NCBI GenBank assembly: GCA_020860715.1
Contig: JAJBTU010000038.1
Location: 1 to 64,000 of the forward strand
DNA: 64,000 bases
Reading direction: 5' to 3'
Origin: Clostridiales bacterium
GTDB lineage: Bacteria; Bacillota; Clostridia; Lachnospirales; Lachnospiraceae
Within the stretch, counting starts at the first letter, position 1, and each line of letters starts with the position of its first letter. Of the stretch, positions 1-64,000 are shown piece by piece. The translations under genes and the position numbers were made by a program. A model generated the notes under the pieces. That model was not told the origin of the DNA and did no database searches. It was given only the letters and a program-made list of their open reading frames with translations.

Positions 1-93
1 GGGTGAAAATGGCGAAAAATGGCTGTTTGAGTAATAATTTTTCTGGAAGTACAGGGGGATACCAAGGATGCAGTTTGTGCTTTTCTGAGCCAT
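1..93 (-). CDS. Partial unknown gene leaving the window
   Basis: On the minus strand a strong ribosome site (GGAGG, plus positions 102-106) lies 8 nt before an ATG at 93, and 31 codons stay open to the window edge. The peptide starts MAQKSTNCILG and then becomes rich in Phe, Tyr, Ser and Asn. No family is recognised. It diverges from the XRE regulator at 203, an arrangement common for repressors of integrative elements that control a divergent gene, but this is inferred from layout only. Confidence 0.5.
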   Translation of the reverse strand, partial: MAQKSTNCILGIPLYFQKNYYSNSHFSPFSP

Positions 94-202
94 TGCAAAA
101 ACCTCCTTTGAAAAAAAGATGGATAACAGTTACAAACCGAGAATGTATTAATAATCGGAGCAAATGTAATAGTAGATCATAGAGAGAAAGGGCTGCAATC
201 AA
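94..202. promoter_or_regulatory. Divergent control region before the XRE gene
   Basis: This 109-bp gap separates the divergent starts at 93 (minus) and 203 (plus). A possible plus-strand promoter is TTGAAA at 108-113 and TACAAA at 131-136 with 17 bp between; the -10 is weak. An AGAGAGAAAGGG purine tract before 203 serves as ribosome site. No clear operator palindrome was found. Confidence 0.3.
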
Positions 203-769
203 ATGCATGTAAAATCTGCTTCAGGTAATTGTAAAGTCAGAGAACTTCGTGAAAAACTCGGATTGGGAAGAACTGTATTTGGTGCAAAAATAGGCTGTTC
301 ATACCAACAGATTCAAAGGATTGAAGACGGTACAGTTTCGGTCAGTGATGAAGTAATCCGAAAAATATGCAGTGAATACGGGATCAGTGAGGAATGGCTT
401 GCCGGAGAAAGAACAGAAGTGCAACAGCTTGAGGACCGTGGGGAACTTCAAAGAAGACGTATGAGGCTGGCATATGAAGAAAGTGGACTTACACAGAGAG
501 AGTTTGCAGAGAAGACCCATACAGCAACATCAATGCTGGGTGATGTGCTGGCTGGAAAACGCCAGCTGACAATCCGCTATGCGAAAAAGATAGAAGAAGC
601 ATTGGATGTGGGTGCTGACTGGCTTTTATACGGGGATGAGGACGCAAAGGAGTTTCCGCTAAGTGATGTAATGACAAGCTATATAAAAAAGCATCCTGAA
701 CTCAGAAAGGAGATTCGGAAAAAGATGGAGGCCGACAGAGAGATGCATAAAAATGGTACAGGAACATAG
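203..769 (+). CDS. XRE-family regulator with two helix-turn-helix domains
   Basis: A 188-residue DNA-binding protein with two lambda-repressor-like HTH units, about residues 12-65 (VRELREKLGLGRTVFGAKIG) and 85-140 (ESGLTQREFAEKTHT...). It ends in a charged helical tail. The tail segment GADWLLYGDEDAKEFP and the following KHPELRKEI are closely echoed in the KOW protein at 3214, so the two share a module. It probably represses genes of the integrative element; the target is unknown. It is the first gene rightward of the divergent control region and is followed by a long structured non-coding stretch. Confidence 0.85.
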   Translation: MHVKSASGNCKVRELREKLGLGRTVFGAKIGCSYQQIQRIEDGTVSVSDEVIRKICSEYGISEEWLAGERTEVQQLEDRGELQRRRMRLAYEESGLTQREFAEKTHTATSMLGDVLAGKRQLTIRYAKKIEEALDVGADWLLYGDEDAKEFPLSDVMTSYIKKHPELRKEIRKKMEADREMHKNGTGT

Positions 770-792
770 ACAGAGGCGGAAACTGTGAGGGG

Positions 793-920
793 GCATTCCT
801 CTTGTATCAGTGTATATGACCGGCAAAAACTTATCAAGGGTGCTGATGCACCGCATACGCGGCTGACGCCCTTGACGAGTTTTTGTCTGCCATATGAATT
901 ATGCAGCTAAGAGGGAATGC
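793..920. other. Long nested hairpin, possible structured RNA or DNA site
   Basis: The sequence folds into one long imperfect hairpin. The outer arms GCATTCCTCTT (793-803) and AAGAGGGAATGC (909-920) pair with one bulge. ATATG (814-818) pairs with CATAT (891-895). About 20 nt at 823-842 pair with 867-886 with few mismatches, some of them G-U. A CCGC/GCGG mini-hairpin (851-862) caps it. A second perfect hairpin, GAACTGC-ACTAA-GCAGTTC, follows at 929-947. No open frame of note crosses the region. It could be an untranslated RNA, a leader recognised by the NusG-like proteins downstream, or a transfer or replication site; the sequence does not decide between these. Confidence 0.5.
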
Positions 921-1027
921 TGGTATGTGAACTGCACTAAGCAGTTCCAAAAGCGATGCTGGATATGAATGCTGAGGGATGTGTCAGACGCGGGTACTTA
1001 AATATGGAGAATACAGAAGAAGGCAAA

Positions 1028-1103
1028 GCGGGAATGAAAACTCATTCCCCGCTCTGAGACGGACTTTTTTTCAATTCGGCCACGCCGCTCTGAGACGGAC
1101 TTT
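1028..1103. repeat. Hairpin and two 19-bp direct repeats before the DUF2325 gene
   Basis: GGAATGA-AAAC-TCATTCC forms a hairpin inside 1028-1053. Two identical 19-bp copies starting CCGCTCTGAGACGG follow at 1049-1067 and 1085-1103, 36 bp apart start to start. The first copy runs into seven T residues, so hairpin plus T-run may act as a weak terminator. In one frame both copies put a stop at the same place, as if a short leader peptide start had been duplicated. Confidence 0.5.
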
Positions 1104-1133
1104 GCCGCAATTTGACGAAGAGCCTTTTTTGAA

Positions 1134-1898
1134 ATGGCTGACAAACTGATGGACGAAGTTGATACGGTAAATAATACCGTGGACAATTTCCTGGGGCTGT
1201 CGTCGGAGTGTGCCCTTGGGGAGCCGGACAAGCCACGCTTCAATCTGGAGAAGCTGAATGCCGCTGTTGGAGCATCTGAAAGCGGCCTGATGGAAAAGAA
1301 AAAAGAAGCCGCAAAAGCCACAGTGAAGCCGGATAAGCCTGAACCGGACGAAACTGTAAAAGTAAATGAGCGGCAGATGCTTGCGGAGATTGAAGGGCTT
1401 CGGACGAAGCTCCATAATGTGGAGAAAGACAACGACCATCTTCGTGAGGACAACAGGAAAATCCGTGAGCTGTCCGACACTATCGGGATCCTGAAGCAGC
1501 AGCAGGCGGATGACCGACGGGAACTCCATGCGCTTCGGGAACATGTCTATAAGCTGACAGAGGAAGAGACCGTTCCGCCGGCATCCATCGCCGATATGGA
1601 AAGGGCTATAGCTGAGAAGAAGATTGTGATCATCGGCGGCATAGACAGCTGGTCAAACAGACTTAAGGGGAAGTTTGGGAACTGGAAGTTCATAAGCACG
1701 GATGTTTCGGCGATTGCGGACCTGAAGGTTTTTGACGGGGCCGACCGTACATATTTTTTCACAGATTACCTTGCACACAGGACATATGTCGGTTATGTCA
1801 GCGCGTTAAGGGAGCGTGGCCTGCCTTTCGGTTACATCCACAGCACGAATTATGAGAATAACGTGAAGCAGATCTACGAAGATACACACGCGGAATAA
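1134..1898 (+). CDS. Coiled-coil protein with C-terminal DUF2325 domain
   Basis: A 254-residue protein in three parts. The first 70 or so residues are polar and probably disordered, about residues 75-145 form a charged coiled coil (KLHNVEKDNDHLREDNRKI), and about 160-250 are a DUF2325-like fold beginning KKIVIIGGIDSWSNRLKGKF. DUF2325 proteins start with such a beta-strand and GG turn; their biochemical role is not established. A free-standing DUF2325 protein occurs at 32672. The ribosome site is poor; the in-frame stop at 1113 forbids a longer form from this frame. A hairpin terminator follows the gene, so it may be transcribed separately from the recombinase gene at 2059. Confidence 0.7.
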   Translation: MADKLMDEVDTVNNTVDNFLGLSSECALGEPDKPRFNLEKLNAAVGASESGLMEKKKEAAKATVKPDKPEPDETVKVNERQMLAEIEGLRTKLHNVEKDNDHLREDNRKIRELSDTIGILKQQQADDRRELHALREHVYKLTEEETVPPASIADMERAIAEKKIVIIGGIDSWSNRLKGKFGNWKFISTDVSAIADLKVFDGADRTYFFTDYLAHRTYVGYVSALRERGLPFGYIHSTNYENNVKQIYEDTHAE

Positions 1899-1944
1899 AC
1901 CAGTACGTACGCGGAATAAATCAGGAAAGAAATAGTGGAGGACA

Positions 1945-1973
1945 AATAAGAGCTAACGAAAGCTCTTATTTTG
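1945..1973 (+). terminator. Rho-independent terminator after the DUF2325 gene
   Basis: AATAAGAGCT and AGCTCTTATT form a perfect 10-bp stem with loop AACGAA, followed by TT and a further T-rich stretch. Confidence 0.65.
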
Positions 1974-2058
1974 TTGCGCTTATTTTATGGATGCGGGACA
2001 TGGATGGCAGCGAAGTTCCTGATAAGGGAATGATTTCAGATGGAGACAGAATAATTAT

Positions 2059-2682
2059 ATGAACAATACGATCTACGGATACGTAAGGGAATCGGAAAAT
2101 CAGAGTGCGGAAACGCAGACTACGGCGATACAGGAATATGGTGTTGAGGACTCCTGCGTCTTTAAAGATGGGCTGAATGATGCAGAAATTCCGGCATACC
2201 ATCTGCTTCTGGAGAAGCTCCGGCCGGGAGATACCGTTGTCCTGAAAAGCCTTGACAGGCTCGGCTATACCTATGATGAGATGCTTACTGAATGGCAGAG
2301 GATCACGAAAGAACATGAAGCGTCGATCGTGGTTCTGGACATGCCGCTTCCGGAGACGGCCGGGGCGCTTAATGAGCAGTTCCTTTCTGAACTTGTCTAC
2401 GACGTTATGAGCTACGTCGCGCAAACCAGAAAAGATTTCAAACGACAGAAGCAGAGTGAGGGGATCAGGGCCGCGCGCGCAAGAGGCGTGAAGTTCGGCT
2501 CCCCATCCAAAAAGAATCCTGGAGAATTCAGAAAAGTCAGGGAAGAGTATGAACAGGGAAAACTGACCGTTACCAGTGCCGCTGCACAGTTGAACATCAG
2601 CAGGGCCACCTTCAGAAAATGGGTGAGCGAAGATCGGGCGCAGGCCGCAAAATCAGTAGAAAATCGAGAGGAGGGACTTTGA
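2059..2682 (+). CDS. Small serine recombinase/resolvase homologue, arginine-depleted
   Basis: A 207-residue protein of the resolvase/invertase family: N-terminal catalytic domain (1-140), the basic arm KGVKFG-like segment, then a C-terminal HTH (NISRATFRKWV). The catalytic serine is present in YVRESENQ (Ser12). DRLG, holding the equivalent of Arg68 of gamma-delta resolvase, is kept, but the next arginine (Arg71) is Tyr in DRLGYTY. The Arg45 region reads EIPAYHLLL without arginine. It may therefore be poorly active, or a DNA-binding regulator derived from a resolvase. Its stop codon abuts the start of the NusG-like gene, so the two are co-translated. The purine-rich GGAGAC site is about 12 nt from the ATG. 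Confidence 0.8.
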   Translation: MNNTIYGYVRESENQSAETQTTAIQEYGVEDSCVFKDGLNDAEIPAYHLLLEKLRPGDTVVLKSLDRLGYTYDEMLTEWQRITKEHEASIVVLDMPLPETAGALNEQFLSELVYDVMSYVAQTRKDFKRQKQSEGIRAARARGVKFGSPSKKNPGEFRKVREEYEQGKLTVTSAAAQLNISRATFRKWVSEDRAQAAKSVENREEGL

Positions 2683-3162
2683 ATGCTGTACGCATTGTAT
2701 CATCCACAGGAGACAGACAACGAAAACAGGAACAGCACATTATCAGCGTGCGATACGTTTCAGTACACGATAGAGCGCAACCGGCATTATATGGGAGCCT
2801 GGCATTCTGTACAGGCAACAATTTTCCCGAATTTCTATTTTCTTGATTGTGAAAAGGATACTGCGGAGAAAATGAAAGAGGAAGGCTTACCGGTGGTGTC
2901 GGTACCGGATGAACTCTCGGCGCTTTTGGCTGACTTGAGTGACGAACAGCACTATATCCCCATGTCGAGAGGGGTGATCAAAGATGGCCAGGCACATGTC
3001 ACGGAAGGGCCGCTGCTTGGCCACGATAATCGGATCGTGCGTATTGACCGGCATAAGAGACTTGCATGGCTGAAGGTTTCCGAGAACTGGACCAGAAATT
3101 TTGCAAAAGACAGTACGAGTGTGCTGGTGGCCGGCCTGGAGATTACGGAGAGGCTGTCGTAG
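2683..3162 (+). CDS. NusG/LoaP-type transcription elongation factor
   Basis: A 159-residue NusG-family protein. The N-terminal NGN-type part runs to about residue 100 and includes ATIFPNFYFLD, matching the FPGYVF segment of the family. The C-terminal KOW part contains GVIKDGQAHVTEGPLLGHDN followed by IDRHKRLAWL, very like LoaP proteins, which promote readthrough of terminators after binding RNA hairpins. It is shorter in the NGN part than typical LoaP (about 170-190 residues). It starts directly on the recombinase stop and is followed by a second KOW protein, giving a recombinase-NusG-KOW operon. The inferred job is processive antitermination of element transcripts. Confidence 0.75.
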   Translation: MLYALYHPQETDNENRNSTLSACDTFQYTIERNRHYMGAWHSVQATIFPNFYFLDCEKDTAEKMKEEGLPVVSVPDELSALLADLSDEQHYIPMSRGVIKDGQAHVTEGPLLGHDNRIVRIDRHKRLAWLKVSENWTRNFAKDSTSVLVAGLEITERLS

Positions 3163-3213
3163 ATAATTCTGTCGTAGACAATACTCATGAACGAAAGATG
3201 GAAGGAAACTGCA

Positions 3214-3918
3214 ATGGCACAAAGGAAAAATAGAAATCAGGCTCTTGATTTCCGCTCACTTCCGCCGGAACAGCGGCCAGCAATCGGAGAAAAAGTCACG
3301 ATATTTTGTGGACCGTTAGAAGGAAAAAAGGGAATCGTGGCTGGTATGCTGCCGGGTAACCGTGTTTCAGTGGAAATTTCATTATTTGGCCGGATGCAGA
3401 AAATAAGGCTGGGGCGGGAAATACTATTGGATGAGGATGGAAAACAGATGCCGAAATTCTATACGGAAAAAGAAAAGCAGGAACATATTGAGCAGTACAA
3501 CCGTCTGGCAGCCATGATGGGGGACGAACGCCTGCATGATTACATGAAATATAAAATGGGAATTCACAGCGAAAACAGGGAAAAGCTGCGGAACGGCGAA
3601 GCCTGGTTAGGCGACTATTTTGACGAGGAGATTTTTGAAGGACTTGGAATCGGCTCAGGATGGATACTGCACGGCGATGAAAATTGCAAAGAGTATCCCT
3701 GTGGCCCACAGGTGAAGAACTATCTGGACAAACATCCGGAAAGAAGGGAACAGATCTGGAAATGGATGCAGGAAGATGGCTTCGAGGTAGAGGACTGCTT
3801 TCATGATTATGATTATGAGGAAGAAAACTGGGATGACGATGATGGTTGGGATGATGAAGATGAGTTAGAAGAATTTGAAGAATATGAGGATTTTGAAGAC
3901 GACTGGGATGATGACTGA
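3214..3918 (+). CDS. KOW-domain protein with XRE-type tail and very acidic C-terminus
   Basis: A 234-residue chimera. Residues 20-75 form a KOW/NusG C-terminal domain (VTIFCGPLEGKKGIV and VEISLFGRMQKIRLGREI). Residues 120-188 resemble the end of the XRE regulator at 203: GIGSGWILHGDENCKEYP and KHPERREQI against GADWLLYGDEDAKEFP and KHPELRKEI. Residues 191-234 are an acidic tail with 29 of 44 residues Asp or Glu. There is no NGN domain. The start at 3214 was chosen because GGAAGGAAA lies just before it; the ATG at 3187 has no such site. A strong terminator follows. Acidic tails can mimic nucleic acid or bind basic partners, but no function is known here. Confidence 0.7.
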   Translation: MAQRKNRNQALDFRSLPPEQRPAIGEKVTIFCGPLEGKKGIVAGMLPGNRVSVEISLFGRMQKIRLGREILLDEDGKQMPKFYTEKEKQEHIEQYNRLAAMMGDERLHDYMKYKMGIHSENREKLRNGEAWLGDYFDEEIFEGLGIGSGWILHGDENCKEYPCGPQVKNYLDKHPERREQIWKWMQEDGFEVEDCFHDYDYEEENWDDDDGWDDEDELEEFEEYEDFEDDWDDD

Positions 3919-3974
3919 CGCTGCCGCTGCAAGTGCAGGCAACGGCATGAAACCGATTTTTGAGGAAGTGAATC

Positions 3975-4020
3975 CCGCATAAGCGCCTGTCAGGGCTGGC
4001 GCTTATGCGGTTTTTCTTTT
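3975..4020 (+). terminator. Strong rho-independent terminator
   Basis: A perfect 13-bp stem, CCGCATAAGCGCC (3975-3987) with GGCGCTTATGCGG (3998-4010), a 10-nt loop and TTTTTCTTTT. It closes the recombinase-NusG-KOW operon. Confidence 0.95.
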
Positions 4021-4062
4021 GCAGTTTTGTATAGAATAACATGAGTTGAGGGAGATGTGCTT

Positions 4063-4674
4063 ATGAATCCAAAGAAATATCCGCACTACGATGCGGAAAG
4101 GATACTGAAAAATCTGGCAGATGCAGCTGCGTCCGGCTATAAAGAGAAGAAAACTCTCCGCCAGATTGCGATTGATCTGGACATGAACCCGATCAAAGTC
4201 CGTAAGCTGCTCATTACGGCGGGCGTGTATCAGTCTGATATTGCAGACAAAGTAAAAGAACTCAGAGCGGCCGGGAAGAAAGAAAATGAAATCATGGAAA
4301 TGCTGAACCTGTCCAGGGCTTCTGTCAATTCCTACCTGCCTTATAAGAAGGCTCCATATAAAGCGCAGGAGCTATCTGCCAATGCGGAGAGACTCAGGAA
4401 GTACCGGGAGCGGAAATCGGCGTGTGAACGGCTCGCTGAGGAAAGCAGTCTGGATAACCTGTGGAACTGTATCGAAGCGTTTCAGCGATATCCGTTTTAC
4501 ACAGCCAAAGGACAGAAATATACATATGAAGTACACGGTAGTAAGATGAAGTTAAATGATAAGACTGTGGACAGAGCCACAGTGGAAATGGCCTATCGGA
4601 AAGCGGTGGCGGGGGAGATAGATAAAGAGGACTATCTGTCCCCGGTGTTCGTGAGATTTGGGGTTGCGCGATAG
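4063..4674 (+). CDS. Helix-turn-helix protein of the integrative element
   Basis: A 203-residue protein of unrecognised family with two likely HTH segments: LRQIAIDLDMNPIKVRKLL (about 38-56) and EIMEMLNLSRASVNSYLPY (about 77-95). A basic linker (RLRKYRERKSACERL) and a mixed C-terminal domain follow. GAGGGAG at 4048-4054 is 8 nt before the ATG at 4063; a GTG at 4057 is too close to it. It is monocistronic, between the terminator at 4020 and a decayed region. A DNA-binding regulatory role is inferred from the HTH segments only. Confidence 0.65.
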   Translation: MNPKKYPHYDAERILKNLADAAASGYKEKKTLRQIAIDLDMNPIKVRKLLITAGVYQSDIADKVKELRAAGKKENEIMEMLNLSRASVNSYLPYKKAPYKAQELSANAERLRKYRERKSACERLAEESSLDNLWNCIEAFQRYPFYTAKGQKYTYEVHGSKMKLNDKTVDRATVEMAYRKAVAGEIDKEDYLSPVFVRFGVAR

Positions 4675-4699
4675 ACGTGAGCCTGTTTTTCCCCAGAAC

Positions 4700-5070
4700 A
4701 AAGCAGCAAAAGCTTGCTTTTCATAAGCTGCATGATGCCAGAGGCAGTGGCAGAAGTGTCCGTCCGCACCCTCTCCTGCATAAACGAGTTTCTGTTGTAT
4801 CAGGATGGCGTCTCCGGCATCTCCGTGGATCATCTCCATGACGGAATCATATGTCTCTGGGGTGTTAACCTGGTGCGATTTCGTTTTTTCCACAAGTTCA
4901 GCGCGGAGAGTCAATATATTACTCGGAGCGCCGATATAGATTGGCGGCAGGGGAGTTGCCGGCATAAATTTTTTAAAGATGGATAATGCTTCCGGTATCC
5001 ACAGTCTGATTTGTTTCTGGGCTATCATATAGTTGGTTCTCCATATGTAAGGTGTATTCCATTCTACCAT
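4700..5070 (-). pseudogene. Probable truncated remnant of a minus-strand element gene
   Basis: On the minus strand a frame starting MVEWNTPYIWRTNYMIAQKQ reads convincingly as protein for about 110 residues, up to GADGHFCHCLWHHAA. It then turns into low-quality sequence that overlaps the end of the gene at 4063. The HFCHCLWHH stretch recalls the metal-binding WHELGH region of peptidase-like proteins in conjugative elements, but the glutamate is absent. Short frames further upstream on the same strand (for example MYKYELSRIQGDSVRTA, starting near 5287 after a GAGGTGA site) also look coding. I read the whole as a decayed gene or genes; the family is uncertain. Confidence 0.35.
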
Positions 5071-5600
5071 ATGGAGCCGCAGAGTGGTAGCCGTTTTTTA
5101 GAAATTATCCCATTCGCAATCCCTTCCTCGTAGTCCAGGTTCAGGTTTTTCATGCAGTCACTTCCCGTCTGGATAAGGCTTTACATTCTTAAAAGATTTG
5201 CTTTCAGGTCAGTAAGATCAGGCAGATCGTAACCTTCGCAGTTCTTACGCTATCCCCTTGAATACGAGATAATTCATATTTATACATTTTAGTTCACCTC
5301 GTAAGAGTTCTACAATACATACCCTCTTTCTAGAATGCTTTACAGTACATATGTAACCTGCATCGCAGTTCACGCTGAGTAAATCATAATCTGCGCGGGG
5401 AGAAAGACAGATGAGCGTGATATGCAACATAATATTACATAATGTGGATTTCATGATGGTGCAGTAGATCACTGCGTCTTTCGATGTGTATTTCAGTTCA
5501 CATTCAATTATAAGAGTCAAAACATATTGGGATGCCGCTCACCGCCTCCATTTTTGATCCAACACAAGTGAAACTTGAAATTTTGGATTGAAATGGAGGT
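5071..5600. other. Low-GC decayed stretch without an intact gene
   Basis: No intact gene is supported here. Minus-strand coding fragments continue from the remnant at 4700-5070. An imperfect inverted repeat, CCTCCATTT...GATCCAA (5545-5562) against TTGGATTGAAATGGAGG (5583-5599), ends the stretch and may form a hairpin just before the sigma-factor region. Confidence 0.4.
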
Positions 5601-5785
5601 TTTTATGTGCATTACCGCCATCTTACATGCCTTAATCTGGCAATCGAAAACTATGCAAATTATAAAACTTCTATAAAGTTTTCAAAAGAGGTAAACATTT
5701 GGCCCTTTCCAAACGGGAGAAATAATGGAAGGGAAAAAACCGAATATTTTTCTTATGTCGTAACGGGAAGGGAGGTGAATCCCGT

Positions 5786-6220
5786 ATGAAGAAACCTTCC
5801 TGCCCTGATGAAAGGACAATCTGTCACCAATTTGACCGGTTGTGCCAGATGGCTCTCAAAGGCGAAGCCATAGATCATCACAGACGTATGAAATATCTGA
5901 ATGAAAATGAAGTCGGCTTTTCAGAACTGTCTGAAACGGAACTGAACCAAATGACTCATTTTGATGATTATGATGCAGAAAACAGTCATTTTACTGTCCT
6001 TGGATATGACATCGAAGTGAAAGATACGTTGATCGCGGAAGCTTTGCTGCAACTCACAGAAAAGAAACGGAATGTAATACTTCTTTCCTATTTCATGGAT
6101 ATGAGTGACGCAGAGATTGCGAAAGAAATGCATCTTGTGCGAAACACAATCTACAAGCATCGTGTTCGGTCACTGGAGATTTTACGAAAGATTATGGAGG
6201 AACAAAAGGATGAAGACTAA
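5786..6220 (+). CDS. Tn916-type sigma-70-like factor
   Basis: A 144-residue sigma-70-family protein like Orf7 of Tn916-type elements. The N-terminal part is poorly conserved. The C-terminal region-4 helix-turn-helix contains LTEKKRNVILLSYFMDMSDA and EIAKEMHLVRNTIYKHR. In such elements this protein helps switch on excision and transfer genes. GGGAGGTGA lies 8 nt before the ATG. Its stop overlaps the start of the next gene by several bases, so they are translationally coupled. The 180 bp upstream contain only a doubtful 60-codon frame. Confidence 0.85.
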   Translation: MKKPSCPDERTICHQFDRLCQMALKGEAIDHHRRMKYLNENEVGFSELSETELNQMTHFDDYDAENSHFTVLGYDIEVKDTLIAEALLQLTEKKRNVILLSYFMDMSDAEIAKEMHLVRNTIYKHRVRSLEILRKIMEEQKDED

Positions 6221-6458
6221 GACAAAATACAGAGAAGAGAAAAAAGATTTATTGCCGCTTCATACGATCAAGGCGGCTTCATCAGGCGATATCACTGCCC
6301 TTAGTAAGGTTTTGGAACACTATGAAGCGTACATAATCAAATTATCTACTACAAAAATGTACGACAGGTCTGGCCGGGTTCATTATTGTGTCGATGAATC
6401 ACTGCGGCGCAGGCTTGAGATGAAGCTGATCATGAAGACTCTGGAATTTAAGATTTGA
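6210..6458 (+). CDS. HTH_16 protein, Tn916 Orf8-like
   Basis: An 82-residue protein of the HTH_16 type that accompanies the Tn916-like sigma factor. Typical family segments are visible: LPLHTIKAASSGDITALSKV, HYEAYIIKLSTT and VDESLRRRLEMKLIMKTL. The ATG at 6210 overlaps the end of the sigma gene, with AAAGG just upstream. It is thought to act with the sigma factor in control of the element; its exact role is not known. Confidence 0.8.
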   Translation: MKTKTKYREEKKDLLPLHTIKAASSGDITALSKVLEHYEAYIIKLSTTKMYDRSGRVHYCVDESLRRRLEMKLIMKTLEFKI

Positions 6459-6557
6459 TGTTATTTGTGGTTGCTAAGCCGCTGATCGTCTGATTTCGGT
6501 CAACTGGTTATATGCAATAGATGTACATTGACAGCTAAATAGTTCAGTAATAACTGA

Positions 6558-6860
6558 CATGACATACCATGCGGGGAGCACTGGGAAGATGCCGCCATTG
6601 ACTACATGATTTCTGATAACAGGAATGAGTCCGCGAAACAGCACTGTCCCAAAATCAGTCGGCAGGATGATGATGCGATAATCCGTATGGAGTGAGAGAC
6701 TTCTGCAGGCCGTGGAACACCTGCAGCCGGCATCCCTACGAACTGCCGGAGCCTGATTGCAGCAATGCTTTTGGGTTATGGCCGGGAAAATGCATCCTGG
6801 CAGGTTATTATTCCCTTCCTGCGCAGCAGGAGAACGATTCGGGGCGTCGAGGACAAATAG
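6558..6860 (+). pseudogene. Decayed coding frame with an internal TGA
   Basis: One frame reads like protein on both sides of a TGA at 6693-6695. Before it is HWEDAAIDYMISDNRNESAK, after it GRGTPAAGIPTNCRSL and YGRENASWQVIIPFLRSRRT, ending at TAG 6858. The frame has no start upstream (TGA and TAG precede it). It looks like a short element gene broken by nonsense mutation. The rest of 6459-6972 shows nothing further. Confidence 0.4.
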
Positions 6861-6972
6861 AATCGAAAGAATCTCCTTCTATATTTGTAAAAGCGGCAGG
6901 CGTCCTTGCGGCCAAAGTGGATACCTGCCGCAGCCAGAATAAGCGAATTTGGCATCAGGGAGGTGGAAAATA

Positions 6973-7242
6973 TTGACTGCTACAAAAACGAATGGTCGTA
7001 TTGTCGAATCAGGAGACGAACTGGAAAAAGGCAATTATATTGAAATAGAGTCACAAAATCAGAACTCTTTTCCAAATGAAAAATCGAAACAGGATATGGA
7101 AGAATGGAAGCTCAGAAAGAACATGGAAAATTGTGCTGTTTTTATAGCTCGAATGCTAAAGAAATATGGAAATGAAGTTCTGACAGAGATGGACGCTTCA
7201 AATGAAAAAGCAGAAAAGGACACTCCTGGTGGATTTGTATGA
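6973..7242 (+). CDS. Small conserved-looking protein before the recombinases
   Basis: An 89-residue acidic, hydrophilic protein of unknown function. The start is TTG at 6973, chosen because a strong GGGAGGTGG site lies 6 nt upstream. The sequence begins MTATKTNGRIVESGDELEKG. A central segment (MEEWKLRKNMENCAVFIARM) is probably helical. It precedes the large serine recombinases by 100 bp, as small accessory genes often do in such elements. It could be a recombination directionality factor, but nothing in the sequence proves that. Confidence 0.55.
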   Translation: MTATKTNGRIVESGDELEKGNYIEIESQNQNSFPNEKSKQDMEEWKLRKNMENCAVFIARMLKKYGNEVLTEMDASNEKAEKDTPGGFV

Positions 7243-7343
7243 TAGAAGTTTCTGGCATCCAGCGACAAAGTTGTAATTCCGATTTTATAATGCTAGAGTT
7301 TCTGTGAACTGTAATATATTATTATGTGGAGCGTGAGGTTATG

Positions 7344-9248
7344 ATGAAAAAATGCTATACATATAAACGGGTATCAACAGAGGCTCAAATAGACGGATTT
7401 AGTCTGGAAGCACAACAGGAACGCTTGATACAGTATGCTGATTACAGAGAACTGCAAATCGTCGGAGAATACTGTGATGCAGGTAAATCCGGTCATTCTA
7501 TAAAAGGTCGGCCGGCATTCTGTCAGATGATGAATGATATCATAGATCAGAAAGATCATATTTCTTTTGTACTGGTCTATAAGCTGTCACGGTTTGGCCG
7601 GAATGCCGCAGACGTATTGAAATCCATGCAGACGCTGACAGATTATGAAGTAGATCTTGTCTGTGTGGAAGATGCGATTGACAGTTCTACACAGGGCGGA
7701 AGGCTGACGATGACAATACTTTCTGCAGTAGCCGAGATAGAGCGGGAGAACATCAATGCCCAATTTATGGCTGGGAAAAGGCAGAAAGCCTTATCAGGTG
7801 GGTGGCTGGGCGGCCCTGTGCCATATGGATACCGCACGGTGGACAGGCAGCTTGTCGTTGAAGCGGATGAGGCGGAAATAGTGAAGAAGATTTTCGAACT
7901 GTATCTGCGGGATGATATGCAGGCAACGTCAGTTGTCCGATTTTTGAATGATAACGGATATGAAAGAAAACGTGGGGGCAAGGTATCTAAATTCAACCGC
8001 GATTTTGTCTTGAGAATCTTAGATAATCCGATTTATGGCGGGAAAATTGTATATGGACGCAGGGCGAATAATAAGCAAAATGATGAAGACCAGCCAGATG
8101 TGTTAAGTGTAAAAGGAATCCATGAGCCAATTGTAAGTGAGTCCATGTGGGAAGAAGCCCACGAAAAAAGGAAGCGTTTGTCTGTCAGGTCAGAAAAGAC
8201 AGATAATCCTGAGCGAGTCAGTCTTCTGGCTGGCCTTATCAAGTGTCCGTTATGCGGTGTTGGGATGTATTCAAAAAAAGATAAGACAGCCAATAAAAAT
8301 TATGGCGGATATTATGACAATTTTTATTCGTATGCATGTAAAAACTATAGAAAATCGGATGGAAGAAGCTGCACCTTACGCAGGACATACAGCCAGAAGA
8401 AGGTAGATGCGGCTGTTTTTGAGATTTTTAGCAATCTTACTCTGCTTCCGGAGTTTCGCGAACGCATAGCAGAGAATATGGGAAATCAAAATTCCCCGGA
8501 ATCTTTGGAAGAAGATTTGAGAAACTTACGGAAAAAGCTACGGAAGGAAGAACGAAAAAAACAAAAGCTGACAGAGGAGATGGATACTTTGGATGTTTTG
8601 GCAGCAGATTATGATAAACAGTATAGTACCATCGAGCAGAAACTGGATGAAGTTTATGACTGCATAGATCAATGTGAGACGCGGATTGAGGATGCCGCTA
8701 AAAAGCTGAGTTCGTTAAAGTCAGGGAAGCAGGTTATAGAGAAGACAGTCGAGATGTTGGATAATATAACAGGTCTGTATGAACAAATGTCTTGCCAGGA
8801 AAAACGGGAGATGTTTCATCTTTTTATTGAACGGGTTGAAGTATATCCCGAATCTACAGATGGCAGAATACTGAAAAGTATCACTTTCAAGATCCCTGTT
8901 TTTTATAAAGGAGAGATGGCACATGAAAAAAAGTTTCCGGACGAACAATTTTATTTTACACTGGATTGCTCCCGGCTTGAGAAAACCGCTGCGGAATCAA
9001 AAGCGTCATACCCTCAGATCAAATCTTATATCTATGAGAAATATGGAGTAAAAGTAGCAACCCTCTACATTTCACAGATAAAGCGTAAATACGGCATTGA
9101 AATGAGAAAATGCTATAATCACGCCAAAAGTCCGGATGCGAGGACCCCACCGAAGTGTTCGAGAGCAAAAGAGGAAATGATTGTTGATGCACTAAAATAT
9201 TATAAAATGCTCGACCGGAATACGGAACTTTTAGGAGAGGAATCGTGA
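7344..9248 (+). CDS. Large serine recombinase 1
   Basis: A 634-residue site-specific recombinase. The resolvase domain holds the catalytic serine in YKRVSTEAQ (Ser11) and YKLSRFGRNAADV. The recombinase domain (about 155-260) contains DNPIYGGKIVYGRR. A zinc ribbon follows (CPLCGVGMYSKK ... YACKNY ... GRSC), then a long coiled coil (about 390-470) and a C-terminal extension. It integrates or excises the element through short attachment sites. GTGAGG at 7333-7338 fits the second of two adjacent ATGs (7344). Its stop overlaps the start of recombinase 2, indicating coupled translation. Confidence 0.95.
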   Translation: MKKCYTYKRVSTEAQIDGFSLEAQQERLIQYADYRELQIVGEYCDAGKSGHSIKGRPAFCQMMNDIIDQKDHISFVLVYKLSRFGRNAADVLKSMQTLTDYEVDLVCVEDAIDSSTQGGRLTMTILSAVAEIERENINAQFMAGKRQKALSGGWLGGPVPYGYRTVDRQLVVEADEAEIVKKIFELYLRDDMQATSVVRFLNDNGYERKRGGKVSKFNRDFVLRILDNPIYGGKIVYGRRANNKQNDEDQPDVLSVKGIHEPIVSESMWEEAHEKRKRLSVRSEKTDNPERVSLLAGLIKCPLCGVGMYSKKDKTANKNYGGYYDNFYSYACKNYRKSDGRSCTLRRTYSQKKVDAAVFEIFSNLTLLPEFRERIAENMGNQNSPESLEEDLRNLRKKLRKEERKKQKLTEEMDTLDVLAADYDKQYSTIEQKLDEVYDCIDQCETRIEDAAKKLSSLKSGKQVIEKTVEMLDNITGLYEQMSCQEKREMFHLFIERVEVYPESTDGRILKSITFKIPVFYKGEMAHEKKFPDEQFYFTLDCSRLEKTAAESKASYPQIKSYIYEKYGVKVATLYISQIKRKYGIEMRKCYNHAKSPDARTPPKCSRAKEEMIVDALKYYKMLDRNTELLGEES

Positions 9249-11185
9249 GAGAGGAGAAGACCGTGGAGAACAAAAAGGAAAGATGTTACACCTATAGCAG
9301 AGTGTCTACCGCAATGCAGGTAGATGGGTACAGCCTTGACGCACAAAAGGACCGCATCACGAGATATGCAGAATTTCAGGGGATGGAAATAGTACATGAG
9401 TATTGTGATGCCGGCAAGTCTGGCAAGAGTATAAGCGGACGCCCGGAATTTACACAAATGCTTCAGGATGTGGCAGATAACCGGGATGATATTGATTACA
9501 TACTGGTTTTTAAGCTGTCACGGTTTGGTCGGAATGCTGCGGATGTCCTGAACTCTTTGCAGTATATTCAGGATTATGGAGTCAACCTGATTTGCGTGGA
9601 AGATGGCATTGATTCATCAAAGGATTCCGGCAAGCTGACAATCACTGTTCTTTCAGCGGTTGCGGAGATCGAGAGGGAAAACATTCTCGTCCAGACGATG
9701 GAGGGAAGGAAACAGAAGGCGAGGGAAGGAAAGTGGAATGGCGGGAAGGCTCCGCTCGGATATCGTCTGGACAGGGAAGCGGGAACGCTTGTGATTGAAC
9801 CGGATGATGCAGAAATTGTAAAAATTATCTACGATAAATTCGCGCATACCAATATGGGATTTGTGTCTATCGCGAAATACCTGAACCAGCGCGGTTACAC
9901 GAAAAGCACATCGAGGAGCCATGAACTTCCCCAGTTTACAAGAGCTACAATCAAAAATGTTCTTGATAATCCGGTTTATCTTGGTAAAATCTCTTACGGA
10001 AGACTTGCACAGGAAAAGATCAAAGGGACAAGGGATCAATTCAGAAGAGTGAAAACGGAAAACTATATGCTCGTGGACGGCAGACATGAAGCGATTATAG
10101 ACGAGAAGCTGTGGCAGGAAGTAAGGATGAAAAGGAAAGAAACTGGAGTAGCTTCTACAAAAATTTATAATCTGGAACGGGCGCATCTTCTGTCGGGACT
10201 TGTCAGATGCCCAGTTTGCGGAGAACCTATGATAGGTTCTCTTACCAGAAAGCATAAGAAGAAAACCGGGGAAGTCAGAGATTTATTCTATTACCGTTGC
10301 AGGCATCTAAAGAAAATTGACGAAGACCGTGTCTGTGATTTTAATCATACGTTCAGGGAAGAAGAGATAGACCGGGATGTAGAAGAGTTGATTCTGGATA
10401 TGGTCAATCACGAACAGTTTCGAGATTTTGTCTTGAAAAAGATGGATGAAAAGATTGACGTTACCGCCCAGGAAGCAGAACGGGATCAGGTCAAAAAACA
10501 GTTGATTCAGGTAGAAGGCTCAAAAAATAAGCTGATGCATCAGCTGGATGCCCTGAATGTCGATGACCGGCATTATGAGCGCAAGTATCAGGACATGCAG
10601 GAGAGGCTGGATGTTTTTTATGACAGGATCAATGACCTGGAAGCTGAAATCGCGGTGATAGATGAAAAAATCCATGCGGTGAATGCCGAGGGAATTACGG
10701 CAAAACAGGTCTATCAAATTCTCTCACACTTTGATATACTGTATCAGAAGATGACAGATGGAGAAAAGAAAGAACTTCTCAACAGCCTGATTGATCGAGT
10801 AGAGACCTATCCGGAGCGGCAGGAGAATGGGAGTTACTTAAAAGCGGTATATTTTAAATTCCCTGTTCGGTCTGATGACGAATCAGCGACAGCGGAAAGT
10901 CTGGCTGGCGGCGTAAACCATGATTCGGAAGATGACGCAAACGGCAGTGCAGGAAACACTGCAGGAAGCTGTAATAACAGTGATTCGGAGGGCAATTCAC
11001 CGGATGAAAACAGTTCTGATGCATCGGATGGGAGTGAAAAACAGTTTGTGAGCATGAAAGATAGTCGAGTGCGTGACATTGCTGACAGAGAAAGAATGAT
11101 AAAAGAGGAGGCGCGCTGCTTTTTATGCAGATACGATTGGACAAATTCCTGGCAGATGCAGGGCTTGGGACGCGAAGCGAAGTGA
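9245..11185 (+). CDS. Large serine recombinase 2, reading into the target gene
   Basis: A 646-residue paralogue of recombinase 1: catalytic serine in YSRVSTAMQ (Ser21), FKLSRFGRNAADV, zinc ribbon (CPVCGEPM ... YRCRHL), coiled coil about 400-480, and a Ser/Asp/Asn-rich low-complexity tail (about 540-600). GGAGAGGA precedes the GTG start, which overlaps the previous stop by four bases. The last 20 codons lie inside the 5' end of the pseudouridine synthase gene, so the C-terminus is encoded by the host side of the junction. In two-recombinase elements both proteins may be needed; which one acts here is unknown. Confidence 0.95.
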   Translation: MREEKTVENKKERCYTYSRVSTAMQVDGYSLDAQKDRITRYAEFQGMEIVHEYCDAGKSGKSISGRPEFTQMLQDVADNRDDIDYILVFKLSRFGRNAADVLNSLQYIQDYGVNLICVEDGIDSSKDSGKLTITVLSAVAEIERENILVQTMEGRKQKAREGKWNGGKAPLGYRLDREAGTLVIEPDDAEIVKIIYDKFAHTNMGFVSIAKYLNQRGYTKSTSRSHELPQFTRATIKNVLDNPVYLGKISYGRLAQEKIKGTRDQFRRVKTENYMLVDGRHEAIIDEKLWQEVRMKRKETGVASTKIYNLERAHLLSGLVRCPVCGEPMIGSLTRKHKKKTGEVRDLFYYRCRHLKKIDEDRVCDFNHTFREEEIDRDVEELILDMVNHEQFRDFVLKKMDEKIDVTAQEAERDQVKKQLIQVEGSKNKLMHQLDALNVDDRHYERKYQDMQERLDVFYDRINDLEAEIAVIDEKIHAVNAEGITAKQVYQILSHFDILYQKMTDGEKKELLNSLIDRVETYPERQENGSYLKAVYFKFPVRSDDESATAESLAGGVNHDSEDDANGSAGNTAGSCNNSDSEGNSPDENSSDASDGSEKQFVSMKDSRVRDIADRERMIKEEARCFLCRYDWTNSWQMQGLGREAK

Positions 11186-11190
11186 AAACG
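11100..11190. other. Probable right attachment junction of the element
   Basis: The recombinase-2 frame overlaps the start of the rsuA-like gene by 61 bp, and element-type sequence ends here. Large serine recombinases usually lie next to one attachment site, so the crossover is expected within this short stretch. The exact core cannot be set without the left end or an empty site. The AGAGGAGG at 11104-11111 serving the target gene is on the element side. Confidence 0.55.
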
Positions 11191-11865
11191 ATGATGAAAA
11201 GAAAAGTGGTCACCATCAATGGCGCAGATGCCGGAAAGCCGGAGACTAAAGTGAATCCGGACACGGACGAGGTTGCCGTAGATGGACGCACTGTGACCAT
11301 GCGCGGTACTGTGACCTACCTGCTGCACAAACCGGCCGGCTATGTCTGCGCTGTAAAAGACAACCGGTTTCCCACGGTGATGGAACTTGTGCCGCAGGGC
11401 AGGGATCTGTTTCCGGTCGGCCGGCTGGACAAAGACACGGAGGGGCTGCTTCTGATCACGAATGACGGCGGGATGGCACATCGCATGCTTTCTCCGCGCA
11501 GCCATGTGGATAAAACATATCTCGCTGTGCTTGACCGTCCGGCGAAGGAAGCGTACGCAGCTTTATTTGCAAAGGGCGTGGAGATCGGAGACGATACGCC
11601 TACACTTCCTGCCAGGATTGAGATCTGCGGCGCGGATGCTTTGCAGCTTGCGCATTTACCGGAGGAATACCGCGGCAATCTTTGTCCGGGACAGGCGGCC
11701 CTCCTGACAATTCAGGAAGGCCGCTATCATCAGGTAAAGCGAATGTTTCATGCGGTGGGCAGAGAGGTTATCTATCTGAAACGGCTGACGTTTGGACCGT
11801 TTGCGCTTCCGCTTTCCCTGAAAAAAGGAGAAGCTGTTCTCTGTGCCCCTGGACTTTTTGATTAG
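11125..11865 (+). CDS. rsuA: 16S rRNA pseudouridine synthase, RsuA/RluB/E/F family
   Basis: A 246-residue enzyme that isomerises a uridine in rRNA, most likely U516 of 16S rRNA. An N-terminal S4 RNA-binding domain (RLDKFLADAGLGTRSEV, 4-20) precedes the catalytic domain. The catalytic aspartate is Asp102 in GRLDKDTEGLLL, and the family motif EGRYHQVKRM is near the end. The protein looks full length although the integrative element ends at its 5' end. The upstream AGAGGAGG is 13 nt from the ATG, rather far. Its end overlaps the convergent dapF homologue by 4 bp. The exact target uridine is inferred. Confidence 0.9.
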   Translation: MQIRLDKFLADAGLGTRSEVKTMMKRKVVTINGADAGKPETKVNPDTDEVAVDGRTVTMRGTVTYLLHKPAGYVCAVKDNRFPTVMELVPQGRDLFPVGRLDKDTEGLLLITNDGGMAHRMLSPRSHVDKTYLAVLDRPAKEAYAALFAKGVEIGDDTPTLPARIEICGADALQLAHLPEEYRGNLCPGQAALLTIQEGRYHQVKRMFHAVGREVIYLKRLTFGPFALPLSLKKGEAVLCAPGLFD

Positions 11866-12716
11866 TCCGCCATGATCTGATATTTGCGCAGGAATTCATC
11901 GGAAAGTGTAATGCGCCCGATGCAGTCGGCGCTGCCGGTCATATGTGCGGTCATGTCTTCATCGATGCGTACGGCAAGACGGCCGCCGGGCATGTGCACA
12001 TAGACGCACGGGTCGGTGAGACCGAGCTGGTAAGCGACGCCGGCCGCCGCACAGCAGCTGCTGCCCGATGCCAGCGTATATCCGGCTCCGCGCTCATAGA
12101 CTTCCGTGTAAATGTTATTCTTGTCCGCGATGCGGATGATCTGTGTGTTGATTCCGTCCGGAAACCGTTCGGATTTTTCAAGGGCGCTGCCAATCTCACA
12201 GACGGTTTCTCTGGAAATCTCATCCATCGGGATAATGCAGTGCAAGTTGCCCATCCACACGCAGGTGCCCTGATAAGTTTTGCCGTTCCGGCTGATCGGG
12301 ACGACCTCAGTCCGCTCGCCGCTCTCAGGTTTTGTCTGCCCGCAGTAAAGTTTCCCCATCGAAATCGTCAGTTCGCGCGCTTCCTCGTTGTGGTAGCGCA
12401 CCGTCACCGGGCGGCTCTGTGTCTGGATGGTAAATTCTTTTTTCATTACGTATCCGGCGTCTTTCAGATATTTTGCGAAGATGCACAGGCCTGTGCCTGC
12501 GATGGCAGCTTCGCTTCCGTCCGGATTATAGATTTTCACACCCATCCTGCCGAAGATCTGTACCGGACCGACCAGGATGCCGTCCGCTCCCGCACCGAAC
12601 TGGCGGTTGCAGATGCACCGGATATCTTCCGGCTTCAGCTCATAGCTGTTTTTTTCTGTGTCGTAGATCAGATAGTCATTGCCGAAACTTTCGTACATGC
12701 CTAATGTCATTTCCAT
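11862..12716 (-). CDS. dapF: DapF-family epimerase homologue lacking both catalytic cysteines
   Basis: A 284-residue protein with the two-lobed diaminopimelate epimerase fold: FGNDYLIYD near the start, YNPDGSEA, GNLHCIIPMDE and ERGAGYTLASGS. E. coli DapF uses Cys73 and Cys217 as acid and base. Here the same positions are Ala73 (AIAGTG instead of QCGNG) and Ser217 (LASGSS instead of QACGSG). The protein may still bind a diaminopimelate-like substrate, work by another mechanism, or have a different reaction. GGGGGA precedes the ATG. It is divergent from larB and convergent with the rsuA-like gene. The family is certain; the epimerase activity is not. Confidence 0.8.
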   Translation of the reverse strand: MEMTLGMYESFGNDYLIYDTEKNSYELKPEDIRCICNRQFGAGADGILVGPVQIFGRMGVKIYNPDGSEAAIAGTGLCIFAKYLKDAGYVMKKEFTIQTQSRPVTVRYHNEEARELTISMGKLYCGQTKPESGERTEVVPISRNGKTYQGTCVWMGNLHCIIPMDEISRETVCEIGSALEKSERFPDGINTQIIRIADKNNIYTEVYERGAGYTLASGSSCCAAAGVAYQLGLTDPCVYVHMPGGRLAVRIDEDMTAHMTGSADCIGRITLSDEFLRKYQIMAD

Positions 12717-12965
12717 ATTAAAATCCCCCTTATAGAAAAAAATTCATCTGCCGCGGGACGCCTGTCTGCGCTCTGCTTAGCGTCCTTCCGATCATCTTAA
12801 CTATACCATACATCAGAAACAAACGAAAGATGATTTTGCCGCAGCCGCCCTGTTTATTTTTTCTGCTACTACCGCAAAGCCGCGATTTATGATATGATTC
12901 TCTAAGGGAAACGGCAGGAGATACGGTTGTGATTGTGCAGACAGTGGAAAAGGGGACAGCTACAG

Positions 12966-13856
12966 ATGGAACAAAAGGAAATTTATCGTTTGTTACAGCA
13001 GGTATATGAGGGCAGCTGTACGCCGGAACAGGCAATGAAAGATATGGAGAACTGCCTCAGGCCGGATATGCCGGTTGGCAATTATGCGGATATTGACCTG
13101 CACCGATCCGTCCGGCAGGGAATGCCGGAGGTAATTTACGGAGAAGGGAAGAGTGCGGAACAGATTGCCGGTATCATCCGGGCGATGGCGGGGCGGGACG
13201 TGAAGAACATTATGACAACGCGGCTGTCCGCCCAAAAAGCGGAGGAAGTGGCCGGAATGCTGGGCGTGAAGCCGCAATCCTTCCCTTCCGGGGGAACGCC
13301 CGGCTCAGACGGGCCGTCGGAACCGGATACGACGGCGGCTGAGGAACTGCCGCATGCCATGGATGCGGTCTGCCGATTCGTATATGATCCGGTATCCCGC
13401 ATCGCTGTCGCCAATCCGGCCGATGTGGAGAAAATCGGAAAAGCTGTCGTGGTGGCGGCCGGGACAAGCGACCTGCCGGTCGCGGAAGAAGCCGCAGTCA
13501 CGGCGGAACTAAACGGCTGTCGGGTGGAGCGCGTCTATGACGTCGGCGTGGCGGGACTGCACCGTCTGCTGCACCGCCTGCCTGTTCTGGAAGACGCAAA
13601 TGTGATCATCGCGGTTGCGGGTATGGAAGGCGCCCTGGTGAGTGTGATCGGCGGGCTTGTCGCCTGCCCGGTGATCGGCGTGCCTACGAGCGTAGGCTAC
13701 GGCGCGAATTTTGGCGGAGCCGCTGCGCTTTTATCAATGCTGAATTCCTGTGCGAGTGGTGTCAGCGTCGTCAACATCGACAATGGCTTTGGGGCGGGCG
13801 TGCTTGCGGCACGGATCAACCGGCAGTCGTGCAGAGAAATCGATCCGCGGGAATGA
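12966..13856 (+). CDS. larB: LarB, nickel-pincer cofactor synthesis
   Basis: A 296-residue LarB protein, which carboxylates and hydrolyses nicotinic acid adenine dinucleotide in the first step of the nickel-pincer cofactor of lactate racemase. An N-terminal segment is followed by a PurE-like domain with VVVAAGTSDLPVAEEAA, YDVGVAGLHRLL, AVAGMEGALVSVIGGLV and GVPTSVGYG. The ATG at 12966 follows AAGGGGA at proper distance; an upstream GTG at 12933 lacks a ribosome site. No larC or larE is in the window. The spacer after MLGVKPQSFP is Gly/Pro/Ser-rich. Confidence 0.9.
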   Translation: MEQKEIYRLLQQVYEGSCTPEQAMKDMENCLRPDMPVGNYADIDLHRSVRQGMPEVIYGEGKSAEQIAGIIRAMAGRDVKNIMTTRLSAQKAEEVAGMLGVKPQSFPSGGTPGSDGPSEPDTTAAEELPHAMDAVCRFVYDPVSRIAVANPADVEKIGKAVVVAAGTSDLPVAEEAAVTAELNGCRVERVYDVGVAGLHRLLHRLPVLEDANVIIAVAGMEGALVSVIGGLVACPVIGVPTSVGYGANFGGAAALLSMLNSCASGVSVVNIDNGFGAGVLAARINRQSCREIDPRE

Positions 13857-13947
13857 ACACGGAGGGCCGGGCCATTGAGTATGACGCCGCACCAGAGAAC
13901 GACGAGGGGCAGGATGAGGAAAGAGCCAAAGAGGAGAGAAGAGATTT

Positions 13948-14658
13948 ATGAGACGCTATGATATCATTTTATTTGATCTGGACGGGACGCTGACGGAATC
14001 GGCTCCGGGGATTGTGAACGCGATCCTTTATGCATTAAAAAAGAACGGAATTGAGGAGACAGACAGGGATAAGCTGATGACCTTTGTCGGCCCGCCGCTT
14101 TATGATACTTTTCAGGCAGAATACGGAATGTCAAAACAGCAGGCGGATCATATGGTGGATGATTTCAGGGAGTATTATCACGAGCGCGGCTGGAAGGAGA
14201 ATTCTCCTTACGGGGGGATACCGGAAATGCTGCAGGAATTGCGCACGCAGGGGCGAAAGCTGGCTGTGGCGACTTCCAAACCGGAAGAATCCGCAAAGCA
14301 GATCCTTACCTGGTTTGGCCTGGCAGAGTATTTTGATCTGATTGCCGGGGCAACGATGGATGACAGCCGGAGCCGGAAGGGCGATGTGATCGCATATGCG
14401 ATCGCGCAGCTGAATTTGGAATCTGCAAGGGAGCAGGAAGCTGCGCAGGCGATGCCTGCAAAGGAAACGGCTGATCATATTCTTATGGTGGGCGACCGCT
14501 CTCATGATGTGGCCGGCGCGAAAGAAAACGGGATTTCCTGCGTGGGCGTACTGTATGGATACGGTACCCGCAAAGAACTGGAAGAGGCTCAGGCTGCGGC
14601 CATTTGCGCAGAGGTGAGGGATCTGCCGGAGGTGATCGTGCAGCTGGAGAGGGAATGA
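13948..14658 (+). CDS. HAD-family phosphatase, phosphoglycolate phosphatase-like
   Basis: A 236-residue haloacid dehalogenase hydrolase. The nucleophile and partner aspartates are in FDLDGT (Asp10, Asp12), motif II is VATSKPEES, and motif IV is MVGDRSHDVAGA. The helical cap between them (about 18-85) is of the Gph/PGP type. An insertion (NLESAREQEAAQAMPAKETA) lies before motif IV. The usual annotation is phosphoglycolate or nucleotide phosphatase; the substrate cannot be read. It lies 31 bp before sbcD and may share its operon. Confidence 0.85.
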   Translation: MRRYDIILFDLDGTLTESAPGIVNAILYALKKNGIEETDRDKLMTFVGPPLYDTFQAEYGMSKQQADHMVDDFREYYHERGWKENSPYGGIPEMLQELRTQGRKLAVATSKPEESAKQILTWFGLAEYFDLIAGATMDDSRSRKGDVIAYAIAQLNLESAREQEAAQAMPAKETADHILMVGDRSHDVAGAKENGISCVGVLYGYGTRKELEEAQAAAICAEVRDLPEVIVQLERE

Positions 14659-14689
14659 AACAGGTTGTTTGGGGGACGCGGAGGGCGGC

Positions 14690-15997
14690 ATGAAATTTTT
14701 TCACTTATCAGACTTACACATCGGTCTCAGGCTGATGAACCGGGACCTTCGGGAGGATCAGGAGTATATTCTGCACCAGATAACGGAAACCGCGAAACGG
14801 GAATGCCCGGATGCGGTGGTGATCGCCGGAGACATTTATGACAGGGCGGTGCCGTCCGCGGAGGCGGTGGAGGTGTTTGATCGTTTCATCAGAGAACTGC
14901 GGGAGGCGGTTCCGGAGGCGGTGATTATGATGATCAGCGGAAACCATGACAGTGCCTCGCGTGTGAACTGCTTCCGGAGCGTGCTCTCCAGACAGAAGCT
15001 GTATATGGTCGGTCAGCCGCCGCGCACAGAGGAAGAGTACATCGAGCAGGTAATCTGCACAGACGAGTATGGGGAGGTGCATTTTTATCTGCTGCCGTTT
15101 GTAAAACCATCGATGGTCAAAGGGGTGGTCGGTGTGGATGAAAATGGGAATCATTTTTCCTATGAAGAATCCCTGAGAAAGCTGATAGCACGGGAAAAGA
15201 TTGATAAACGTGTAAGAAATGTTCTGGTCAGCCATCAGTTTTACCTTCCGGCTTCCGAGGCAAAACGTCCGCAGCCGGGGAACGGGAGCATGGACGGAAC
15301 GGACATGTCAAAGCCGGATGGCTTTGTACGGGAGAAACTCATTGATACAATGGACCGTATGGATTCGGAAATACGGACAGTCGGCAATATTGACGCAATA
15401 TCGGCGGACGTAATCGGCTGCTTTGATTATGCGGCGCTCGGCCATCTTCATAAGCCGATGAAGGTGGGCTGTGAGAGGATACGCTATTGCGGTACTCCGC
15501 TTGCGTGTTCTGCCAGCGAGGCCGGTCAGGAAAAAGGAATTGTTGTGGTGGAACTGGGCGAAAAAAACACGGCAGCCCGGATTTCGACAATTCCGCTGCA
15601 ACCGCTCCGTGAGGTCCGCGTGATCCGGGGAACTCTGGAGGAGGTTTTACAGCAGCCCTGCCAGGATTATGTGACGGCGGTTTTGACAGACAGGGCGGAT
15701 CTGGAAGTGATCGATATGCAGGAACGGCTGCGGCTTGCATTCCCCAATCTGCTGGAAATTCGCAGAGAGACCGTACGCACGGCGGACTATGGCTCGGATT
15801 ACGGCGATGAATGGACGCCGGAATCGGCTCCGGATCCCTACCAGCTTTGCTGCGCTTTTCTGAAAGACCTGGACGATGCAAAGAAGGATATCCTGCGGGA
15901 TGTGATTCGGACTGTGACGGAAGAATCCACCGGAGACAACGCGGCAGAACAGGCTTCTTCGCCTTTGCGGAGCCTGTCGGAAGGGGGCGCTTTATGA
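14690..15997 (+). CDS. sbcD: Exonuclease SbcD subunit
   Basis: A 435-residue Mre11-type nuclease that, with SbcC, cuts DNA hairpins and protein-blocked ends. Metallophosphoesterase motifs are clear: HLSDLHIG (Asp8, His10), GDIYDR (47-52), GNHDS (84-88) and ALGHLHKP. A C-terminal capping domain binds SbcC. The ATG at 14690 follows GGAGGGCGG. Its stop overlaps the sbcC start as ATGA, indicating coupled translation. A hairpin nuclease is of interest in a genome rich in palindromic repeats such as those found here. Confidence 0.95.
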   Translation: MKFFHLSDLHIGLRLMNRDLREDQEYILHQITETAKRECPDAVVIAGDIYDRAVPSAEAVEVFDRFIRELREAVPEAVIMMISGNHDSASRVNCFRSVLSRQKLYMVGQPPRTEEEYIEQVICTDEYGEVHFYLLPFVKPSMVKGVVGVDENGNHFSYEESLRKLIAREKIDKRVRNVLVSHQFYLPASEAKRPQPGNGSMDGTDMSKPDGFVREKLIDTMDRMDSEIRTVGNIDAISADVIGCFDYAALGHLHKPMKVGCERIRYCGTPLACSASEAGQEKGIVVVELGEKNTAARISTIPLQPLREVRVIRGTLEEVLQQPCQDYVTAVLTDRADLEVIDMQERLRLAFPNLLEIRRETVRTADYGSDYGDEWTPESAPDPYQLCCAFLKDLDDAKKDILRDVIRTVTEESTGDNAAEQASSPLRSLSEGGAL

Positions 15998-18900
15998 AAC
16001 CGGTCACACTGACGATGCGGGCTTTTGGCTCCTATGGGGAACAGACCACGATCCGGTTTGACGGGCTTGGCCAGAATCTGTTTTTGATCACGGGGGACAC
16101 CGGGGCCGGGAAGACGACGATTTTTGACGCGATTGTTTTCGCACTGTACGGAGAGACAGGCTCCTCTTCCAATAAAAAAGAGGGGATTGTGCTGCAGAGT
16201 CAGTTTACTGCGTATGACAGGGAACCGTTCGTGGAACTTTGCTTTTCCGAGCAGAATGGAAGCAGGACCGGATTGAGCGGCAGCCGGGCGGAGACTTCCG
16301 CGAAACCATCGATGACAGCGCCGGAAGGGGCTTCTTTGTATACGGTGCGCCGTGTACCGCGTCACCTGCGCCTGTTGACGCGCGGCGCGGGAAAAGGTTC
16401 CGCTGCCCGGGAGGTGCCCGGCAGTGTTTCCCTGACCATGCCGGACGGCACGGAATATCCGTCAAAGGAGACGGACAAAAAGCTGGAGGAGATCGTCGGA
16501 CTGACGAAGGCACAGTTTATGCAGGTCGCCATGATCGCACAGGGAGAGTTCATGCAGCTTCTCCGGGCAAAATCGGACGATAAGAAAGTCATCTTCCGCA
16601 AGCTGTTTCACACGGATCTCTATCAGAAGATCGAGGAAGAACTGGGAAACCGCAGAAGAGATAAGGAGAAGGAGATTGCCGTCATTCGAACGGCCTGCCA
16701 GACGGAGGCGGCTCATTTAAGGATTCCGGACGGATATGAAAAAGCGCCGGATATTTTGCGGCTGCAAAAGCAGGTGGCGGACGGAAATATGACTTCACTT
16801 GACTTGTTTCTGGAGGCGCTGGACCAACTTTGCGCGTATCTGGATGCGAGGCACAAAGAGGCGAAAGAGAAGCAGAAGCAGGCGGCAGCCAGAGAGAAAG
16901 AGAAACAGGGGGCATATACAAATGCGCAGAACATCGCACAGGCCTACAGCCGATTGGAAGAAGCCGAAAAGCAGCTTGCTGAATATGAAAAACAGGCAGC
17001 GGAAATGGAAGAAAAGAAAGCGCTTATTGCGAATCTGCGGGCGGCTTTTGAAATCCGCGGTGATTATCGTCTCTTTCGCGATGCAGATGATGCAGCGGCC
17101 GCGTCTGCAAAAGCGCTGGAACAGCTAAGAGACGCTTTTCCCGGTCAGGAGAAGCAGGCAGAAGAGGCCGCGGCAGAGCTCCAGACGCAGCAGCAGCTTT
17201 TCAGGGAGGCGCAGGAAAGCGCCGCCCGCACCCGGGAGCGTGTTGAAAAATCTCTGGAAATCCTGCAGAAACAGGCGGATGCGGACGACCAGATCCTCAA
17301 AGATGAAAAAAGACTGAAAAAAGCAGAGCAAAATACAGCAGAAGCGGTTCTTGCGCTTGAAACATTTCATCAGACAGAGCAGCTTTGGAAGGAGCAGGAA
17401 AGTGCGCTTGCCGATACGCCGGAGAAGCTGGCGGCCTTTCAGGGACGTCAGGATGCGCTGAGCCGTTTGGCTGACCGGCTGGATACGGTAAAGAAACTCC
17501 GGAAGGAAGAACTTCGCCAGAAACAGATCTGTGAACAGGCGCAGCGGGAATACAGCCAGGCGGACGCAGATTACCGGTGCGCGAGAGCGGAGTATGAACA
17601 GCTGCGCGCGGCATATCTGGATGAACAGGCCGGAGTCCTTGCGCGCAGTTTAAGGGACGGTGAGCCCTGCCCTGTGTGCGGATCGCTGGAGCATCCCCGC
17701 CCGGCGGTGATTGTCTGTGCTCCTGCGTCCCTGCCGTCCCGCACCGCGGATTCGGCCCCGGCAGAAACACTTTCTCTGGAGATGCTGGATTCCCTGGAAA
17801 AACGGGCAGATACGCTTTCTCAGGAGCAAAAAAATCTCGCTGCAAAAGCACACGCCGCGGCAGAAGTTCTTGCGGCGAAACAGGAGACGCTGGAGACGGA
17901 AGCTGCAAAGCTGCAGAAAGAACTGAATGGGAAAACATCCGGCGCACAGAACAGAACCGATGAATCCATTGACGAAATCATCCGGAACGCCGACGCGCAG
18001 ATCGCCGGGCAGACCATGGCATTGAATGCGGAAAAAGAAGAACTGGATCAACAGTTTCTTCGGCTTCAGGATATCCGGGAAAATCTGCGCGGAGCCGATG
18101 GGCAAAAACAGGAATTAAGCCGGAAAGCGGAAGAGGCCAGACAGGAAAAGACGGCGGCTTATGCAGGACTGGAGGGCAGCAGGCAGCGGCGGAAGGCGCT
18201 GAATGAGACCGGCAGTTTTTCAACGGCGGAAAAAGCAGGGGAGGCGCTGGCTGCCGCACAGAATTTCAGCCGGGAAAGAGAAAACGCCGTAAGCAGAGCC
18301 GCGGAAGCCGCTTCGCTTATGAAGGAGCAAAGAGACCATACGACAGTTCTGATCCGTAAATACGAGCAGGAACTTCCGGCTCAAAAACAGCTTTGTGAAA
18401 AAAGAAAACAGGCATATGAGAACTGTATGCGCCAGAGAAAGCTGACCGAGGCCGAATGGCAGCGGCTTACCGCCGGGCATACGCCGGAAGATGAGACCCG
18501 GCTTCGCAAAGAACTGGAGCAGCATACAAACGGAATGGTTTCGGCCAAAAGCCGAATCGAATCCGCCCGCGAAACGATAGCCGGCCGGCCTGCGCCGGAT
18601 CTTGCCGGCCTTTCTGCGGAAACGGCAGAGGCGGAGAAACAGCGAACCGCGGCGGATGAGGAGTATGCCGGGATTGGGGAAGAATTGCGCGCAAACCAAC
18701 GGATGAGGGATACCCTGCGTTCCGGGCTGGAAGAGCGAAGACAGGTGATCGAGGAGCATACACGCCTGGATGCACTTTACCGGCTGGTATCCGGCAATGT
18801 CAGGGACAGCCGTATGGATCTTGAAACCTTTGTGCAGCGTTATTATATGGAACAGATTCTCCATGCAGCGAATCGCCGGTTCCTTGAAATGTCCGGCGGT

Positions 18901-19305
18901 CAGTTTGAACTTCGCATGGTCGATGCCGAAAAAGCGGGAAAAGGAAAGAACCGCGGGCTGGATCTGATGGTTTACTCCGCTGTGACCGGAAAAGAACGTG
19001 AGATACGTACCCTTTCCGGCGGCGAGTCATTTATGGCGGCTCTCTCGCTGGCGCTCGGAATGGCTGACCAGATCCGGCAGCGCACGGCGGCGATTCATCT
19101 GGATATGATGTTTATTGATGAAGGGTTCGGCTCCCTTGATGACCGCTCGCGCAGCCAGGCAGTTCGCGTCCTCAAAGAGATGGCCGGCAGTGACCGGCTG
19201 ATCGGCATTATTTCTCATGTGACCGAACTGAAGCAGGAGATTGACGACCAGCTTCTTGTTACGAAAGACGAGACGGGCAGTCATGTAACATGGCAGATCA
19301 GCTGA
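15994..19305 (+). CDS. sbcC: Exonuclease SbcC subunit
   Basis: A 1103-residue SMC-like ATPase, partner of SbcD. Walker A is GDTGAGKTT (about 34-42). Two long coiled-coil arms surround a zinc hook CPVC at Cys559 and Cys562. The C-terminal lobe has the signature LSGGESFMAALSLALG (about 1006) and Walker B MMFIDEGFGSLD (about 1038). The start at 15994 overlaps the sbcD stop; the same frame is open further upstream but that part lies inside sbcD. An Arg/Ser-rich insert near residues 85-125 is not typical of the ATPase head. Confidence 0.95.
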   Translation: MKPVTLTMRAFGSYGEQTTIRFDGLGQNLFLITGDTGAGKTTIFDAIVFALYGETGSSSNKKEGIVLQSQFTAYDREPFVELCFSEQNGSRTGLSGSRAETSAKPSMTAPEGASLYTVRRVPRHLRLLTRGAGKGSAAREVPGSVSLTMPDGTEYPSKETDKKLEEIVGLTKAQFMQVAMIAQGEFMQLLRAKSDDKKVIFRKLFHTDLYQKIEEELGNRRRDKEKEIAVIRTACQTEAAHLRIPDGYEKAPDILRLQKQVADGNMTSLDLFLEALDQLCAYLDARHKEAKEKQKQAAAREKEKQGAYTNAQNIAQAYSRLEEAEKQLAEYEKQAAEMEEKKALIANLRAAFEIRGDYRLFRDADDAAAASAKALEQLRDAFPGQEKQAEEAAAELQTQQQLFREAQESAARTRERVEKSLEILQKQADADDQILKDEKRLKKAEQNTAEAVLALETFHQTEQLWKEQESALADTPEKLAAFQGRQDALSRLADRLDTVKKLRKEELRQKQICEQAQREYSQADADYRCARAEYEQLRAAYLDEQAGVLARSLRDGEPCPVCGSLEHPRPAVIVCAPASLPSRTADSAPAETLSLEMLDSLEKRADTLSQEQKNLAAKAHAAAEVLAAKQETLETEAAKLQKELNGKTSGAQNRTDESIDEIIRNADAQIAGQTMALNAEKEELDQQFLRLQDIRENLRGADGQKQELSRKAEEARQEKTAAYAGLEGSRQRRKALNETGSFSTAEKAGEALAAAQNFSRERENAVSRAAEAASLMKEQRDHTTVLIRKYEQELPAQKQLCEKRKQAYENCMRQRKLTEAEWQRLTAGHTPEDETRLRKELEQHTNGMVSAKSRIESARETIAGRPAPDLAGLSAETAEAEKQRTAADEEYAGIGEELRANQRMRDTLRSGLEERRQVIEEHTRLDALYRLVSGNVRDSRMDLETFVQRYYMEQILHAANRRFLEMSGGQFELRMVDAEKAGKGKNRGLDLMVYSAVTGKEREIRTLSGGESFMAALSLALGMADQIRQRTAAIHLDMMFIDEGFGSLDDRSRSQAVRVLKEMAGSDRLIGIISHVTELKQEIDDQLLVTKDETGSHVTWQIS

Positions 19306-19363
19306 AGCGGACGGCAAAGAACAGGGTATCAACACGGAAGAAAAATAAATAAGGAACAAAGGC

Positions 19364-19448
19364 AGAAAACAAAAACAGAAAACAAAAACAGAAAACAAAA
19401 ACATAAAACAAAAACATAAAACAAAAACATAAAACAAAAACATAAATG
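19364..19448. repeat. 13-bp tandem repeat, about 6.5 copies
   Basis: Three units of AGAAAACAAAAAC start at 19364, 19377 and 19390. Three units of ATAAAACAAAAAC start at 19403, 19416 and 19429, and a partial unit starts at 19442. The array is pure A/C-rich on the plus strand and lies in the 284-bp gap between sbcC and the DUF6128-type gene. Copy number may vary between strains by slippage. Confidence 0.95.
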
Positions 19449-19589
19449 ATACAACCCCCGCATATATTTTTGGAAAAGAGGGCAACAATACAGTATTCTC
19501 GAAACGGTTGCAGGCAGATATGCCGTGTGCGAAGGAGGGCAGGGATGCCGGACTGCGCAAAATAACAGAAATCGATGCGGGGGAGTTTT

Positions 19590-20681
19590 ATGTCCGAATA
19601 CAGGAGATTTGTGGCTTATTTTTATGAATACGCGGATGGGAAAAAGCAGCAGAACGCGGGATTTGCCAAGGTAGAACTGCGCGACGGGATGTGGCGGATC
19701 CTGTTTCGGCTCACCATATCGGAGGCGCCGGAGCCGCCGCTGCAGGTATATGGTTTTGTCCGGGAAAACGAGGATTTGCAGGGATTCCTTTTGGGCACCA
19801 TGGCTTCCAACGCGAGCGCGCCGGAAGAATGGGCCTGGCGTGCGGATACGCCGGTTGGGCTGGGAAAGGTTTATTTTGGACAACTGAACGGTATGCGAAT
19901 TGCCGGCAGCGATGGCAGAAACTTTTTTACCGTGTGGGACGATGAACCCATGAATCCCGCTCATTTTGTGACGGAACCGCCGCAGCCGGAAAAACCGGAG
20001 CAGCCACCGCGTCCGGAGCAGCCGCCGCAGCCGTCACGCCCGGAAGAGCCTGTGCAGCCGGAGGAACTGCCGCAGCCATTGCGTCCGGAGGAACCACAGC
20101 AGCCACCGCGTCCGGAGCAGCCGCCGCAGCCGTCACGCCCGGAGATACCGGCGCCGGGAGCGGCTGAAGTACCAGTACCGCAGATTACAGAACTGCCGCA
20201 GCCGGAAAGTCCCATGATACCAGAACCGGCAGCGCCGGAAATGCCGGTACTGCGGCCGCCGGAAATGTCGGCAGCAATGAACAGGAAGAAGCCCTCCGCA
20301 CGACCGCGGGAGAATCAAAATCCCGCTGAAATCCTGTTAAGGAGCCGTCAGGGATTCCGTCCCTTTCAGGATGAGGAATTTACGGACTGCGTACAGATCA
20401 GGCTGTGTGATATACTCCCGTTTCAGCAGGAAAACTGGAAAATTGGCAGAAACAATTTCCTGCAGCACGGCTACTATCTTTACCGTCACCTTCTGCTCGG
20501 CAGGACGAAAGACGGCAGCTACATACTTGGTGTGCCGGGGATGCGCAGCCGACAGGAAGAGTATATGGCACAGACATTCGGCTACGATCACTTCAAACAG
20601 TCAGGCTCGAACGGTTCCGGCCGGAACTTCGGCTACTGGTATCGGATACTGAAGGAACCGAATCCGGCGGACAGAGCATAA
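19590..20681 (+). CDS. DUF6128-type protein with proline-rich linker
   Basis: A 363-residue protein with two conserved ends joined by a long Pro/Glu linker. The N-terminal domain (1-120) begins MSEYRRFVAYFYEYADGKK. The linker (about 125-235) is made of PEQPPQPSRPEEP-like units. The C-terminal domain (about 260-363) contains LLLGRTKDGSYILGVPGM and FGYDHFKQ, typical of DUF6128 proteins of Lachnospiraceae. No signal peptide or membrane segment is seen; the function is unknown. GCGGGGGAG before 19590 fixes the start; the ATG at 19575 overlaps that site. The linker length differs by repeat copy number. Confidence 0.7.
   Translation: MSEYRRFVAYFYEYADGKKQQNAGFAKVELRDGMWRILFRLTISEAPEPPLQVYGFVRENEDLQGFLLGTMASNASAPEEWAWRADTPVGLGKVYFGQLNGMRIAGSDGRNFFTVWDDEPMNPAHFVTEPPQPEKPEQPPRPEQPPQPSRPEEPVQPEELPQPLRPEEPQQPPRPEQPPQPSRPEIPAPGAAEVPVPQITELPQPESPMIPEPAAPEMPVLRPPEMSAAMNRKKPSARPRENQNPAEILLRSRQGFRPFQDEEFTDCVQIRLCDILPFQQENWKIGRNNFLQHGYYLYRHLLLGRTKDGSYILGVPGMRSRQEEYMAQTFGYDHFKQSGSNGSGRNFGYWYRILKEPNPADRA
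20001..20143 (+). repeat. 44-bp direct repeat inside the proline-rich linker
   Basis: Two identical 44-bp copies beginning CAGCCACCGCGTCC are at 20001-20044 and 20100-20143, 99 bp apart, so the frame is kept. They encode the PPRPEQPPQPSRPE unit twice. Recent duplication or gene conversion is likely because the DNA, not only the protein, is identical. Confidence 0.9.
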
Positions 20682-20721
20682 AGAGCAAAATCAGATCAGG
20701 AAAAGATGGGGGAAATCAAAA

Positions 20722-21099
20722 TTGGAAACTATGCGCGGAAGGGGAAAGATGATCGGGAGCGTTGTCGGAGCATTGACCGTGTCTTTTCTGGCAACCGTTA
20801 TCCTGCTGCTTGTTTTTGCTTTTTTATTATTAAAACTGCAGCTGACCGCGGGCCAGACTGAAATTGGGATTCTGGTGATCTACGTGCTTTCCTGCTTTGC
20901 GGGAGGCTGGGTTGGCGGGAAAAAGGCGAACCGACGCAAATTCCTTTGGGGACTGCTGACAGGCGTGCTGTATTTTCTGCTGTTGCTGGCAATTTCCGGG
21001 ATGGGAGAGGAAGCGCTGCAGCCGGAACTGCCGGGGACCCTTCTTTCTCTGGCACTGTGTGCACTCGGAGGGACGCTGGGCGGAATGCTGGCCGGGTGA
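20722..21099 (+). CDS. TIGR04086-family membrane protein
   Basis: A 125-residue membrane protein with four predicted helices: VGALTVSFLATVILLLVFAF, IGILVIYVLSCFAGGWVGG, FLWGLLTGVLYFLLLLAI and GTLLSLALCALGGTLGGMLA. GxxxG-type glycines in the second and fourth helices fit the TIGR04086 family of Firmicutes, whose role is unknown. TTG at 20722 is preferred as start because GGGGGA lies 8 nt before it; the ATG at 20731 is 17 nt away. It is 40 bp after the DUF6128-type gene and probably co-transcribed. Confidence 0.75.
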   Translation: METMRGRGKMIGSVVGALTVSFLATVILLLVFAFLLLKLQLTAGQTEIGILVIYVLSCFAGGWVGGKKANRRKFLWGLLTGVLYFLLLLAISGMGEEALQPELPGTLLSLALCALGGTLGGMLAG

Positions 21100-21179
21100 A
21101 AAGTTGTATTTGACATTACCCGTGATATGCGGTATAGTAAATCAAGTTCATCGGCTGTTATGCCGATGCAATAATAACA

Positions 21180-21267
21180 TCCGCTAGGGGAGCACATCGC
21201 TGAGACTGAGTCTTTACGGACTCTGACCCTTAATACTTGACCCGGATAATACCGGCGTAAGGAAGCG
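21180..21267 (+). promoter_or_regulatory. TPP riboswitch (THI element)
   Basis: The thi-box sequence is clear: CTAGGGGAGC, GCTGAGACTGAG, CTCTGACCCTTAATACTTGA, CCCGGATAATACCGGCGTA and AGGAAGCG. It lies upstream of the thiamine transporter gene thiT. Binding of thiamine pyrophosphate should reduce thiT expression. Confidence 0.95.
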
Positions 21268-21316
21268 CAGAGATTTTTACGCACGATGTGATTCCTCCTT
21301 GCGCACTCAGTGGAGA

Positions 21317-21388
21317 GCCACGTCATTTTGAATCGCGTTAGCACGCGAGACGTGGCCTGCATCCTGCATTAGAAAACGATGCGGGATA
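21317..21388 (+). promoter_or_regulatory. Expression-platform hairpins before thiT
   Basis: CCACGTC...GACGTGG (with inner CGCG/CGCG) and ATCCTGCAT...ATGCGGGAT form two hairpins between the aptamer and the AAAAGGAGG ribosome site. There is no long T-run, so control by access to the ribosome site is more likely than termination. Confidence 0.55.
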
Positions 21389-21406
21389 GGAAAAGGAGGA
21401 TTTTTT

Positions 21407-22066
21407 ATGTCTATTGTAACTGCAGACGGTGGCCTGACCACCCTCGGATACGTCCTTTGTGCCATTGCCGTGATCGCACTGGTCCTGGTGGCGTCATTTC
21501 TTCACAGCAAAGCCGATTCCGGCAAAAAAATGTCCACCAAACAGCTGGTATACTGCGCGATGGCGATGGCGCTCGCGTTCGTTACCTCGTATATCAAGCT
21601 GTTCCACCTGCCCTACGGCGGCTCCGTGACCCTTTTCAGCATGCTGTTTATCTGCCTGATCGGCAACTGGTACGGCGTGAAGGTCGGCATTCTGACCGGC
21701 CTGGCTTACGGAATTCTTCAGTTCCTGCAGGAACCGTATGTGCTGAACTTTTTCCAGGTATGCTGCGATTATGTGCTTGCCTTTGCGGGACTCGGTCTGG
21801 CCGGGGTATTCTGGAAATCCAAAAACGGACTCGTGAAGGGCTACATACTCGGCATCCTCGTGCGCGGCGCGTTCCACTCTCTGGGCGGCTATCTGTACTG
21901 GATGGAATACATGCCGGAGAATTTCCCGCAGGCGCTCACAGCGCTGTACCCGATCATCTATAATTACTCCTACATTCTGCTGGAGGGCGTGATCACAGTC
22001 ATTATCATCTCGCTCCCGCCGGTCGCGAAAGCGCTGCAGACGGTGAAGGAGAGTGCAGTGAAATAA
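21407..22066 (+). CDS. thiT: Thiamine transporter ThiT, ECF S-component
   Basis: A 219-residue integral membrane protein that binds thiamine outside the cell and works with the shared ECF energy-coupling module. About six membrane helices are visible, with the family segments KQLVYCAMAMALAFV, GNWYGVKVGILTGLAYGILQ and RGAFHSLGGYLYWMEYMP. The last of these resembles the thiamine-binding residues of known ThiT proteins. AAAAGGAGG precedes the ATG. The TPP riboswitch upstream supports the substrate. The ECF ATPases are not in the window. Confidence 0.95.
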   Translation: MSIVTADGGLTTLGYVLCAIAVIALVLVASFLHSKADSGKKMSTKQLVYCAMAMALAFVTSYIKLFHLPYGGSVTLFSMLFICLIGNWYGVKVGILTGLAYGILQFLQEPYVLNFFQVCCDYVLAFAGLGLAGVFWKSKNGLVKGYILGILVRGAFHSLGGYLYWMEYMPENFPQALTALYPIIYNYSYILLEGVITVIIISLPPVAKALQTVKESAVK

Positions 22067-22067
22067 A

Positions 22068-22106
22068 AACGCCAGGCATCGGTAAAAGCCGCAAAGCGGC
22101 GTTATT
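22068..22106. terminator. Possible bidirectional terminator hairpin
   Basis: AACGCC (22068-22073) pairs with GGCGTT (22098-22103), with a CCGC/GCGG inner stem. It sits between the convergent ends of thiT and nrdG. The T-run is poor. Confidence 0.35.
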
Positions 22107-22590
22107 GCTGATGCAGATGAAGTATCCTCTGATTCCGGCTGCCGCAAAACTGCAGCGAGATGTCCTTTTCTGCTTCGATGAATTCGCCGTCGACGAGCAC
22201 ATCGATATAAGAGAGCATTTCCTGTGTCACATCCGTGAACACGCGGCCGCCGGGGATCAGGTCGACATCATACAAATATCCGGTGTAGCACCAGATATCC
22301 TTATCAGGATAGTGCTCCCGGATTTTTTTCATGAGAACTGTGACCACCGGCTGATTCTCCGGCTCAAACGGCTCGCCGCCCAGCGCGGTAAAGCCCTGGA
22401 TATGATCGGGCTTCAGGGCTTCGAGAATCTCTTCGACGGTCTCATCGGTAAACGGCTGCCCAAACCCAAAATCCCAGGTCTCGGCATTGAAGCAGCCTTT
22501 GCAGTGGTGACGGCATCCCGACACAAAAAGCGAAACCCGGACGCCCGGGCCGTCAGCGATGTCATATTTTTTGATATTCCCATAGTTCAT
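22102..22590 (-). CDS. nrdG: Anaerobic ribonucleotide reductase activase NrdG
   Basis: A 162-residue radical SAM enzyme that generates the glycyl radical on NrdD under anaerobic conditions. The iron-sulfur cluster motif CX3CX2C is at Cys26, Cys30 and Cys33 (SGCRHHCKGCFN). The SAM-binding segment FTALGGEPFEP follows. It lies downstream of nrdD on the same strand, but a small opposite-strand gene and a terminator sit between them, so it may need its own promoter. Confidence 0.95.
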   Translation of the reverse strand: MNYGNIKKYDIADGPGVRVSLFVSGCRHHCKGCFNAETWDFGFGQPFTDETVEEILEALKPDHIQGFTALGGEPFEPENQPVVTVLMKKIREHYPDKDIWCYTGYLYDVDLIPGGRVFTDVTQEMLSYIDVLVDGEFIEAEKDISLQFCGSRNQRILHLHQQ

Positions 22591-22685
22591 AGTGATGCCC
22601 CCAACAATCGTATACGGTCAAAACTGCCGTGCATATAGGGCTATCATAATAATTCCTTCTGGTACTGTCAAGAATCTTTTTCCTG

Positions 22686-22714
22686 TTGACAGAGGGATGC
22701 TTTTTCTGTATTGT
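22686..22714 (+). promoter_or_regulatory. SigmaA-type promoter of the small membrane protein gene
   Basis: TTGACA (22686-22691) and TATTGT (22709-22714) are 17 bp apart, about 60 bp before the start at 22774. Confidence 0.6.
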
Positions 22715-22773
22715 TTATGAATATAAGAGGAAAAACGTGATGATGCAGTCATTGAGCAGAAAGGAGAAAATGT

Positions 22774-22983
22774 ATGGGATTGGGTATGGGTTCCGGCGCG
22801 GGCCGCAGAGATAATATGATGCAAAATATGGCCATGGAAGTGAATGCCATGGAACATGAGCGGAAACGGTCACAAAATGAAAAAACCACGAAAAAACAGC
22901 AGATCATCGGGCGGATCGCCTTTGGCGTGATACTGTTTCTCGTGGTGATCATCATCGGCGCATTTGTGGTTTGCCATTTATAA
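22774..22983 (+). CDS. Small single-pass membrane protein
   Basis: A 69-residue protein with a Gly/Met-rich start (MGLGMGSGAGRRDNMMQNMA), a charged middle and one C-terminal membrane helix (IAFGVILFLVVIIIGAFVV). Good promoter, AAAGGAG site and strong terminator show a real single-gene unit. It is inserted on the opposite strand between nrdD and nrdG. The function is unknown. Confidence 0.7.
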   Translation: MGLGMGSGAGRRDNMMQNMAMEVNAMEHERKRSQNEKTTKKQQIIGRIAFGVILFLVVIIIGAFVVCHL

Positions 22984-22998
22984 AAGAAAAGCATTGGA

Positions 22999-23036
22999 AA
23001 AACGGACAGGGGAGAAAACTTCCCCTGTCCGTTTTT
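22999..23036 (+). terminator. Strong rho-independent terminator
   Basis: A 13-bp stem, AACGGACAGGGGA (23001-23013) with TCCCCTGTCCGTT (23021-23033), followed by TTT. Its A-rich upstream side could also stop minus-strand transcription from nrdD. Confidence 0.9.
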
Positions 23037-23055
23037 CGGCTTGTTTTGTCTGAGA

Positions 23056-23086
23056 GTAACTGTTCAGTACCTTCAAAAATAGTTAC
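23056..23086. repeat. Short copy of the GTAACTG palindromic repeat
   Basis: GTAACT (23056-23061) and AGTTAC (23081-23086) enclose GTTCAGTACCTTC. On the other strand this reads GGTACTGAACAGTTAC, the same as the ends of the repeats at 40842 and 45934. It lies at the 3' end of nrdD. Confidence 0.7.
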
Positions 23087-23093
23087 ATCAAAG

Positions 23094-25283
23094 TTACAGA
23101 TGCAGCACGCGGTCCTTGATCTCCTGCGTGCGGCCCTGATTCCAGAACTGGGTGCCGATGTAGCCGCAGGTACGGCGCGCGACGCTCATCTTGTCCTGGT
23201 CGCGGTTGCCGCAGTTCGGGCATTCCCAGACCAGCTTGCCGGCCTCGTCCTCAACGATCCGGATCTCGCCGTTGTAGCCGCAGCAGCTGCAGTAGTCGCT
23301 CTTGGTGTTCAGTTCCGCGTACATGATGTTGTCGTAGATGAACTTCATGACGGAGAGCACCGCGGGGATGTTGTTCTGCATGTTCGGCACTTCCACGTAG
23401 CTGATCGCGCCGCCCGGAGAGAGCTCCTGGAACGGAGCTTCGAAACTCAGTTTGCTGAAGGCGTCAATTTCTTCCGTCACGTGGACGTGGTAGCTGTTGG
23501 TGATGTAGTTTTTATCGGTCACGCCCGGGATGATGCCGAAGCGCTTCTTTAACAGTTTTGCGAAGCGGTAGGTCGTGGACTCCATCGGCGTGCCGTAGAC
23601 GGAGTAGCTGATGTTTTCCGCCGCCTTCCATTCGGCGCATTTGTCGTTCAGACGCTGCATGACGGCCATCGCGAACGGGCGCGCTTCCGGGTCGGTGTGG
23701 GATTTGCCGAGCATACGCACACACATTTCGTAAAGTCCGGCGTAGCCCAGAGAAATCGTCGAATAGCCATTATAAAGCAGCTTGTCAATGGTCTCACCCT
23801 TTTTCAGGCGTGCGAGCGCGCCGTACTGCCACAGGATCGGCGCCACATCGGAGACGGTGCCGAGAAGGCGCTCGTGGCGGCAGCGCAGAGCACGGTGGCA
23901 GAGTTCCAGACGCTCATCGAGGATTTCCCAGAATCTGTCCATATCGCCGTCCGAGGAGCAGGCCACATCCACCAGGTTGATGGTGACGACGCCCTGATTG
24001 AAACGCCCGTAGAATTTGTAGCTCCCGTCCGGATTTCGCTGACTGTCCTCTACGGTGAGGAAGGAGCGGCAGCCCATGCAGGTGTAGACGTTGCCGCGCT
24101 TCAGCTTTTTCATCATCTTTGCGGAGATATAGTCCGGCACCATGCGCTTCGCCGTGCATTCGGCGGCGAGTTCGGTCAGATACCAGTATTTGGAATCTTC
24201 CGTGATGTTGTCTTCGTCAAGTACATAAATCAGCTTCGGGAAGGCGGGCGTGATCCACGCGCCGCTTTCATTTTTCACGCCCTGCATCCGCTGGCGCATC
24301 ACTTCTTCGATGATCATCGCGAGGTCGTCTCGTGTCCGCCCCTCGGGAACTTCATCGAGATACATAAACATCGTTACAAACGGAGCCTGCCCGTTGCAGG
24401 TCATCAGCGTGATGAGCTGATACTGGATGGTCTGGATGCCGCTGGTGATCTCATCTTTCAGCCGGCGCTCCGTTACCATGGAGATGATCTCCTCATCCAG
24501 AGACTCTCCGCAGGCTTCCCGCTCCTCGATCACCTTGCTGCGCAGCTTCTGACGGCTGATATCCACGAACGGAGCCAGGTGCGCCAGAGAAAACGACTGG
24601 CCGCCGTACTGGTTGCTTGCCACCTGTGCGACGATCTGTGTCGTCACGTTGCACGCGGTGAAGAAGCTGTGCGGCTTCTCAATCATCGTCTCGCTGATCA
24701 CCGTGCCGTTCTGCAGCATGTCCTCCAGATTGATCAGGTCGCAGTTGTGCTCCCGCTGCGCGTAATAGTCCGCGTCGTGGAAATGGATGATCCCTTCCTC
24801 GTGCGCCTGCACGATATCCTCCGGCAGCAGCACACGCATCGTCAGATCCTTGCTGACCTCACCCGCCATGTAGTCACGCTGCGTTGAATTGATGGTCGGG
24901 TTCTTATTGGAATTTTCCTGTTTTGCGTTCTCATTGATCTGGTCCAGCAGCGAGAGGATGCTGTCGTCGGTGGTGTTCGTCTTGCGGGAGAGCTCACGCT
25001 TATAACGGTAACGCACATATTTCTGCGCCACCTCATAGCCGCGCATCTCCATGATGCCCGTCTCGACCAGATCCTGAATGTCCTCCACATTCAGCGCATG
25101 GGAGGACTCTACCGCCTGCTTTGCGATCGTATCGGCCACTGCCGTGATCTGATAGTCGCTCAGCCGGTGAATTTTTTCCACACTGTTATTTGCCTTGCGC
25201 ACCGCGTTCTCGATCTTTGATTTGTCAAAGGTCACTTCCTCGCCGCTGCGCTTGATGACGTTTGCCTTTACGGTCTCGCTCAT
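23094..25283 (-). CDS. nrdD: Anaerobic ribonucleoside-triphosphate reductase NrdD
   Basis: A 729-residue class III ribonucleotide reductase making deoxynucleotides without oxygen. An N-terminal ATP-cone (1-95) gives allosteric control. The catalytic barrel contains the FFTACNVTTQ and NVYTCMGCRSFL segments. A zinc site CSCCG ... CPNCGNRD precedes the glycyl radical loop RRTCGYIG, with the radical on about Gly707. It fits the family length. Two NrdR-box-like sites lie upstream (25438-25485). Together with NrdG it shows an anaerobic lifestyle. Confidence 0.97.
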   Translation of the reverse strand: MSETVKANVIKRSGEEVTFDKSKIENAVRKANNSVEKIHRLSDYQITAVADTIAKQAVESSHALNVEDIQDLVETGIMEMRGYEVAQKYVRYRYKRELSRKTNTTDDSILSLLDQINENAKQENSNKNPTINSTQRDYMAGEVSKDLTMRVLLPEDIVQAHEEGIIHFHDADYYAQREHNCDLINLEDMLQNGTVISETMIEKPHSFFTACNVTTQIVAQVASNQYGGQSFSLAHLAPFVDISRQKLRSKVIEEREACGESLDEEIISMVTERRLKDEITSGIQTIQYQLITLMTCNGQAPFVTMFMYLDEVPEGRTRDDLAMIIEEVMRQRMQGVKNESGAWITPAFPKLIYVLDEDNITEDSKYWYLTELAAECTAKRMVPDYISAKMMKKLKRGNVYTCMGCRSFLTVEDSQRNPDGSYKFYGRFNQGVVTINLVDVACSSDGDMDRFWEILDERLELCHRALRCRHERLLGTVSDVAPILWQYGALARLKKGETIDKLLYNGYSTISLGYAGLYEMCVRMLGKSHTDPEARPFAMAVMQRLNDKCAEWKAAENISYSVYGTPMESTTYRFAKLLKKRFGIIPGVTDKNYITNSYHVHVTEEIDAFSKLSFEAPFQELSPGGAISYVEVPNMQNNIPAVLSVMKFIYDNIMYAELNTKSDYCSCCGYNGEIRIVEDEAGKLVWECPNCGNRDQDKMSVARRTCGYIGTQFWNQGRTQEIKDRVLHL

Positions 25284-25437
25284 TTTTCTCTCTCCATTCG
25301 TTGGTATCGAGCAATGCAGACTGCGGTCATGGCCATCTTTTAGCCTGTGAAAAGCGCAAAATCAATCGAAAGGGCGTAAAAAACTTTGCCCGGCTCAGCT
25401 GCACAGTCGGTCGTAAACTCATACGTTGGGAAATATA

Positions 25438-25485
25438 ACACATCATATGGTGTGATATATGGATAAATCGCACCAGATATTGCGC
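25438..25485 (-). promoter_or_regulatory. Tandem NrdR boxes before nrdD
   Basis: ACACATCATATGGTGT (25438-25453) matches the ACAC-N8-GTGT form of NrdR boxes. A weaker GCACCAGATATTGCGC is at 25470-25485. Start-to-start spacing is 32 bp, the distance of paired NrdR boxes (16-bp boxes with 15-16 bp between). NrdR represses ribonucleotide reductase genes when dATP is plentiful. The rest of the 454-bp gap up to 25737 holds the promoter at 25628 and nothing else evident. Confidence 0.65.
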
Positions 25486-25627
25486 ACGTTCTATGATACA
25501 GGGTTTTCAGAAAAAGTCAAGATGCAATTGGAGAAAAACGGTGAGAAAAAGACAGCGTTTCCTGTATGAGCTGCTGGAGGAAGTTGATTAAATTTTCATA
25601 AAATGAATGAAGTTTTTATAGGCCTGG

Positions 25628-25656
25628 TTGACAAACGCCTCTCCTTTTGCCATAAT
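25628..25656 (+). promoter_or_regulatory. SigmaA-type promoter of the ABC transporter gene
   Basis: TTGACA (25628-25633) and CATAAT (25651-25656) are 17 bp apart, about 80 bp before the start. Confidence 0.7.
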
Positions 25657-25737
25657 GCAAGGCGGTAATGTGCGGCGAAAATGCATGGCCGCGCAGAAAT
25701 GAAATCAGGTAATGAGCATGAGAAAGAAGGCGAAAAG

Positions 25738-28700
25738 ATGCTGGAACTTAAAGCAATAAAGAAGGATTATCTCGCGGGGGAGAACACGGTTCACGCGCTG
25801 AAGGGGATTGATCTGCAGTTCCGCAGCAGCGAGTTTGTCGCGATCCTGGGACCGTCCGGCTGCGGCAAGACGACGATGCTGAATATCATCGGCGGGCTGG
25901 ACCAGTACACAGAGGGCGACCTGATCATCAACGGTGTTTCTACGAAAAAGTATAAGGATCGGGACTGGGATACGTATCGGAACCACTCGATCGGTTTTGT
26001 ATTTCAGACATACAACCTGATCCCGCACCAGACGGTGCTGCGCAATGTGGAGCTGGCGCTGACCCTGGCCGGAGTGTCCAAGGCGGAGCGGCGTGAGCGG
26101 GCGAAAGCGGCGCTGGAGGAAGTGGGGCTGGGCAATCAGCTGCACAAGCTGCCGAATGAGATGTCCGGCGGGCAGATGCAGCGTGTGGCCATTGCGCGTG
26201 CGCTGGTGAACAATCCGGATATTATCCTCGCGGATGAACCGACCGGCGCGCTGGACACGGAGACGAGCGTGCAGGTGATGGAGATCCTCAAGAAGATTTC
26301 CCATGACCGCCTGATCATCATGGTGACGCACAATCCGGATCTGGCGGAGCGCTATTCTTCCCGGACGATCCGGATGCTGGACGGGGAAATTATCTCCGAT
26401 TCCATGCCGCTCACGGAAGAAGAAATAGAAAAAGAGAAGCAGAGCGACCGTCAGGCGCGGATCCGGAGCGGCAAGTCGAAAAAGCCGTCGATGTCGCTGT
26501 TTACCTCGTTCGGCCTGTCGCTGAAGAACCTGACGACCAAGAGCGGGCGGACGCTCCTGACCGCGTTTGCCGGGAGCATCGGCATCATCGGCATCGCGTT
26601 GATTCTCTCTATTTCTCAGGGATTGACGACCTATATTGATGAGGTCGAGGAGGATACGCTTTCCTCCTATCCGCTGACGCTGGAGGCGGAGAGCATCGAT
26701 ATCAGTTCTGTGCTGGAAACGTTTATGAACGTTCAGAACAGTGAGGTGGAGCATGATACTGACGCGGTGTATCAGAAGGCGGCTCTGCAGGAGATGCTGA
26801 ACGCGGTCAACAACATGGAGGAGAGCGAGAACGATCTGGCCTCTTTTAAGGAATATCTGGAAAAGAAGATGGCGGACGAGGATTCTGAGCTTTATGACGC
26901 GTTAAGCGGCGTCCAGTACACCTACAATCTGGATCTGTCCGTTTATACAGAGAATGTGGACGGCGAGATTGAAGAGTCAGATGTGACCAATCTGCTGATG
27001 GAAATCATGGCCAGCTACATGAATCTGGATTCTGAGACGATGTCCTCCCTGATGGGAGACACGGAAAGCTCCTCGATGTATTCGTATTCGTCGATGAGCA
27101 CGATGTACAGTTCTATCTGGCAGGAGATGCTTTCCGGCAACGACGGCTCTTACGTCAATGATCTGCTGAAACGGCAGTATGATCTGGTCTACGGCTCCTG
27201 GCCGAATGATTATAACGAGGTCGTACTGGTGCTGGATGAAAATAATGAGATCGACGACATGACCCTGTACGCGCTGGGGCTGATCTCCGAGGATACGATT
27301 ATGGAGATCGCGGATGCGGCCAATGACGGGACCGAGGTGCAGATTGACGATACCTCCTGGACCTACGAGGAAATCTGTGACCGGGAATACCGTGTGATAC
27401 TGGACTGCGACGCGTATTCCTATGACAGCGCGACCGGCACATATATTGATCTTCGCGAGACGGAAAGCGGCCTGCAGTATCTCTATGACAATGCGCTTTC
27501 CCTGAAAGTGGTCGGCGTCATCCGGGCGAATGCGGATGCGACATCCGCCATGCTGGACAATGGCATCGCCTATACGAGTGCGCTGACGGAGTATGTGATC
27601 GAAGCGTCACGGGAATCAGACGTGGCACAGGCACAGCTGGAGAATACGACCATGGATGTGCTGACCGGTCTGCCGTTTGCGGAAGGGGCTGACAGCCTGA
27701 CAGACGAGGAAAAGCAGGCGGAATTCCTTGCGTGGGTGACGGAAATTTCCGATGAGGAAAAGGCAGAAGTCTATATGGAGATCATGAGCACGCCATCGGA
27801 GGAACAGCTGGAGGCGTCGCTTGAGGAAGCAATGGCGGGCTATACGATTGAAACGATGCGGGAATCGCTTATCCAGTCTCTGGAATCAGAAATGAGTCTG
27901 GATGAGGAGACCGCGGCGGAATATGTGAACAGTATGAGTGACGAGGATATAGAAGCGATGTTCTCGCAGGCGCTGACCGCGCAGATCACTGAGCAATACG
28001 CGGCACAGGTGGAGGAACAGCTTGGGACCATGACTTCAGAGGAACTCGCGGCGGCCCTGGACGCAGCTTTGGACTCTTACACGGCGGAAGAGTGCGCAGA
28101 GTTCTATGAGGACGTAATGGAATTCTCCGACAGCACTTACGAGGACAATCTGCTGAAGCTGGGATATCTGGATCTGGACGATCCGTCCTCTATTAACCTG
28201 TATGCATCCTCGTTTGAAAATAAGGATGTGGTCGAGGATGCGATTGCCGAATACAATGAGGGCAGGGACAATCTGGAACAGATCCAGTACACGGATTATG
28301 TCGGCATTATGATGTCGTCGATCACGACCATCATCAACGCCATCACCTATGTGCTGATCGGCTTTGTGGCGATATCCCTGATCGTATCGTCGATTATGAT
28401 CGCGGTGATCACGCTGATCTCCGTGCAGGAGCGCACGAAAGAGATTGGTATCCTGCGTGCGATCGGCGCATCGAAGAGAGACGTATCCAGCATGTTTAAC
28501 GCGGAGACTGTGATCATCGGTTTCTGCTCCGGCATACTGGGCGTGGCCGTGACCGTGCTGCTGTGCTTCCCGATCAATTCCCTTATTCACACGGCGACCG
28601 GCATTACGGCTCTGAACGCCTATCTGCCGACTGAAGCGGGTGTGATACTGGTTCTGATCAGTGTCCTGCTGACTCTGATCGCGGGTATCATTCCGTCGCG

Positions 28701-28746
28701 GAGTGCGGCAAAGAAGGATCCGGTGGTCGCGCTGCGGACAGAGTAA
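25738..28746 (+). CDS. MacB-like ABC transporter, ATPase fused to FtsX-type permease
   Basis: A 1002-residue fusion. The ATPase (1-235) has Walker A GPSGCGKTT, signature MSGGQMQRVAIARAL, Walker B IILADEPTGALD and a family-typical TGALDTETS. The first membrane helix is near 285-305 (GIIGIALILSIS). A very large, acidic extracytoplasmic domain of about 560 residues follows, then three membrane helices ending with the FtsX pattern ERTKEIGILRAIGASKRDVS. Such mechanotransmission transporters act on antimicrobial peptides, lipids or cell-wall enzymes; the substrate is unknown. The ATG at 25738 is preferred, with GAAGG upstream. A terminator follows, so it is a single-gene unit. Confidence 0.9.
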   Translation: MLELKAIKKDYLAGENTVHALKGIDLQFRSSEFVAILGPSGCGKTTMLNIIGGLDQYTEGDLIINGVSTKKYKDRDWDTYRNHSIGFVFQTYNLIPHQTVLRNVELALTLAGVSKAERRERAKAALEEVGLGNQLHKLPNEMSGGQMQRVAIARALVNNPDIILADEPTGALDTETSVQVMEILKKISHDRLIIMVTHNPDLAERYSSRTIRMLDGEIISDSMPLTEEEIEKEKQSDRQARIRSGKSKKPSMSLFTSFGLSLKNLTTKSGRTLLTAFAGSIGIIGIALILSISQGLTTYIDEVEEDTLSSYPLTLEAESIDISSVLETFMNVQNSEVEHDTDAVYQKAALQEMLNAVNNMEESENDLASFKEYLEKKMADEDSELYDALSGVQYTYNLDLSVYTENVDGEIEESDVTNLLMEIMASYMNLDSETMSSLMGDTESSSMYSYSSMSTMYSSIWQEMLSGNDGSYVNDLLKRQYDLVYGSWPNDYNEVVLVLDENNEIDDMTLYALGLISEDTIMEIADAANDGTEVQIDDTSWTYEEICDREYRVILDCDAYSYDSATGTYIDLRETESGLQYLYDNALSLKVVGVIRANADATSAMLDNGIAYTSALTEYVIEASRESDVAQAQLENTTMDVLTGLPFAEGADSLTDEEKQAEFLAWVTEISDEEKAEVYMEIMSTPSEEQLEASLEEAMAGYTIETMRESLIQSLESEMSLDEETAAEYVNSMSDEDIEAMFSQALTAQITEQYAAQVEEQLGTMTSEELAAALDAALDSYTAEECAEFYEDVMEFSDSTYEDNLLKLGYLDLDDPSSINLYASSFENKDVVEDAIAEYNEGRDNLEQIQYTDYVGIMMSSITTIINAITYVLIGFVAISLIVSSIMIAVITLISVQERTKEIGILRAIGASKRDVSSMFNAETVIIGFCSGILGVAVTVLLCFPINSLIHTATGITALNAYLPTEAGVILVLISVLLTLIAGIIPSRSAAKKDPVVALRTE

Positions 28747-28763
28747 ATCATATGTATTACAAT

Positions 28764-28796
28764 GGGTTCGCGCATTCGTTGCGCGGACCCGTTTTT
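28764..28796 (+). terminator. Rho-independent terminator after the ABC transporter
   Basis: GGGTTCGCGC (28764-28773) pairs with GCGCGGACCC (28781-28790) with one G-U, followed by GTTTTT. Confidence 0.9.
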
Positions 28797-28849
28797 GGTT
28801 TACAGGAAACATTCGGACACATTCTTTTTTATACTTTGGCAGTTTTTAC

Positions 28850-28878
28850 TTGTGAACAGAAGAGGGAACGTGTATAAT
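28850..28878 (+). promoter_or_regulatory. Promoter of the epimerase and GH36 genes
   Basis: TTGTGA (28850-28855) and TATAAT (28873-28878) are 17 bp apart. GTGAAACAATTCAAAC follows just after the -10 and could be a regulator site, but the symmetry is weak. The leader is about 130 nt. Confidence 0.65.
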
Positions 28879-29010
28879 CGGACATGGACTTTGTGAAACA
28901 ATTCAAACAGCATCGGAATGAAAATACAGTCTTCGAAGAAGGCGTTCTGCGGCCAGCTGTTCTGAATAGTGAAATATACCAGGAAAAGCAGAAGAAATGG
29001 GGGAATGAAC

Positions 29011-30183
29011 ATGGAGACGAAGGATTTTGCTAAGGAAGTAAAGCAGCATCTGACAGAAAAACTGATTCCGTTCTGGTCGGGACTGAAGGATGAGGAGAAC
29101 GGCGGGTTTTGCGGTTATATGGGGTATGACCTGCAGCGCGATCCGACTTATGAGAAAGGCTGTATTCTGAACAGCCGGATTTTATGGTTCTTCTCAAATG
29201 CGTATCTGCTTTTGAAGGAGGAGGCGCTGCTGGAAAACGCGGATCACGCGTACCGTTTTCTGCGGGATTACTGCCTGGATAAGGAACAGGGCGGCGTGTA
29301 CTGGTCGGTAACTTACGACGGGAAGCCGAATGACGATACAAAGCATACCTACAATCAGGCGTTTGCGATCTACGCGCTGTCTTCTTATTATGATGCCTCG
29401 AAGAATCAGGAGGCATTGGATATCGCGTTTGGCCTGCAGGATGTGATCGAGGAAAAATGCACGGATGAATACGGGTATCTGGAGGCATTTGACCGTTATT
29501 TCCGCCCGGTGTCGAATGAGAAGCTGTCGGAGAACGGCGTGATGGCGGAAAAGACGATGAACACGCTGCTGCATGTGTTTGAAGCATATACGGAGCTTTA
29601 CCGCGTGAGCCATCAGAGTTATACGGCGGAGCGGCTGGAATTCATGCTCGACCTGTTTTCACAGAAGGTATATAACCCGGAGAGGGGCAGACAGGAAGTG
29701 TTCTTTGACCGCACCTGGAATACGCTGATCGACCTGTATTCTTACGGACACGATATTGAGACCTCGTGGCTGCTGGACCGCGGTCTGGAAGTGCTGGACA
29801 ACCCGCTTTATACAGAGTCGGTCGCGCCGATCACGGCTGAAATCGCGGAGAATATTTATGAGCGCGCGTATCGTGACCACTCGGTGCTGAACGAGGCGGA
29901 GAACGGTGTGGACGACACGAAGCGCGTCTGGTGGATTCAGGCGGAGGCGATCGTGGGTTTCCTCAACGCGTGGCAGAAGAACGGCGATGAGAAGTATCTT
30001 GACGCGGCAAAAGACATCTGGGGCTACATCTGCTCTTACTTTGTAGATCCGCGTGAGGGTTCGGAATGGTTTGAAAATGTCAACGCTGATCACACACCGA
30101 TGGAGCTGCCGATCGTGCAGCCGTGGAAGTGCCCGTACCACAACGGCCGTATGTGCATGGAAGTGATCCGCAGGCTGGGATAA
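29011..30183 (+). CDS. Cellobiose 2-epimerase
   Basis: A 390-residue cytoplasmic enzyme of the N-acylglucosamine 2-epimerase family. It converts mannobiose to mannosyl-glucose (or cellobiose to glucosyl-mannose). The (alpha/alpha)6 barrel residues are visible: LNSRILWFFSNAY, HTYNQAFAIYALS, LIDLYSYGHDIETSWLLDRG, RVWWIQAEAIVGFLN and PWKCPYHNGRMCME. GGGGGA fits the ATG at 29011 rather than the one at 29005. The GH36 gene follows after 39 bp. In mannan-using Lachnospiraceae this enzyme prepares mannobiose for a GH130 phosphorylase, which is not in this window. Confidence 0.9.
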   Translation: METKDFAKEVKQHLTEKLIPFWSGLKDEENGGFCGYMGYDLQRDPTYEKGCILNSRILWFFSNAYLLLKEEALLENADHAYRFLRDYCLDKEQGGVYWSVTYDGKPNDDTKHTYNQAFAIYALSSYYDASKNQEALDIAFGLQDVIEEKCTDEYGYLEAFDRYFRPVSNEKLSENGVMAEKTMNTLLHVFEAYTELYRVSHQSYTAERLEFMLDLFSQKVYNPERGRQEVFFDRTWNTLIDLYSYGHDIETSWLLDRGLEVLDNPLYTESVAPITAEIAENIYERAYRDHSVLNEAENGVDDTKRVWWIQAEAIVGFLNAWQKNGDEKYLDAAKDIWGYICSYFVDPREGSEWFENVNADHTPMELPIVQPWKCPYHNGRMCMEVIRRLG

Positions 30184-30222
30184 TAAAAGATAATTCAGAT
30201 ATGAAAATGGAGAAGAACCTTT

Positions 30223-32496
30223 ATGATTCACTACGACGAAGCGCATCACATTTTTAAACTGGATACGCCCAATACCAGTTACGTGTTCGGACTGACGGAT
30301 GAGAGTTATCCGGGGCAGATTTATTATGGAAGAAAGATCGAGGATACGGACCTTGGCTATCTGCTGCGGGAGGATGAGCGCCCCCAGCCGCCGTCGGTAC
30401 TGCGGCGTGAAAAAGCGGGATATTTTGACTTTTATCCGATGGAGTATCCCACCGGCGGGATCGGGGATGCCAGAGAAAGCTGTATCGGCATCCGCACGAT
30501 GGACGGACAGGAAGGGCTGGAACTGAGATACGGTTCCCATCAGATTTACGCCGGGAAAAAGCCTCTCGAGGGGCTTCCGGCGACGTGGGATGAGAATCAG
30601 TCCTGCAGCACTCTGGAGATGGTGCTGGAGGATGAGGTGACCGGCCTTCGGGTGATTCTTTCCTATACGGCATTTGAGGATGTGGACGTGATCACAAGAA
30701 GCGTCCGCGTGGAGAATGCGGGAGACAGGAGCATCTATCTGACGAAGGTGCTGTCGGCCTGCCTGCACGTGGAACAGGAGCATCTGGAGGTGCTTACCCT
30801 GCCGGGTTCCTGGTCCAGGGAGCGGCAGATCCAGAGGCAGAAGCTCGGATACGGCAGCATTGTGACCGAATCGATCCGCGGCATATCCAGCCATCAGGAT
30901 CATCCGTTTATGGCGCTTGTCACGGAGAACTGCACGCAGACGACCGGCGATGTCTATGCGATGAACTTTGTCTATTCGGGGAATTTTCTTGCGAAAGCCA
31001 TGCGGGATCAGTTTGATCAGATTCGCATGGTGATGGGGATTCATCCCGACCGTTTTTGCTGGAAGCTGGAGCCGGGGGAGACTTTTTGGGCGCCGGAAGT
31101 GGTAATGGTTTACTCGGATGAGGGCCTCGGCAAAATGACGAGGACCTTTCACAGCCTGTACCGCCGTCACCTGATCCGCGGATACTGGAAAGACAGACGG
31201 CGTCCGGTGCTGATCAACAACTGGGAGGCCACTTACTTTGACTTTGACACGGAAAAGCTGCTGGCCATCGCACGTGAGGCGGCGGAGCGCGGGATCGAGA
31301 TGCTGGTCGTGGACGACGGCTGGTTTGGACACCGGAGCAACGACGACAGCAGCCTGGGCGACTGGCAGGTGAATGAGAGTAAGCTGCCGGGCGGATTTGC
31401 GTATCTGGCGCAGGAGGTCAATAAGCTGGGGATGAAGCTGGGCATCTGGCTGGAACCGGAGATGGTTTCGGAAGATTCCGACCTTTACCGGGCGCATCCG
31501 GACTGGGTGCTGCGGATGAACGGACGGGAGCCGGGGCAGGCCCGGGCACAGTATGTGCTGGATTTGAGCCGGCCCGAGGTCGCGGAATATGTCTATGGGA
31601 TGATCCGTGATGTCCTTTCCTCCGCGAATATTGAATATGTAAAGTGGGACATGAACCGTCTGCTCTCTGACGTCGGCAGTCTGACTCTGCCTTCCGACCG
31701 GCAGGGCGAGATCCTGCACCGCTACATGCTGGCGGTCTATGGTCTGCAGGAACGGCTGACGAAGGACTTCCCGCAGCTGCTGCTGGAGAACTGCTGCTCC
31801 GGCGGCGGGAGATTTGACCCGGGCATGCTTTATTACAGCCCGCAGATCTGGTGCTCGGACGACACGGACGCCATCGAGCGTTTGTCCATCCAGGAAGGCA
31901 CGCAGCTGCTCTATCCGCTTTCCTGCATTGGCGCGCATGTATCGATCTGCCCAAACCACGGCACGGGCCGTGTGACGCCGTTTGAGACAAGAGGAGCCGT
32001 GGCGCTCTCCGGGACGTTCGGCTATGAACTGGATATTACCAGACTGTCCGATGAGGAGAAAAATCAGATACCGGGGCAGACGGCGGCTTACAAAAAATAC
32101 AGCCATCTGATCCGGAACGGAGAATATTACCGCATTGCTTCCTGGCGGGAGAACCATTTGTATGACTGCTTTATGGTGGTCTCAGAGGATCGGACGGAGG
32201 CGCTGTGCACCTACGTACAGGTACTCTCACAGATCAATTATAAGAGCCGCCGCATCCGCCTGCAGGGGCTTGACCCGGACGCCTTTTACAGCGTGACCGG
32301 GGTAACCCTCGCAGAAACCAGTGAGACAGAGGACGCTGCCGCCGCAGAATCATCAGAGAACGCGGCTGCGGCAGGCTGCGGGAACAATGCGGGGCCGAAG
32401 CGTTACCAGGGCGCGGCGCTGATGTACGCCGGTATCCTGATGCCGCGGGTGATGGGCGATTTTCAGGCGCGGCTGCTTCATATTATGAAAATCTGA
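30223..32496 (+). CDS. GH36 alpha-galactosidase
   Basis: A 757-residue cytoplasmic alpha-galactosidase that removes galactose from galactomannan or raffinose-type sugars. An N-terminal beta-sandwich (1-320) precedes the TIM barrel. The nucleophile is Asp476 in KWDMNR, the acid/base Asp is in SDDTDA (about 546), and ENCCSGGGRFD and VDDGWFG are typical. No signal peptide is seen, fitting intracellular action on imported oligosaccharides. A low-complexity insert rich in Ala, Ser and Glu (about 705-730) interrupts the C-terminal beta domain. It shares the operon with the epimerase. Confidence 0.95.
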   Translation: MIHYDEAHHIFKLDTPNTSYVFGLTDESYPGQIYYGRKIEDTDLGYLLREDERPQPPSVLRREKAGYFDFYPMEYPTGGIGDARESCIGIRTMDGQEGLELRYGSHQIYAGKKPLEGLPATWDENQSCSTLEMVLEDEVTGLRVILSYTAFEDVDVITRSVRVENAGDRSIYLTKVLSACLHVEQEHLEVLTLPGSWSRERQIQRQKLGYGSIVTESIRGISSHQDHPFMALVTENCTQTTGDVYAMNFVYSGNFLAKAMRDQFDQIRMVMGIHPDRFCWKLEPGETFWAPEVVMVYSDEGLGKMTRTFHSLYRRHLIRGYWKDRRRPVLINNWEATYFDFDTEKLLAIAREAAERGIEMLVVDDGWFGHRSNDDSSLGDWQVNESKLPGGFAYLAQEVNKLGMKLGIWLEPEMVSEDSDLYRAHPDWVLRMNGREPGQARAQYVLDLSRPEVAEYVYGMIRDVLSSANIEYVKWDMNRLLSDVGSLTLPSDRQGEILHRYMLAVYGLQERLTKDFPQLLLENCCSGGGRFDPGMLYYSPQIWCSDDTDAIERLSIQEGTQLLYPLSCIGAHVSICPNHGTGRVTPFETRGAVALSGTFGYELDITRLSDEEKNQIPGQTAAYKKYSHLIRNGEYYRIASWRENHLYDCFMVVSEDRTEALCTYVQVLSQINYKSRRIRLQGLDPDAFYSVTGVTLAETSETEDAAAAESSENAAAAGCGNNAGPKRYQGAALMYAGILMPRVMGDFQARLLHIMKI

Positions 32497-32515
32497 CGGA
32501 TTTTGGAAAATCCTC

Positions 32516-32544
32516 TTGACAAAAATAGCGAGTGTTGTTATAGT
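32516..32544 (+). promoter_or_regulatory. Strong sigmaA promoter of the DUF2325 operon
   Basis: TTGACA (32516-32521), 17 bp, TATAGT (32539-32544). An operator-like palindrome begins at the next base. Confidence 0.85.
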
Positions 32545-32660
32545 AGTTAGCAAGAACTAACTTAAGAGCGGTATTACATAATCAGAACGGCAAACAGGTT
32601 TATACCCGGCGCTCTTTGCGGGCGCCGTTTTTCAGAGAAAGGGGTTAGTTTATTCTAACC
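32545..32660 (+). promoter_or_regulatory. Two GTTAG-N6-CTAAC operator-like palindromes
   Basis: AGTTAG-CAAGAA-CTAACT (32545-32562) overlaps the transcription start. GGTTAG-TTTATT-CTAACC (32643-32660) lies just before the ribosome site. Both have the same arms and a 6-bp spacer, which points to one dimeric regulator binding both. The downstream genes (DUF2325, DUF3793, flavodoxin) suggest an iron-responsive regulator of the DtxR type, but this is inference. Confidence 0.6.
32607..32632 (+). terminator. Terminator hairpin inside the DUF2325 leader
   Basis: CGGCGC (32607-32612) pairs with GCGCCG (32622-32627), followed by TTTTT. It lies between promoter and gene, so it would act as an attenuator unless a second promoter exists after it. 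Confidence 0.7.
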
Positions 32661-32671
32661 GGGAGGTTTCG

Positions 32672-32965
32672 ATGAGTGTTGTAATTATAGGCGGTAATGA
32701 GGGCATGGTTTGTCAGTATGAGGGGATCTGCAGGAATTATGGCTGCAAGGCAAAGGTTTTCGCAAAAGAAAACGGCGCGATCCGCAAAAAACTTGGCAAT
32801 CCGGATATGTTTATTCTTTTTGTAAACACGGTTTCCCATAAAATGGTAAAGAGCACACTTCAGGAAGCAAAACGGAACAGGATCCCGGTGGTGCGCTGTC
32901 ATTCCAGCAGCGCGTCGGCACTGGAAGAACTTCTCAGCGAACAAATCCATGCAGAAAAACGGTAA
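32672..32965 (+). CDS. DUF2325 protein
   Basis: A 97-residue protein consisting of one DUF2325 domain: SVVIIGGNEGM at the start, a cysteine pair region (ICRNYGCKAKVF), FVNTVSHKMVKSTLQEAKR and RCHSSSASALEELL. The role is not established; such genes often sit near ferrous-iron and flavodoxin genes in clostridia. GGGAGG is 5 nt before the ATG. It is first in a probable operon with the DUF3793 gene and flavodoxin. Confidence 0.8.
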   Translation: MSVVIIGGNEGMVCQYEGICRNYGCKAKVFAKENGAIRKKLGNPDMFILFVNTVSHKMVKSTLQEAKRNRIPVVRCHSSSASALEELLSEQIHAEKR

Positions 32966-33061
32966 CTGCCAAAGCGTGCCGGGCAAAAATGGATAAAAGT
33001 TCTGAAATTTGCAGACGATAAAGCAATTGAATCTCATTTTTGCAGATGGAGGCAGAAAAAG

Positions 33062-33664
33062 ATGGGAACAGAAGCAATCGGATATGTACTCGGACAGCAG
33101 TGTGCGCCGGTGATCGCCGGAGTCAAGCCATCGAATCTTCTGATCGTGGAAAAAGGAAATCAGAATGGACTGAGACATGTATTGAGAGGGACAGAACTAT
33201 GCACGTATCTTTTGCATGCTTCGGCGGAAAAAGAGTATTGGCTTTTGTTTGATCCGGAAGCGATGCAAAGGCTTTTGGAGGAACCGGATAAGAGGTGTTA
33301 TCTGCAGGAGTGCGGATATAAGACGGATGATATGGATCAGGTGCTTGAAAGACTGGCGAAGCGGTTTCGGAATTATAAGCGAAAACGTGCTGATTTTCCG
33401 CATGAGATGGGCGTTCTCTTTGGCTATCCGCTGAATGATGTGAGGGGATTCATTGAAAATGGCGGAAAAAATTTCAAACGCTCCGGCTACTGGAAAGTGT
33501 ATGATGACGTAGCATACGCAGATCAGATTTTCATTTTGTATGAATCTGCAAGGCGGATGGCCCTGAGACTGTGCGGGCAGGGATGGCGTATTTCCGATAT
33601 CTGGAAATGCTTTCGATCCGCGGAGTTTCAATGGGAACCGGATTTAGCCAGACAGTTCATCTGA
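33062..33664 (+). CDS. DUF3793 family protein
   Basis: A 200-residue protein with the DUF3793 pattern: CAPVIAGVKPSNLLIV near the start, FDPEAMQRLLEE, ECGY, then FPHEMGVLFGYPLNDVRGFI and SGYWKVYDD. The function is unknown. The family is common in anaerobic Firmicutes next to flavodoxin and iron-transport genes. GGAGG precedes the ATG. It lies between DUF2325 and flavodoxin, supporting a shared redox or iron role. Confidence 0.8.
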   Translation: MGTEAIGYVLGQQCAPVIAGVKPSNLLIVEKGNQNGLRHVLRGTELCTYLLHASAEKEYWLLFDPEAMQRLLEEPDKRCYLQECGYKTDDMDQVLERLAKRFRNYKRKRADFPHEMGVLFGYPLNDVRGFIENGGKNFKRSGYWKVYDDVAYADQIFILYESARRMALRLCGQGWRISDIWKCFRSAEFQWEPDLARQFI

Positions 33665-33686
33665 ACTCTCTGGACTATATAAAATT

Positions 33687-33702
33687 GTAACTGTTCAGTT
33701 AC
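33687..33702. repeat. Perfect GTAACTG-TT-CAGTTAC palindrome
   Basis: A 16-bp perfect palindrome before the flavodoxin gene. It carries the GTAACTGTTCAG motif found in the dispersed repeat family and may be its smallest form, or an operator. Confidence 0.55.
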
Positions 33703-33734
33703 AAAATATTTATTTCATCTGGAGGATAGAAAAA

Positions 33735-34157
33735 ATGGCAGAATTAAAAGTAGTGTTCTGGAGCGGCTCAGGCAACACGGAGTCCATGGCGGATGCCATC
33801 GTAAAAGGCGCCGGGGATGCGAAAGCGATTTCCATGGAAGACATCAGCCCGGCAGATCTGGCTGAGGAAAAGGTATTTGCGCTCGGCTGCCCGGCCATGG
33901 GAGATGAGGAACTGGAAGAGACGATTGTCGAGCCGTTTGTTGCGGAACTGGAAAAGAATGTGGAGGGAAAAACCATTGGGCTCTTCGGCTCTTACGGATG
34001 GGGAGACGGAGAGTGGATGCGCAGCTGGGTGGAACGCATGCAGAAGGCCGGCGCGACGGTCGCAGGCGGGGAAGGCGTGATCTGCGCGGACGCGCCGGAC
34101 AACGAAGCGGAGCAGGCTCTTGCCGCACTGGGCGCGAAGCTGTCAGCGATGCTTTAA
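33735..34157 (+). CDS. Flavodoxin
   Basis: A 140-residue short-chain flavodoxin, an FMN electron carrier that can replace ferredoxin when iron is scarce. The FMN phosphate loop is WSGSGNTESMADAI (about 9-22). FALGCPAMGDEELEE and GLFGSYGWGDGEWMR hold the isoalloxazine-binding loops. GGAGG precedes the ATG. It ends the DUF2325-DUF3793 group, before a bidirectional terminator. Confidence 0.95.
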   Translation: MAELKVVFWSGSGNTESMADAIVKGAGDAKAISMEDISPADLAEEKVFALGCPAMGDEELEETIVEPFVAELEKNVEGKTIGLFGSYGWGDGEWMRSWVERMQKAGATVAGGEGVICADAPDNEAEQALAALGAKLSAML

Positions 34158-34254
34158 GCCGCATAAGGCGTCAGCCATATCATTCCGCTCCTGAGCGGCA
34201 CCCCCCAAACCATTGATTTTCTGGCGCGGCTGTGCGCAAAACGCGGCCGCGCGC

Positions 34255-34288
34255 AAAAAATGCGCTGTCCAATCGGACAGCGCATTTT
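34255..34288. terminator. Bidirectional terminator between flavodoxin and csp
   Basis: TGCGCTGTCC-AATC-GGACAGCGCA with A6 on one side and T4 on the other (34255-34288). It serves convergent genes on both strands. Confidence 0.95.
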
Positions 34289-34306
34289 CGTCTGGCAAAC
34301 ATATTC

Positions 34307-34507
34307 TTAAAGCTTTACCACGTTAGCAGCCTGCATTCCGCGAGCGCCTTCTGTCAAATCATAAGAAACTGCCTGGCCTTCTTCGAGGGTCTTAAAGCCT
34401 TCGCCCTGGATTGCAGAAAAGTGTACGAATACATCAGAACCGTTCTCACCGGTAATAAAGCCATAACCTTTTTCTGCGTTGAACCATTTTACTGTACCCT
34501 TATTCAT
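34307..34507 (-). CDS. cspA: Cold-shock protein CspA type
   Basis: A 66-residue nucleic-acid-binding beta-barrel. The RNA-binding motifs are KGYGFIT and DVFVHFSAI. It melts RNA secondary structure. The start MNKGTVKWF follows TAGGAGG on the minus strand. The leader is about 140 nt and contains a long hairpin (34556-34616), which fits the structured leaders of cold-shock genes. Confidence 0.97.
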
Positions 34508-34555
34508 GATGGTACCTCCTAAAAATATTGCTTTGAACATGTAACCGGAAAAAAA

Positions 34556-34616
34556 TTTCACTAACTGTTATAGACTACAAGGGGTTTCATTTCATAATCT
34601 ATAAGAGTTAGTGAAA
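34556..34616 (-). promoter_or_regulatory. Long hairpin with T-run in the csp leader
   Basis: On the plus strand TTTCACTAACTGTTATAGA (34556-34574) and TCTATAAGAGTTAGTGAAA (34598-34616) pair over 19 bp with one mismatch. On the transcribed minus strand the stem is followed by seven T residues, so it is a terminator-shaped attenuator or thermosensor. Confidence 0.8.
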
Positions 34617-34646
34617 TCTTATCCTGTCAATCCTTTAGCACAGCCC

Positions 34647-34674
34647 ATTATAGCACAATATAAGGCACTGTCAA
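34647..34674 (-). promoter_or_regulatory. SigmaA promoter of csp
   Basis: On the minus strand TTGACA (34674-34669) and TATAAT (34652-34647) are 16 bp apart: perfect hexamers. Confidence 0.9.
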
Positions 34675-34692
34675 GCAAAAAGGCGGAAAATT

Positions 34693-35892
34693 TTATTCCT
34701 GATCTTCCTCCTGATCTTCGTCCAGATATTCTGCTTCCTCGTCAGTCAGTATGATTTCATCGTAGGATTCGGTCGTGATGCTGGCGGTGTTGTAGAGAAT
34801 CTCAGTGGCTCTGGATTCATACAGGCTCCACACCAGATAGGAGCGGATCATATCGGCCTCGAAATCCGCGGCGGAATCATAACCGTAATATTCCGCGTTC
34901 TCTTCCACGTAGGAAACATAATCGTCCTCCGTGACCTCGATATCATTGTCCTCGCATATGCAGCTGATCAGAAGACGGCGCGCGGCCAGATCCTCTACTT
35001 CCGTGTCCAGGTCTTCCTGTGTCATATCAAGTTCTTCGAGCAGCTCCTCCTCATCGTCAGCGTCGACAAAAAGCGAATAGCTCTCGATGGTTTCCTCATA
35101 ACAGGAGTTATACAGATCCTCAGGAATTTCGGATATTTCACACTCATCCAGAGCCGCTGTGATCAGCGATTCCAGAACATCCGCGTAGCTGTATTCCTCG
35201 TATTCTTCCTCAAGCTGGGCTTTTAACGCTTCTTCGTATTCCTCTGTGGTAGAATAGTCGGTGTACTCCGCTACAAACTCATCGTTGTATTCGGGAACGG
35301 AAAGTTCACAGACACTGTCGATCGTGGCTTCAAAATTGACAGTCTGTCCGGCCCAGGTCTCATCGATCAGCAGCTCATCCGCTGCATCCTCGCTGAATGT
35401 AATGCTGAAACTCAGCTCATCCGCGGCGGACGCTCCGATCAGAGCTTCATCAAATTCTTCTCCGTACTCTGCGTCTCCGAGGTAAAAATAAGTGTCTTCC
35501 GAATAGGATTCGTCGGAACCCTCGATGGTGGAAACCAGCGTCAGATAGATCACATCGCCGGACTCGGCAGCCCGGTCGACATCCGTCTCTTCACTGTACA
35601 TTTCAAGCTCGTAATCGATCTCCTCCTGAACGGTCTCATCGGTGATCTCATTGGTATACTGGATCACCTCCAGCCCTTCCAGATCGCCCAGAGTAATATA
35701 ATCCGCGGCATTTTCAACCAGATAATCCGATGGGGTGATCGCTTCAAGCCCTTCTTCCGTCTCGGTTTCGGATTCTGCTTCCGCTGCGGCGGGAGCTTCC
35801 GTCTCGGTGTCAGTGGAGTTGTTGTTTCCGCATGCGGTAAGCATCAGCGCGGCAGCCAGTCCGGTCAGAACCGGCAGGAATTTTCGTTTCAT
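34693..35892 (-). CDS. Trigger-factor-like lipoprotein
   Basis: A 399-residue, extremely acidic lipoprotein. The signal peptide ends in the lipobox LTAC (Cys21). A Thr/Glu/Ala-rich linker is followed by a domain related to the trigger-factor peptidyl-prolyl isomerase (GDVIYLTLVSTIEG ... FDEALIGASAADELSFSITF) and a helical trigger-factor C-terminal-like region. It is probably a surface foldase for exported proteins, analogous in place to PrsA. The C-terminal end is Asp/Glu/Gln-rich. It is read alone on the minus strand. Confidence 0.8.
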   Translation of the reverse strand: MKRKFLPVLTGLAAALMLTACGNNNSTDTETEAPAAAEAESETETEEGLEAITPSDYLVENAADYITLGDLEGLEVIQYTNEITDETVQEEIDYELEMYSEETDVDRAAESGDVIYLTLVSTIEGSDESYSEDTYFYLGDAEYGEEFDEALIGASAADELSFSITFSEDAADELLIDETWAGQTVNFEATIDSVCELSVPEYNDEFVAEYTDYSTTEEYEEALKAQLEEEYEEYSYADVLESLITAALDECEISEIPEDLYNSCYEETIESYSLFVDADDEEELLEELDMTQEDLDTEVEDLAARRLLISCICEDNDIEVTEDDYVSYVEENAEYYGYDSAADFEADMIRSYLVWSLYESRATEILYNTASITTESYDEIILTDEEAEYLDEDQEEDQE

Positions 35893-36151
35893 ATCTTATA
35901 GACTCCTTTTCTCTGTTCCATACTCGCTGCGCGAGTGCGGACATATAATACAACATTTTCTGTAACTATACCATTGAAATCCGGCAAAGTAAACAACATT
36001 TCCGGCAGGAACACAGTTTTTTCACTTTTTGCTTTTCAGAAAAAAGGGGTTGTGATAAGATAGAGACGGATTTGCGTTTCAACAAAAACAGCTGCCGCGT
36101 CGGATAAAACGCTTTGCGCAGGACGACACGGATGACAGGATGGGTGACGGC

Positions 36152-37483
36152 ATGGCGATTATTGAGATTCCCCCGAAAGCGGGGCGGATTCTTCGCATTT
36201 TACAGGAAAACGGATATGAGGCATATGTGGTAGGCGGCTGTGTACGGGACTCCCTGCTTGGAAGAAGACCGGAAGACTGGGATATTACGACGTCGGCGTC
36301 GCCGGCACAGGTGAAACGGCTGTTTGCGCATACGGCAGATACGGGTATTCAGCACGGTACGGTGACGGTACTGGATGATCACGAGGGATTTGAGGTCACG
36401 ACCTACCGCATTGACGGCGACTATGAGGATGGGCGCCATCCGAAGCAGGTCACATTTACGGCCAGCCTTATCGAAGATCTGAAACGCCGGGATTTTACGA
36501 TCAATGCGATGGCCTATTCGCCGGAAAGCGGCCTGGTGGACGAGTTCGGCGGCATGAAAGATCTGAAGGAGCGGATGATCCGCTGTGTGGGCCGGCCGGA
36601 GGAGCGCTTCGGGGAGGATGCGCTGCGGATGCTGCGGGCCGTACGTTTTGCGGCGCAGCTTGGTTTTGAACTGGCGGACGGCGTGAAAGGCTCGATTCAT
36701 GAACTGGCCGACAATCTGCGCATGGTGAGCGCGGAGCGGATCCAGGCGGAACTGGTCAAGCTGGTTGTTTCTCCCAGACCGCACTGGCTGCGGCTGGCGT
36801 ATGAATGTGGGATCACGGCAGTGATCCTGCCGGAATTTGACCGGATTATGATGCAGCGGCAGAACAATCCGCATCACGCGTATTCGACCGGAGAGCATAC
36901 GCTTGTCGCGATGCAGAACATTCCGGCGGACAAGGTACTGCGGCTGACCATGCTGTTTCATGATATGGGCAAGCCGGAAGTGTTTGAGACGGATGAGGCC
37001 GGGATCGATCATTTTCACGGGCACGCGGCGCACAGCGAGATCCTTGCGGGAAAGATCCTGCGCCGCCTGAAATTTGACAATGAGACGACGAGACAGGTCT
37101 GCACGCTGGTGGGGTTCCACTCGCGCTACCCGAAACTCAGTGCGTACGATGTACGCCTGTGCGCGTATGAGATCGGCGGGCGGGAACTGTTCGACCGCTT
37201 TCTGCTGGTGAAACGCGCGGACATTCTGGCGCAGCATCCGGATGTGATCGGACAGAAACTGGACTATCTGAAGGAAGTGGAACATATCTGGCAGGATGTG
37301 AAAGCACATGAGGACTGCCTGTCCCTTGGCGAACTGGCGGTGTCAGGCAGCGACCTGATCGCGGAAGGAAGAAAGCCCGGCCCACGGATCGGAGAACTTC
37401 TGCAGGCACTTTTGATGGAAGTGCTGCAGTATCCGGAGCGGAATACAAAGGAATACCTGCTGGCGATGAGCCGGGAGATGTGA
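36152..37483 (+). CDS. cca: CCA tRNA nucleotidyltransferase
   Basis: A 443-residue enzyme that adds or repairs the 3' CCA of tRNA. The class II nucleotidyltransferase motif is VVGGCVRDSLLG with the metal aspartates in EDWDITTS; RRDFTINAMAY and EDALRMLRAVRFAAQLGF follow. An HD domain (LFHDMGK ... HAAHSEILAGKIL) is present in the C-terminal half. GGGTGA supports the ATG at 36152; the ATG at 36140 has no spaced ribosome site. Confidence 0.95.
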   Translation: MAIIEIPPKAGRILRILQENGYEAYVVGGCVRDSLLGRRPEDWDITTSASPAQVKRLFAHTADTGIQHGTVTVLDDHEGFEVTTYRIDGDYEDGRHPKQVTFTASLIEDLKRRDFTINAMAYSPESGLVDEFGGMKDLKERMIRCVGRPEERFGEDALRMLRAVRFAAQLGFELADGVKGSIHELADNLRMVSAERIQAELVKLVVSPRPHWLRLAYECGITAVILPEFDRIMMQRQNNPHHAYSTGEHTLVAMQNIPADKVLRLTMLFHDMGKPEVFETDEAGIDHFHGHAAHSEILAGKILRRLKFDNETTRQVCTLVGFHSRYPKLSAYDVRLCAYEIGGRELFDRFLLVKRADILAQHPDVIGQKLDYLKEVEHIWQDVKAHEDCLSLGELAVSGSDLIAEGRKPGPRIGELLQALLMEVLQYPERNTKEYLLAMSREM

Positions 37484-37582
37484 TGCGCAGGGGCGCGAAA
37501 GGAAAGATATGCATATGCCGGCTGCGAAGATCGTTTTCCGGAGGGAAAATGCGGGGAGGCATAAGGGAAAAGAGGAGACAAC

Positions 37583-38494
37583 ATGAAAAAGACATCAATG
37601 CGCAGTTCTCTGACGTTATTACTGACAGCGGTGATCTGGGGCGTGGCGTTTGTGGCGCAGAGCGTCGGGATGGATTATGTGGAGCCGTTTACATTCAGCT
37701 TTACACGCTGTATTTTGGGCGGGCTGGTGCTGATCCCCTGCATCGCGCTGATGGATCGGCACAAAGCAAAGCAGGAACAAAACCGCGAAGGAACGGACAT
37801 CCGGGCGGATGCGGCCGGAGGAGTCTGCTGCGGCATCGCTCTTTTTGTGGCGTCCAATCTGCAGCAGATCGGGATTCAGTACACAACGGTTGGCAAGGCG
37901 GGCTTTATCACGGCGCTGTATATTGTTCTGGTGCCCGTCATTGAAATCTTTCTTGGGAAAAAATCAGGGATCAGAACCTGGATCAGCGTCCTGATCGCGG
38001 TGGCGGGCCTTTATCTTTTGTGTATTACAGAAGATTTTTCAATCGGAACCGGCGATATTTTGATTCTGCTGTGTGCGGCTGCCTTTTCCATACATATTCT
38101 GATTATTGATTATTTTTCTCCGAAGGCAGACGGCGTGCGCATGTCATGCATTCAGTTTTTTGTCTGCGGGATCCTGTCGGGGATAGCGATGCTGATTTTC
38201 GAGACACCGTCCATCGCTGCGGTCCGGCAGGCCTGGCTTCCCATCGGTTACGCCGGGATTCTGTCGTGCGGCGTGGCGTACACGCTGCAGATCATCGGAC
38301 AAAAAGGAACGGATCCGACAATCGCCTCCCTGATTCTTAGTCTGGAGTCGGTGGTCTCCGTGCTGTCCGGCTGGCTGATTCTGCACCAGCGTCTCAGCAG
38401 AAAAGAACTGCTTGGCTGCGCCCTGATGTTTCTGGCGATCATTCTGGTGCAGCTGCCGCAGAAAAAAACAGACGCTGATAGGGAGAGTGTCTGA
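37583..38494 (+). CDS. EamA/DMT-family transporter 1
   Basis: A 303-residue membrane protein with ten helices in two EamA repeats (for example LLLTAVIWGVAFVAQSVGMD and GGVCCGIALFVASNLQQIG). Family members export amino acids or metabolites, or import nucleotide sugars; the substrate is unknown. GAGGAGA precedes the ATG. A second EamA gene follows after 63 bp. Confidence 0.9.
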   Translation: MKKTSMRSSLTLLLTAVIWGVAFVAQSVGMDYVEPFTFSFTRCILGGLVLIPCIALMDRHKAKQEQNREGTDIRADAAGGVCCGIALFVASNLQQIGIQYTTVGKAGFITALYIVLVPVIEIFLGKKSGIRTWISVLIAVAGLYLLCITEDFSIGTGDILILLCAAAFSIHILIIDYFSPKADGVRMSCIQFFVCGILSGIAMLIFETPSIAAVRQAWLPIGYAGILSCGVAYTLQIIGQKGTDPTIASLILSLESVVSVLSGWLILHQRLSRKELLGCALMFLAIILVQLPQKKTDADRESV

Positions 38495-38557
38495 ACCGGC
38501 ATTAGAACGACAGAAGAACAGCAGAAGATCAATACGACGGAAGGGGATAATCCCGGC

Positions 38558-39505
38558 ATGGACACGAAGAAAAGCACAGCGAATCACACAGAGATAAGCG
38601 CAGAAAAGAGCACAAAGAGGATCCGGACACCGGGCATCCTGTGTGCTCTTTGCGGAGGCATGCTCTGGGGAATCTCCGGCGTGTGCGGACAGTACCTGTT
38701 TCAGAACAGGGGTGTGACGGCGACCTGGCTGGTGCCGATTCGGCTCACCAGCGCGGGACTGCTCCTTTTGCTGTATTTTCTGATCCGCGACCATAATAAA
38801 GCGCTCTCAGTCTGGAAAGAAAAGCGCAATGCAAAGGATATTCTTGTTTATGCGATCGCGGGTATGATGCTCTGTCAGTATTCATATTTTCAGACAATCG
38901 AGTGGTCGAACGCCGGCACCGCGACGGTGATCCAGTATCTGGGACCGGCGATGACGGTCGTATATGTGTGTATTTCTGAGCGGAAACGGCCGCAGAAGAA
39001 GGAAGTGATTGCGGTGATTTTCGCGCTTTGCGGTATTTTTCTGATCGCGACGCACGGAAAGCCCGGCTCTCTGGCGCTCTCCGGGCGGGCGCTTGCCATG
39101 GGACTTTTGTCCGCTGTGGGTTTGGTGATTTATACGGTAAAGCCGAGACGGCTGCTTGAACAGTTTCCTTCTCCGCTGGTGCTGGCCTGGGGAATGCTGA
39201 TCGGCGGCATTGTGCTGACGGCGCTGATGCGTCCGTGGAGACACATGCCGCAGATCGATGCGGAACTGATCGGCGTGCTGCTTGTGATCATTTGCCTTGG
39301 CACGATGACCAGCTTTTCCCTCTACCTGCACAGCGTAAGCCTGATCGGGCCGGTGCAGGCGGGACTGTACGCCTGTGTGGAGCCGGTGGCGGCGACCGTG
39401 TTTTCCGTGATCTGGATGAAAGAGACTTTCGTGGCGATAGATCTGCTGGGATTCGTGCTGATCATTGCAACGGTGTTTGTGCTGGCGGCTCCGGAAAACG
39501 GCTGA
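38558..39505 (+). CDS. EamA/DMT-family transporter 2
   Basis: A 315-residue EamA transporter with a polar N-terminal extension of about 25 residues before the first helix (GILCALCGGMLWGISGVCGQ). The conserved SNAGTATVIQYLGPA and GPVQAGLYACVEPVAATVFS segments mark the two repeats. It is distinct from EamA 1 and may form an operon with it; the two could act singly or as a pair. The ribosome site is weakly placed. Confidence 0.88.
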   Translation: MDTKKSTANHTEISAEKSTKRIRTPGILCALCGGMLWGISGVCGQYLFQNRGVTATWLVPIRLTSAGLLLLLYFLIRDHNKALSVWKEKRNAKDILVYAIAGMMLCQYSYFQTIEWSNAGTATVIQYLGPAMTVVYVCISERKRPQKKEVIAVIFALCGIFLIATHGKPGSLALSGRALAMGLLSAVGLVIYTVKPRRLLEQFPSPLVLAWGMLIGGIVLTALMRPWRHMPQIDAELIGVLLVIICLGTMTSFSLYLHSVSLIGPVQAGLYACVEPVAATVFSVIWMKETFVAIDLLGFVLIIATVFVLAAPENG

Positions 39506-39636
39506 TGAAACTGTGCCGGGGCGGCTCCCCCAAAAGGACTTTATGACGGAACAATAGAATTACCCGGGAATCAGACAGGCGAATGGCCGGCCCAGGTACA
39601 GAAAGCGGACGGCAGGCGGAAAGAAGGCGGGAAGAT

Positions 39637-40800
39637 ATGGACGGCTGCACACTTTGCCCGCGCAGATGTGGTGCGGACCGTGAGAGCGGACAAAAGGGGC
39701 GGTGCCATGCGGATGATACCATCCGGGTGGCGCGCGCGGCGCTGCATTATTGGGAGGAACCGTGCATATCGGGGGAAAAAGGCGGTTCGGCGGCAAGTCG
39801 AGCCGCCCGTGAAAAAAACGCTTCGCGTTTGGGCGGCTCTGGGGAAACGCCCCCTCACGTGCGTTCGGCGGCAAGTCGAGCCGCCTATGAAAAAAACGCT
39901 CCGCGTTTGGGCGGCTCTGGCGCGGTGTTTTTTTCCGGCTGCCCATTAGGCTGTGTTTATTGCCAGAACCGCGCGATTTCCCGCGGAAGGGCGGGAGAGG
40001 TGATATCCGTGGAACGCCTCGCGGAAATTTTTCTGGAACTGGAGGAGCAGGGGGCGCTCAACATCAACCTTGTGACGGCAGGGCATTACGCACCGCAGGT
40101 CTGTACCGCGCTGCGGCTGGCTAAGGAGAAGGGACTGTCTCTGCCGGTCGTCTGGAACAGCAGCGGATATGAGACGGTGGAAACGCTGCGCATGCTGGAG
40201 GGCCTGGTGGACATCTATCTGCCGGATCTGAAATATCTGGATCCGGCGCTGGCGAAAGCCTGTTCCGGTGCGGAAGATTACCCGGAGGCGGCGAAAGCGG
40301 CCATCCGCGAGATGGTACGCCAGCAGCCGCAGCCGCGGTTTGACGGGGATGAAATACGCGCCGCGGAGGAAACGGAAAAATCCGGCGGAGATGAAGGGAG
40401 GACCGCGGAAGAAACGGAAGAAAGTGAAAATCGAATGACAGCCGGGGTGATTGTGCGCCATCTTTTGCTTCCGGGGCATGTACGGGAGGCAAAACATGTG
40501 GTATCCTACCTTCATGAGACGTATGGGGATCAGATCTATATCAGTCTGATGAACCAGTATACGCCTCCCGGCGACATTTCCGCGCTGACACGCAGCGCCG
40601 CCTGTGCGGAAAATGTCCGGCATCCGGCCGACGATCTGGACTTTCTGGCACGGCCGGTGACGAAGCGGGAATATGAGCGGCTTCTGGATTATGCGGCGCA
40701 GATTGGCGTCACACAGGGATTTTATCAGGAGGGCGGTACCGTGGACGAGAGTTTTATCCCGGCGTTTGACGGGACAGGAGTCACGAGGCCGGGGCTGTGA
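39637..40800 (+). CDS. Radical SAM protein, PflA-related, with repeat insertions
   Basis: A 387-residue radical SAM protein. An N-terminal Cys-rich part (CTLCPRRCGADR) is followed by the cluster motif in SGCPLGCVYCQN, then ITAGHY-like and GVIVRHLLLPGH segments typical of the PflA/PflX-like branch. Between CISGEKG and GSGAVFFSGC the protein carries about 45 extra residues encoded by two copies of a palindromic repeat (39785-39920). A second insertion (about residues 245-270) has the tandem units AAEETEKSGGDE and TAEETEESE. Both keep the frame. The substrate is unknown. The start at 39637 is favoured over the ATG at 39583 by homology. Confidence 0.8.
   Translation: MDGCTLCPRRCGADRESGQKGRCHADDTIRVARAALHYWEEPCISGEKGGSAASRAAREKNASRLGGSGETPPHVRSAASRAAYEKNAPRLGGSGAVFFSGCPLGCVYCQNRAISRGRAGEVISVERLAEIFLELEEQGALNINLVTAGHYAPQVCTALRLAKEKGLSLPVVWNSSGYETVETLRMLEGLVDIYLPDLKYLDPALAKACSGAEDYPEAAKAAIREMVRQQPQPRFDGDEIRAAEETEKSGGDEGRTAEETEESENRMTAGVIVRHLLLPGHVREAKHVVSYLHETYGDQIYISLMNQYTPPGDISALTRSAACAENVRHPADDLDFLARPVTKREYERLLDYAAQIGVTQGFYQEGGTVDESFIPAFDGTGVTRPGL
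39785..39920 (+). repeat. Two in-frame 58-bp palindromic repeats in the radical SAM gene
   Basis: Copies at 39785-39842 and 39863-39920 differ at 3 of 58 positions and are 78 bp apart (26 codons). Each contains GAGCCGCC.../...GGCGGCTC arms around an AACGC-TTC-GCGTT-type hairpin. Each adds a SAASRAA.EKNA.RLGGSG peptide. Confidence 0.95.
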
Positions 40801-40841
40801 AAACGAAGGAAATCATTTGTGCGGGAATTGTGTGTGGGAGA

Positions 40842-40867
40842 TAACTGTGAAAGTGCTGAACAGTTAC
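40842..40867 (+). repeat. Short copy of the GTAACTG palindromic repeat
   Basis: TAACTGTGAAAGTGCTGAAC then AGTTAC. It matches the end of the repeat at 45934-45960 at all but three or four positions and forms TAACTGT/ACAGTTA arms. Confidence 0.75.
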
Positions 40868-40904
40868 TGTGGGAAATTCCATCAGAAAGGGGAACGGACG
40901 GTTC

Positions 40905-41708
40905 ATGGAAGAATTACACAATCACACGGAAAACGCGGAAAAATTCAAAGGCGCGCTGGATAAGGATGCCAGCATTTATCAGCAGCGGGAAGTTAAGAGC
41001 GGCCGTGAGCAGATGGCCGCGCTGCACGGGAAAGAAAAAAGAGAGTTTTTCAGAGAGTATTACGGAAAAAAACTGCTGGCGGCTGTGGTGATTGCCGCGG
41101 TGGGGCTTTATTTTATCTATAATTATGTGACGACTCCGGAAACTGCTCTCAATATCCTCGCGGTGAACGCGTCCGAAGAGGGAAATGAGGAATACGAGGA
41201 GGCGTATTTTTCAGACTTTCTGGAGCAGAACGGGGTCAATTCCTCTCAATACGTGGTCAGCGCGAACCGCTCGGTCAGTGTGGACGCGAACTCGGAAGAT
41301 TCTTTCAATACAAGCAGCGTGGAGGCGATCGTCACCCTTTTTACGGCCCAGGAGGTTGATCTGTTTCTGGCAGACAATGATTTTTTCCTCTCTATGGCAG
41401 CATTGGATTACATGGAAAACCTGGAAGACTGCCTGAGCGGGGAAGAGATTGCCGCTCTGGATGAAGATTCTTTGGTTTATGTGACGGTGCAGGAAAGCGA
41501 CGACCTGTATGAGACGGAGGAGGATCCGGACTCCAATGCCGGCAAAACGATTCTGGCCGGGATCCGTCTTTCCGGGGAGGAAGGGTGGCTTAAGGAGATG
41601 AGCTGGTATCCGGATGGGATTGATGTGATCATCGGGATTCCGCTTTCTGTCAGGAATGAGGATCTTGCTCTTACAATGTTCAGGGAAATCCTGCTTTTCG
41701 GGGAATGA
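40905..41708 (+). CDS. Single-pass membrane protein of unknown function
   Basis: A 267-residue protein. The first 45 residues are charged and cytoplasmic, one membrane helix lies near 58-76 (LLAAVVIAAVGLYFIYNYV), and the rest is an acidic outer domain with VEAIVTLFTAQEVDLFLAD and AGIRLSGEEGWLKEMSWYPD. No family is recognised; the outer part faintly resembles proteins that accompany membrane-anchored regulators. AAAGGGGAACGG precedes the ATG. It lies 49 bp before the LacI gene. Confidence 0.65.
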   Translation: MEELHNHTENAEKFKGALDKDASIYQQREVKSGREQMAALHGKEKREFFREYYGKKLLAAVVIAAVGLYFIYNYVTTPETALNILAVNASEEGNEEYEEAYFSDFLEQNGVNSSQYVVSANRSVSVDANSEDSFNTSSVEAIVTLFTAQEVDLFLADNDFFLSMAALDYMENLEDCLSGEEIAALDEDSLVYVTVQESDDLYETEEDPDSNAGKTILAGIRLSGEEGWLKEMSWYPDGIDVIIGIPLSVRNEDLALTMFREILLFGE

Positions 41709-41757
41709 GACACGGGACGGTACCGCTGCCGTTCACGTAAGATGGGGGGGTGGAAAC

Positions 41758-42798
41758 ATGCCGAAAACAGTAAAACTTTCTGATATTGCCGTGCGGGCCG
41801 GCGTCAGTACGGTCACTGTATCTAAGGCGCTTTCTGATAAAAAAGGCGTCAGCCGCGAAATGCGCGCGAAGATTAAGACGATTGCGGAAGAGATGGGCTA
41901 TCAGACCCCGTCCGCCGTGAAAAAGAAAAATCAGATGCACAGCTATATATTCGGGATTCTGATCGCGGAACACTTCCTCGGAAAATATGACTCCTTTTAC
42001 TGGCAGATGTATCAGGATGTGACGACGAAGGCAGTCGCGGAGGGCAGTTTTACGCTGCTGGAGCTGGTTTCCGCGGAGGCGGAGGAGCAGCTGGTTTTGC
42101 CGAAACTTTCCGTGGAGAGGCGCGTAAACGGCATTATCATCATCGGGCAGCTTAAGAAAGAGTATCTGGAACGCCTGAAAAAAGAATGCGAGGTACCGGT
42201 GGTCTATCTGGATTTTTATGATGGTACGCCGGACTGCGACGCAGTGATCTCGAATGGGTATCACGGCATGTATGCGCTGACCAATCATCTGTTTGATCTG
42301 GGGCACCGCCGCATTGCGTTTGTCGGGACTCTGCTTGCCACACAGAGCATCACTGACCGCTATTTTGGATATCGGCATGCGCTGCTTGAACATGGTGTGG
42401 AGATGGAGCCGGACTGGCTGATCGGAGACCGGGATCCGAAGACAGGCAACATGGATGAGGCGCAGATGCAGCGCTTTCCGAAGGAGATGCCGACCGCGCT
42501 GGTATGCAACTGCGATCTGACAGCGGCCACCATGATTCGCATTCTGGAGGAGCGCGGCCTGCATGTCCCGCAGGATATTTCCGTCGTCGGCTTTGACAAT
42601 TTTCTGTATCCCTGGCTTTGCCGGACGGCGATCACGACCTATGAGCCAAACAGCAAAGCGATGGTGGCAAAGGCGCTCGAAAAGCTGATACATAAAATTG
42701 AAGATGCCGGCTATCAGCCCGGAGTCTTTACTGCGGACGGGCATCTGGTTTATGGGGAGAGTGCAGTCCGCATACCGTTGCCGGAGCATTCTTTTTAA
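41758..42798 (+). CDS. LacI-family regulator of the mannan locus
   Basis: A 346-residue repressor. The N-terminal HTH is LSDIAVRAGVSTVTVSKALS (6-25), followed by the hinge and a periplasmic-binding-like sugar domain (FDLGHRRIAFVG, VVGFDNFLYP). GGGGGGTGG precedes the ATG. The gene points towards, and overlaps by 71 bp, the AraC-type gene on the opposite strand. Position next to the sugar ABC transporter and esterases suggests it senses manno-oligosaccharides. Confidence 0.92.
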   Translation: MPKTVKLSDIAVRAGVSTVTVSKALSDKKGVSREMRAKIKTIAEEMGYQTPSAVKKKNQMHSYIFGILIAEHFLGKYDSFYWQMYQDVTTKAVAEGSFTLLELVSAEAEEQLVLPKLSVERRVNGIIIIGQLKKEYLERLKKECEVPVVYLDFYDGTPDCDAVISNGYHGMYALTNHLFDLGHRRIAFVGTLLATQSITDRYFGYRHALLEHGVEMEPDWLIGDRDPKTGNMDEAQMQRFPKEMPTALVCNCDLTAATMIRILEERGLHVPQDISVVGFDNFLYPWLCRTAITTYEPNSKAMVAKALEKLIHKIEDAGYQPGVFTADGHLVYGESAVRIPLPEHSF

Positions 42799-43672
42799 AG
42801 AGCATGGGGGTAACCCCGGTGTTTTTTTTGAACAGATTGATAAAGTGGTTTGTGTTTTCAATCCCCACCGCGTTGCCGACCTCGTAAACACGCATATTGG
42901 TGGAGAGCAGCAGATCTTTGGCGGCTTCTATGCGGCGTGCATTCAGGTAGCGAAGCGGCGGCATTCCGTAATAGTGGGAAAATTCCCGGCAAAGCCGTTC
43001 CTTGCGGATGGAAAACCGGATTTCAAACTCCTCCAGATGAAAAGGAGCCTGATAAGACTGGTCAAAGGTTTCTTTCATTTCCCTGATGTAGTCCGGGACA
43101 AACTCTGCGGCCTGATTGTCCGTCAGGATCAGGCTGCAGAGCTCAGAAAGTATACTGACGATCCATTTCGACGCGGTGACAGATGCCAGTGCAGAGCGGA
43201 TTGGGATGAGCCCCAGAAGCTGGCGGATGGCGTACTCTATATCAGAGGAAGGCGGCTGGGTAAGCAAAGGGGGCATTTTTGGATTCAGAAGGTCATAATA
43301 TGCCGCAGCCTCGTCCGGCCGCAAAAAAAACATGGCGCAGTCCATCTCAGGCGGCGCGATCCGCAGCTGAAGTGGATCCCCGCCTTCACAGTTAAGAAAC
43401 AGGACCGACCTTTCCGTCAGAAACAGAGAACTGCCCTGCCAAAGCAGCGTACCGCTCCCGGCAAAAACATAGAGAAGCAGAAAGCAGGGAAGCGAATCGG
43501 AACGGAGCTGCGTTTTAGCACTCAGCCGGAACCTTCCCCCGTAATACATTCCCGGCATGTGGTCATTCAGGAGCCAGTCTTCTTTCTTAAAGTATGACAG
43601 GACGGATTCATAGTGAAAAAGCATTTCCGGAGCGTCTTCCGGCGGGGTCATGATCTGATTTACGGTATCCAT
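42728..43672 (-). CDS. AraC-family regulator
   Basis: A 314-residue regulator with an N-terminal cupin-like sensing domain (YVFAGSGTLLWQGSSLFL) and a C-terminal double HTH: FSIRKERLCREFSHYYGMPP and EVGNAVGIENTNHFINLFKK. A GTG start at 43741 is also open; the ATG at 43672 follows AAAGGA and is preferred. The end overlaps the convergent LacI gene. It is divergent from the sugar-binding protein gene, so it may activate it. Confidence 0.9.
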   Translation of the reverse strand: MDTVNQIMTPPEDAPEMLFHYESVLSYFKKEDWLLNDHMPGMYYGGRFRLSAKTQLRSDSLPCFLLLYVFAGSGTLLWQGSSLFLTERSVLFLNCEGGDPLQLRIAPPEMDCAMFFLRPDEAAAYYDLLNPKMPPLLTQPPSSDIEYAIRQLLGLIPIRSALASVTASKWIVSILSELCSLILTDNQAAEFVPDYIREMKETFDQSYQAPFHLEEFEIRFSIRKERLCREFSHYYGMPPLRYLNARRIEAAKDLLLSTNMRVYEVGNAVGIENTNHFINLFKKNTGVTPMLFKKNAPATVCGLHSPHKPDARPQ

Positions 43673-43792
43673 TCGTGCTGTTTTCCTTTTATCCTTTTCA
43701 GAATCTCCATAATACTCCAGAATCCAGCTGTGCTGACGCACATCTGCCGCTGCTCGGGTAACGACACGCGCACTCCGTGCACCTGTCAGGTC

Positions 43793-43951
43793 GTTGCCGC
43801 TATTTAAAATCGCTTCGCGATAGCGGCAACTCGCAGCTTTTTGATTCTGTCGTTGACTTATCGGTTCAGCGTACGCAAGCTCTTCGCTACCGCTTCGGTC
43901 GGTGCTAAACGAGCGCCACTGGCGCTCAGCACCCGCTTCTTCCGATAAGTC
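43793..43951. repeat. Two adjacent modular palindromes before the transporter genes
   Basis: The first (43793-43830) has GTTGCCGCT/AGCGGCAAC arms around ATTTAAAATCGCTTCGCGAT; that 20-bp core recurs inverted at 45861-45880. The second (43855-43951) has GACTTATCGG/CCGATAAGTC arms enclosing GGTGCT-AAAC-GAGCGCC and its mirror. The remaining part of the 552-bp gap to 44224 is AT-rich promoter DNA. Confidence 0.85.
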
Positions 43952-44169
43952 ATATTATATATCCTTTTTCGCAGGAAAACAAGAAAGAGTAATTTTAAGT
44001 AACTAAATTAACTGAATTAGATTAATTTAACCTCAGACATAAAAAAATACAGGCAAACATGAACAAAAATCCGGATTGAAATTTGTAAAATACATATAAA
44101 ATGACGTAAAGAATAATAATGCATGATAAAAAGGCAAAAATGAATGATGTACAAAATAGAAGAAATTCC

Positions 44170-44209
44170 TATAATGAGGCTATGTTATCGAAACAGATTT
44201 CATAATAAT
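44170..44209 (+). promoter_or_regulatory. Possible promoter and operator of the mannan transporter
   Basis: TATAAT at 44170-44175 with a weak -35 (ATGTAC, 17 bp upstream). TTATCGAAACAGATTTCATAA, symmetric around GAAA/TTTC, lies just downstream and could be a regulator site. A poor -35 would fit dependence on the AraC activator. Confidence 0.4.
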
Positions 44210-44224
44210 AAGGAGGACAACACT

Positions 44225-45583
44225 ATGAAATTAAAGAAAGCACTTGCCGTTGTTATGGCGGTATCCATGGCAGCTTCTCTGTCCATGGTTGCATCTGCGG
44301 AAGAAGAGAGCAGCATTCCGGCATATGCAGACATCGTACTTGGCGAGGACTATACGGATCTGGAGGCTTCCATCAAGTTCATCCATCACAAGACCGACCG
44401 TGAGGAAGACGGTACGATGGCAGAGCTGATCGCAGCGTTCAATGAAGTATATCCGAACATCACCGTTACCACCGAGGGCGTTACGGATTACGCGGAGGAT
44501 TCCCTTCTTCGTCTGTCCACGGGCGACTGGGGCGACATCATGTTCATCCCGGCGATCGACGCGGACGAACTGCCGACTTATTTCTATTCTTACGGCACGA
44601 CGGAAGAGATGAGCGAACTGATCAATTTCGCGGACGCATATTCTTATGACGGCCAGAGTTATGGTATCCCGTACATGGGCAACGCACAGGGTATCGTTTA
44701 CAACAAGGCAGTCTTCGAGGCAGCCGGCATCACCGAGATTCCGACGACTCCGGATGAGTTTATCGCGGCTCTGCAGCTGATCGCGGACAACACTGACGCG
44801 ATTCCGCTTTACACGAACTACGCAGCAGGCTGGACGATGGGCGCATGGGATGCTTATGTTGGCATCGTATCAGACGGCGACGACACTTATATGAATCAGA
44901 AGTTCGCTCATGACTCGGATCCGTTCTCAGACCCGGGCGACGGCACAGGCGCTTACAATGTTTACAAGATTCTCTATGACGCGGTTGCAAACGGCCTCAT
45001 CGAGGACGACTACACCACGACTGACTGGGAAGGCTGCAAGAGCATGATCAACAACGGCGAGATCGGCTGCATGGTACTTGGCTCCTGGGCTTATATCCAG
45101 ATGGTAGAAGCCGGCGACAACGGCGACGACATCGGCTATATGCCGTTCCCGATCACGGTAGACGGTACCCAGTATGCGAGCGCAGGCGGAGATTACAACT
45201 ACGCGATCAACGTGAACAGTTCTGATACAAACATCACTGCTTCTCTGATCTTCGTGAAATGGATGACCGAGGAGTCCGGATGGTGCGAGCTGGAAGGCGG
45301 CTACCCGGTTGATAAGACCGGAGAGATGCCGGAGGTATTCTCTGCATTTGACGGCTGCGTACTGCTGACAGATGTTGCTGCACTGGAAGGCGAGGAGACG
45401 CTCCTTGACGATATCAACGCTGAGTCTGAGCTGTCCTTCAACGCTGGCGGCAACTCCAAGATTCAGAGAATCGTAGAGTCTGCGTTCACGGGCGCTGAGA
45501 CCTTCGACGAGATCATGGCAGACTGGACCGCGGCATGGAATGACGCGCAGGATTATCTCGGAATCGAGACGACCACATACTAA
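44225..45583 (+). CDS. Sugar ABC transporter substrate-binding protein
   Basis: A 452-residue extracellular solute-binding protein (family 1) with a signal peptide (KKALAVVMAVSMAASLSMVASA). It lacks a lipobox cysteine, unusual for a Gram-positive binding protein, so it may be released or retained otherwise. The mature part has the binding-protein pattern GTMAELIAAFNEVYPNITVT, YGIPYMGNAQGIVYNK and GSWAYIQM. With the two permeases and esterases it resembles the manno-oligosaccharide binding protein of Roseburia; the substrate is inferred. AAGGAGG precedes the ATG. Confidence 0.9.
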   Translation: MKLKKALAVVMAVSMAASLSMVASAEEESSIPAYADIVLGEDYTDLEASIKFIHHKTDREEDGTMAELIAAFNEVYPNITVTTEGVTDYAEDSLLRLSTGDWGDIMFIPAIDADELPTYFYSYGTTEEMSELINFADAYSYDGQSYGIPYMGNAQGIVYNKAVFEAAGITEIPTTPDEFIAALQLIADNTDAIPLYTNYAAGWTMGAWDAYVGIVSDGDDTYMNQKFAHDSDPFSDPGDGTGAYNVYKILYDAVANGLIEDDYTTTDWEGCKSMINNGEIGCMVLGSWAYIQMVEAGDNGDDIGYMPFPITVDGTQYASAGGDYNYAINVNSSDTNITASLIFVKWMTEESGWCELEGGYPVDKTGEMPEVFSAFDGCVLLTDVAALEGEETLLDDINAESELSFNAGGNSKIQRIVESAFTGAETFDEIMADWTAAWNDAQDYLGIETTTY

Positions 45584-45785
45584 GAGGAAAAGAGACTTGT
45601 TCGGATGATGGCTGCTGCATACAGGAGGTGCAGTTCATAACCGCCTGGTTTGCTCCGGCTTCGGACAGTTTCGATGAGAAAAGTGAGCCAGAGGGGAGTT
45701 TCTTCTCTGGCTCCTTTACTGATACGCAGGGCCGGGCAGCGCACTTTGGCAGTGGATGCCGTATCCGGCAGTATTTAGCAGGAAG
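45584..45785 (+). other. Spacer after the binding protein gene, with a hairpin
   Basis: The 410-bp gap between binding protein and permease holds this part and the repeat at 45786. GAGCCAGAG...CTCTGGCTC near 45683-45715 forms a hairpin followed by CTTTAC, possibly a partial terminator. No gene is seen. Confidence 0.45.
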
Positions 45786-45960
45786 GTAACTATTCAGGAC
45801 AGTACCTCGCACTTGCTGCGAGGTACGTATGAAAACCTGCAGCTTATGGGGAAAAGCCCCATCGCGAAGCGATTTTAAATGGGCTTTTCCCCTCGCCGGG
45901 GCGGCATCCCGCACAGAGTGCGGGATAAGCCTCGTAACTGTGAAGGTACTGAACAGTTAC
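45786..45960 (+). repeat. 175-bp composite palindromic repeat
   Basis: Outer arms GTAACT...AGTTAC and AGTACC...GGTACT enclose three hairpins. These are GTACCTCGCA/TGCGAGGTAC; GGGGAAAAGCCC/GGGCTTTTCCCC with the ATCGC-GAA-GCGAT core (45861-45880); and TCCCGCA/TGCGGGA in a block homologous, inverted, to 52966-53007 and 60788-60829. Confidence 0.9.
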
Positions 45961-45993
45961 GGATGGGCTGATGATTCGGAAAGGAGGATTTCT

Positions 45994-47043
45994 GTGGCTG
46001 GAACAGTTGCCGTAAAGAAAAAGAAGAAACGGACATTCAAGGAGTGGCTGCGAAGCAGAGACGGTCAGCAGGTGCTGGTGATGATCTCATTTATGACGAT
46101 TCCGCTTTTGCTCCTTTTTATATTTACCTACCTGCCGTTTGGCGAGATGGTGAATTTCAGTTTTTACAATATGAAATATATAGGTGAGCGGACCTGGGTC
46201 GGAATTAAGAACTATATCCGCGTGTTCCAGAGAGACGACTGCTTCGGCGCGCTGAAACTCAGCCTTTATTATATGGGCGGATCCATCGTGCAGCTGGTAC
46301 TTGCGCTCTATCTGGCAACGATACTGAGTTTTAAGGTAAAGGGCGGAAAGTTTTTTAAAGGATGTATGTTCTTCCCTTATCTGATCAATGGTATCGCAAT
46401 CGGTTTTATTTTCAAATTCTTCTACACCAGAGGCTACGTGTTTGATACCGTGCTTCAGTGGTGCGGATTTGACCTGGAGAACCTCCCATACTGGCTGCGT
46501 GACCAGAGGATCAATAACATCTCCCTGGTGGCAACCTCCGTGTGGCGTTACTTTGGACAGAACATGGTGCTGTTCATCGGCGCGATCATGTCCGTGGACA
46601 ATACGCTCTACGAGGCAGCGGAGCTGGATGGCGCGAATAAATTCCAGCAGTTCCGTTATGTGATCCTTCCAAGCATCAGCACGATCGTCACACTGAACGT
46701 GATTCTTTCCATCACAGGCTCCTTAAGTGCGTTTGAGCCGTCTTATGTTATCACAAGCGGTGCGAACGGCACGGCGACCTACTTCGTGGTGATGCATGAG
46801 ATCGCGCATACACAGCAGAAGGTTGGCCTGGCGAGCGCGATGGCGGTAGTTCTGCTGGTGATCATCCTGTTTGCGACTCTGCTGCAGAATCTGTTCTTTA
46901 AGTATGTGTTCCGAAGCGGTGAGGATGAAGATCCGAACGCTGCCAAAAAACGCGAAAAACAGGCGGCGCGTGCTGCAAAGCACAGAGCGAAGGCAATGGA
47001 AAGCGAAAGCAGCACATCTGCGCTGCCGGAGCAGAACAGGTAA
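45994..47043 (+). CDS. Sugar ABC transporter permease 1
   Basis: A 349-residue MalF-type permease. A lysine-rich start (VKKKKKRTFKEWLRS) precedes six membrane helices; the ATPase-contact EAA motif is EAAELDGANKFQQFRYVILP. The C-terminus is charged (KKREKQAARAAKHRAKA). The GTG at 45994 follows AAAGGAGG; an in-frame ATG further up lies inside the palindromic repeat and is rejected. No ATPase gene is nearby, as is usual for such transporters that share one. Confidence 0.92.
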   Translation: MAGTVAVKKKKKRTFKEWLRSRDGQQVLVMISFMTIPLLLLFIFTYLPFGEMVNFSFYNMKYIGERTWVGIKNYIRVFQRDDCFGALKLSLYYMGGSIVQLVLALYLATILSFKVKGGKFFKGCMFFPYLINGIAIGFIFKFFYTRGYVFDTVLQWCGFDLENLPYWLRDQRINNISLVATSVWRYFGQNMVLFIGAIMSVDNTLYEAAELDGANKFQQFRYVILPSISTIVTLNVILSITGSLSAFEPSYVITSGANGTATYFVVMHEIAHTQQKVGLASAMAVVLLVIILFATLLQNLFFKYVFRSGEDEDPNAAKKREKQAARAAKHRAKAMESESSTSALPEQNR

Positions 47044-47058
47044 AGGAGGCGACGGAAA

Positions 47059-47907
47059 ATGACTGCTGCAAAAAAAGCGGAAGGAGCTGTTTTGACCTTC
47101 CTGAAATATTTTTCACTGGTGTTTTTCTCATTTGTTGCGCTTCTGCCGGTTGTCTCCTGTGTGATCACCGCGTTTAAGACCGATACGGAATATGCGCAGA
47201 CAAATGTTATGACACCGCCGGAGAGCTGGCTGAATTTTGACAATTTTATCCAGGCGTTTCAGAAAGCGAATATGGGGCGTGCGTTTCTCAATTCCGTACT
47301 CATCGTGGCCTGCGTGCTGGTCGCGTCCGTTTTTATCGGCACGCAGCTGGCATATGTGCTGAACCGCTTCAAGTTCCCGTTCAACAATCTGATCCGGAAC
47401 CTGTTCCTGTTTGCGTCTCTGCTTCCCGGTGTGGCGATGCAGGTATCTCTTTATGAGATCATGTACAATCTGCATTTTATCAACAAACTGTATGGCTACA
47501 TTATCATGATGTGCGGCACGGACGTTATTTCAATCTACATCTACATACAGTTTTTCGAGAACATTGATATCTCGCTGGATGAGTCGGCAATTGTGGACGG
47601 AGCCTCGTTTTTCACGATTTTCTATAAGATCCACCTGCCGCTTTTAAAGCCCGCGATCGTGACGGCCTGCATCTTAAAGGGCGTGGGCACCTACAACGAA
47701 TACTATTCGGCGAACCTCTATCTGCAGGATAAGACGAAGCTGGGAACGATGGCGACCTCACTCTACACGTTCGTGGGACCGCTGGGAAGCCAGTACAACC
47801 TGATCTGCGCGGGCGTGATCATTTCGCTTCTGCCGGCCCTGATCCTGTTTATCTTCTGCCAGGATCAGATCTACAGCGGCCTGACCGCCGGATCGGTCAA
47901 GGGCTGA
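47059..47907 (+). CDS. Sugar ABC transporter permease 2
   Basis: A 282-residue MalG-type permease with six membrane helices and the EAA-type loop DESAIVDGASFFTIFYKIHLP. AGGAGGCG precedes the ATG and it starts 15 bp after permease 1. It completes the membrane channel for the sugar-binding protein at 44225. Confidence 0.93.
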   Translation: MTAAKKAEGAVLTFLKYFSLVFFSFVALLPVVSCVITAFKTDTEYAQTNVMTPPESWLNFDNFIQAFQKANMGRAFLNSVLIVACVLVASVFIGTQLAYVLNRFKFPFNNLIRNLFLFASLLPGVAMQVSLYEIMYNLHFINKLYGYIIMMCGTDVISIYIYIQFFENIDISLDESAIVDGASFFTIFYKIHLPLLKPAIVTACILKGVGTYNEYYSANLYLQDKTKLGTMATSLYTFVGPLGSQYNLICAGVIISLLPALILFIFCQDQIYSGLTAGSVKG

Positions 47908-47975
47908 TGAAGCTGGTGCCGGAAAAATCTGAAGCCGGAGCAATCGAAAACGTATGAAAGAGAAGGATAACCATC

Positions 47976-49094
47976 ATGTATATTTCACCGGATCATGAGC
48001 TGCTGCAGTACAGCGGCAGGATTGATTTTGAGGAGCCGAAAGCTCCGGTGTTTGTCTTTCCGTGCAGCAGTGTCGCCCTGCGTTTTACCGTGCAGGGCGG
48101 CGCTGACCGTGCGGGAGCCGATTCGTGTGTGAGCGGCGCTGACCGTGCGGAAGCTGATTCCGCTGCGGGCGCTGCCGTGTTTGTGACCGTGACGAATAAA
48201 AATGCGTATTGCGACAATTACCTTGGCTATATTCTCGACGGGGAGCAGGGAAAGTTCCGGATTGAAAATACGGAACGGCAGACCTGTACGGTCGCAGAAG
48301 ATCTTGCTCCGGGTGAGCACAGCCTGCTGTTGTTCAAACGAATGGATTCCTGCCATACGTTTACCCTGCACGGTCTGGAGATCACAGGATTAAAGGAACT
48401 GCTGCCGTGTCCGCCAAAGCCGGAACGGAGGATCGAGGTCTATGGCGACAGCGTCTCCGCCGGAGAGGTATCCGAGGCGGTAGACTATGTGGGGAAACCG
48501 GATCCCGAGTGGCACAATGGCGAACTGTCAAACAGCTGGTATTCTTATTCATGGATCACAGCGCGGAAACTGAATGCCGAGATACACGATATCGCGCAGG
48601 GCGGTGTGGCGCTCATTGACGGGATCGGATATTACAATGACGCGGAACCTGTCGGGATGGAAAGCGTATACGACAAACTTCGTTACAGCCCGGCGCTGGG
48701 GGTGATAAAACCCTGGGATTTTTCTCTCTGGACGCCGCAGGCTGTAGTTATTGCGGTCGGGCAGAACGACAGCCATCCCTGTGATTTTATGCGGGAGAAT
48801 TATGAAGGCGCACAGGCTGCTCACTGGAGAGAGTGCTATGGCGCGTTTGTGCGCCGCATAAGAGGACTGTATCCTGATGCGGAAGTGATCCTCGCGACAA
48901 CGATTCTGGAACATGACAAAAGCTGGGATTGCGCGATTGACGCAGTGTGCACGGCGCTGAACGATCCGAAGGTACATCATTTCTTATATAAGAGGAACGG
49001 AGCCGGGACGCCGGGACACATCCGGATACCGGAAGCGGAAGAGATGGCGGAGGAACTGGCGGGGTATATTGATTCGCTGGGGATTCCGTGGTAA
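47976..49094 (+). CDS. CE2-like SGNH acetylesterase
   Basis: A 372-residue cytoplasmic esterase with an N-terminal beta-sandwich (1-145) and an SGNH hydrolase domain. The nucleophile is Ser159 in VYGDSVSAGE; IAVGQNDSHP supplies the block III Asn, and GHIRIPEAEEMA the likely catalytic His. The layout matches CE2 enzymes such as the mannan esterase of Roseburia. Residues 41-66 contain a tandem GADRAGADS/GADRAEADS low-complexity insert in the beta-sandwich. It lies after the permeases, so it would deacetylate imported manno-oligosaccharides. Confidence 0.82.
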   Translation: MYISPDHELLQYSGRIDFEEPKAPVFVFPCSSVALRFTVQGGADRAGADSCVSGADRAEADSAAGAAVFVTVTNKNAYCDNYLGYILDGEQGKFRIENTERQTCTVAEDLAPGEHSLLLFKRMDSCHTFTLHGLEITGLKELLPCPPKPERRIEVYGDSVSAGEVSEAVDYVGKPDPEWHNGELSNSWYSYSWITARKLNAEIHDIAQGGVALIDGIGYYNDAEPVGMESVYDKLRYSPALGVIKPWDFSLWTPQAVVIAVGQNDSHPCDFMRENYEGAQAAHWRECYGAFVRRIRGLYPDAEVILATTILEHDKSWDCAIDAVCTALNDPKVHHFLYKRNGAGTPGHIRIPEAEEMAEELAGYIDSLGIPW

Positions 49095-49109
49095 TATGTT
49101 TGAAAAATA

Positions 49110-49204
49110 GTAATTATTAAGAACAGCAGGCCACAGGTCTACGCTTCGTCTTGGTCGGCGCTCAGCGCTTGTCTTTTCTTTTCGATGCTGTTCTGAACTG
49201 TTAC
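49110..49204 (+). repeat. 95-bp composite palindromic repeat
   Basis: AGAACAGCA (49120-49128) and TGCTGTTCT (49186-49194) are arms extended outward by GTAATTATTA against GAACTGTTAC. It encloses GGCGCT-CA-GCGC-type and ACGCTTCGTC hairpins. It lies between the two esterase genes. Confidence 0.75.
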
Positions 49205-49241
49205 AAAAATGACTGACAAAAAGCTGACAGGGAGAAGAATT

Positions 49242-50465
49242 ATGTACGACATCAACAGAGAAGCAGGAATCGTAAACCGCGGAAATGAGGAGCGCCTTAA
49301 GGCGGTGATGCGGCGCGCGGCCGCAGGAGAGCAGATGACGATCGGTTTTATCGGGGGCTCCATTACACATGGTTCCCTTTCGAGTACGCCGCAGACCTGT
49401 TATGCGTATCTCGTGTACTCCTGGTGGAAAGAAGCGTTTCCGAAGGCGGATTTCACTTATGTGAATGCCGGTATCGGAGCGACAGATTCGCAATATGGTG
49501 CGGCAAGAGTGGAGACGCATCTGTTACAGTATAAGCCGGATGTCGTATTCATTGAGTTTTCGGTCAATGATGAGAGTACGGAGCATTTTCTTGAGACCTA
49601 TGAGGGACTGGTCAGACGAGTTCTTTTCAGCGAGTGTGCCCCTGCCGTGATATTGATTCACAATGTCTGCTATGACAACGGTGCGAGCGCGCAGCTGCAG
49701 CACGCAAAGGTAGGGCGACATTACAGCTTGCCGAGTGTCAGCATGCAGAGCTCGATCTATCCGGAACTGCTCGCAGGGCGCATTCCGAACCGCGAGATCA
49801 CGCCGGACGATCTGCACCCGAACGATGCCGGACATGAGCTGGTAGCTTCGGTGATTACGTATTATCTGGAAACAGTGCGGATGGAGGCGCTTGAAAAGGT
49901 AGAAGAGGGAAGCCCGATGAACGTAGAAGTACCCTTGTGTCAGAATTCAGTCGCCGAAAGTATCATTCATGGAGAAAACGCTGCTTGTTTGAACGGCGCT
50001 ATGGAGCCAGTTCCTCTGACAGCGAACACGTATGAGCGCAGCGTTCGTTACAGCAACAGGAACTATACACTGGAAGAAGTGGAAGGCTTCACGGCGGATC
50101 TGCGTCCGCAGAGTGATATTACGGATAATTTTAAAAATGGCTGGGAATCTTCTTTACAGGGAGCGCATATGACATTCGAACTGGAGGGAACCGGTGTGGC
50201 CGTACAATTTCGGCGCTCGGTAAGACCATCTGCGGCGGATGGTACTTCTCGTTTTGCGCCGGTCGCGGAGATCATCGTGGATGGAGATCCTGCGACCCGG
50301 AAGATTCTGGACGCAAACTTTGATGAGACCTGGGGAGATAAGCTGGAGCTTCTGACAGTTACCGAGCATATGCCTAAAGGAATTCACCGGGTGGAAGTGC
50401 GGCTGGTGGAAGCACAGGATACGGTGGTGCCGTTTTACCTGAATGCGATTATTATGGCGGATTAA
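49242..50465 (+). CDS. CE17-like SGNH acetylesterase with C-terminal sugar-binding domain
   Basis: A 407-residue protein. The SGNH domain (about 1-215) has the nucleophile in GFIGGSITHG (Ser40), the FSVNDEST block and the DDLHPNDAGH catalytic dyad. A C-terminal beta-sandwich (about 220-407) resembles a CBM35-type module. The order SGNH plus CBM35 is that of CE17 mannan acetylesterases, which remove 3-O and 6-O acetyl groups while the CE2 partner removes 2-O acetyls. AGGGAG fits the ATG at 49242. A perfect hairpin follows the gene. Confidence 0.82.
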   Translation: MYDINREAGIVNRGNEERLKAVMRRAAAGEQMTIGFIGGSITHGSLSSTPQTCYAYLVYSWWKEAFPKADFTYVNAGIGATDSQYGAARVETHLLQYKPDVVFIEFSVNDESTEHFLETYEGLVRRVLFSECAPAVILIHNVCYDNGASAQLQHAKVGRHYSLPSVSMQSSIYPELLAGRIPNREITPDDLHPNDAGHELVASVITYYLETVRMEALEKVEEGSPMNVEVPLCQNSVAESIIHGENAACLNGAMEPVPLTANTYERSVRYSNRNYTLEEVEGFTADLRPQSDITDNFKNGWESSLQGAHMTFELEGTGVAVQFRRSVRPSAADGTSRFAPVAEIIVDGDPATRKILDANFDETWGDKLELLTVTEHMPKGIHRVEVRLVEAQDTVVPFYLNAIIMAD

Positions 50466-50499
50466 GGAAAGCTGCCGATATAGAACGGAAATGAAAGGC

Positions 50500-50527
50500 G
50501 GGCGTTCTTCCTTTTGGAAGAACGCCC
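50500..50527. terminator. Bidirectional terminator hairpin
   Basis: GGGCGTTCTTCC-TTTT-GGAAGAACGCCC, a perfect 12-bp stem between convergent genes. The flanking T-tract is short. Confidence 0.75.
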
Positions 50528-50561
50528 ACTTTGTGAAAGTATCTATGCAAAGCGTTTGCGC

Positions 50562-51401
50562 TTAGATACCGTATTCTTTTAGTAATTTCCGTTGGTAAGA
50601 TTCATCTGCTATCGATTTTTTTAAATCATCAAATCGATTATTGTTCAGAAGATTTTTATTTAACTGGTTCACCTTGTTCATCCCGTTTTCTTCCTGCTTA
50701 CGCATCTTATCAGCAAAAAGTTCTTCTAATGCTTCACATAACATATCATCATCTCCTCTCGATAATTTATTGGCCCGAATAAGGGTATTCATATATGTCT
50801 GATAATCCGGTTCGTTTTCGTGCCGCCTGTAAGCGGCAGCCACTCGTTGAAGAGAAACTGTGGGCAGAGCGTTTGTAAGAGACTGCAGCCATAGATATTC
50901 TTCTCCTGTCAGTTGTGAAGTGATAATAAGCTGCACGGGTATCATTTCTGTATTGATATGATACAGCCCCGGAAGCATTTTTTCAAGAGGATTTTGGGAA
51001 CTTTTATGTGCAGGATGCAAATTTTTTCTTTTTAAATGATTCCATAGCTTTTGCGGAAAAGAATGTGAAATCAATGTCAGGGAAGTGTCTTCAAGAATTT
51101 TATCTGATTGAAAATGTGTTGGAAAACTGTAAATGTATGATAGTGATTTATAATAGTTCTGGATACCAAGTGAATCGCCGGGGCCTTTGTATTCGATGAG
51201 ATTGTATTTTTGAAAAATCCGGCCGATGGGAGAAGCGATGCTGCGGCTGTTTTCTGCTTTGGTGATGAGCAGATCACCCCGCCTTTGGCCTGTATTTAAT
51301 ACAATTTCAGACTGATAGCTCAGGATGTCCTGATAATCAGCCAGTTCGATTTTCAGGGCCGATACGATTGCGGAATGCCAGTTGATACGGCAATCGGTCA
51401 A
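50562..51401 (-). CDS. PD-(D/E)XK nuclease-like protein, Rpn/YhgA-related
   Basis: A 279-residue protein with an N-terminal restriction-like fold: HSAIVSALKIELAD, then RRGDLLIT (metal Asp) and NLIEYKGPGDSLGIQNYYK (the E-x-K pair). This pattern is common in Lachnospiraceae proteins of the Rpn/transposase-derived group. The C-terminal part is helical with AMRKQ-like charged repeats and KLLKEYGI at the end. The GC content is lower than that of its neighbours, suggesting later acquisition. The target is unknown. Confidence 0.65.
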   Translation of the reverse strand: MTDCRINWHSAIVSALKIELADYQDILSYQSEIVLNTGQRRGDLLITKAENSRSIASPIGRIFQKYNLIEYKGPGDSLGIQNYYKSLSYIYSFPTHFQSDKILEDTSLTLISHSFPQKLWNHLKRKNLHPAHKSSQNPLEKMLPGLYHINTEMIPVQLIITSQLTGEEYLWLQSLTNALPTVSLQRVAAAYRRHENEPDYQTYMNTLIRANKLSRGDDDMLCEALEELFADKMRKQEENGMNKVNQLNKNLLNNNRFDDLKKSIADESYQRKLLKEYGI

Positions 51402-51753
51402 ACAGTAAAATCCTCCTTTCGGTTTTTAAAACGTTTTAGGTGATGCTATGTATTCCGGATTGATCTTTGGTATCTGCCAGAAAACGCATGGAATGGCTGA
51501 GAATTTCTGTAAATCAAAACAATGGGTACTAAATACATAACATAAATATAGAATAAAGTCAACATAAAATAAATGAAAAGCATAAATGATATATTAATAT
51601 TTCAGAAACACAATTATAGCTTCTCAAATATTCCTCAAAAAAAGACAAAAGTCCTTGCCATACGGACATAAAAGGTATAAAATAGGGAACAGATTTGGTC
51701 TTTGCCGACAAGGCAGATCAATGATCATAATAAAAAAGAGGAGGAAACGAACT
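51402..51753 (+). promoter_or_regulatory. AT-rich intergenic region with the liv promoter
   Basis: This 352-bp gap is AT-rich. TTGCCA (51655-51660) with TAAAAT (51678-51683) at 17 bp forms a promoter about 70 bp before livJ. The rest holds no gene that I can support. Confidence 0.6.
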
Positions 51754-52911
51754 ATGAAAAAATTAGCAGCAGCTCTGATCTGTGCGACGATGTGTCTGTC
51801 CTGTGTGGCGACGGCATCCGCGGAGACCGTGAAGATCGGTGTGTTCGAGCCGGCATCCGGAGACAACGGTGCAGGCGGCAAGCAGGAGACTCTTGGTATC
51901 CAGTACGCAAATGAAGAGACCCCGACCGTGGAGATTGACGGTGTAGAATATGACGTAGAGCTTGTGATCGTGGACAACGAGTCCTCGACAGAGAAAGCTC
52001 CGACGGCGGCTTCCGAGCTGGTCAGCAACGGCGTATCCGTAGTGCTTGGCTCCTATGGCTCCGGCGTATCGATCGCGGCTTCTGATATCTTTGCTGACGC
52101 GGGTATCCCGGTGATCGGTGTTACCTGCACAAACCCGCAGGTGACAGAGGGCAACACGCATTACTTCCGTATCTGCTTCCTGGATCCGTTCCAGGGCACG
52201 GTTCTGGCGAACTTTGCGTCTGAGAACTTCAGCGCGACAAAGGCATATGTGCTGACAAAGCTCGGCGACGACTACTCCGTAGGTCTTGGATATTACTTCC
52301 AGGAAGCGTTTGAGGCGCTCGGCGGCGAAGTGATCTCCGATACATTCCCGGAGGGCACCGCAGACTTTACTTCTTATATTACGACTGCGATCAATGAGGG
52401 CGTAGATGTTATCTTTGCTCCGACTTCCACCGAGGCAGCGCAGCTGATTATTGCGACGGCTGATTCACAGGGCGTAGAGGTTCCGCTTCTGGCCGGCGAC
52501 ACCTGGGATTCCAACGTCATCCTGAACGCGGCAGAGGGTACGGATCTTGGCGTTTATGTAACGACATTCTATCAGGAAGGCGCGAACGAAGAGTTTGATG
52601 CCAACATCAAAGAGTGGATCAACGCGGACAGCACCAGACTGGCGAACAACGGCGGCGACGACACGGTAGCGGCTGTTACGGCCATGGGTTATGACGCTTA
52701 CTACACAGCTCTTGAGGCAATCAAGAACGCAGGCTCCACAGACGCTGCGGCTGTGAACGAAGCGCTCTGGGATACCACCTACACGGGCGTGACCGGTGAG
52801 ATCTCCTTCGAGTCTGAGAACGGCGACGCGAACCGCGATACCGCTTATGTAAAGGTTGCGAACACCGAGACCGTTGCATGGGATTTCGTAGCGGAGCAGG
52901 GCGTACAATAA
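51754..52911 (+). CDS. livJ: Branched-chain amino acid binding protein LivJ
   Basis: A 385-residue periplasmic-binding-type protein of the Leu/Ile/Val family. A signal peptide (KKLAAALICATMCLSCVATASA) is followed by VKIGVFEPASGDNGAGGKQE. The binding cleft segments LGSYGSGVSIAASDIF, PVIGVTCTNPQVT and DVIFAPTSTEAAQLI are typical. The lipobox is not canonical; signal peptidase I cleavage after TASA is equally likely. GAGGAGG precedes the ATG. It heads livJHMGF. Confidence 0.93.
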   Translation: MKKLAAALICATMCLSCVATASAETVKIGVFEPASGDNGAGGKQETLGIQYANEETPTVEIDGVEYDVELVIVDNESSTEKAPTAASELVSNGVSVVLGSYGSGVSIAASDIFADAGIPVIGVTCTNPQVTEGNTHYFRICFLDPFQGTVLANFASENFSATKAYVLTKLGDDYSVGLGYYFQEAFEALGGEVISDTFPEGTADFTSYITTAINEGVDVIFAPTSTEAAQLIIATADSQGVEVPLLAGDTWDSNVILNAAEGTDLGVYVTTFYQEGANEEFDANIKEWINADSTRLANNGGDDTVAAVTAMGYDAYYTALEAIKNAGSTDAAAVNEALWDTTYTGVTGEISFESENGDANRDTAYVKVANTETVAWDFVAEQGVQ

Positions 52912-52929
52912 ATCCTTGCGGATTTATCG

Positions 52930-53039
52930 CTGCCTCCGGCGGATGCACACATGCTTCGCATGGTTTATCCCGTCCGCAGGACGAGGATGCCATCCGGCGA
53001 GGACGCACATACGGACTGCGCAGTCCTGATTGGAGGCAG
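52930..53039 (+). repeat. 110-bp composite palindromic repeat between livJ and livH
   Basis: CTGCCTCC (52930-52937) and GGAGGCAG (53032-53039) enclose ATGC-TTC-GCAT, CGTCC-GCA-GGACG and GGACTGCGCAGTCC hairpins. Block 52966-53007 is 36/42 identical to 60788-60829, with a compensatory change in the CGTCC/GGACG stem. Confidence 0.9.
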
Positions 53040-53144
53040 AAATAGTATTTACAAGATCGTCCACTATATATAACGTTTGAGCTTATTAACATCGCAGGGG
53101 GCTGCACGAGCTGCAGCCTCCTTATATGTAAAGGGGAATTTTCC

Positions 53145-54029
53145 ATGGATTTTATCAGCAAAAACCTGCCTTACCTGCTGGCCGGTATCTCGGTCGGCGG
53201 ACAGTATGCCCTGATCGCCATCGGTTATACGATGGTGTACGGCATCTTAAGGCTGATCAACTTTGCCCACGGCGATATCTTTATGGTGGCCGCGCTGGTG
53301 TTTGTGTACGCGTCGGCGTCTCTGCCGCTGTACATATCGATCCCATTGACGATCGTGGCGACGGTGATCCTGGGCTTTGCGGTGGAGCGCGTGGCGTATA
53401 AGCCGCTGCGGAACGCGCCGCGTATGTCAGTCATGATCTCGGCGATCGGCGTTTCCTATCTGCTGCAGAATCTGGCACTGTATATTACCGGCGGCCTGGC
53501 ACAGGTGGTGCCGTCGATTCCGGTGATTTCCAACACAGTGAAGATCGGAAGCGCGACGACCAAGGTCGTGACGCTTGTGACGCCGGTTTTGACCATTGTG
53601 CTGGTATTTGTGCTGATGCAGCTGATCAACCACACCAAGATCGGTATGGCGATGCGCGCGGTGTCGGATGATTTTGAGACGAGCCGCCTGATGGGCATCA
53701 AGATCAACTCCGTTATCAGCACGACCTTCATGATCGGGTCGTTTCTGGCGGCGATCGGCGCGCTCCTGTATTTCACGAATTATCCGTCCGTGGTGCCGAC
53801 CTCCGGCGCGATGCCGGGTCTGAAAGCGTTCGTGGCTGCCGTGTTCGGCGGCATCGGTTCGATTCCGGGTGCGGTGATCGGAGCGTTTATCATCGGTATC
53901 TGCGAAAACATTATCAAAGGACTTGGCTGGACGACGTTCTCGGATGCGTTTACGTTTGCCCTGCTGATCGTTGTCCTTCTTGTAAAACCGACCGGTCTGT
54001 TTGGCGAAAAAGCCACAGATAAGGTCTGA
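53145..54029 (+). CDS. livH: Branched-chain amino acid permease LivH
   Basis: A 294-residue inner-membrane permease with about eight helices. Family marks are GGQYALIAIGYTMVYGILRL, NFAHGDIFMVAALV and the loop AMRAVSDDFETSRLMGI. AAAGGGG precedes the ATG. The gap to livJ (233 bp) contains the composite repeat. Confidence 0.95.
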   Translation: MDFISKNLPYLLAGISVGGQYALIAIGYTMVYGILRLINFAHGDIFMVAALVFVYASASLPLYISIPLTIVATVILGFAVERVAYKPLRNAPRMSVMISAIGVSYLLQNLALYITGGLAQVVPSIPVISNTVKIGSATTKVVTLVTPVLTIVLVFVLMQLINHTKIGMAMRAVSDDFETSRLMGIKINSVISTTFMIGSFLAAIGALLYFTNYPSVVPTSGAMPGLKAFVAAVFGGIGSIPGAVIGAFIIGICENIIKGLGWTTFSDAFTFALLIVVLLVKPTGLFGEKATDKV

Positions 54030-54044
54030 GAGGAGGGCGACAAA

Positions 54045-55124
54045 ATGAGTAAGAAAACAAATGCAATTATTTCCGCTGTGCTTCTTGCGGCGCTGTGTGT
54101 GTTTGTCGTGATTCTGGAGCAGATCCTTCCGTCGACGCACATCGCACTGACCGTGCTGAAAAAGAGCTGCATCTATGCACTGGTGGCGGTTTCCATGAAC
54201 CTGCTGAACGGCTTTACCGGTCTGTTCTCCTTAGGACAGGCGGGCTTTATGCTGATCGGCGCGTATACATACGGCGTTCTGACTATCCCGGTGGCGGACC
54301 GCGCTTCCGTTTATCAGTATTTTGACGGCGGCCTGATCCAATTCGCGGTACCGGTCTTTGTGGGCCTGATCGCGGCTGGCGCGGTGGCAGCGCTTTTTGC
54401 GTGGCTGATCGGACTGCCCGTGCTGCGCTTAAAGAGCGATTATCTGGCAATCGCGACCCTCGGCTTTGCCGAGATCATCCGCGCGATCTTCCAGTGGGAT
54501 AAGCTCGGCGTGATCACGAACGGCTCGAACCTGCTGCGCAAGTTCCCGACCTTTAAATCCGTAATGTTTCCGCTGATCGTCTGCGGTGTCTGCATTGCGA
54601 TCATTGTGCTGATCATCAATTCCTCCTATGGGCGGGCTTTCCGCGCCATCCGGGACGATGAGATCGCGGCGGAGGCGATGGGCATCAATCTGGCGAAGCA
54701 CAAGAGGATGTCGTTCTGCATCTCCTCGTTCTTTGCGGGAGTGGGCGGCGGCCTGCTGGCGATGTACCAGACCTCCATTCAGGCGTCGACGTTTAAGTCG
54801 GCCATGACCTATGAAATCCTTCTGATCGTGGTCATCGGAGGTCTTGGTTCTGTGACCGGAAGCTGTCTGGCTTCGTTCCTCTATATCGCGTGTTCCGAGT
54901 GGTGGCTGCGCTTCCTGGATTCGGAGATGTATATCGGAAGATTCAAGGTGCCGCTTCTTCGAAGCGGGTTCCGCAAGGTTGTTTTTGCAGTGATCGTGAT
55001 GGTGGTCGTGCTGTTTTATCGCAAGGGCATCATGGGCGATAAGGAATTCTCGCCTGCCCGCGTGTACGACTGGTGGCAGAAGAGAAAGGCGAAAAAGAAC
55101 GCCGGGAAGGAGGCTGCGAAATGA
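54045..55124 (+). CDS. livM: Branched-chain amino acid permease LivM
   Basis: A 359-residue permease, partner of LivH, with about nine helices. GFTGLFSLGQAGFMLIGAYT and RAIRDDEIAAEAMGINLAKH are family hallmarks. GAGGAGG precedes the ATG. Its stop overlaps the livG start. Confidence 0.95.
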   Translation: MSKKTNAIISAVLLAALCVFVVILEQILPSTHIALTVLKKSCIYALVAVSMNLLNGFTGLFSLGQAGFMLIGAYTYGVLTIPVADRASVYQYFDGGLIQFAVPVFVGLIAAGAVAALFAWLIGLPVLRLKSDYLAIATLGFAEIIRAIFQWDKLGVITNGSNLLRKFPTFKSVMFPLIVCGVCIAIIVLIINSSYGRAFRAIRDDEIAAEAMGINLAKHKRMSFCISSFFAGVGGGLLAMYQTSIQASTFKSAMTYEILLIVVIGGLGSVTGSCLASFLYIACSEWWLRFLDSEMYIGRFKVPLLRSGFRKVVFAVIVMVVVLFYRKGIMGDKEFSPARVYDWWQKRKAKKNAGKEAAK

Positions 55125-55963
55125 GTACCAACATCCTTCGGGCGGAAGACATTACCATGCAGTTTGGCGGCGTTGTAGCGGTTGACAACCTCTCTTTAGA
55201 GGTGAACGAGCATGAGATCGTCGCCCTCATCGGGCCGAACGGCGCCGGGAAGACGACCGCTTTCAACTGCATTACCGGCGTATATGAGCCGACCAACGGC
55301 CGTGTGGAATTCTGCGGGAAAGAGATCGTGGAAAGCTACCCGCACGGCAAAATGAAAAAGACCTACAAAGGAGAGAACGCCGGAAAATATTCAAAACGGC
55401 TGGTGCAGACCCCGGATAAGATTACTCAGGCCGGGATTGCGCGTACCTTCCAGAATATCCGTCTGTTCAGCTCCATGACCGTATTTGAGAACGTACTGAT
55501 CGCGAAGCATATGCGTGCGAAGCAGAATCTGTTTACCGCGACCTTCCGCCTGAATCATGCGGAAGAACAGCGGATGAGAAAAGAAACAATGGAGCTTCTG
55601 GAAATGCAGAATCTGGCACATTTGAAGGATGAGATCGCCGGCTCGCTTCCGTACGGCATTCAGCGCCGTCTGGAGATCGCGCGTGCCCTGGCGACTGAGC
55701 CGAAGCTGTTGCTGCTCGACGAGCCCGCGGCGGGCATGAACCCGCAGGAAACGCAGGAACTGGCGGACTTTATCAGCCAGATTCGCGATCAGTATGATAT
55801 GACGATCTTCATGATCGAACACCATATGGATCTTGTCATGCAGATTTCCGACCGCGTGTATGTGCTGGATTTCGGAAAACTGATCACCGAAGGAACGCCG
55901 GAAGAGGTACAGAACGATCCGCGCGTTATCGAGGCATATCTGGGGGTGAGTGAGGATGCTTAA
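55121..55963 (+). CDS. livG: Branched-chain amino acid ATPase LivG
   Basis: A 280-residue ABC ATPase: Walker A GPNGAGKTT, signature LPYGIQRRLEIARAL, Walker B LLLLDEPAAGMNP, and a LivG-type insertion around residues 60-90. The start at 55121 after GGAAGGAGG overlaps the livM stop by four bases. Confidence 0.95.
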   Translation: MSTNILRAEDITMQFGGVVAVDNLSLEVNEHEIVALIGPNGAGKTTAFNCITGVYEPTNGRVEFCGKEIVESYPHGKMKKTYKGENAGKYSKRLVQTPDKITQAGIARTFQNIRLFSSMTVFENVLIAKHMRAKQNLFTATFRLNHAEEQRMRKETMELLEMQNLAHLKDEIAGSLPYGIQRRLEIARALATEPKLLLLDEPAAGMNPQETQELADFISQIRDQYDMTIFMIEHHMDLVMQISDRVYVLDFGKLITEGTPEEVQNDPRVIEAYLGVSEDA

Positions 55964-56654
55964 AGTAGAGAATCTGAAAGTGAATTACGGCGGAATCGAG
56001 GCCGTGAAGGGAATCAGCTTTGAGGTACCCGAGAACAGCATCGTCACGCTGATCGGAGCGAACGGCGCGGGCAAATCCACAACGCTGCGTTCCATCGTAT
56101 CGCTGGAAAAACCTGCGTCCGGCACGATTACCTTCAACGGTGAGGATATCACCGGGCAGGAAACGAACGACATCGTATCCAAAGGCATTACGCTGGTGCC
56201 GGAGGGCCGCCGGATTTTCCCGAGTCTTACGGTACTGGAAAACCTGAAGGTCGGCGCCTATATGCGAAAGGACAGTCTGAATGACGACCTGGAATGGGTC
56301 TACAGTCTGTTCCCGCGTCTGAAAGAGCGCAGTTGGCAGGCCGGTGGTACGCTCTCCGGCGGCGAGCAGCAGATGCTGGCCGTGGCGCGCGCGCTGATGA
56401 GCCGCCCGAAGCTGCTGATGATGGATGAGCCGTCCCTTGGCCTTGCGCCTCTGATCGTGCAGGAGATCTTCAATATCATCCGCCAGATCCATGAGGAAGG
56501 CGTGACGATCCTGCTGATCGAGCAGAACGCGAATATGGCGCTGCGCACCGCGGACGTCGGCTACGTGCTGGAGACCGGCCGCATCACCATGACCGGCAGC
56601 GGAGCCGAACTGCTCGCGGATGAGAAAGTCCGCGCCGCGTATCTTGGAAAGTGA
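55956..56654 (+). CDS. livF: Branched-chain amino acid ATPase LivF
   Basis: A 232-residue ABC ATPase: Walker A GANGAGKST, LVPEGRRIFPSLTV, signature LSGGEQQMLAVARAL, Walker B LLMMDEPSLGLAP. It overlaps the end of livG by 8 bp and completes the transporter. Confidence 0.95.
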   Translation: MLKVENLKVNYGGIEAVKGISFEVPENSIVTLIGANGAGKSTTLRSIVSLEKPASGTITFNGEDITGQETNDIVSKGITLVPEGRRIFPSLTVLENLKVGAYMRKDSLNDDLEWVYSLFPRLKERSWQAGGTLSGGEQQMLAVARALMSRPKLLMMDEPSLGLAPLIVQEIFNIIRQIHEEGVTILLIEQNANMALRTADVGYVLETGRITMTGSGAELLADEKVRAAYLGK

Positions 56655-56711
56655 TGAATGGGACTGAACTCTCAACTTTCGGCGGCTCCATAAAAAGGGA
56701 GGAAAGAGTAT

Positions 56712-57683
56712 ATGGATCGAGTAAAGACACCCTGCAATAAAAACGCGACGCCGGAGGCCGTGAAATTGATGGAGTATCTGGATGAAGTCGCCGGAAAGAA
56801 AGTGCTTCTCGGACAGCATACGCAGACGAGAGCACCGAAAGAACTTCAATATATAAAGGAAGTGACGGGAAAGCAGCCGGCCATCTGCGGCTTTGAGATG
56901 CTGGCGTATTCCGGCAATATTCAGTGGGATACCTGTGACGAGGCGTGTTTAAAAGAGCTTTATGAGAATCTGGGGACGCTTGAAAACGCTCTGGAATGGG
57001 GGCGGCACGGAGGCATTGTGACAATCACCTGGCACTGGTATTCCCCGGTCGGAGGCAGGGACAAAAGTTTTTATGCGGAAAAAACGGATTTTGACGGGGA
57101 AAAGGCGCTGACGCCCGGTACAGAGGAACACCGTGCAATGGTGCGGGATCTGGATCTGATGGCCGTTCATCTGAAACGGTTCATGGATGAGAAGATTCCG
57201 GTACTCTGGAGACCGTTCCATGAATCCGAAGGCACCTGGTTCTGGTGGGGGATGCAGGGACCGGATCTGGCGAAACGGCTCTATCAGTTCATGTATCGCT
57301 ATTTTACAGAGCAAAAGGGCCTGAATCATCTGATCTGGGTGTGGAATTCGCCGCTTCCGGAAGGGTATCCGGGAGATGATATGGTGGATATTATCTCGAG
57401 AGATATTTATTCGCCGGCGCATGTCCATGACGCGCAGGCGGAGGGATACCGGGAACTGATCTCCATTACGCCGGCCTGCAGGCTCTGCGCATTGGCGGAG
57501 GTCGGCACACAGCCGGATGTGGATGCGATTATAAAGGAAGAAATTCCGTGGTGTTGGTATATGACCTGGTCGAATGAGTTCGGTTCAACAGAGGAATTTA
57601 CGGATAAGAAGCAGCTTTATGCCAATTATCACAGCCCGTACGCGGTCGCTTACGAGGATCTGCCCTGGGTGAAAACCAAATAG
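56712..57683 (+). CDS. Intracellular GH26 endo-beta-mannanase
   Basis: A 323-residue GH26 enzyme. The acid/base is Glu171 in WRPFHESEGTWFWWG and the nucleophile Glu263 in ALAEVGTQPD. Further family residues are GGIVTITWHWYSP and IISRDIYSP. There is no signal peptide or binding module, so it should act inside the cell on imported manno-oligosaccharides. GGGAGG precedes the ATG. It lies 57 bp after livF and so probably shares that operon, which is odd for a sugar enzyme. Confidence 0.9.
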   Translation: MDRVKTPCNKNATPEAVKLMEYLDEVAGKKVLLGQHTQTRAPKELQYIKEVTGKQPAICGFEMLAYSGNIQWDTCDEACLKELYENLGTLENALEWGRHGGIVTITWHWYSPVGGRDKSFYAEKTDFDGEKALTPGTEEHRAMVRDLDLMAVHLKRFMDEKIPVLWRPFHESEGTWFWWGMQGPDLAKRLYQFMYRYFTEQKGLNHLIWVWNSPLPEGYPGDDMVDIISRDIYSPAHVHDAQAEGYRELISITPACRLCALAEVGTQPDVDAIIKEEIPWCWYMTWSNEFGSTEEFTDKKQLYANYHSPYAVAYEDLPWVKTK

Positions 57684-57842
57684 GGGATTCGTCTTCGGAA
57701 CTGTTGGCTGGAGCAGCGGTCTGATCACTGCAGGAGAGGACAGGCGGAAGCATTTTGACACGGTATGCAGAACGGAAATAGAAAAGGAAACTGTCGGAAC
57801 GGTACAATAAAGAGATGGAATGAGGAAGAAGAACGGGCCTAT

Positions 57843-58700
57843 ATGTGGATTGCGGATCAGTGGAAGGACTACGAAGTAATTGATACATCAAAAGGGGAAA
57901 AACTGGAGCGCTGGGGAGACTATCTCCTCGTGCGCCCGGATCCGCAGGTCATCTGGGATACCCCGCGCCGTCACCGCGGCTGGAAGCGGCCGAACGGACA
58001 CTATCACCGCAGCAGCAGGGGCGGCGGCGACTGGGAATTTTTTGATCTGCCTGAACAGTGGACCATCGGATACCGCGATCTGACATTCCGGCTGAAGCCG
58101 TTCAGCTTTAAGCATACCGGTCTTTTCCCGGAGCAGGCGGTGAACTGGGACTGGTTTTCCGCGAAGATACGGGAAGCAGACCGACCGGTCAAAGTATTGA
58201 ACCTTTTTGCCTATACCGGCGGCGCGACGCTTGCCGCGGCAGCCGCGGGAGCGCGGGTGACGCATGTGGACGCGTCGAAGGGAATGGTCGGCTGGGCGAA
58301 AGAGAACGCTGCGGCATCCGGACTTTCTGATGCGCCGGTCCGCTGGCTTGTCGACGACTGTATGAAGTTTGTGGAGCGCGAGATCCGGCGCGGCAACCAT
58401 TATGATGGGATTATCATGGACCCGCCTTCTTACGGCCGCGGGCCAAAGGGGGAGATCTGGAAGATAGAAGATTCCATTCATCCGTTTATCCGCGAATGCG
58501 CAAAGCTGCTTTCGGATCAGCCGCTGTTCTTTCTGGTAAATTCTTATACGACAGGGCTTGCCCCGGCAGTGCTGACTTATCTGCTCGCGACAGAACTCAA
58601 ATCAAAAGGCGGGCATGTGGAATCGCAGGAGATCGGCCTTCCCGTCACGGAGAGCGGCCTGATCCTGCCGTGCGGCGCGTCGGGAAGGTGGGAAGTGTGA
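57843..58700 (+). CDS. Class I SAM-dependent rRNA methyltransferase, RlmI/RlmK-like
   Basis: A 285-residue methyltransferase. The AdoMet motif I is VLNLFAYTGGATLAAAAAGA, followed by VTHVDASKGMVGWAKENA, and the catalytic-type loop is GIIMDPPSYGRGPKGEIW. The N-terminal part (WGDYLLVRPDPQVIWDTP) is PUA-like but reduced. It probably methylates a base in 23S rRNA. The ATG at 57843 is used; the open frame runs further up without a good ribosome site. It ends 8 bp from the convergent deacetylase gene. Confidence 0.85.
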   Translation: MWIADQWKDYEVIDTSKGEKLERWGDYLLVRPDPQVIWDTPRRHRGWKRPNGHYHRSSRGGGDWEFFDLPEQWTIGYRDLTFRLKPFSFKHTGLFPEQAVNWDWFSAKIREADRPVKVLNLFAYTGGATLAAAAAGARVTHVDASKGMVGWAKENAAASGLSDAPVRWLVDDCMKFVEREIRRGNHYDGIIMDPPSYGRGPKGEIWKIEDSIHPFIRECAKLLSDQPLFFLVNSYTTGLAPAVLTYLLATELKSKGGHVESQEIGLPVTESGLILPCGASGRWEV

Positions 58701-58707
58701 CATAAGT

Positions 58708-59754
58708 TTATTTACGGAAACTGCTGTAGACGGAACCGTTCTTCATCCCGCCGCGGCATTCTGCAAGTTCACTGACGGTCACAAGCTGGTAACCCCGTTT
58801 CACCAGCGTGGCTATAATCGTTTTTGACGCGGCTGCAGTGGAACTGTAAAGGTCGTGCATCAGAACGATATCGCCGTCTTTAACATGATTCAGTACGGCT
58901 TTGATTGTCTTGGAGGAACTGCGCGTTGCCCAGTCCCGTGTATCGATTGACCAGTAGATGATCGGCATTTTTACCGTGCTCTTTACTGTTTTGTTGTAGC
59001 TGCCTCCTGGCGGCCTCATGACGACCGGGGAGACGCCGGTGATTCTTTTGACGGCAGAATTTGTCTTTGAGATCTGACTCTGGATCTTTGCCCTGGAAAG
59101 CCTCGTCAGGGTGAGATGGTCATAAGTATGGTTGCCGATCTCACAGCCCATGCTGTAGGCTCTTTTAACCGTAGACTTATAGGAAGAAACCCGGTTCCCG
59201 ACCACAAAGAAGGTCGCGACACTGTTGTATTTCTTCAGCGTGTTCAGAATGGTTGCCGTGTTCTTCGACGGACCGTCGTCGTAAGTGAGCGCGACCATTT
59301 TTTTGTTTTTGTTGATCGAGCGGTAGAGAACGCCGTTTTTGTCAAAATAGCGGATGTAACTGCCGATCGTTTGTTTTCCGCTCACACGTGCGCCTGTCTT
59401 TGGGCTGAAGTAATATTTCTTGCCGTTTGAGGCGGTATACCAGCCGGTCAGGCGCTTTCCGTTTGAACGGAAGTAATAATATTTCCCGTTGATTTTTTTC
59501 AGACCGGTCTGCATCTTGCCGTTCGAACTAAAGTAGTAGTAAGAATTTCCGATCTTAGTCATACCGGTGGCGGGCGTGCCGTCCGACGTGTAATAGTACT
59601 TTGCTCCGCTTTCCGAGGTATACCAGGTGTTGGTCAGCTGTTCCGTTTCGGAAGAGGCACTGCTGTCAGCGGCCTGCCCGTGGATGACGGAGGGCGCTGC
59701 AAAGCACAGCGCCAGCAGCAGGAGGAGCATTGCAAAACAGGTTTTCTTTTTCAT
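58708..59754 (-). CDS. Secreted polysaccharide deacetylase with cell-wall-binding repeats
   Basis: A 348-residue exported protein. After the signal peptide (CFAMLLLLLALCFAAPSVIHG) come four or five choline-binding-type repeats (TGMTKIGNSYYYFSSNGKMQ, TGLKKINGKYYYFRSNGKRL). A NodB deacetylase domain follows, with TYDDGPS, HTYDH, RPPGGSYN and HDLYS motifs. It should remove acetyl groups from peptidoglycan or a wall polysaccharide. GAAGGGAG precedes the ATG at 59754. Confidence 0.92.
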   Translation of the reverse strand: MKKKTCFAMLLLLLALCFAAPSVIHGQAADSSASSETEQLTNTWYTSESGAKYYYTSDGTPATGMTKIGNSYYYFSSNGKMQTGLKKINGKYYYFRSNGKRLTGWYTASNGKKYYFSPKTGARVSGKQTIGSYIRYFDKNGVLYRSINKNKKMVALTYDDGPSKNTATILNTLKKYNSVATFFVVGNRVSSYKSTVKRAYSMGCEIGNHTYDHLTLTRLSRAKIQSQISKTNSAVKRITGVSPVVMRPPGGSYNKTVKSTVKMPIIYWSIDTRDWATRSSSKTIKAVLNHVKDGDIVLMHDLYSSTAAASKTIIATLVKRGYQLVTVSELAECRGGMKNGSVYSSFRK

Positions 59755-59913
59755 ACATTTTCTCCCTTCGTTATTGCTGAATCCAGTATATACCATTTTT
59801 AAGGAAACGGGAAGCAAAGAAAACAAAAGAATTTCTTATGATGCGGCATGCGGATTGTATGAAAAAAAATACATTTTTTTTGAGAAAAAATTTTGTTTTC
59901 CGGAAGAAAAACC

Positions 59914-59942
59914 TTGCAATACGCAGGAAATTCCTTTATAAT
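59914..59942 (+). promoter_or_regulatory. Promoter of the S10 ribosomal operon
   Basis: TTGCAA (59914-59919), 17 bp, TATAAT (59937-59942). The leader to rpsJ is about 310 nt. Confidence 0.85.
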
Positions 59943-59979
59943 TAACGCTGTTGTGGCCTTGATAGCGTAGAAGCGTGAG

Positions 59980-60220
59980 GTTGCTGCGGTGTGCGCCGCA
60001 GGTTTTTCCGTGGAGCGAATGTCAGGTTATGAAAGCTGGCGACAAGTCACTGTACAGAATTTTAATGGCTCCGATAAGCATATCGGACACCGTGTGGGCG
60101 CATGACACACACGGGTGAGTGTACAGTCACCGCTTGTCGTACTCAATGTCGGGTATCTGCAGAGCAGATGCACGATGCGGGACACGCCTTGCGCAGCAGC
60201 GCAATTCCAATTGGCGTGTC
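59980..60220 (+). promoter_or_regulatory. Structured leader of the S10 operon
   Basis: The leader can form a multi-branched RNA. GCGACAAG (60039-60046) pairs with CTTGTCG (60133-60139), and ACTGTACA (60049-60056) with TGTACAGT (60120-60127). They enclose CCGATA/TATCGG and CCGTGTG/CACACACGG hairpins. A separate hairpin GACACGCC/GGCGTGTC with TTGCGC/GCGCAA lies at 60181-60220, just before the ribosome site. This looks like an autoregulatory ribosomal-protein leader; the regulating protein (L4 in other bacteria) is inferred. Confidence 0.7.
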
Positions 60221-60256
60221 TGTCGAAAAAGTGCGAATAAGGAGGCGACTTTTTTT

Positions 60257-60574
60257 ATGGCAACTCAGGTAATGAGAATCACACTGAAAGCGTATGACCA
60301 CCAGCTGGTGGATGCATCCGCGAAAAAGATCATCGACACTGTAAAAAAGAATGGAGCACAGGTGAGCGGACCGGTGCCGCTTCCGACGAAGAAAGAGGTA
60401 GTTACGATTCTTCGTGCGGTACACAAGTACAAGGACTCCAGAGAGCAGTTCGAGCAGAGGACACACAAGAGACTCATCGATATCATCGCACCGACCCAGA
60501 AGACAGTCGACGCACTGTCAAGACTGGAGATGCCGGCGGGCGTGTACATTGATATCAAGATGAAGCAGAAGTAA
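60257..60574 (+). CDS. rpsJ: Ribosomal protein S10
   Basis: The 105-residue S10 protein of the small subunit (also NusE, an antitermination partner). The family sequence is clear: [53 protein letters not shown] precedes the ATG; the upstream open frame lies in the leader. It is first in the S10 operon and separated from rplC by a 203-bp palindromic element. Confidence 0.99.
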
Positions 60575-60652
60575 TTCTGCACGCAGTATTGAGCAAATCC
60601 TATTCAGGTGGAAATAAACCGCTCCTATGACTAGGATGATCCTGGGGATGCT

Positions 60653-60855
60653 GTTCAGAGCATCGGCCGCAGACCCGTTCGCTTCGCGAACTATTCGCTG
60701 CTTCGCAGCTGCTGTCTGTGGCGATCATGGGCGTCCCGCCCATTGCAAAATGAATTCCCGCCCCTTAGCGGATAAATCCGCACGGAATATCCCGCCCGCA
60801 GGGCGAGGATGCCACCCGGCGAGGGTGCGTTCTTCATTTTGTCAATGCTCTGAAC
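60653..60855 (+). repeat. 203-bp composite palindromic repeat between rpsJ and rplC
   Basis: GTTCAGAGCAT (60653-60663) and ATGCTCTGAAC (60845-60855) are perfect 11-bp outer arms. Inside are GCCGCAGAC/GTCTGTGGC around GTTCGC-TTC-GCGAAC and GCTGC-TTC-GCAGC; GGGCG-TCC-CGCCC; CAAAATGAA/TTCATTTTG; and the block 60788-60829 shared with 52966-53007. The 324-bp gap carries no gene. Confidence 0.9.
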
Positions 60856-60898
60856 TTGTAAAACCACGATCCGCTGTAGAAAAACAGGAGGAAAGGCA

Positions 60899-61534
60899 AT
60901 GAAGAAAGCAATTTTGGCAACAAAAGTCGGGATGACTCAGATCTTCGACGACAACGGTTTACTGATTCCGGTGACTGTTCTTCAGGCCGGGCCGTGCGTG
61001 GTAACGCAGGTCAAGACGGTGGAGAAGGATGGTTACAGCGCGGTTCAGGTCGGTTTTGTGGACAAGAGAGAAAAACTTGTCAATAAGCCGCAGAAGGGCG
61101 CGTTTGACAAGGCGGGCGTTTCTTATAAGAGATACGTAAGAGAGTTCCGTCTGGACGACGCGGAGTCCTATGAAGTAAAGCAGGAGATCAAGGCGGATGT
61201 GTTCGCGGCAGGCGAGAAGGTTGACGCGACTGCAATTTCCAAGGGCAAGGGCTTCCAGGGCGCGATCAAGAGACATGGACAGCACAGAGGCCCGATGGCG
61301 CATGGTTCCAAATATCATCGTCACGCAGGTTCCAATGGTTCCGCATCGGATCCGAGCCGCGTGTTTAAGGGCAAGAAGATGGCAGGACGTATGGGCGCTG
61401 ACCGTGTGACGGTTCAGAACCTTGAGATCGTTCGTGTGGACGCAGAGAACAACCTGATCCTGGTAAAGGGCGCTGTTCCGGGTCCGAAGAAGGCACTCGT
61501 TACACTGAAGAATACCGTGAAATGCGGTAAATAA
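60899..61534 (+). CDS. rplC: Ribosomal protein L3
   Basis: The 211-residue L3 protein of the large subunit: [15 protein letters not shown] at the start, [23 protein letters not shown] and [27 protein letters not shown] precedes the ATG. Confidence 0.99.
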
Positions 61535-61564
61535 GCCTTGAGACAGGAAAGGAGGAGAACACAG

Positions 61565-62185
61565 ATGGCAAACGTATCTGTTTATAATATGGAAGGCAAA
61601 GAAGTCGGCCAGATGGAACTGAATGACGCCGTGTTCGGTGTGGAAGTGAACGAACACCTCGTACATCTGGCGGTCGTAAGCCTGCTGGCAGGCAAGCGGC
61701 AGGGAACGCAGAAAGCGAAGACCCGTTCTGAGGTTTCCGGCGGCGGCAAGAAGCCGTGGAGACAGAAGGGCACCGGACATGCGAGACAGGGATCAATCCG
61801 TGCTCCGCAGTGGACGGGCGGCGGCGTTGTATTCGCTCCGGTTCCGAGAGATTATTCCTTCAAGATGAATAAGAAAGAAAAGAGACTGGCTCTGAAGTCT
61901 GCTCTGACCAGCAGAGTGCAGGAGAACAAGCTGATCGTTCTCGACGAGCTGAAACTTTCTGAGATTAAGACAAAGAACATGAAGGCCGTTCTGGACGCGC
62001 TGAAGGTAGATAAGGCACTGGTTGTCCTGGATGAGAAGGATGAGAACGTAATGCTCTCCGCAAGGAACATTCCGGATGTAAAGACCGCGCTGACCAATAC
62101 CATCAACGTCTATGATGTCCTGAAATATAACACGGTGGTTGCTACAAAGGCTGCTGTGGAAGCAATCGAGGAGGTGTACGCGTAA
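61565..62185 (+). CDS. rplD: Ribosomal protein L4
   Basis: The 206-residue L4 protein. It has the extended loop ([20 protein letters not shown] ... [14 protein letters not shown]) that lines the exit tunnel. In other bacteria it represses its own operon. AAAGGAGG precedes the ATG; its stop overlaps the rplW start by one base. Confidence 0.99.
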
Positions 62186-62484
62186 TGGCAGATATCAAGT
62201 ATTATGACGTGATCTTAAAGCCGGTGATCACGGAGAAGAGCATGGGCGCCATGGCTGAGAAAAAATACACTTTCCTGGTTCATCCGGACGTGACAAAGTC
62301 CCAGGTGAAGGAAGCGGTCGAGAAGATGTTTGACGGCGCGAAGGTGAAGAAAGTCAACACCATGAACCTGGAAGGAAAGACAAGACGCCGCGGCATGACC
62401 TACGGCAAGACAGCGAAGTCGAAGAAAGCGATCGTCTGGCTGACTGAGGACAGCAAGGACATCGAGATCTTTGAGGGACTGTAA
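62185..62484 (+). CDS. rplW: Ribosomal protein L23
   Basis: The 99-residue L23 protein at the tunnel exit, docking site for trigger factor and SRP. Marks are [14 protein letters not shown] and [20 protein letters not shown]. The 129-bp gap to rplB contains small hairpins (for example CTGCT-GCGA-AGCAG) but no gene. Confidence 0.99.
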
Positions 62485-62613
62485 AGATTTCCTCCGGCAC
62501 GGAAGGATTCATTCCTGATGTGTTCGGGTATGACACACGAGGATGTGTTGTACACAGGAAACTATTTCTATCTGCTGCGAAGCAGGATAACAATCTAGAA
62601 AAGGAGAAACATC

Positions 62614-63456
62614 ATGGGAATCAAGACCTATAATCCATATACGCCTTCCAGAAGGCATATGAGCGGTTCTGATTTTTCAGAGATCACAAAGTCGGCTCCG
62701 GAGAAGTCGCTGACGGTATCGCTGAAAAAGAATTCAGGACGGAATAATCAGGGTAAGATTACGGTAAGACACCAGGGAGGCGGCAACAGAAGAAAATACA
62801 GACTGGTGGATTTCAAGAGAAATAAAGACGGGATCCCGGCAAAGGTACTCGGCATTGAATACGATCCGAACCGTACCGCGAACATCGCACTGATCTGCTA
62901 CGCGGACGGTCAGAAGTCCTACATCCTTGCTCCGCAGGGCATGCAGGTTGGCTGGACGGTCATGAACGGACCGGAGGCTGAGGTTCGTGTCGGCAACTGC
63001 CTGCCGCTTTCTGCGATTCCGGTTGGTACTATGGTACACAACATCGAGCTTTATCCGGGACACGGCGGACAGATGGTGCGTTCCGCCGGCAACGGTGCAC
63101 AGCTGATGGCGAAGGAAGGAAAGTACGCGACCCTGCGTCTTCCGTCCGGAGAGATGAGAATGGTTCCGGCAGAGTGCCGCGCAACCGTCGGTGTCATCGG
63201 CAACGGCGACCACAACCTGATCAATATCGGCAAAGCGGGAAGAAAGCGCCACATGGGCGTGCGTCCGACCGTCCGCGGTTCGGTTATGAACCCGAACGAC
63301 CATCCGCACGGCGGTGGTGAAGGCAGGGCTCCGGTAGGACGTCCGGGTCCGAGCACACCGTGGGGCAAGCCTGCACTGGGTCTTAAGACCAGAAAGCAGA
63401 AGAAGGCTTCCAACAAGCTGATCGTAAGAAGAAGAGACGGTAAGGCTTTAAGCTGA
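62614..63456 (+). CDS. rplB: Ribosomal protein L2
   Basis: The 280-residue L2 protein near the peptidyl-transferase centre: [40 protein letters not shown] and the conserved [17 protein letters not shown] region (here [18 protein letters not shown]). AAAAGGAG precedes the ATG. Confidence 0.99.
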
Positions 63457-63479
63457 TTGAGAATATAAGGAGGGTAACA

Positions 63480-63761
63480 ATGGCTCGTTCACTGAAAAAA
63501 GGACCGTTTGCTGATGAAAGTCTGCTGAAGAAAATAGATGCGATGAACGCTTCGGGGAACAAGCAGGTCATCAAGACCTGGTCCCGCCGTTCGACGATTT
63601 TCCCGCAGATGGTTGGACATACCATCGCGGTGCATGACGGAAGAAAGCATGTTCCGGTATATATCACAGAGGATATGGTAGGCCACAAGCTTGGTGAGTT
63701 TGTAGTGACGCGGACCTACAGAGGTCATGGCAAGGATGAGAAAAAGTCCCGCGCACGCTAA
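63480..63761 (+). CDS. rpsS: Ribosomal protein S19
   Basis: The 93-residue S19 protein: [39 protein letters not shown] and [19 protein letters not shown] precedes the ATG. Confidence 0.99.
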
Positions 63762-63791
63762 AACCCGGGTAGAGGAAAGGAGACGAATCCA

Positions 63792-64000
63792 ATGGCAAAA
63801 GGACATAGATCCCAGATTAAGAGAGAGAGAAATGCCCAGAAGGATACGAGACCGTCAGCGAAGGTATCTTACGCTCGCGTTTCTGTCCGCAAGGCATGTT
63901 ACGTTTTGGATGCCATCAGAGGAAAAGATGTGCAGAGCGCGCTCGCGCTTCTGACATACAATCCGAGATACGCATCCGAGGTGATTTTGAAGCTGCTGAA
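63792..64000 (+). CDS. rplV: Ribosomal protein L22, partial
   Basis: The first 69 codons of L22 run to the window edge: MAKGHRSQIKRERNAQK, KVSYARVSVRKACYVLDAIR and ALALLTYNPRYASEVILKLL. AAGGAGACGAATCC precedes the ATG. The next genes of the operon lie outside. Confidence 0.97.
   Translation, partial: MAKGHRSQIKRERNAQKDTRPSAKVSYARVSVRKACYVLDAIRGKDVQSALALLTYNPRYASEVILKLL

Follow-up and report, generated by a model that had tools for sequence, protein, structure and literature searches.

Several families of small hairpin-forming repeats, including in-frame GA-cis palindromes, in a Lachnospiraceae-type genome

The window, that is the whole 64,000-nucleotide stretch of DNA analysed here, belongs to a Lachnospiraceae-type genome with several families of small repeats that form hairpins, and not one modular family. 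Several small, non-autonomous repeats able to fold into hairpins have very probably invaded this genome, chief among them GA-cis, a mobile, RPE-like protein-coding palindrome; module 1 would be a separate MITE-like element, and modules 3 and 4 further hairpin repeats. The initial annotation had described dispersed modules at nine or more sites as a single family without a name. Dispersal was confirmed across the genome (14 CTGAACAGTTAC copies, 29 GA-cis, 7 module-3 matches and 16 module-4 copies), and so were the repeats at the nine sites, of which the weakest, at 33687..33702 (+ strand), is only a 16-bp palindrome, GTAACTGTTCAGTTAC. What had been taken for one family comprises GA-cis, an element resembling a MITE and two or more further hairpin repeats, and some copies lie nested in others. 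The kind of element is already known; the Lachnospiraceae lineage, the reinterpretation of the Rfam entry and the nesting appear new.

Module 2 was found to be a named family. Its two window sites, 39785-39922 and 43753-43834, are covariance-model matches to Rfam GA-cis (RF02987, entry type sRNA) and pass the Rfam threshold of 34.7 bits. The copy at 43753..43834 (- strand) lies either 5' of an AraC-type ORF or at the start of it and contains the 20-bp core at 43802-43821 which, as had been reported, recurs identical and inverted at 45861-45880. In the 2.67-Mb genome, 27 of the 29 matches were above the Rfam gathering score, and the model match covers all 88 positions. GA-cis is a dispersed palindromic insertion of approximately 78 bp (26 codons), found between genes and in frame inside genes. 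The arms of its 5' hairpin vary freely but are complementary and surround a small inner hairpin, and its 3' hairpin is fixed (TGCCGCC...GAGGGGGC). GA-cis was present in 9 of the 25 genomes examined within the genus and in 0 of 16 outside it, and counts within the genus were patchy, with dozens of matches in some species and zero in others.

The initial annotation missed the main fact: protein-coding genes contain many of the copies, in frame. When 88 copies were placed by Rfam coordinates, in a census that replaced one made by regular expression (113 matches, some false), 45 had same-strand coding flanks, and 37 of these were read through in frame. Against the preferred reading of GA-cis, the remaining 8 of the 45 had a frame shift (six) or a stop (two), and 43 of the 88 copies were not clearly within genes. 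The census excluded L043 from this genome and, among 68 rows from relatives, six (L184 and five matches that were partial or fused); two of the remaining 62 relative rows are duplicates. A frame-keeping match length was found in 37 of 45 copies inside genes compared to 27 of 43 outside, and the difference was not significant (Fisher p = 0.056). Relative to the Rfam strand, the 37 in-frame copies were 22 antisense and 15 sense. A rule that in-gene copies run antisense, true in this genome (13 antisense and 1 sense, n = 14), fails overall.

Sequence searches of Pfam, NCBIfam and PDB identified as hosts of GA-cis ileS, leuS, hflX, NAD synthase, argJ and lacZ, an arylsulfotransferase and a PF09818 ATPase (two copies each), an ABC-transporter ATPase, Orn/Lys/Arg decarboxylase, a tRNA-editing domain and AAA/DUF4143 proteins. 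GA-cis often lies in frame within housekeeping genes and would then be expected to form part of the translated proteins. The leuS gene here carries exactly 78 bp that are absent from 11 other leuS loci aligned, and comparison of LeuS with the solved LeuRS 2v0c gave an exact 26-aa insertion. In G000, the sole LeuS match near full identity contains the insert, whereas the remaining matches listed for G000 are stretches 28-31% identical; from this one near-identical match we infer that the host protein is probably made with the insert and working. Two species have reciprocal 78-bp empty sites in their arylsulfotransferase ORFs, and a further empty site, of 79 bp, lay outside called coding sequence. 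When 12 filled and empty pairs were aligned, 4 were clean; in 6 the gaps were ragged, at 45-73 bases, and the other 2 failed. These GA-cis sites did not share a constant target duplication.

The host gene in the window is an ORF for a radical-SAM-type protein of 405 aa (39583..40800, + strand), whose NCBIfam matches are all below curated cut-offs and whose CxxxCxxC motif we take to be the radical-SAM motif. Two tandem GA-cis copies, 78 bp apart, lie inside it at 39785..39922 (- strand), in frame at about aa 65-110, and only the second (39839-39922) reaches the Rfam threshold. The protein also has a different second in-frame insert at about aa 253-285. Of 100 locus records for the insertion site, two residues stand there in 69 and inserts of 12-54 in 9, and 22 were left unscored.

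That the arms of module 2 are unrelated between copies yet self-complementary, as first described, held true. In an alignment-free test, at least 8 of 9 Watson-Crick arm pairs were found in 25 of the 27 copies above the Rfam cut-off, among which there were 25 different 3' arms, whereas arms from different copies reached at least 8 of 9 pairs in 52 of 702 pairings. Copies within the same gene share arms. This test took the place of RNAalifold on a MAFFT alignment, in which the outer stem was not found, and of scoring on a hand-drawn structure over the MAFFT alignment, in which the outer helix was 59.5% paired because the arms misalign. The initial annotation had set covariation above chance as the mark of a selected family, and real covariation was found in the GA-cis arms and module-4 stems. 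Of the alignments numbered A2 to A4, A4 was counted; A2 (three misplaced rows) and A3 (rows hand-picked for diversity) were not.

Module 1 is a MITE-like element. The 14 copies of CTGAACAGTTAC are exact matches (reversed control, 0), and allowing R at one position and one mismatch gave 82 matches compared to 16 in the control. In the window and the loci taken from this genome, 12 two-ended elements of 31-276 bp have terminal inverted repeats. The mean match of their 8-bp target duplications was 0.58 compared to 0.28 in cross pairings, and a match of at least 7 of 8 occurred in 3 of the 12 (control, 0); the other nine showed no duplication that clear, and at the 45786 copy, one of the nine, none is visible. 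That copy is a type-A element (45786..45960, + strand) with ends GTAACTATTCAG...CTGAACAGTTAC, whose internal hairpin contains the 20-bp core (45861..45880, - strand) common to the GA-cis hairpin; three other type-A copies in the genome are 133-134 bp long. A type-B element of 95 bp, GTAATTATTAAGAACAGCA...TGCTGTTCTGAACTGTTAC, lies at 49110..49204 (+ strand) directly 5' of the ORF at 49209, and short solo hairpins lie at 23056..23086 (31 bp, + strand) and 40841..40867 (27 bp, + strand), the latter 3' of the radical-SAM ORF. Like the bacterial MITEs RUP, NEMIS and ERIC, module 1 is short, bounded by inverted repeats and accompanied by target duplications in part of its copies; unlike them, it ends in GTAACTRTTCAG, has other hairpins nested inside, and no parent transposon with the same ends was found in the IS1595 and IS66 families searched. 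IS1595 is not supported as parent (0 of 16 genomes), and neither is IS66, which was present in 7 of 16 genomes but not in this one; no facing pair of MITE-type ends was seen in 12 IS66 loci. A DDE-type transposase would be expected to move this element.

Module 3 was present at all three sites reported for it. The copies at 52966..53007 (+ strand) and 60788..60829 (+ strand, ahead of the ORF at 60899) are 87% identical over 52957-53002 and 60779-60824. The third, inverted copy (about 45893..45932, - strand) is a 40-41-bp insertion nested in the type-A element and absent from the three 133-134-bp copies; it is one base shorter ahead of the second conserved block and was missed by the module-3 pattern. 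This pattern, with its 7 matches in this genome, was present in 7 of 25 genomes (control, 0), and the lone match in G003, with two mismatches, looks spurious. Module 4, which the initial annotation did not name, is a hairpin repeat with covarying stems (GGTCGGTGCTAAACG nnn GCCACTGGC nnn CAGCACC) at 43897..43933 (+ strand), enclosed in a larger palindrome without assigned strand, TGACTTATCGG...CCGATAAGTCA (43854..43952). The control for its 16 copies was 0, and it was present in 19 of 41 genomes compared to 9 of 41 for GA-cis. By eye, module 4 lay inside GA-cis hairpins in 5 of 34 copies listed, and it occurs twice in one 276-bp element. Modules 3 and 4 may be able to land inside the other repeats.

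These nested arrangements, and the 20-bp core common to GA-cis and the MITE hairpin, are what would be expected if modules 1-4 were parts of one composite mobile element. Such an origin is very improbable, since each module also occurs alone elsewhere, the distributions of modules 3, 4 and GA-cis differ, and 8-bp duplications were seen only for the MITE-like element and not for GA-cis. It is also improbable that GA-cis is a structured non-coding or cis-acting RNA as filed, with the in-gene copies being chance overlaps or mis-called ORFs. The sRNA entry type, the conserved 3' hairpin with covarying arms and the 43 copies not clearly in genes fit an RNA, and intergenic copies may have an RNA role. 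However, conserved enzymes are interrupted by copies for which relatives have exact empty sites, the distribution within the genus is patchy, and the mixed orientation of the in-frame copies indicates that no single RNA strand is used throughout.

Two paired changes are in place at one orthologous GA-cis pair, so compensatory change is observed; the proposed selection on the folded form is not established, because template-switch correction of quasi-palindromes, which can copy one hairpin arm onto the other, would give the same pattern. Such copying, and not selection on the fold, could well account for the compensatory changes, although we would put this at somewhat under an even chance. It agrees with the paired changes and with arms that stay complementary inside ORFs without an evident RNA role, but the comparison comes from one orthologous pair, and a hairpin required for transposition would look alike.

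Under the preferred reading of GA-cis as a mobile protein-coding palindrome, an enzyme supplied in trans would copy the unit in its hairpin form, a length that is a multiple of three and a scarcity of stop codons would let insertions in genes survive, and the inserted peptide would be translated and tolerated rather than useful. A Y1 transposase search did not find a mobilising enzyme. Y1_Tnp (PF01797) had 0 matches in this genome, from which, as a draft, the gene could be missing; among the genomes of the genus in the set searched, it had matches in 5 of the 8 that bear GA-cis and in 4 of the 8 that do not, and the GA-cis 3' hairpin was in the flanks of 0 of 12 Y1 loci. A RAYT/Y1 mobiliser is thus not supported. 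The GA-cis-rich relatives with Y1 matches were G001, G008, G010, G013 and G014. One Y1 locus (L296) has a module-4 copy nearby.

Short palindromic repeats in frame in unrelated housekeeping genes are described for Rickettsia, Wolbachia and Methanocaldococcus jannaschii in the cited sections of PMC10969869, PMC2996958 and PMC3733652. GA-cis is like the Rickettsia palindromic elements (RPE), by their description, in being palindromic, dispersed and in frame in unrelated genes whose homologues are without the insert; it differs in phylum, in its freely varying complementary arms, in its tandem 78-bp units and in the hairpins nested in some copies. REP, or GTAG- and CGTC-tagged palindromes, are small and dispersed, some within ORFs of several other species, as far as the passages cited describe them (PMC3733652). 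In contrast, GA-cis has 78 bp, two hairpins, no constant GTAG/CGTC tag in the 27-copy alignment and no Y1 transposase in this genome. PARCELs, as outlined in part of PMC2996958, are palindromic DNA encoding 25-residue repeats that form tandem arrays in ORFs of unassigned function, many of them membrane-targeted; judged by that description, GA-cis is set apart by its one or two units in housekeeping enzymes.

These findings shift an Rfam "RNA", matched here by covariance model and filed as sRNA, towards the class of protein-coding mobile palindromes; GA-cis behaves here as a mobile and often protein-coding repeat. They also caution that covariation by itself is no proof that an RNA is functional. 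As far as the cited descriptions go, the class known from Rickettsia, Wolbachia and M. jannaschii thereby extends to a Lachnospiraceae lineage. Because the insertions are species-polymorphic with exact empty alleles, how enzymes absorb 26-residue inserts becomes directly testable. A broader and rather unlikely scenario is that the genus runs hairpin-based transposition, in which a putative enzyme would copy self-complementary units, preferentially 78 bp (26 codons) long, into other hairpins and genes, seeding essential enzymes with in-frame peptides whose DNA would stay palindromic by active arm-to-arm correction. If so, hairpin-based transposition would be a standing source of new protein loops.

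The initial annotation had read the palindromic repeats of the window as a single modular family without a known name, selected for its folded form. The modules themselves were found where it had placed them. Fourteen exact copies of CTGAACAGTTAC (module 1) occurred in this genome (2,671,780 bases, 39 contigs) compared to 0 for the reversed control pattern, the common 20-bp core was an exact inverted repeat within the window, and the two 46-bp blocks, starting from 52957 in one case and 60779 in the other, shared 87% identity. The module 3 stem alternated between CGTCC/GGACG and CGCCC/GGGCG as described. These repeats belong to several families instead of one, and module 2 does have a name: it is Rfam GA-cis (RF02987), which cmscan of the window placed at 39839-39922 and 43753-43834, both on the minus strand.

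GA-cis gave 29 matches in this genome, 27 of them over the gathering score, and none in 14 control genomes. Matches were found in 9 of 41 genomes, every one among the 25 of the same genus, with at least 3 to at least 65 per positive genome; these 41-genome counts are lower bounds, with at most 80 candidates per genome scored under stricter filters (26 in this genome compared to 29). The spacing was 78 bases in 7 of the 10 adjacent pairs read from the matches listed, and likewise between the two tandem copies in the window.

The reading frame was followed in 88 distinct copies by Rfam coordinates, comprising 28 of the 29 in this genome and 60 of approximately 238 in relatives, the latter mainly higher-scoring ones. 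Coding flanks were called by a codon model trained on the long ORFs of the window, and host families were assigned by Pfam, NCBIfam and PDB sequence searches, the ArgJ alignment to the PDB sequence stopping short of the insert region. Same-strand coding flanks were present on both sides of 45 of the 88 copies; 37 of these were in frame without a stop, 6 shifted the frame and 2 contained a stop. The remaining 43 had one coding side (32), no coding side (9) or a contig edge (2). In this genome, 14 in-frame copies, one of them (locus L042) under the Rfam cut-off, lay within 12 ORFs. The copy in a radical-SAM-type ORF is additional to these 14 because its upstream side is short and escaped the codon score. 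Within the gene for NAD synthase (L024:1422-1679), near-identical GAATCGTCCTGCGGACG blocks stood on both sides of GA-cis, as if it were nested within another in-frame repeat.

When 12 pairs of filled and empty sites were aligned, 4 were clean, 6 were ragged (45-73 bases) and 2 gave no usable alignment; no constant target duplication was seen in these 12 pairs. Clean pairs came from leuS, from arylsulfotransferase ORFs in this genome and in the related genome G013, and from one copy in genome G001. LeuS was the cleanest case among the hosts. Relative to the solved T. thermophilus LeuRS (2v0c), the peptide encoded by GA-cis adds exactly 26 residues. At the DNA level, the 78 bp in this genome were missing from all 11 other loci aligned (12 of the 24 fetched loci were taken), 7 of which are from the same genus with flank identities of 82-95%. 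The arylsulfotransferase ORFs carried reciprocal 78-bp copies, each being empty where the other was filled, and the G001 copy was 79 bp long and outside called coding sequence.

The tandem copies of the window are enclosed by the radical-SAM-type ORF (39583-40800), whose nearest named relatives are from Lachnospiraceae and Clostridiales MAGs. Homologues from four genomes of the same genus (G003, G005, G009 and G015) have '...PCISG-xx-GSGAVFFSGC...' at the insert site, where the window ORF contains 46 residues at 'xx', made up of a complete 26-residue unit plus a partial one. Across 100 locus records (20 and 80 from two retrievals, same-genome duplicates kept in), the site was two residues long in 69 and 12-54 residues long in 9; the other 22 departed from the motif and were left unscored. 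At least 5 of the 9 insert-bearing records were from the same genus (5 being those with same-genus handles; L183 and L185 are outside that tally). A GA-cis-type peptide was found in 6 of the 9 (L098, L099, L101, L181, L183 and L184, with L181 and L184 repeating L099 and L101) and other inserts in 3 (L102, L103 and L185); a GA-cis-type insert was also visible in the alignment of L100, one of the 22 unscored records. A second in-frame insert in the window ORF (40339-40437) consisted of two GDExR-AEETE-like units. Its site held differing sequences in L099, L100 and L101 and was empty in L102, L103, L106, L108, L110 and L112, and no further copies of it were found within the fetched loci.

Among 27 GA-cis copies, the 9-nt 3' arms comprised 25 distinct sequences. 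Pairing at 8 or 9 positions was found between the arm and its own 5' side in 25 of the 27, compared to 52 of 702 for arms from different copies. Two copies in one ORF had identical arms, indicating that the arms travel with the unit, and two paired changes in one orthologous pair (L066 in G001 and L139 in G008) indicate that they also change in place with complementarity kept. Arm complementarity may come from selection on the hairpin, or it may come from template-switch correction. The claim of selection on the folded form is unproven.

Module 3 gave 7 matches in this genome and was present in 7 of 25 genomes; module 4, a further hairpin repeat (43897-43933 in the window), gave 16 matches and was present in 19 of 41 genomes, with 0 for the control in each case. 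In 14 distinct module 4 sequences, 98.9% of cells were paired and 5 of 13 pairs had changes on both sides. The observed values were reached by 0 (covariation score), 11 (changed pairs) and 429 (further pair types) of 500 shuffles, in a test that leans towards a fold, since the stem letters were mostly preset in the pattern used for the search. Module 4 lay within a hairpin of a GA-cis unit, as judged by eye, in 5 of the 34 listed copies (L043, L087, L162, L164 and L165), and an Rfam match was obtained for only L043 of four scanned loci with this arrangement. One module 4 copy in genome G014 (L296:1443) was close to a fragment of the REP-associated transposase domain Y1_Tnp.

Module 1 is a MITE-like element. 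In the fetched loci of this genome, 12 two-ended elements of 31-276 bp had the ends GTAACTRTTCAG...CTGAACAGTTAC. Flank matching was highest at 8 bp (mean 0.58 compared to 0.28 in the control), with target duplications of 8/8, 8/8 and 7/8 in three elements; two more matched at 6/7 for 7 bp, and the others showed nothing clear. The window copy at 45786-45960 contained a module 3-like insertion of 40-41 bp that three other copies lack. The two transposase families searched yielded no parent for the element. A one-mismatch form of module 1, GTAACTGTTCCG, occurred 12 times (contigs C11, C12, C14, C23, C24, C28, C31 and C32) and is perhaps a separate short repeat. Elsewhere in the window, the tandem repeats at 19341-19457 and 19969-20143 comprised an array of 13-bp units (AAACAAAAACATA) and 9/45-bp units in an ORF, and Rfam matches were obtained for a TPP riboswitch (21176-21280), the cspA thermoregulator (34256-34649) and the S10-Clostridia leader (59960-60045).

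Published papers describe in-frame palindromic elements from Rickettsia, Wolbachia and M. jannaschii (PMC10969869, PMC2996958), REPs within ORFs of several species (PMC3733652), and PARCELs as another coding palindrome (PMC2996958). Neither 'Clostridi' nor 'Firmicutes' occurs in the REP paper (PMC3733652). Within the open-licence PMC collection, the name GA-cis turned up in a single paper, which is on Rfam 15. No report of such elements in Lachnospiraceae was found in open-licence PMC titles and abstract beginnings among the papers listed, which does not establish absence from print.

Further in-frame inserts relative to solved homologues were seen in this genome in hflX (approximately 43 aa, L019:1044-1172) and ileS (approximately 58 aa, L017:505-678). 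The ileS insert folds into GA-cis-like nested hairpins, and therefore additional families may exist. These findings are real and informative, and they show that the behavior of GA-cis departs from its Rfam label.
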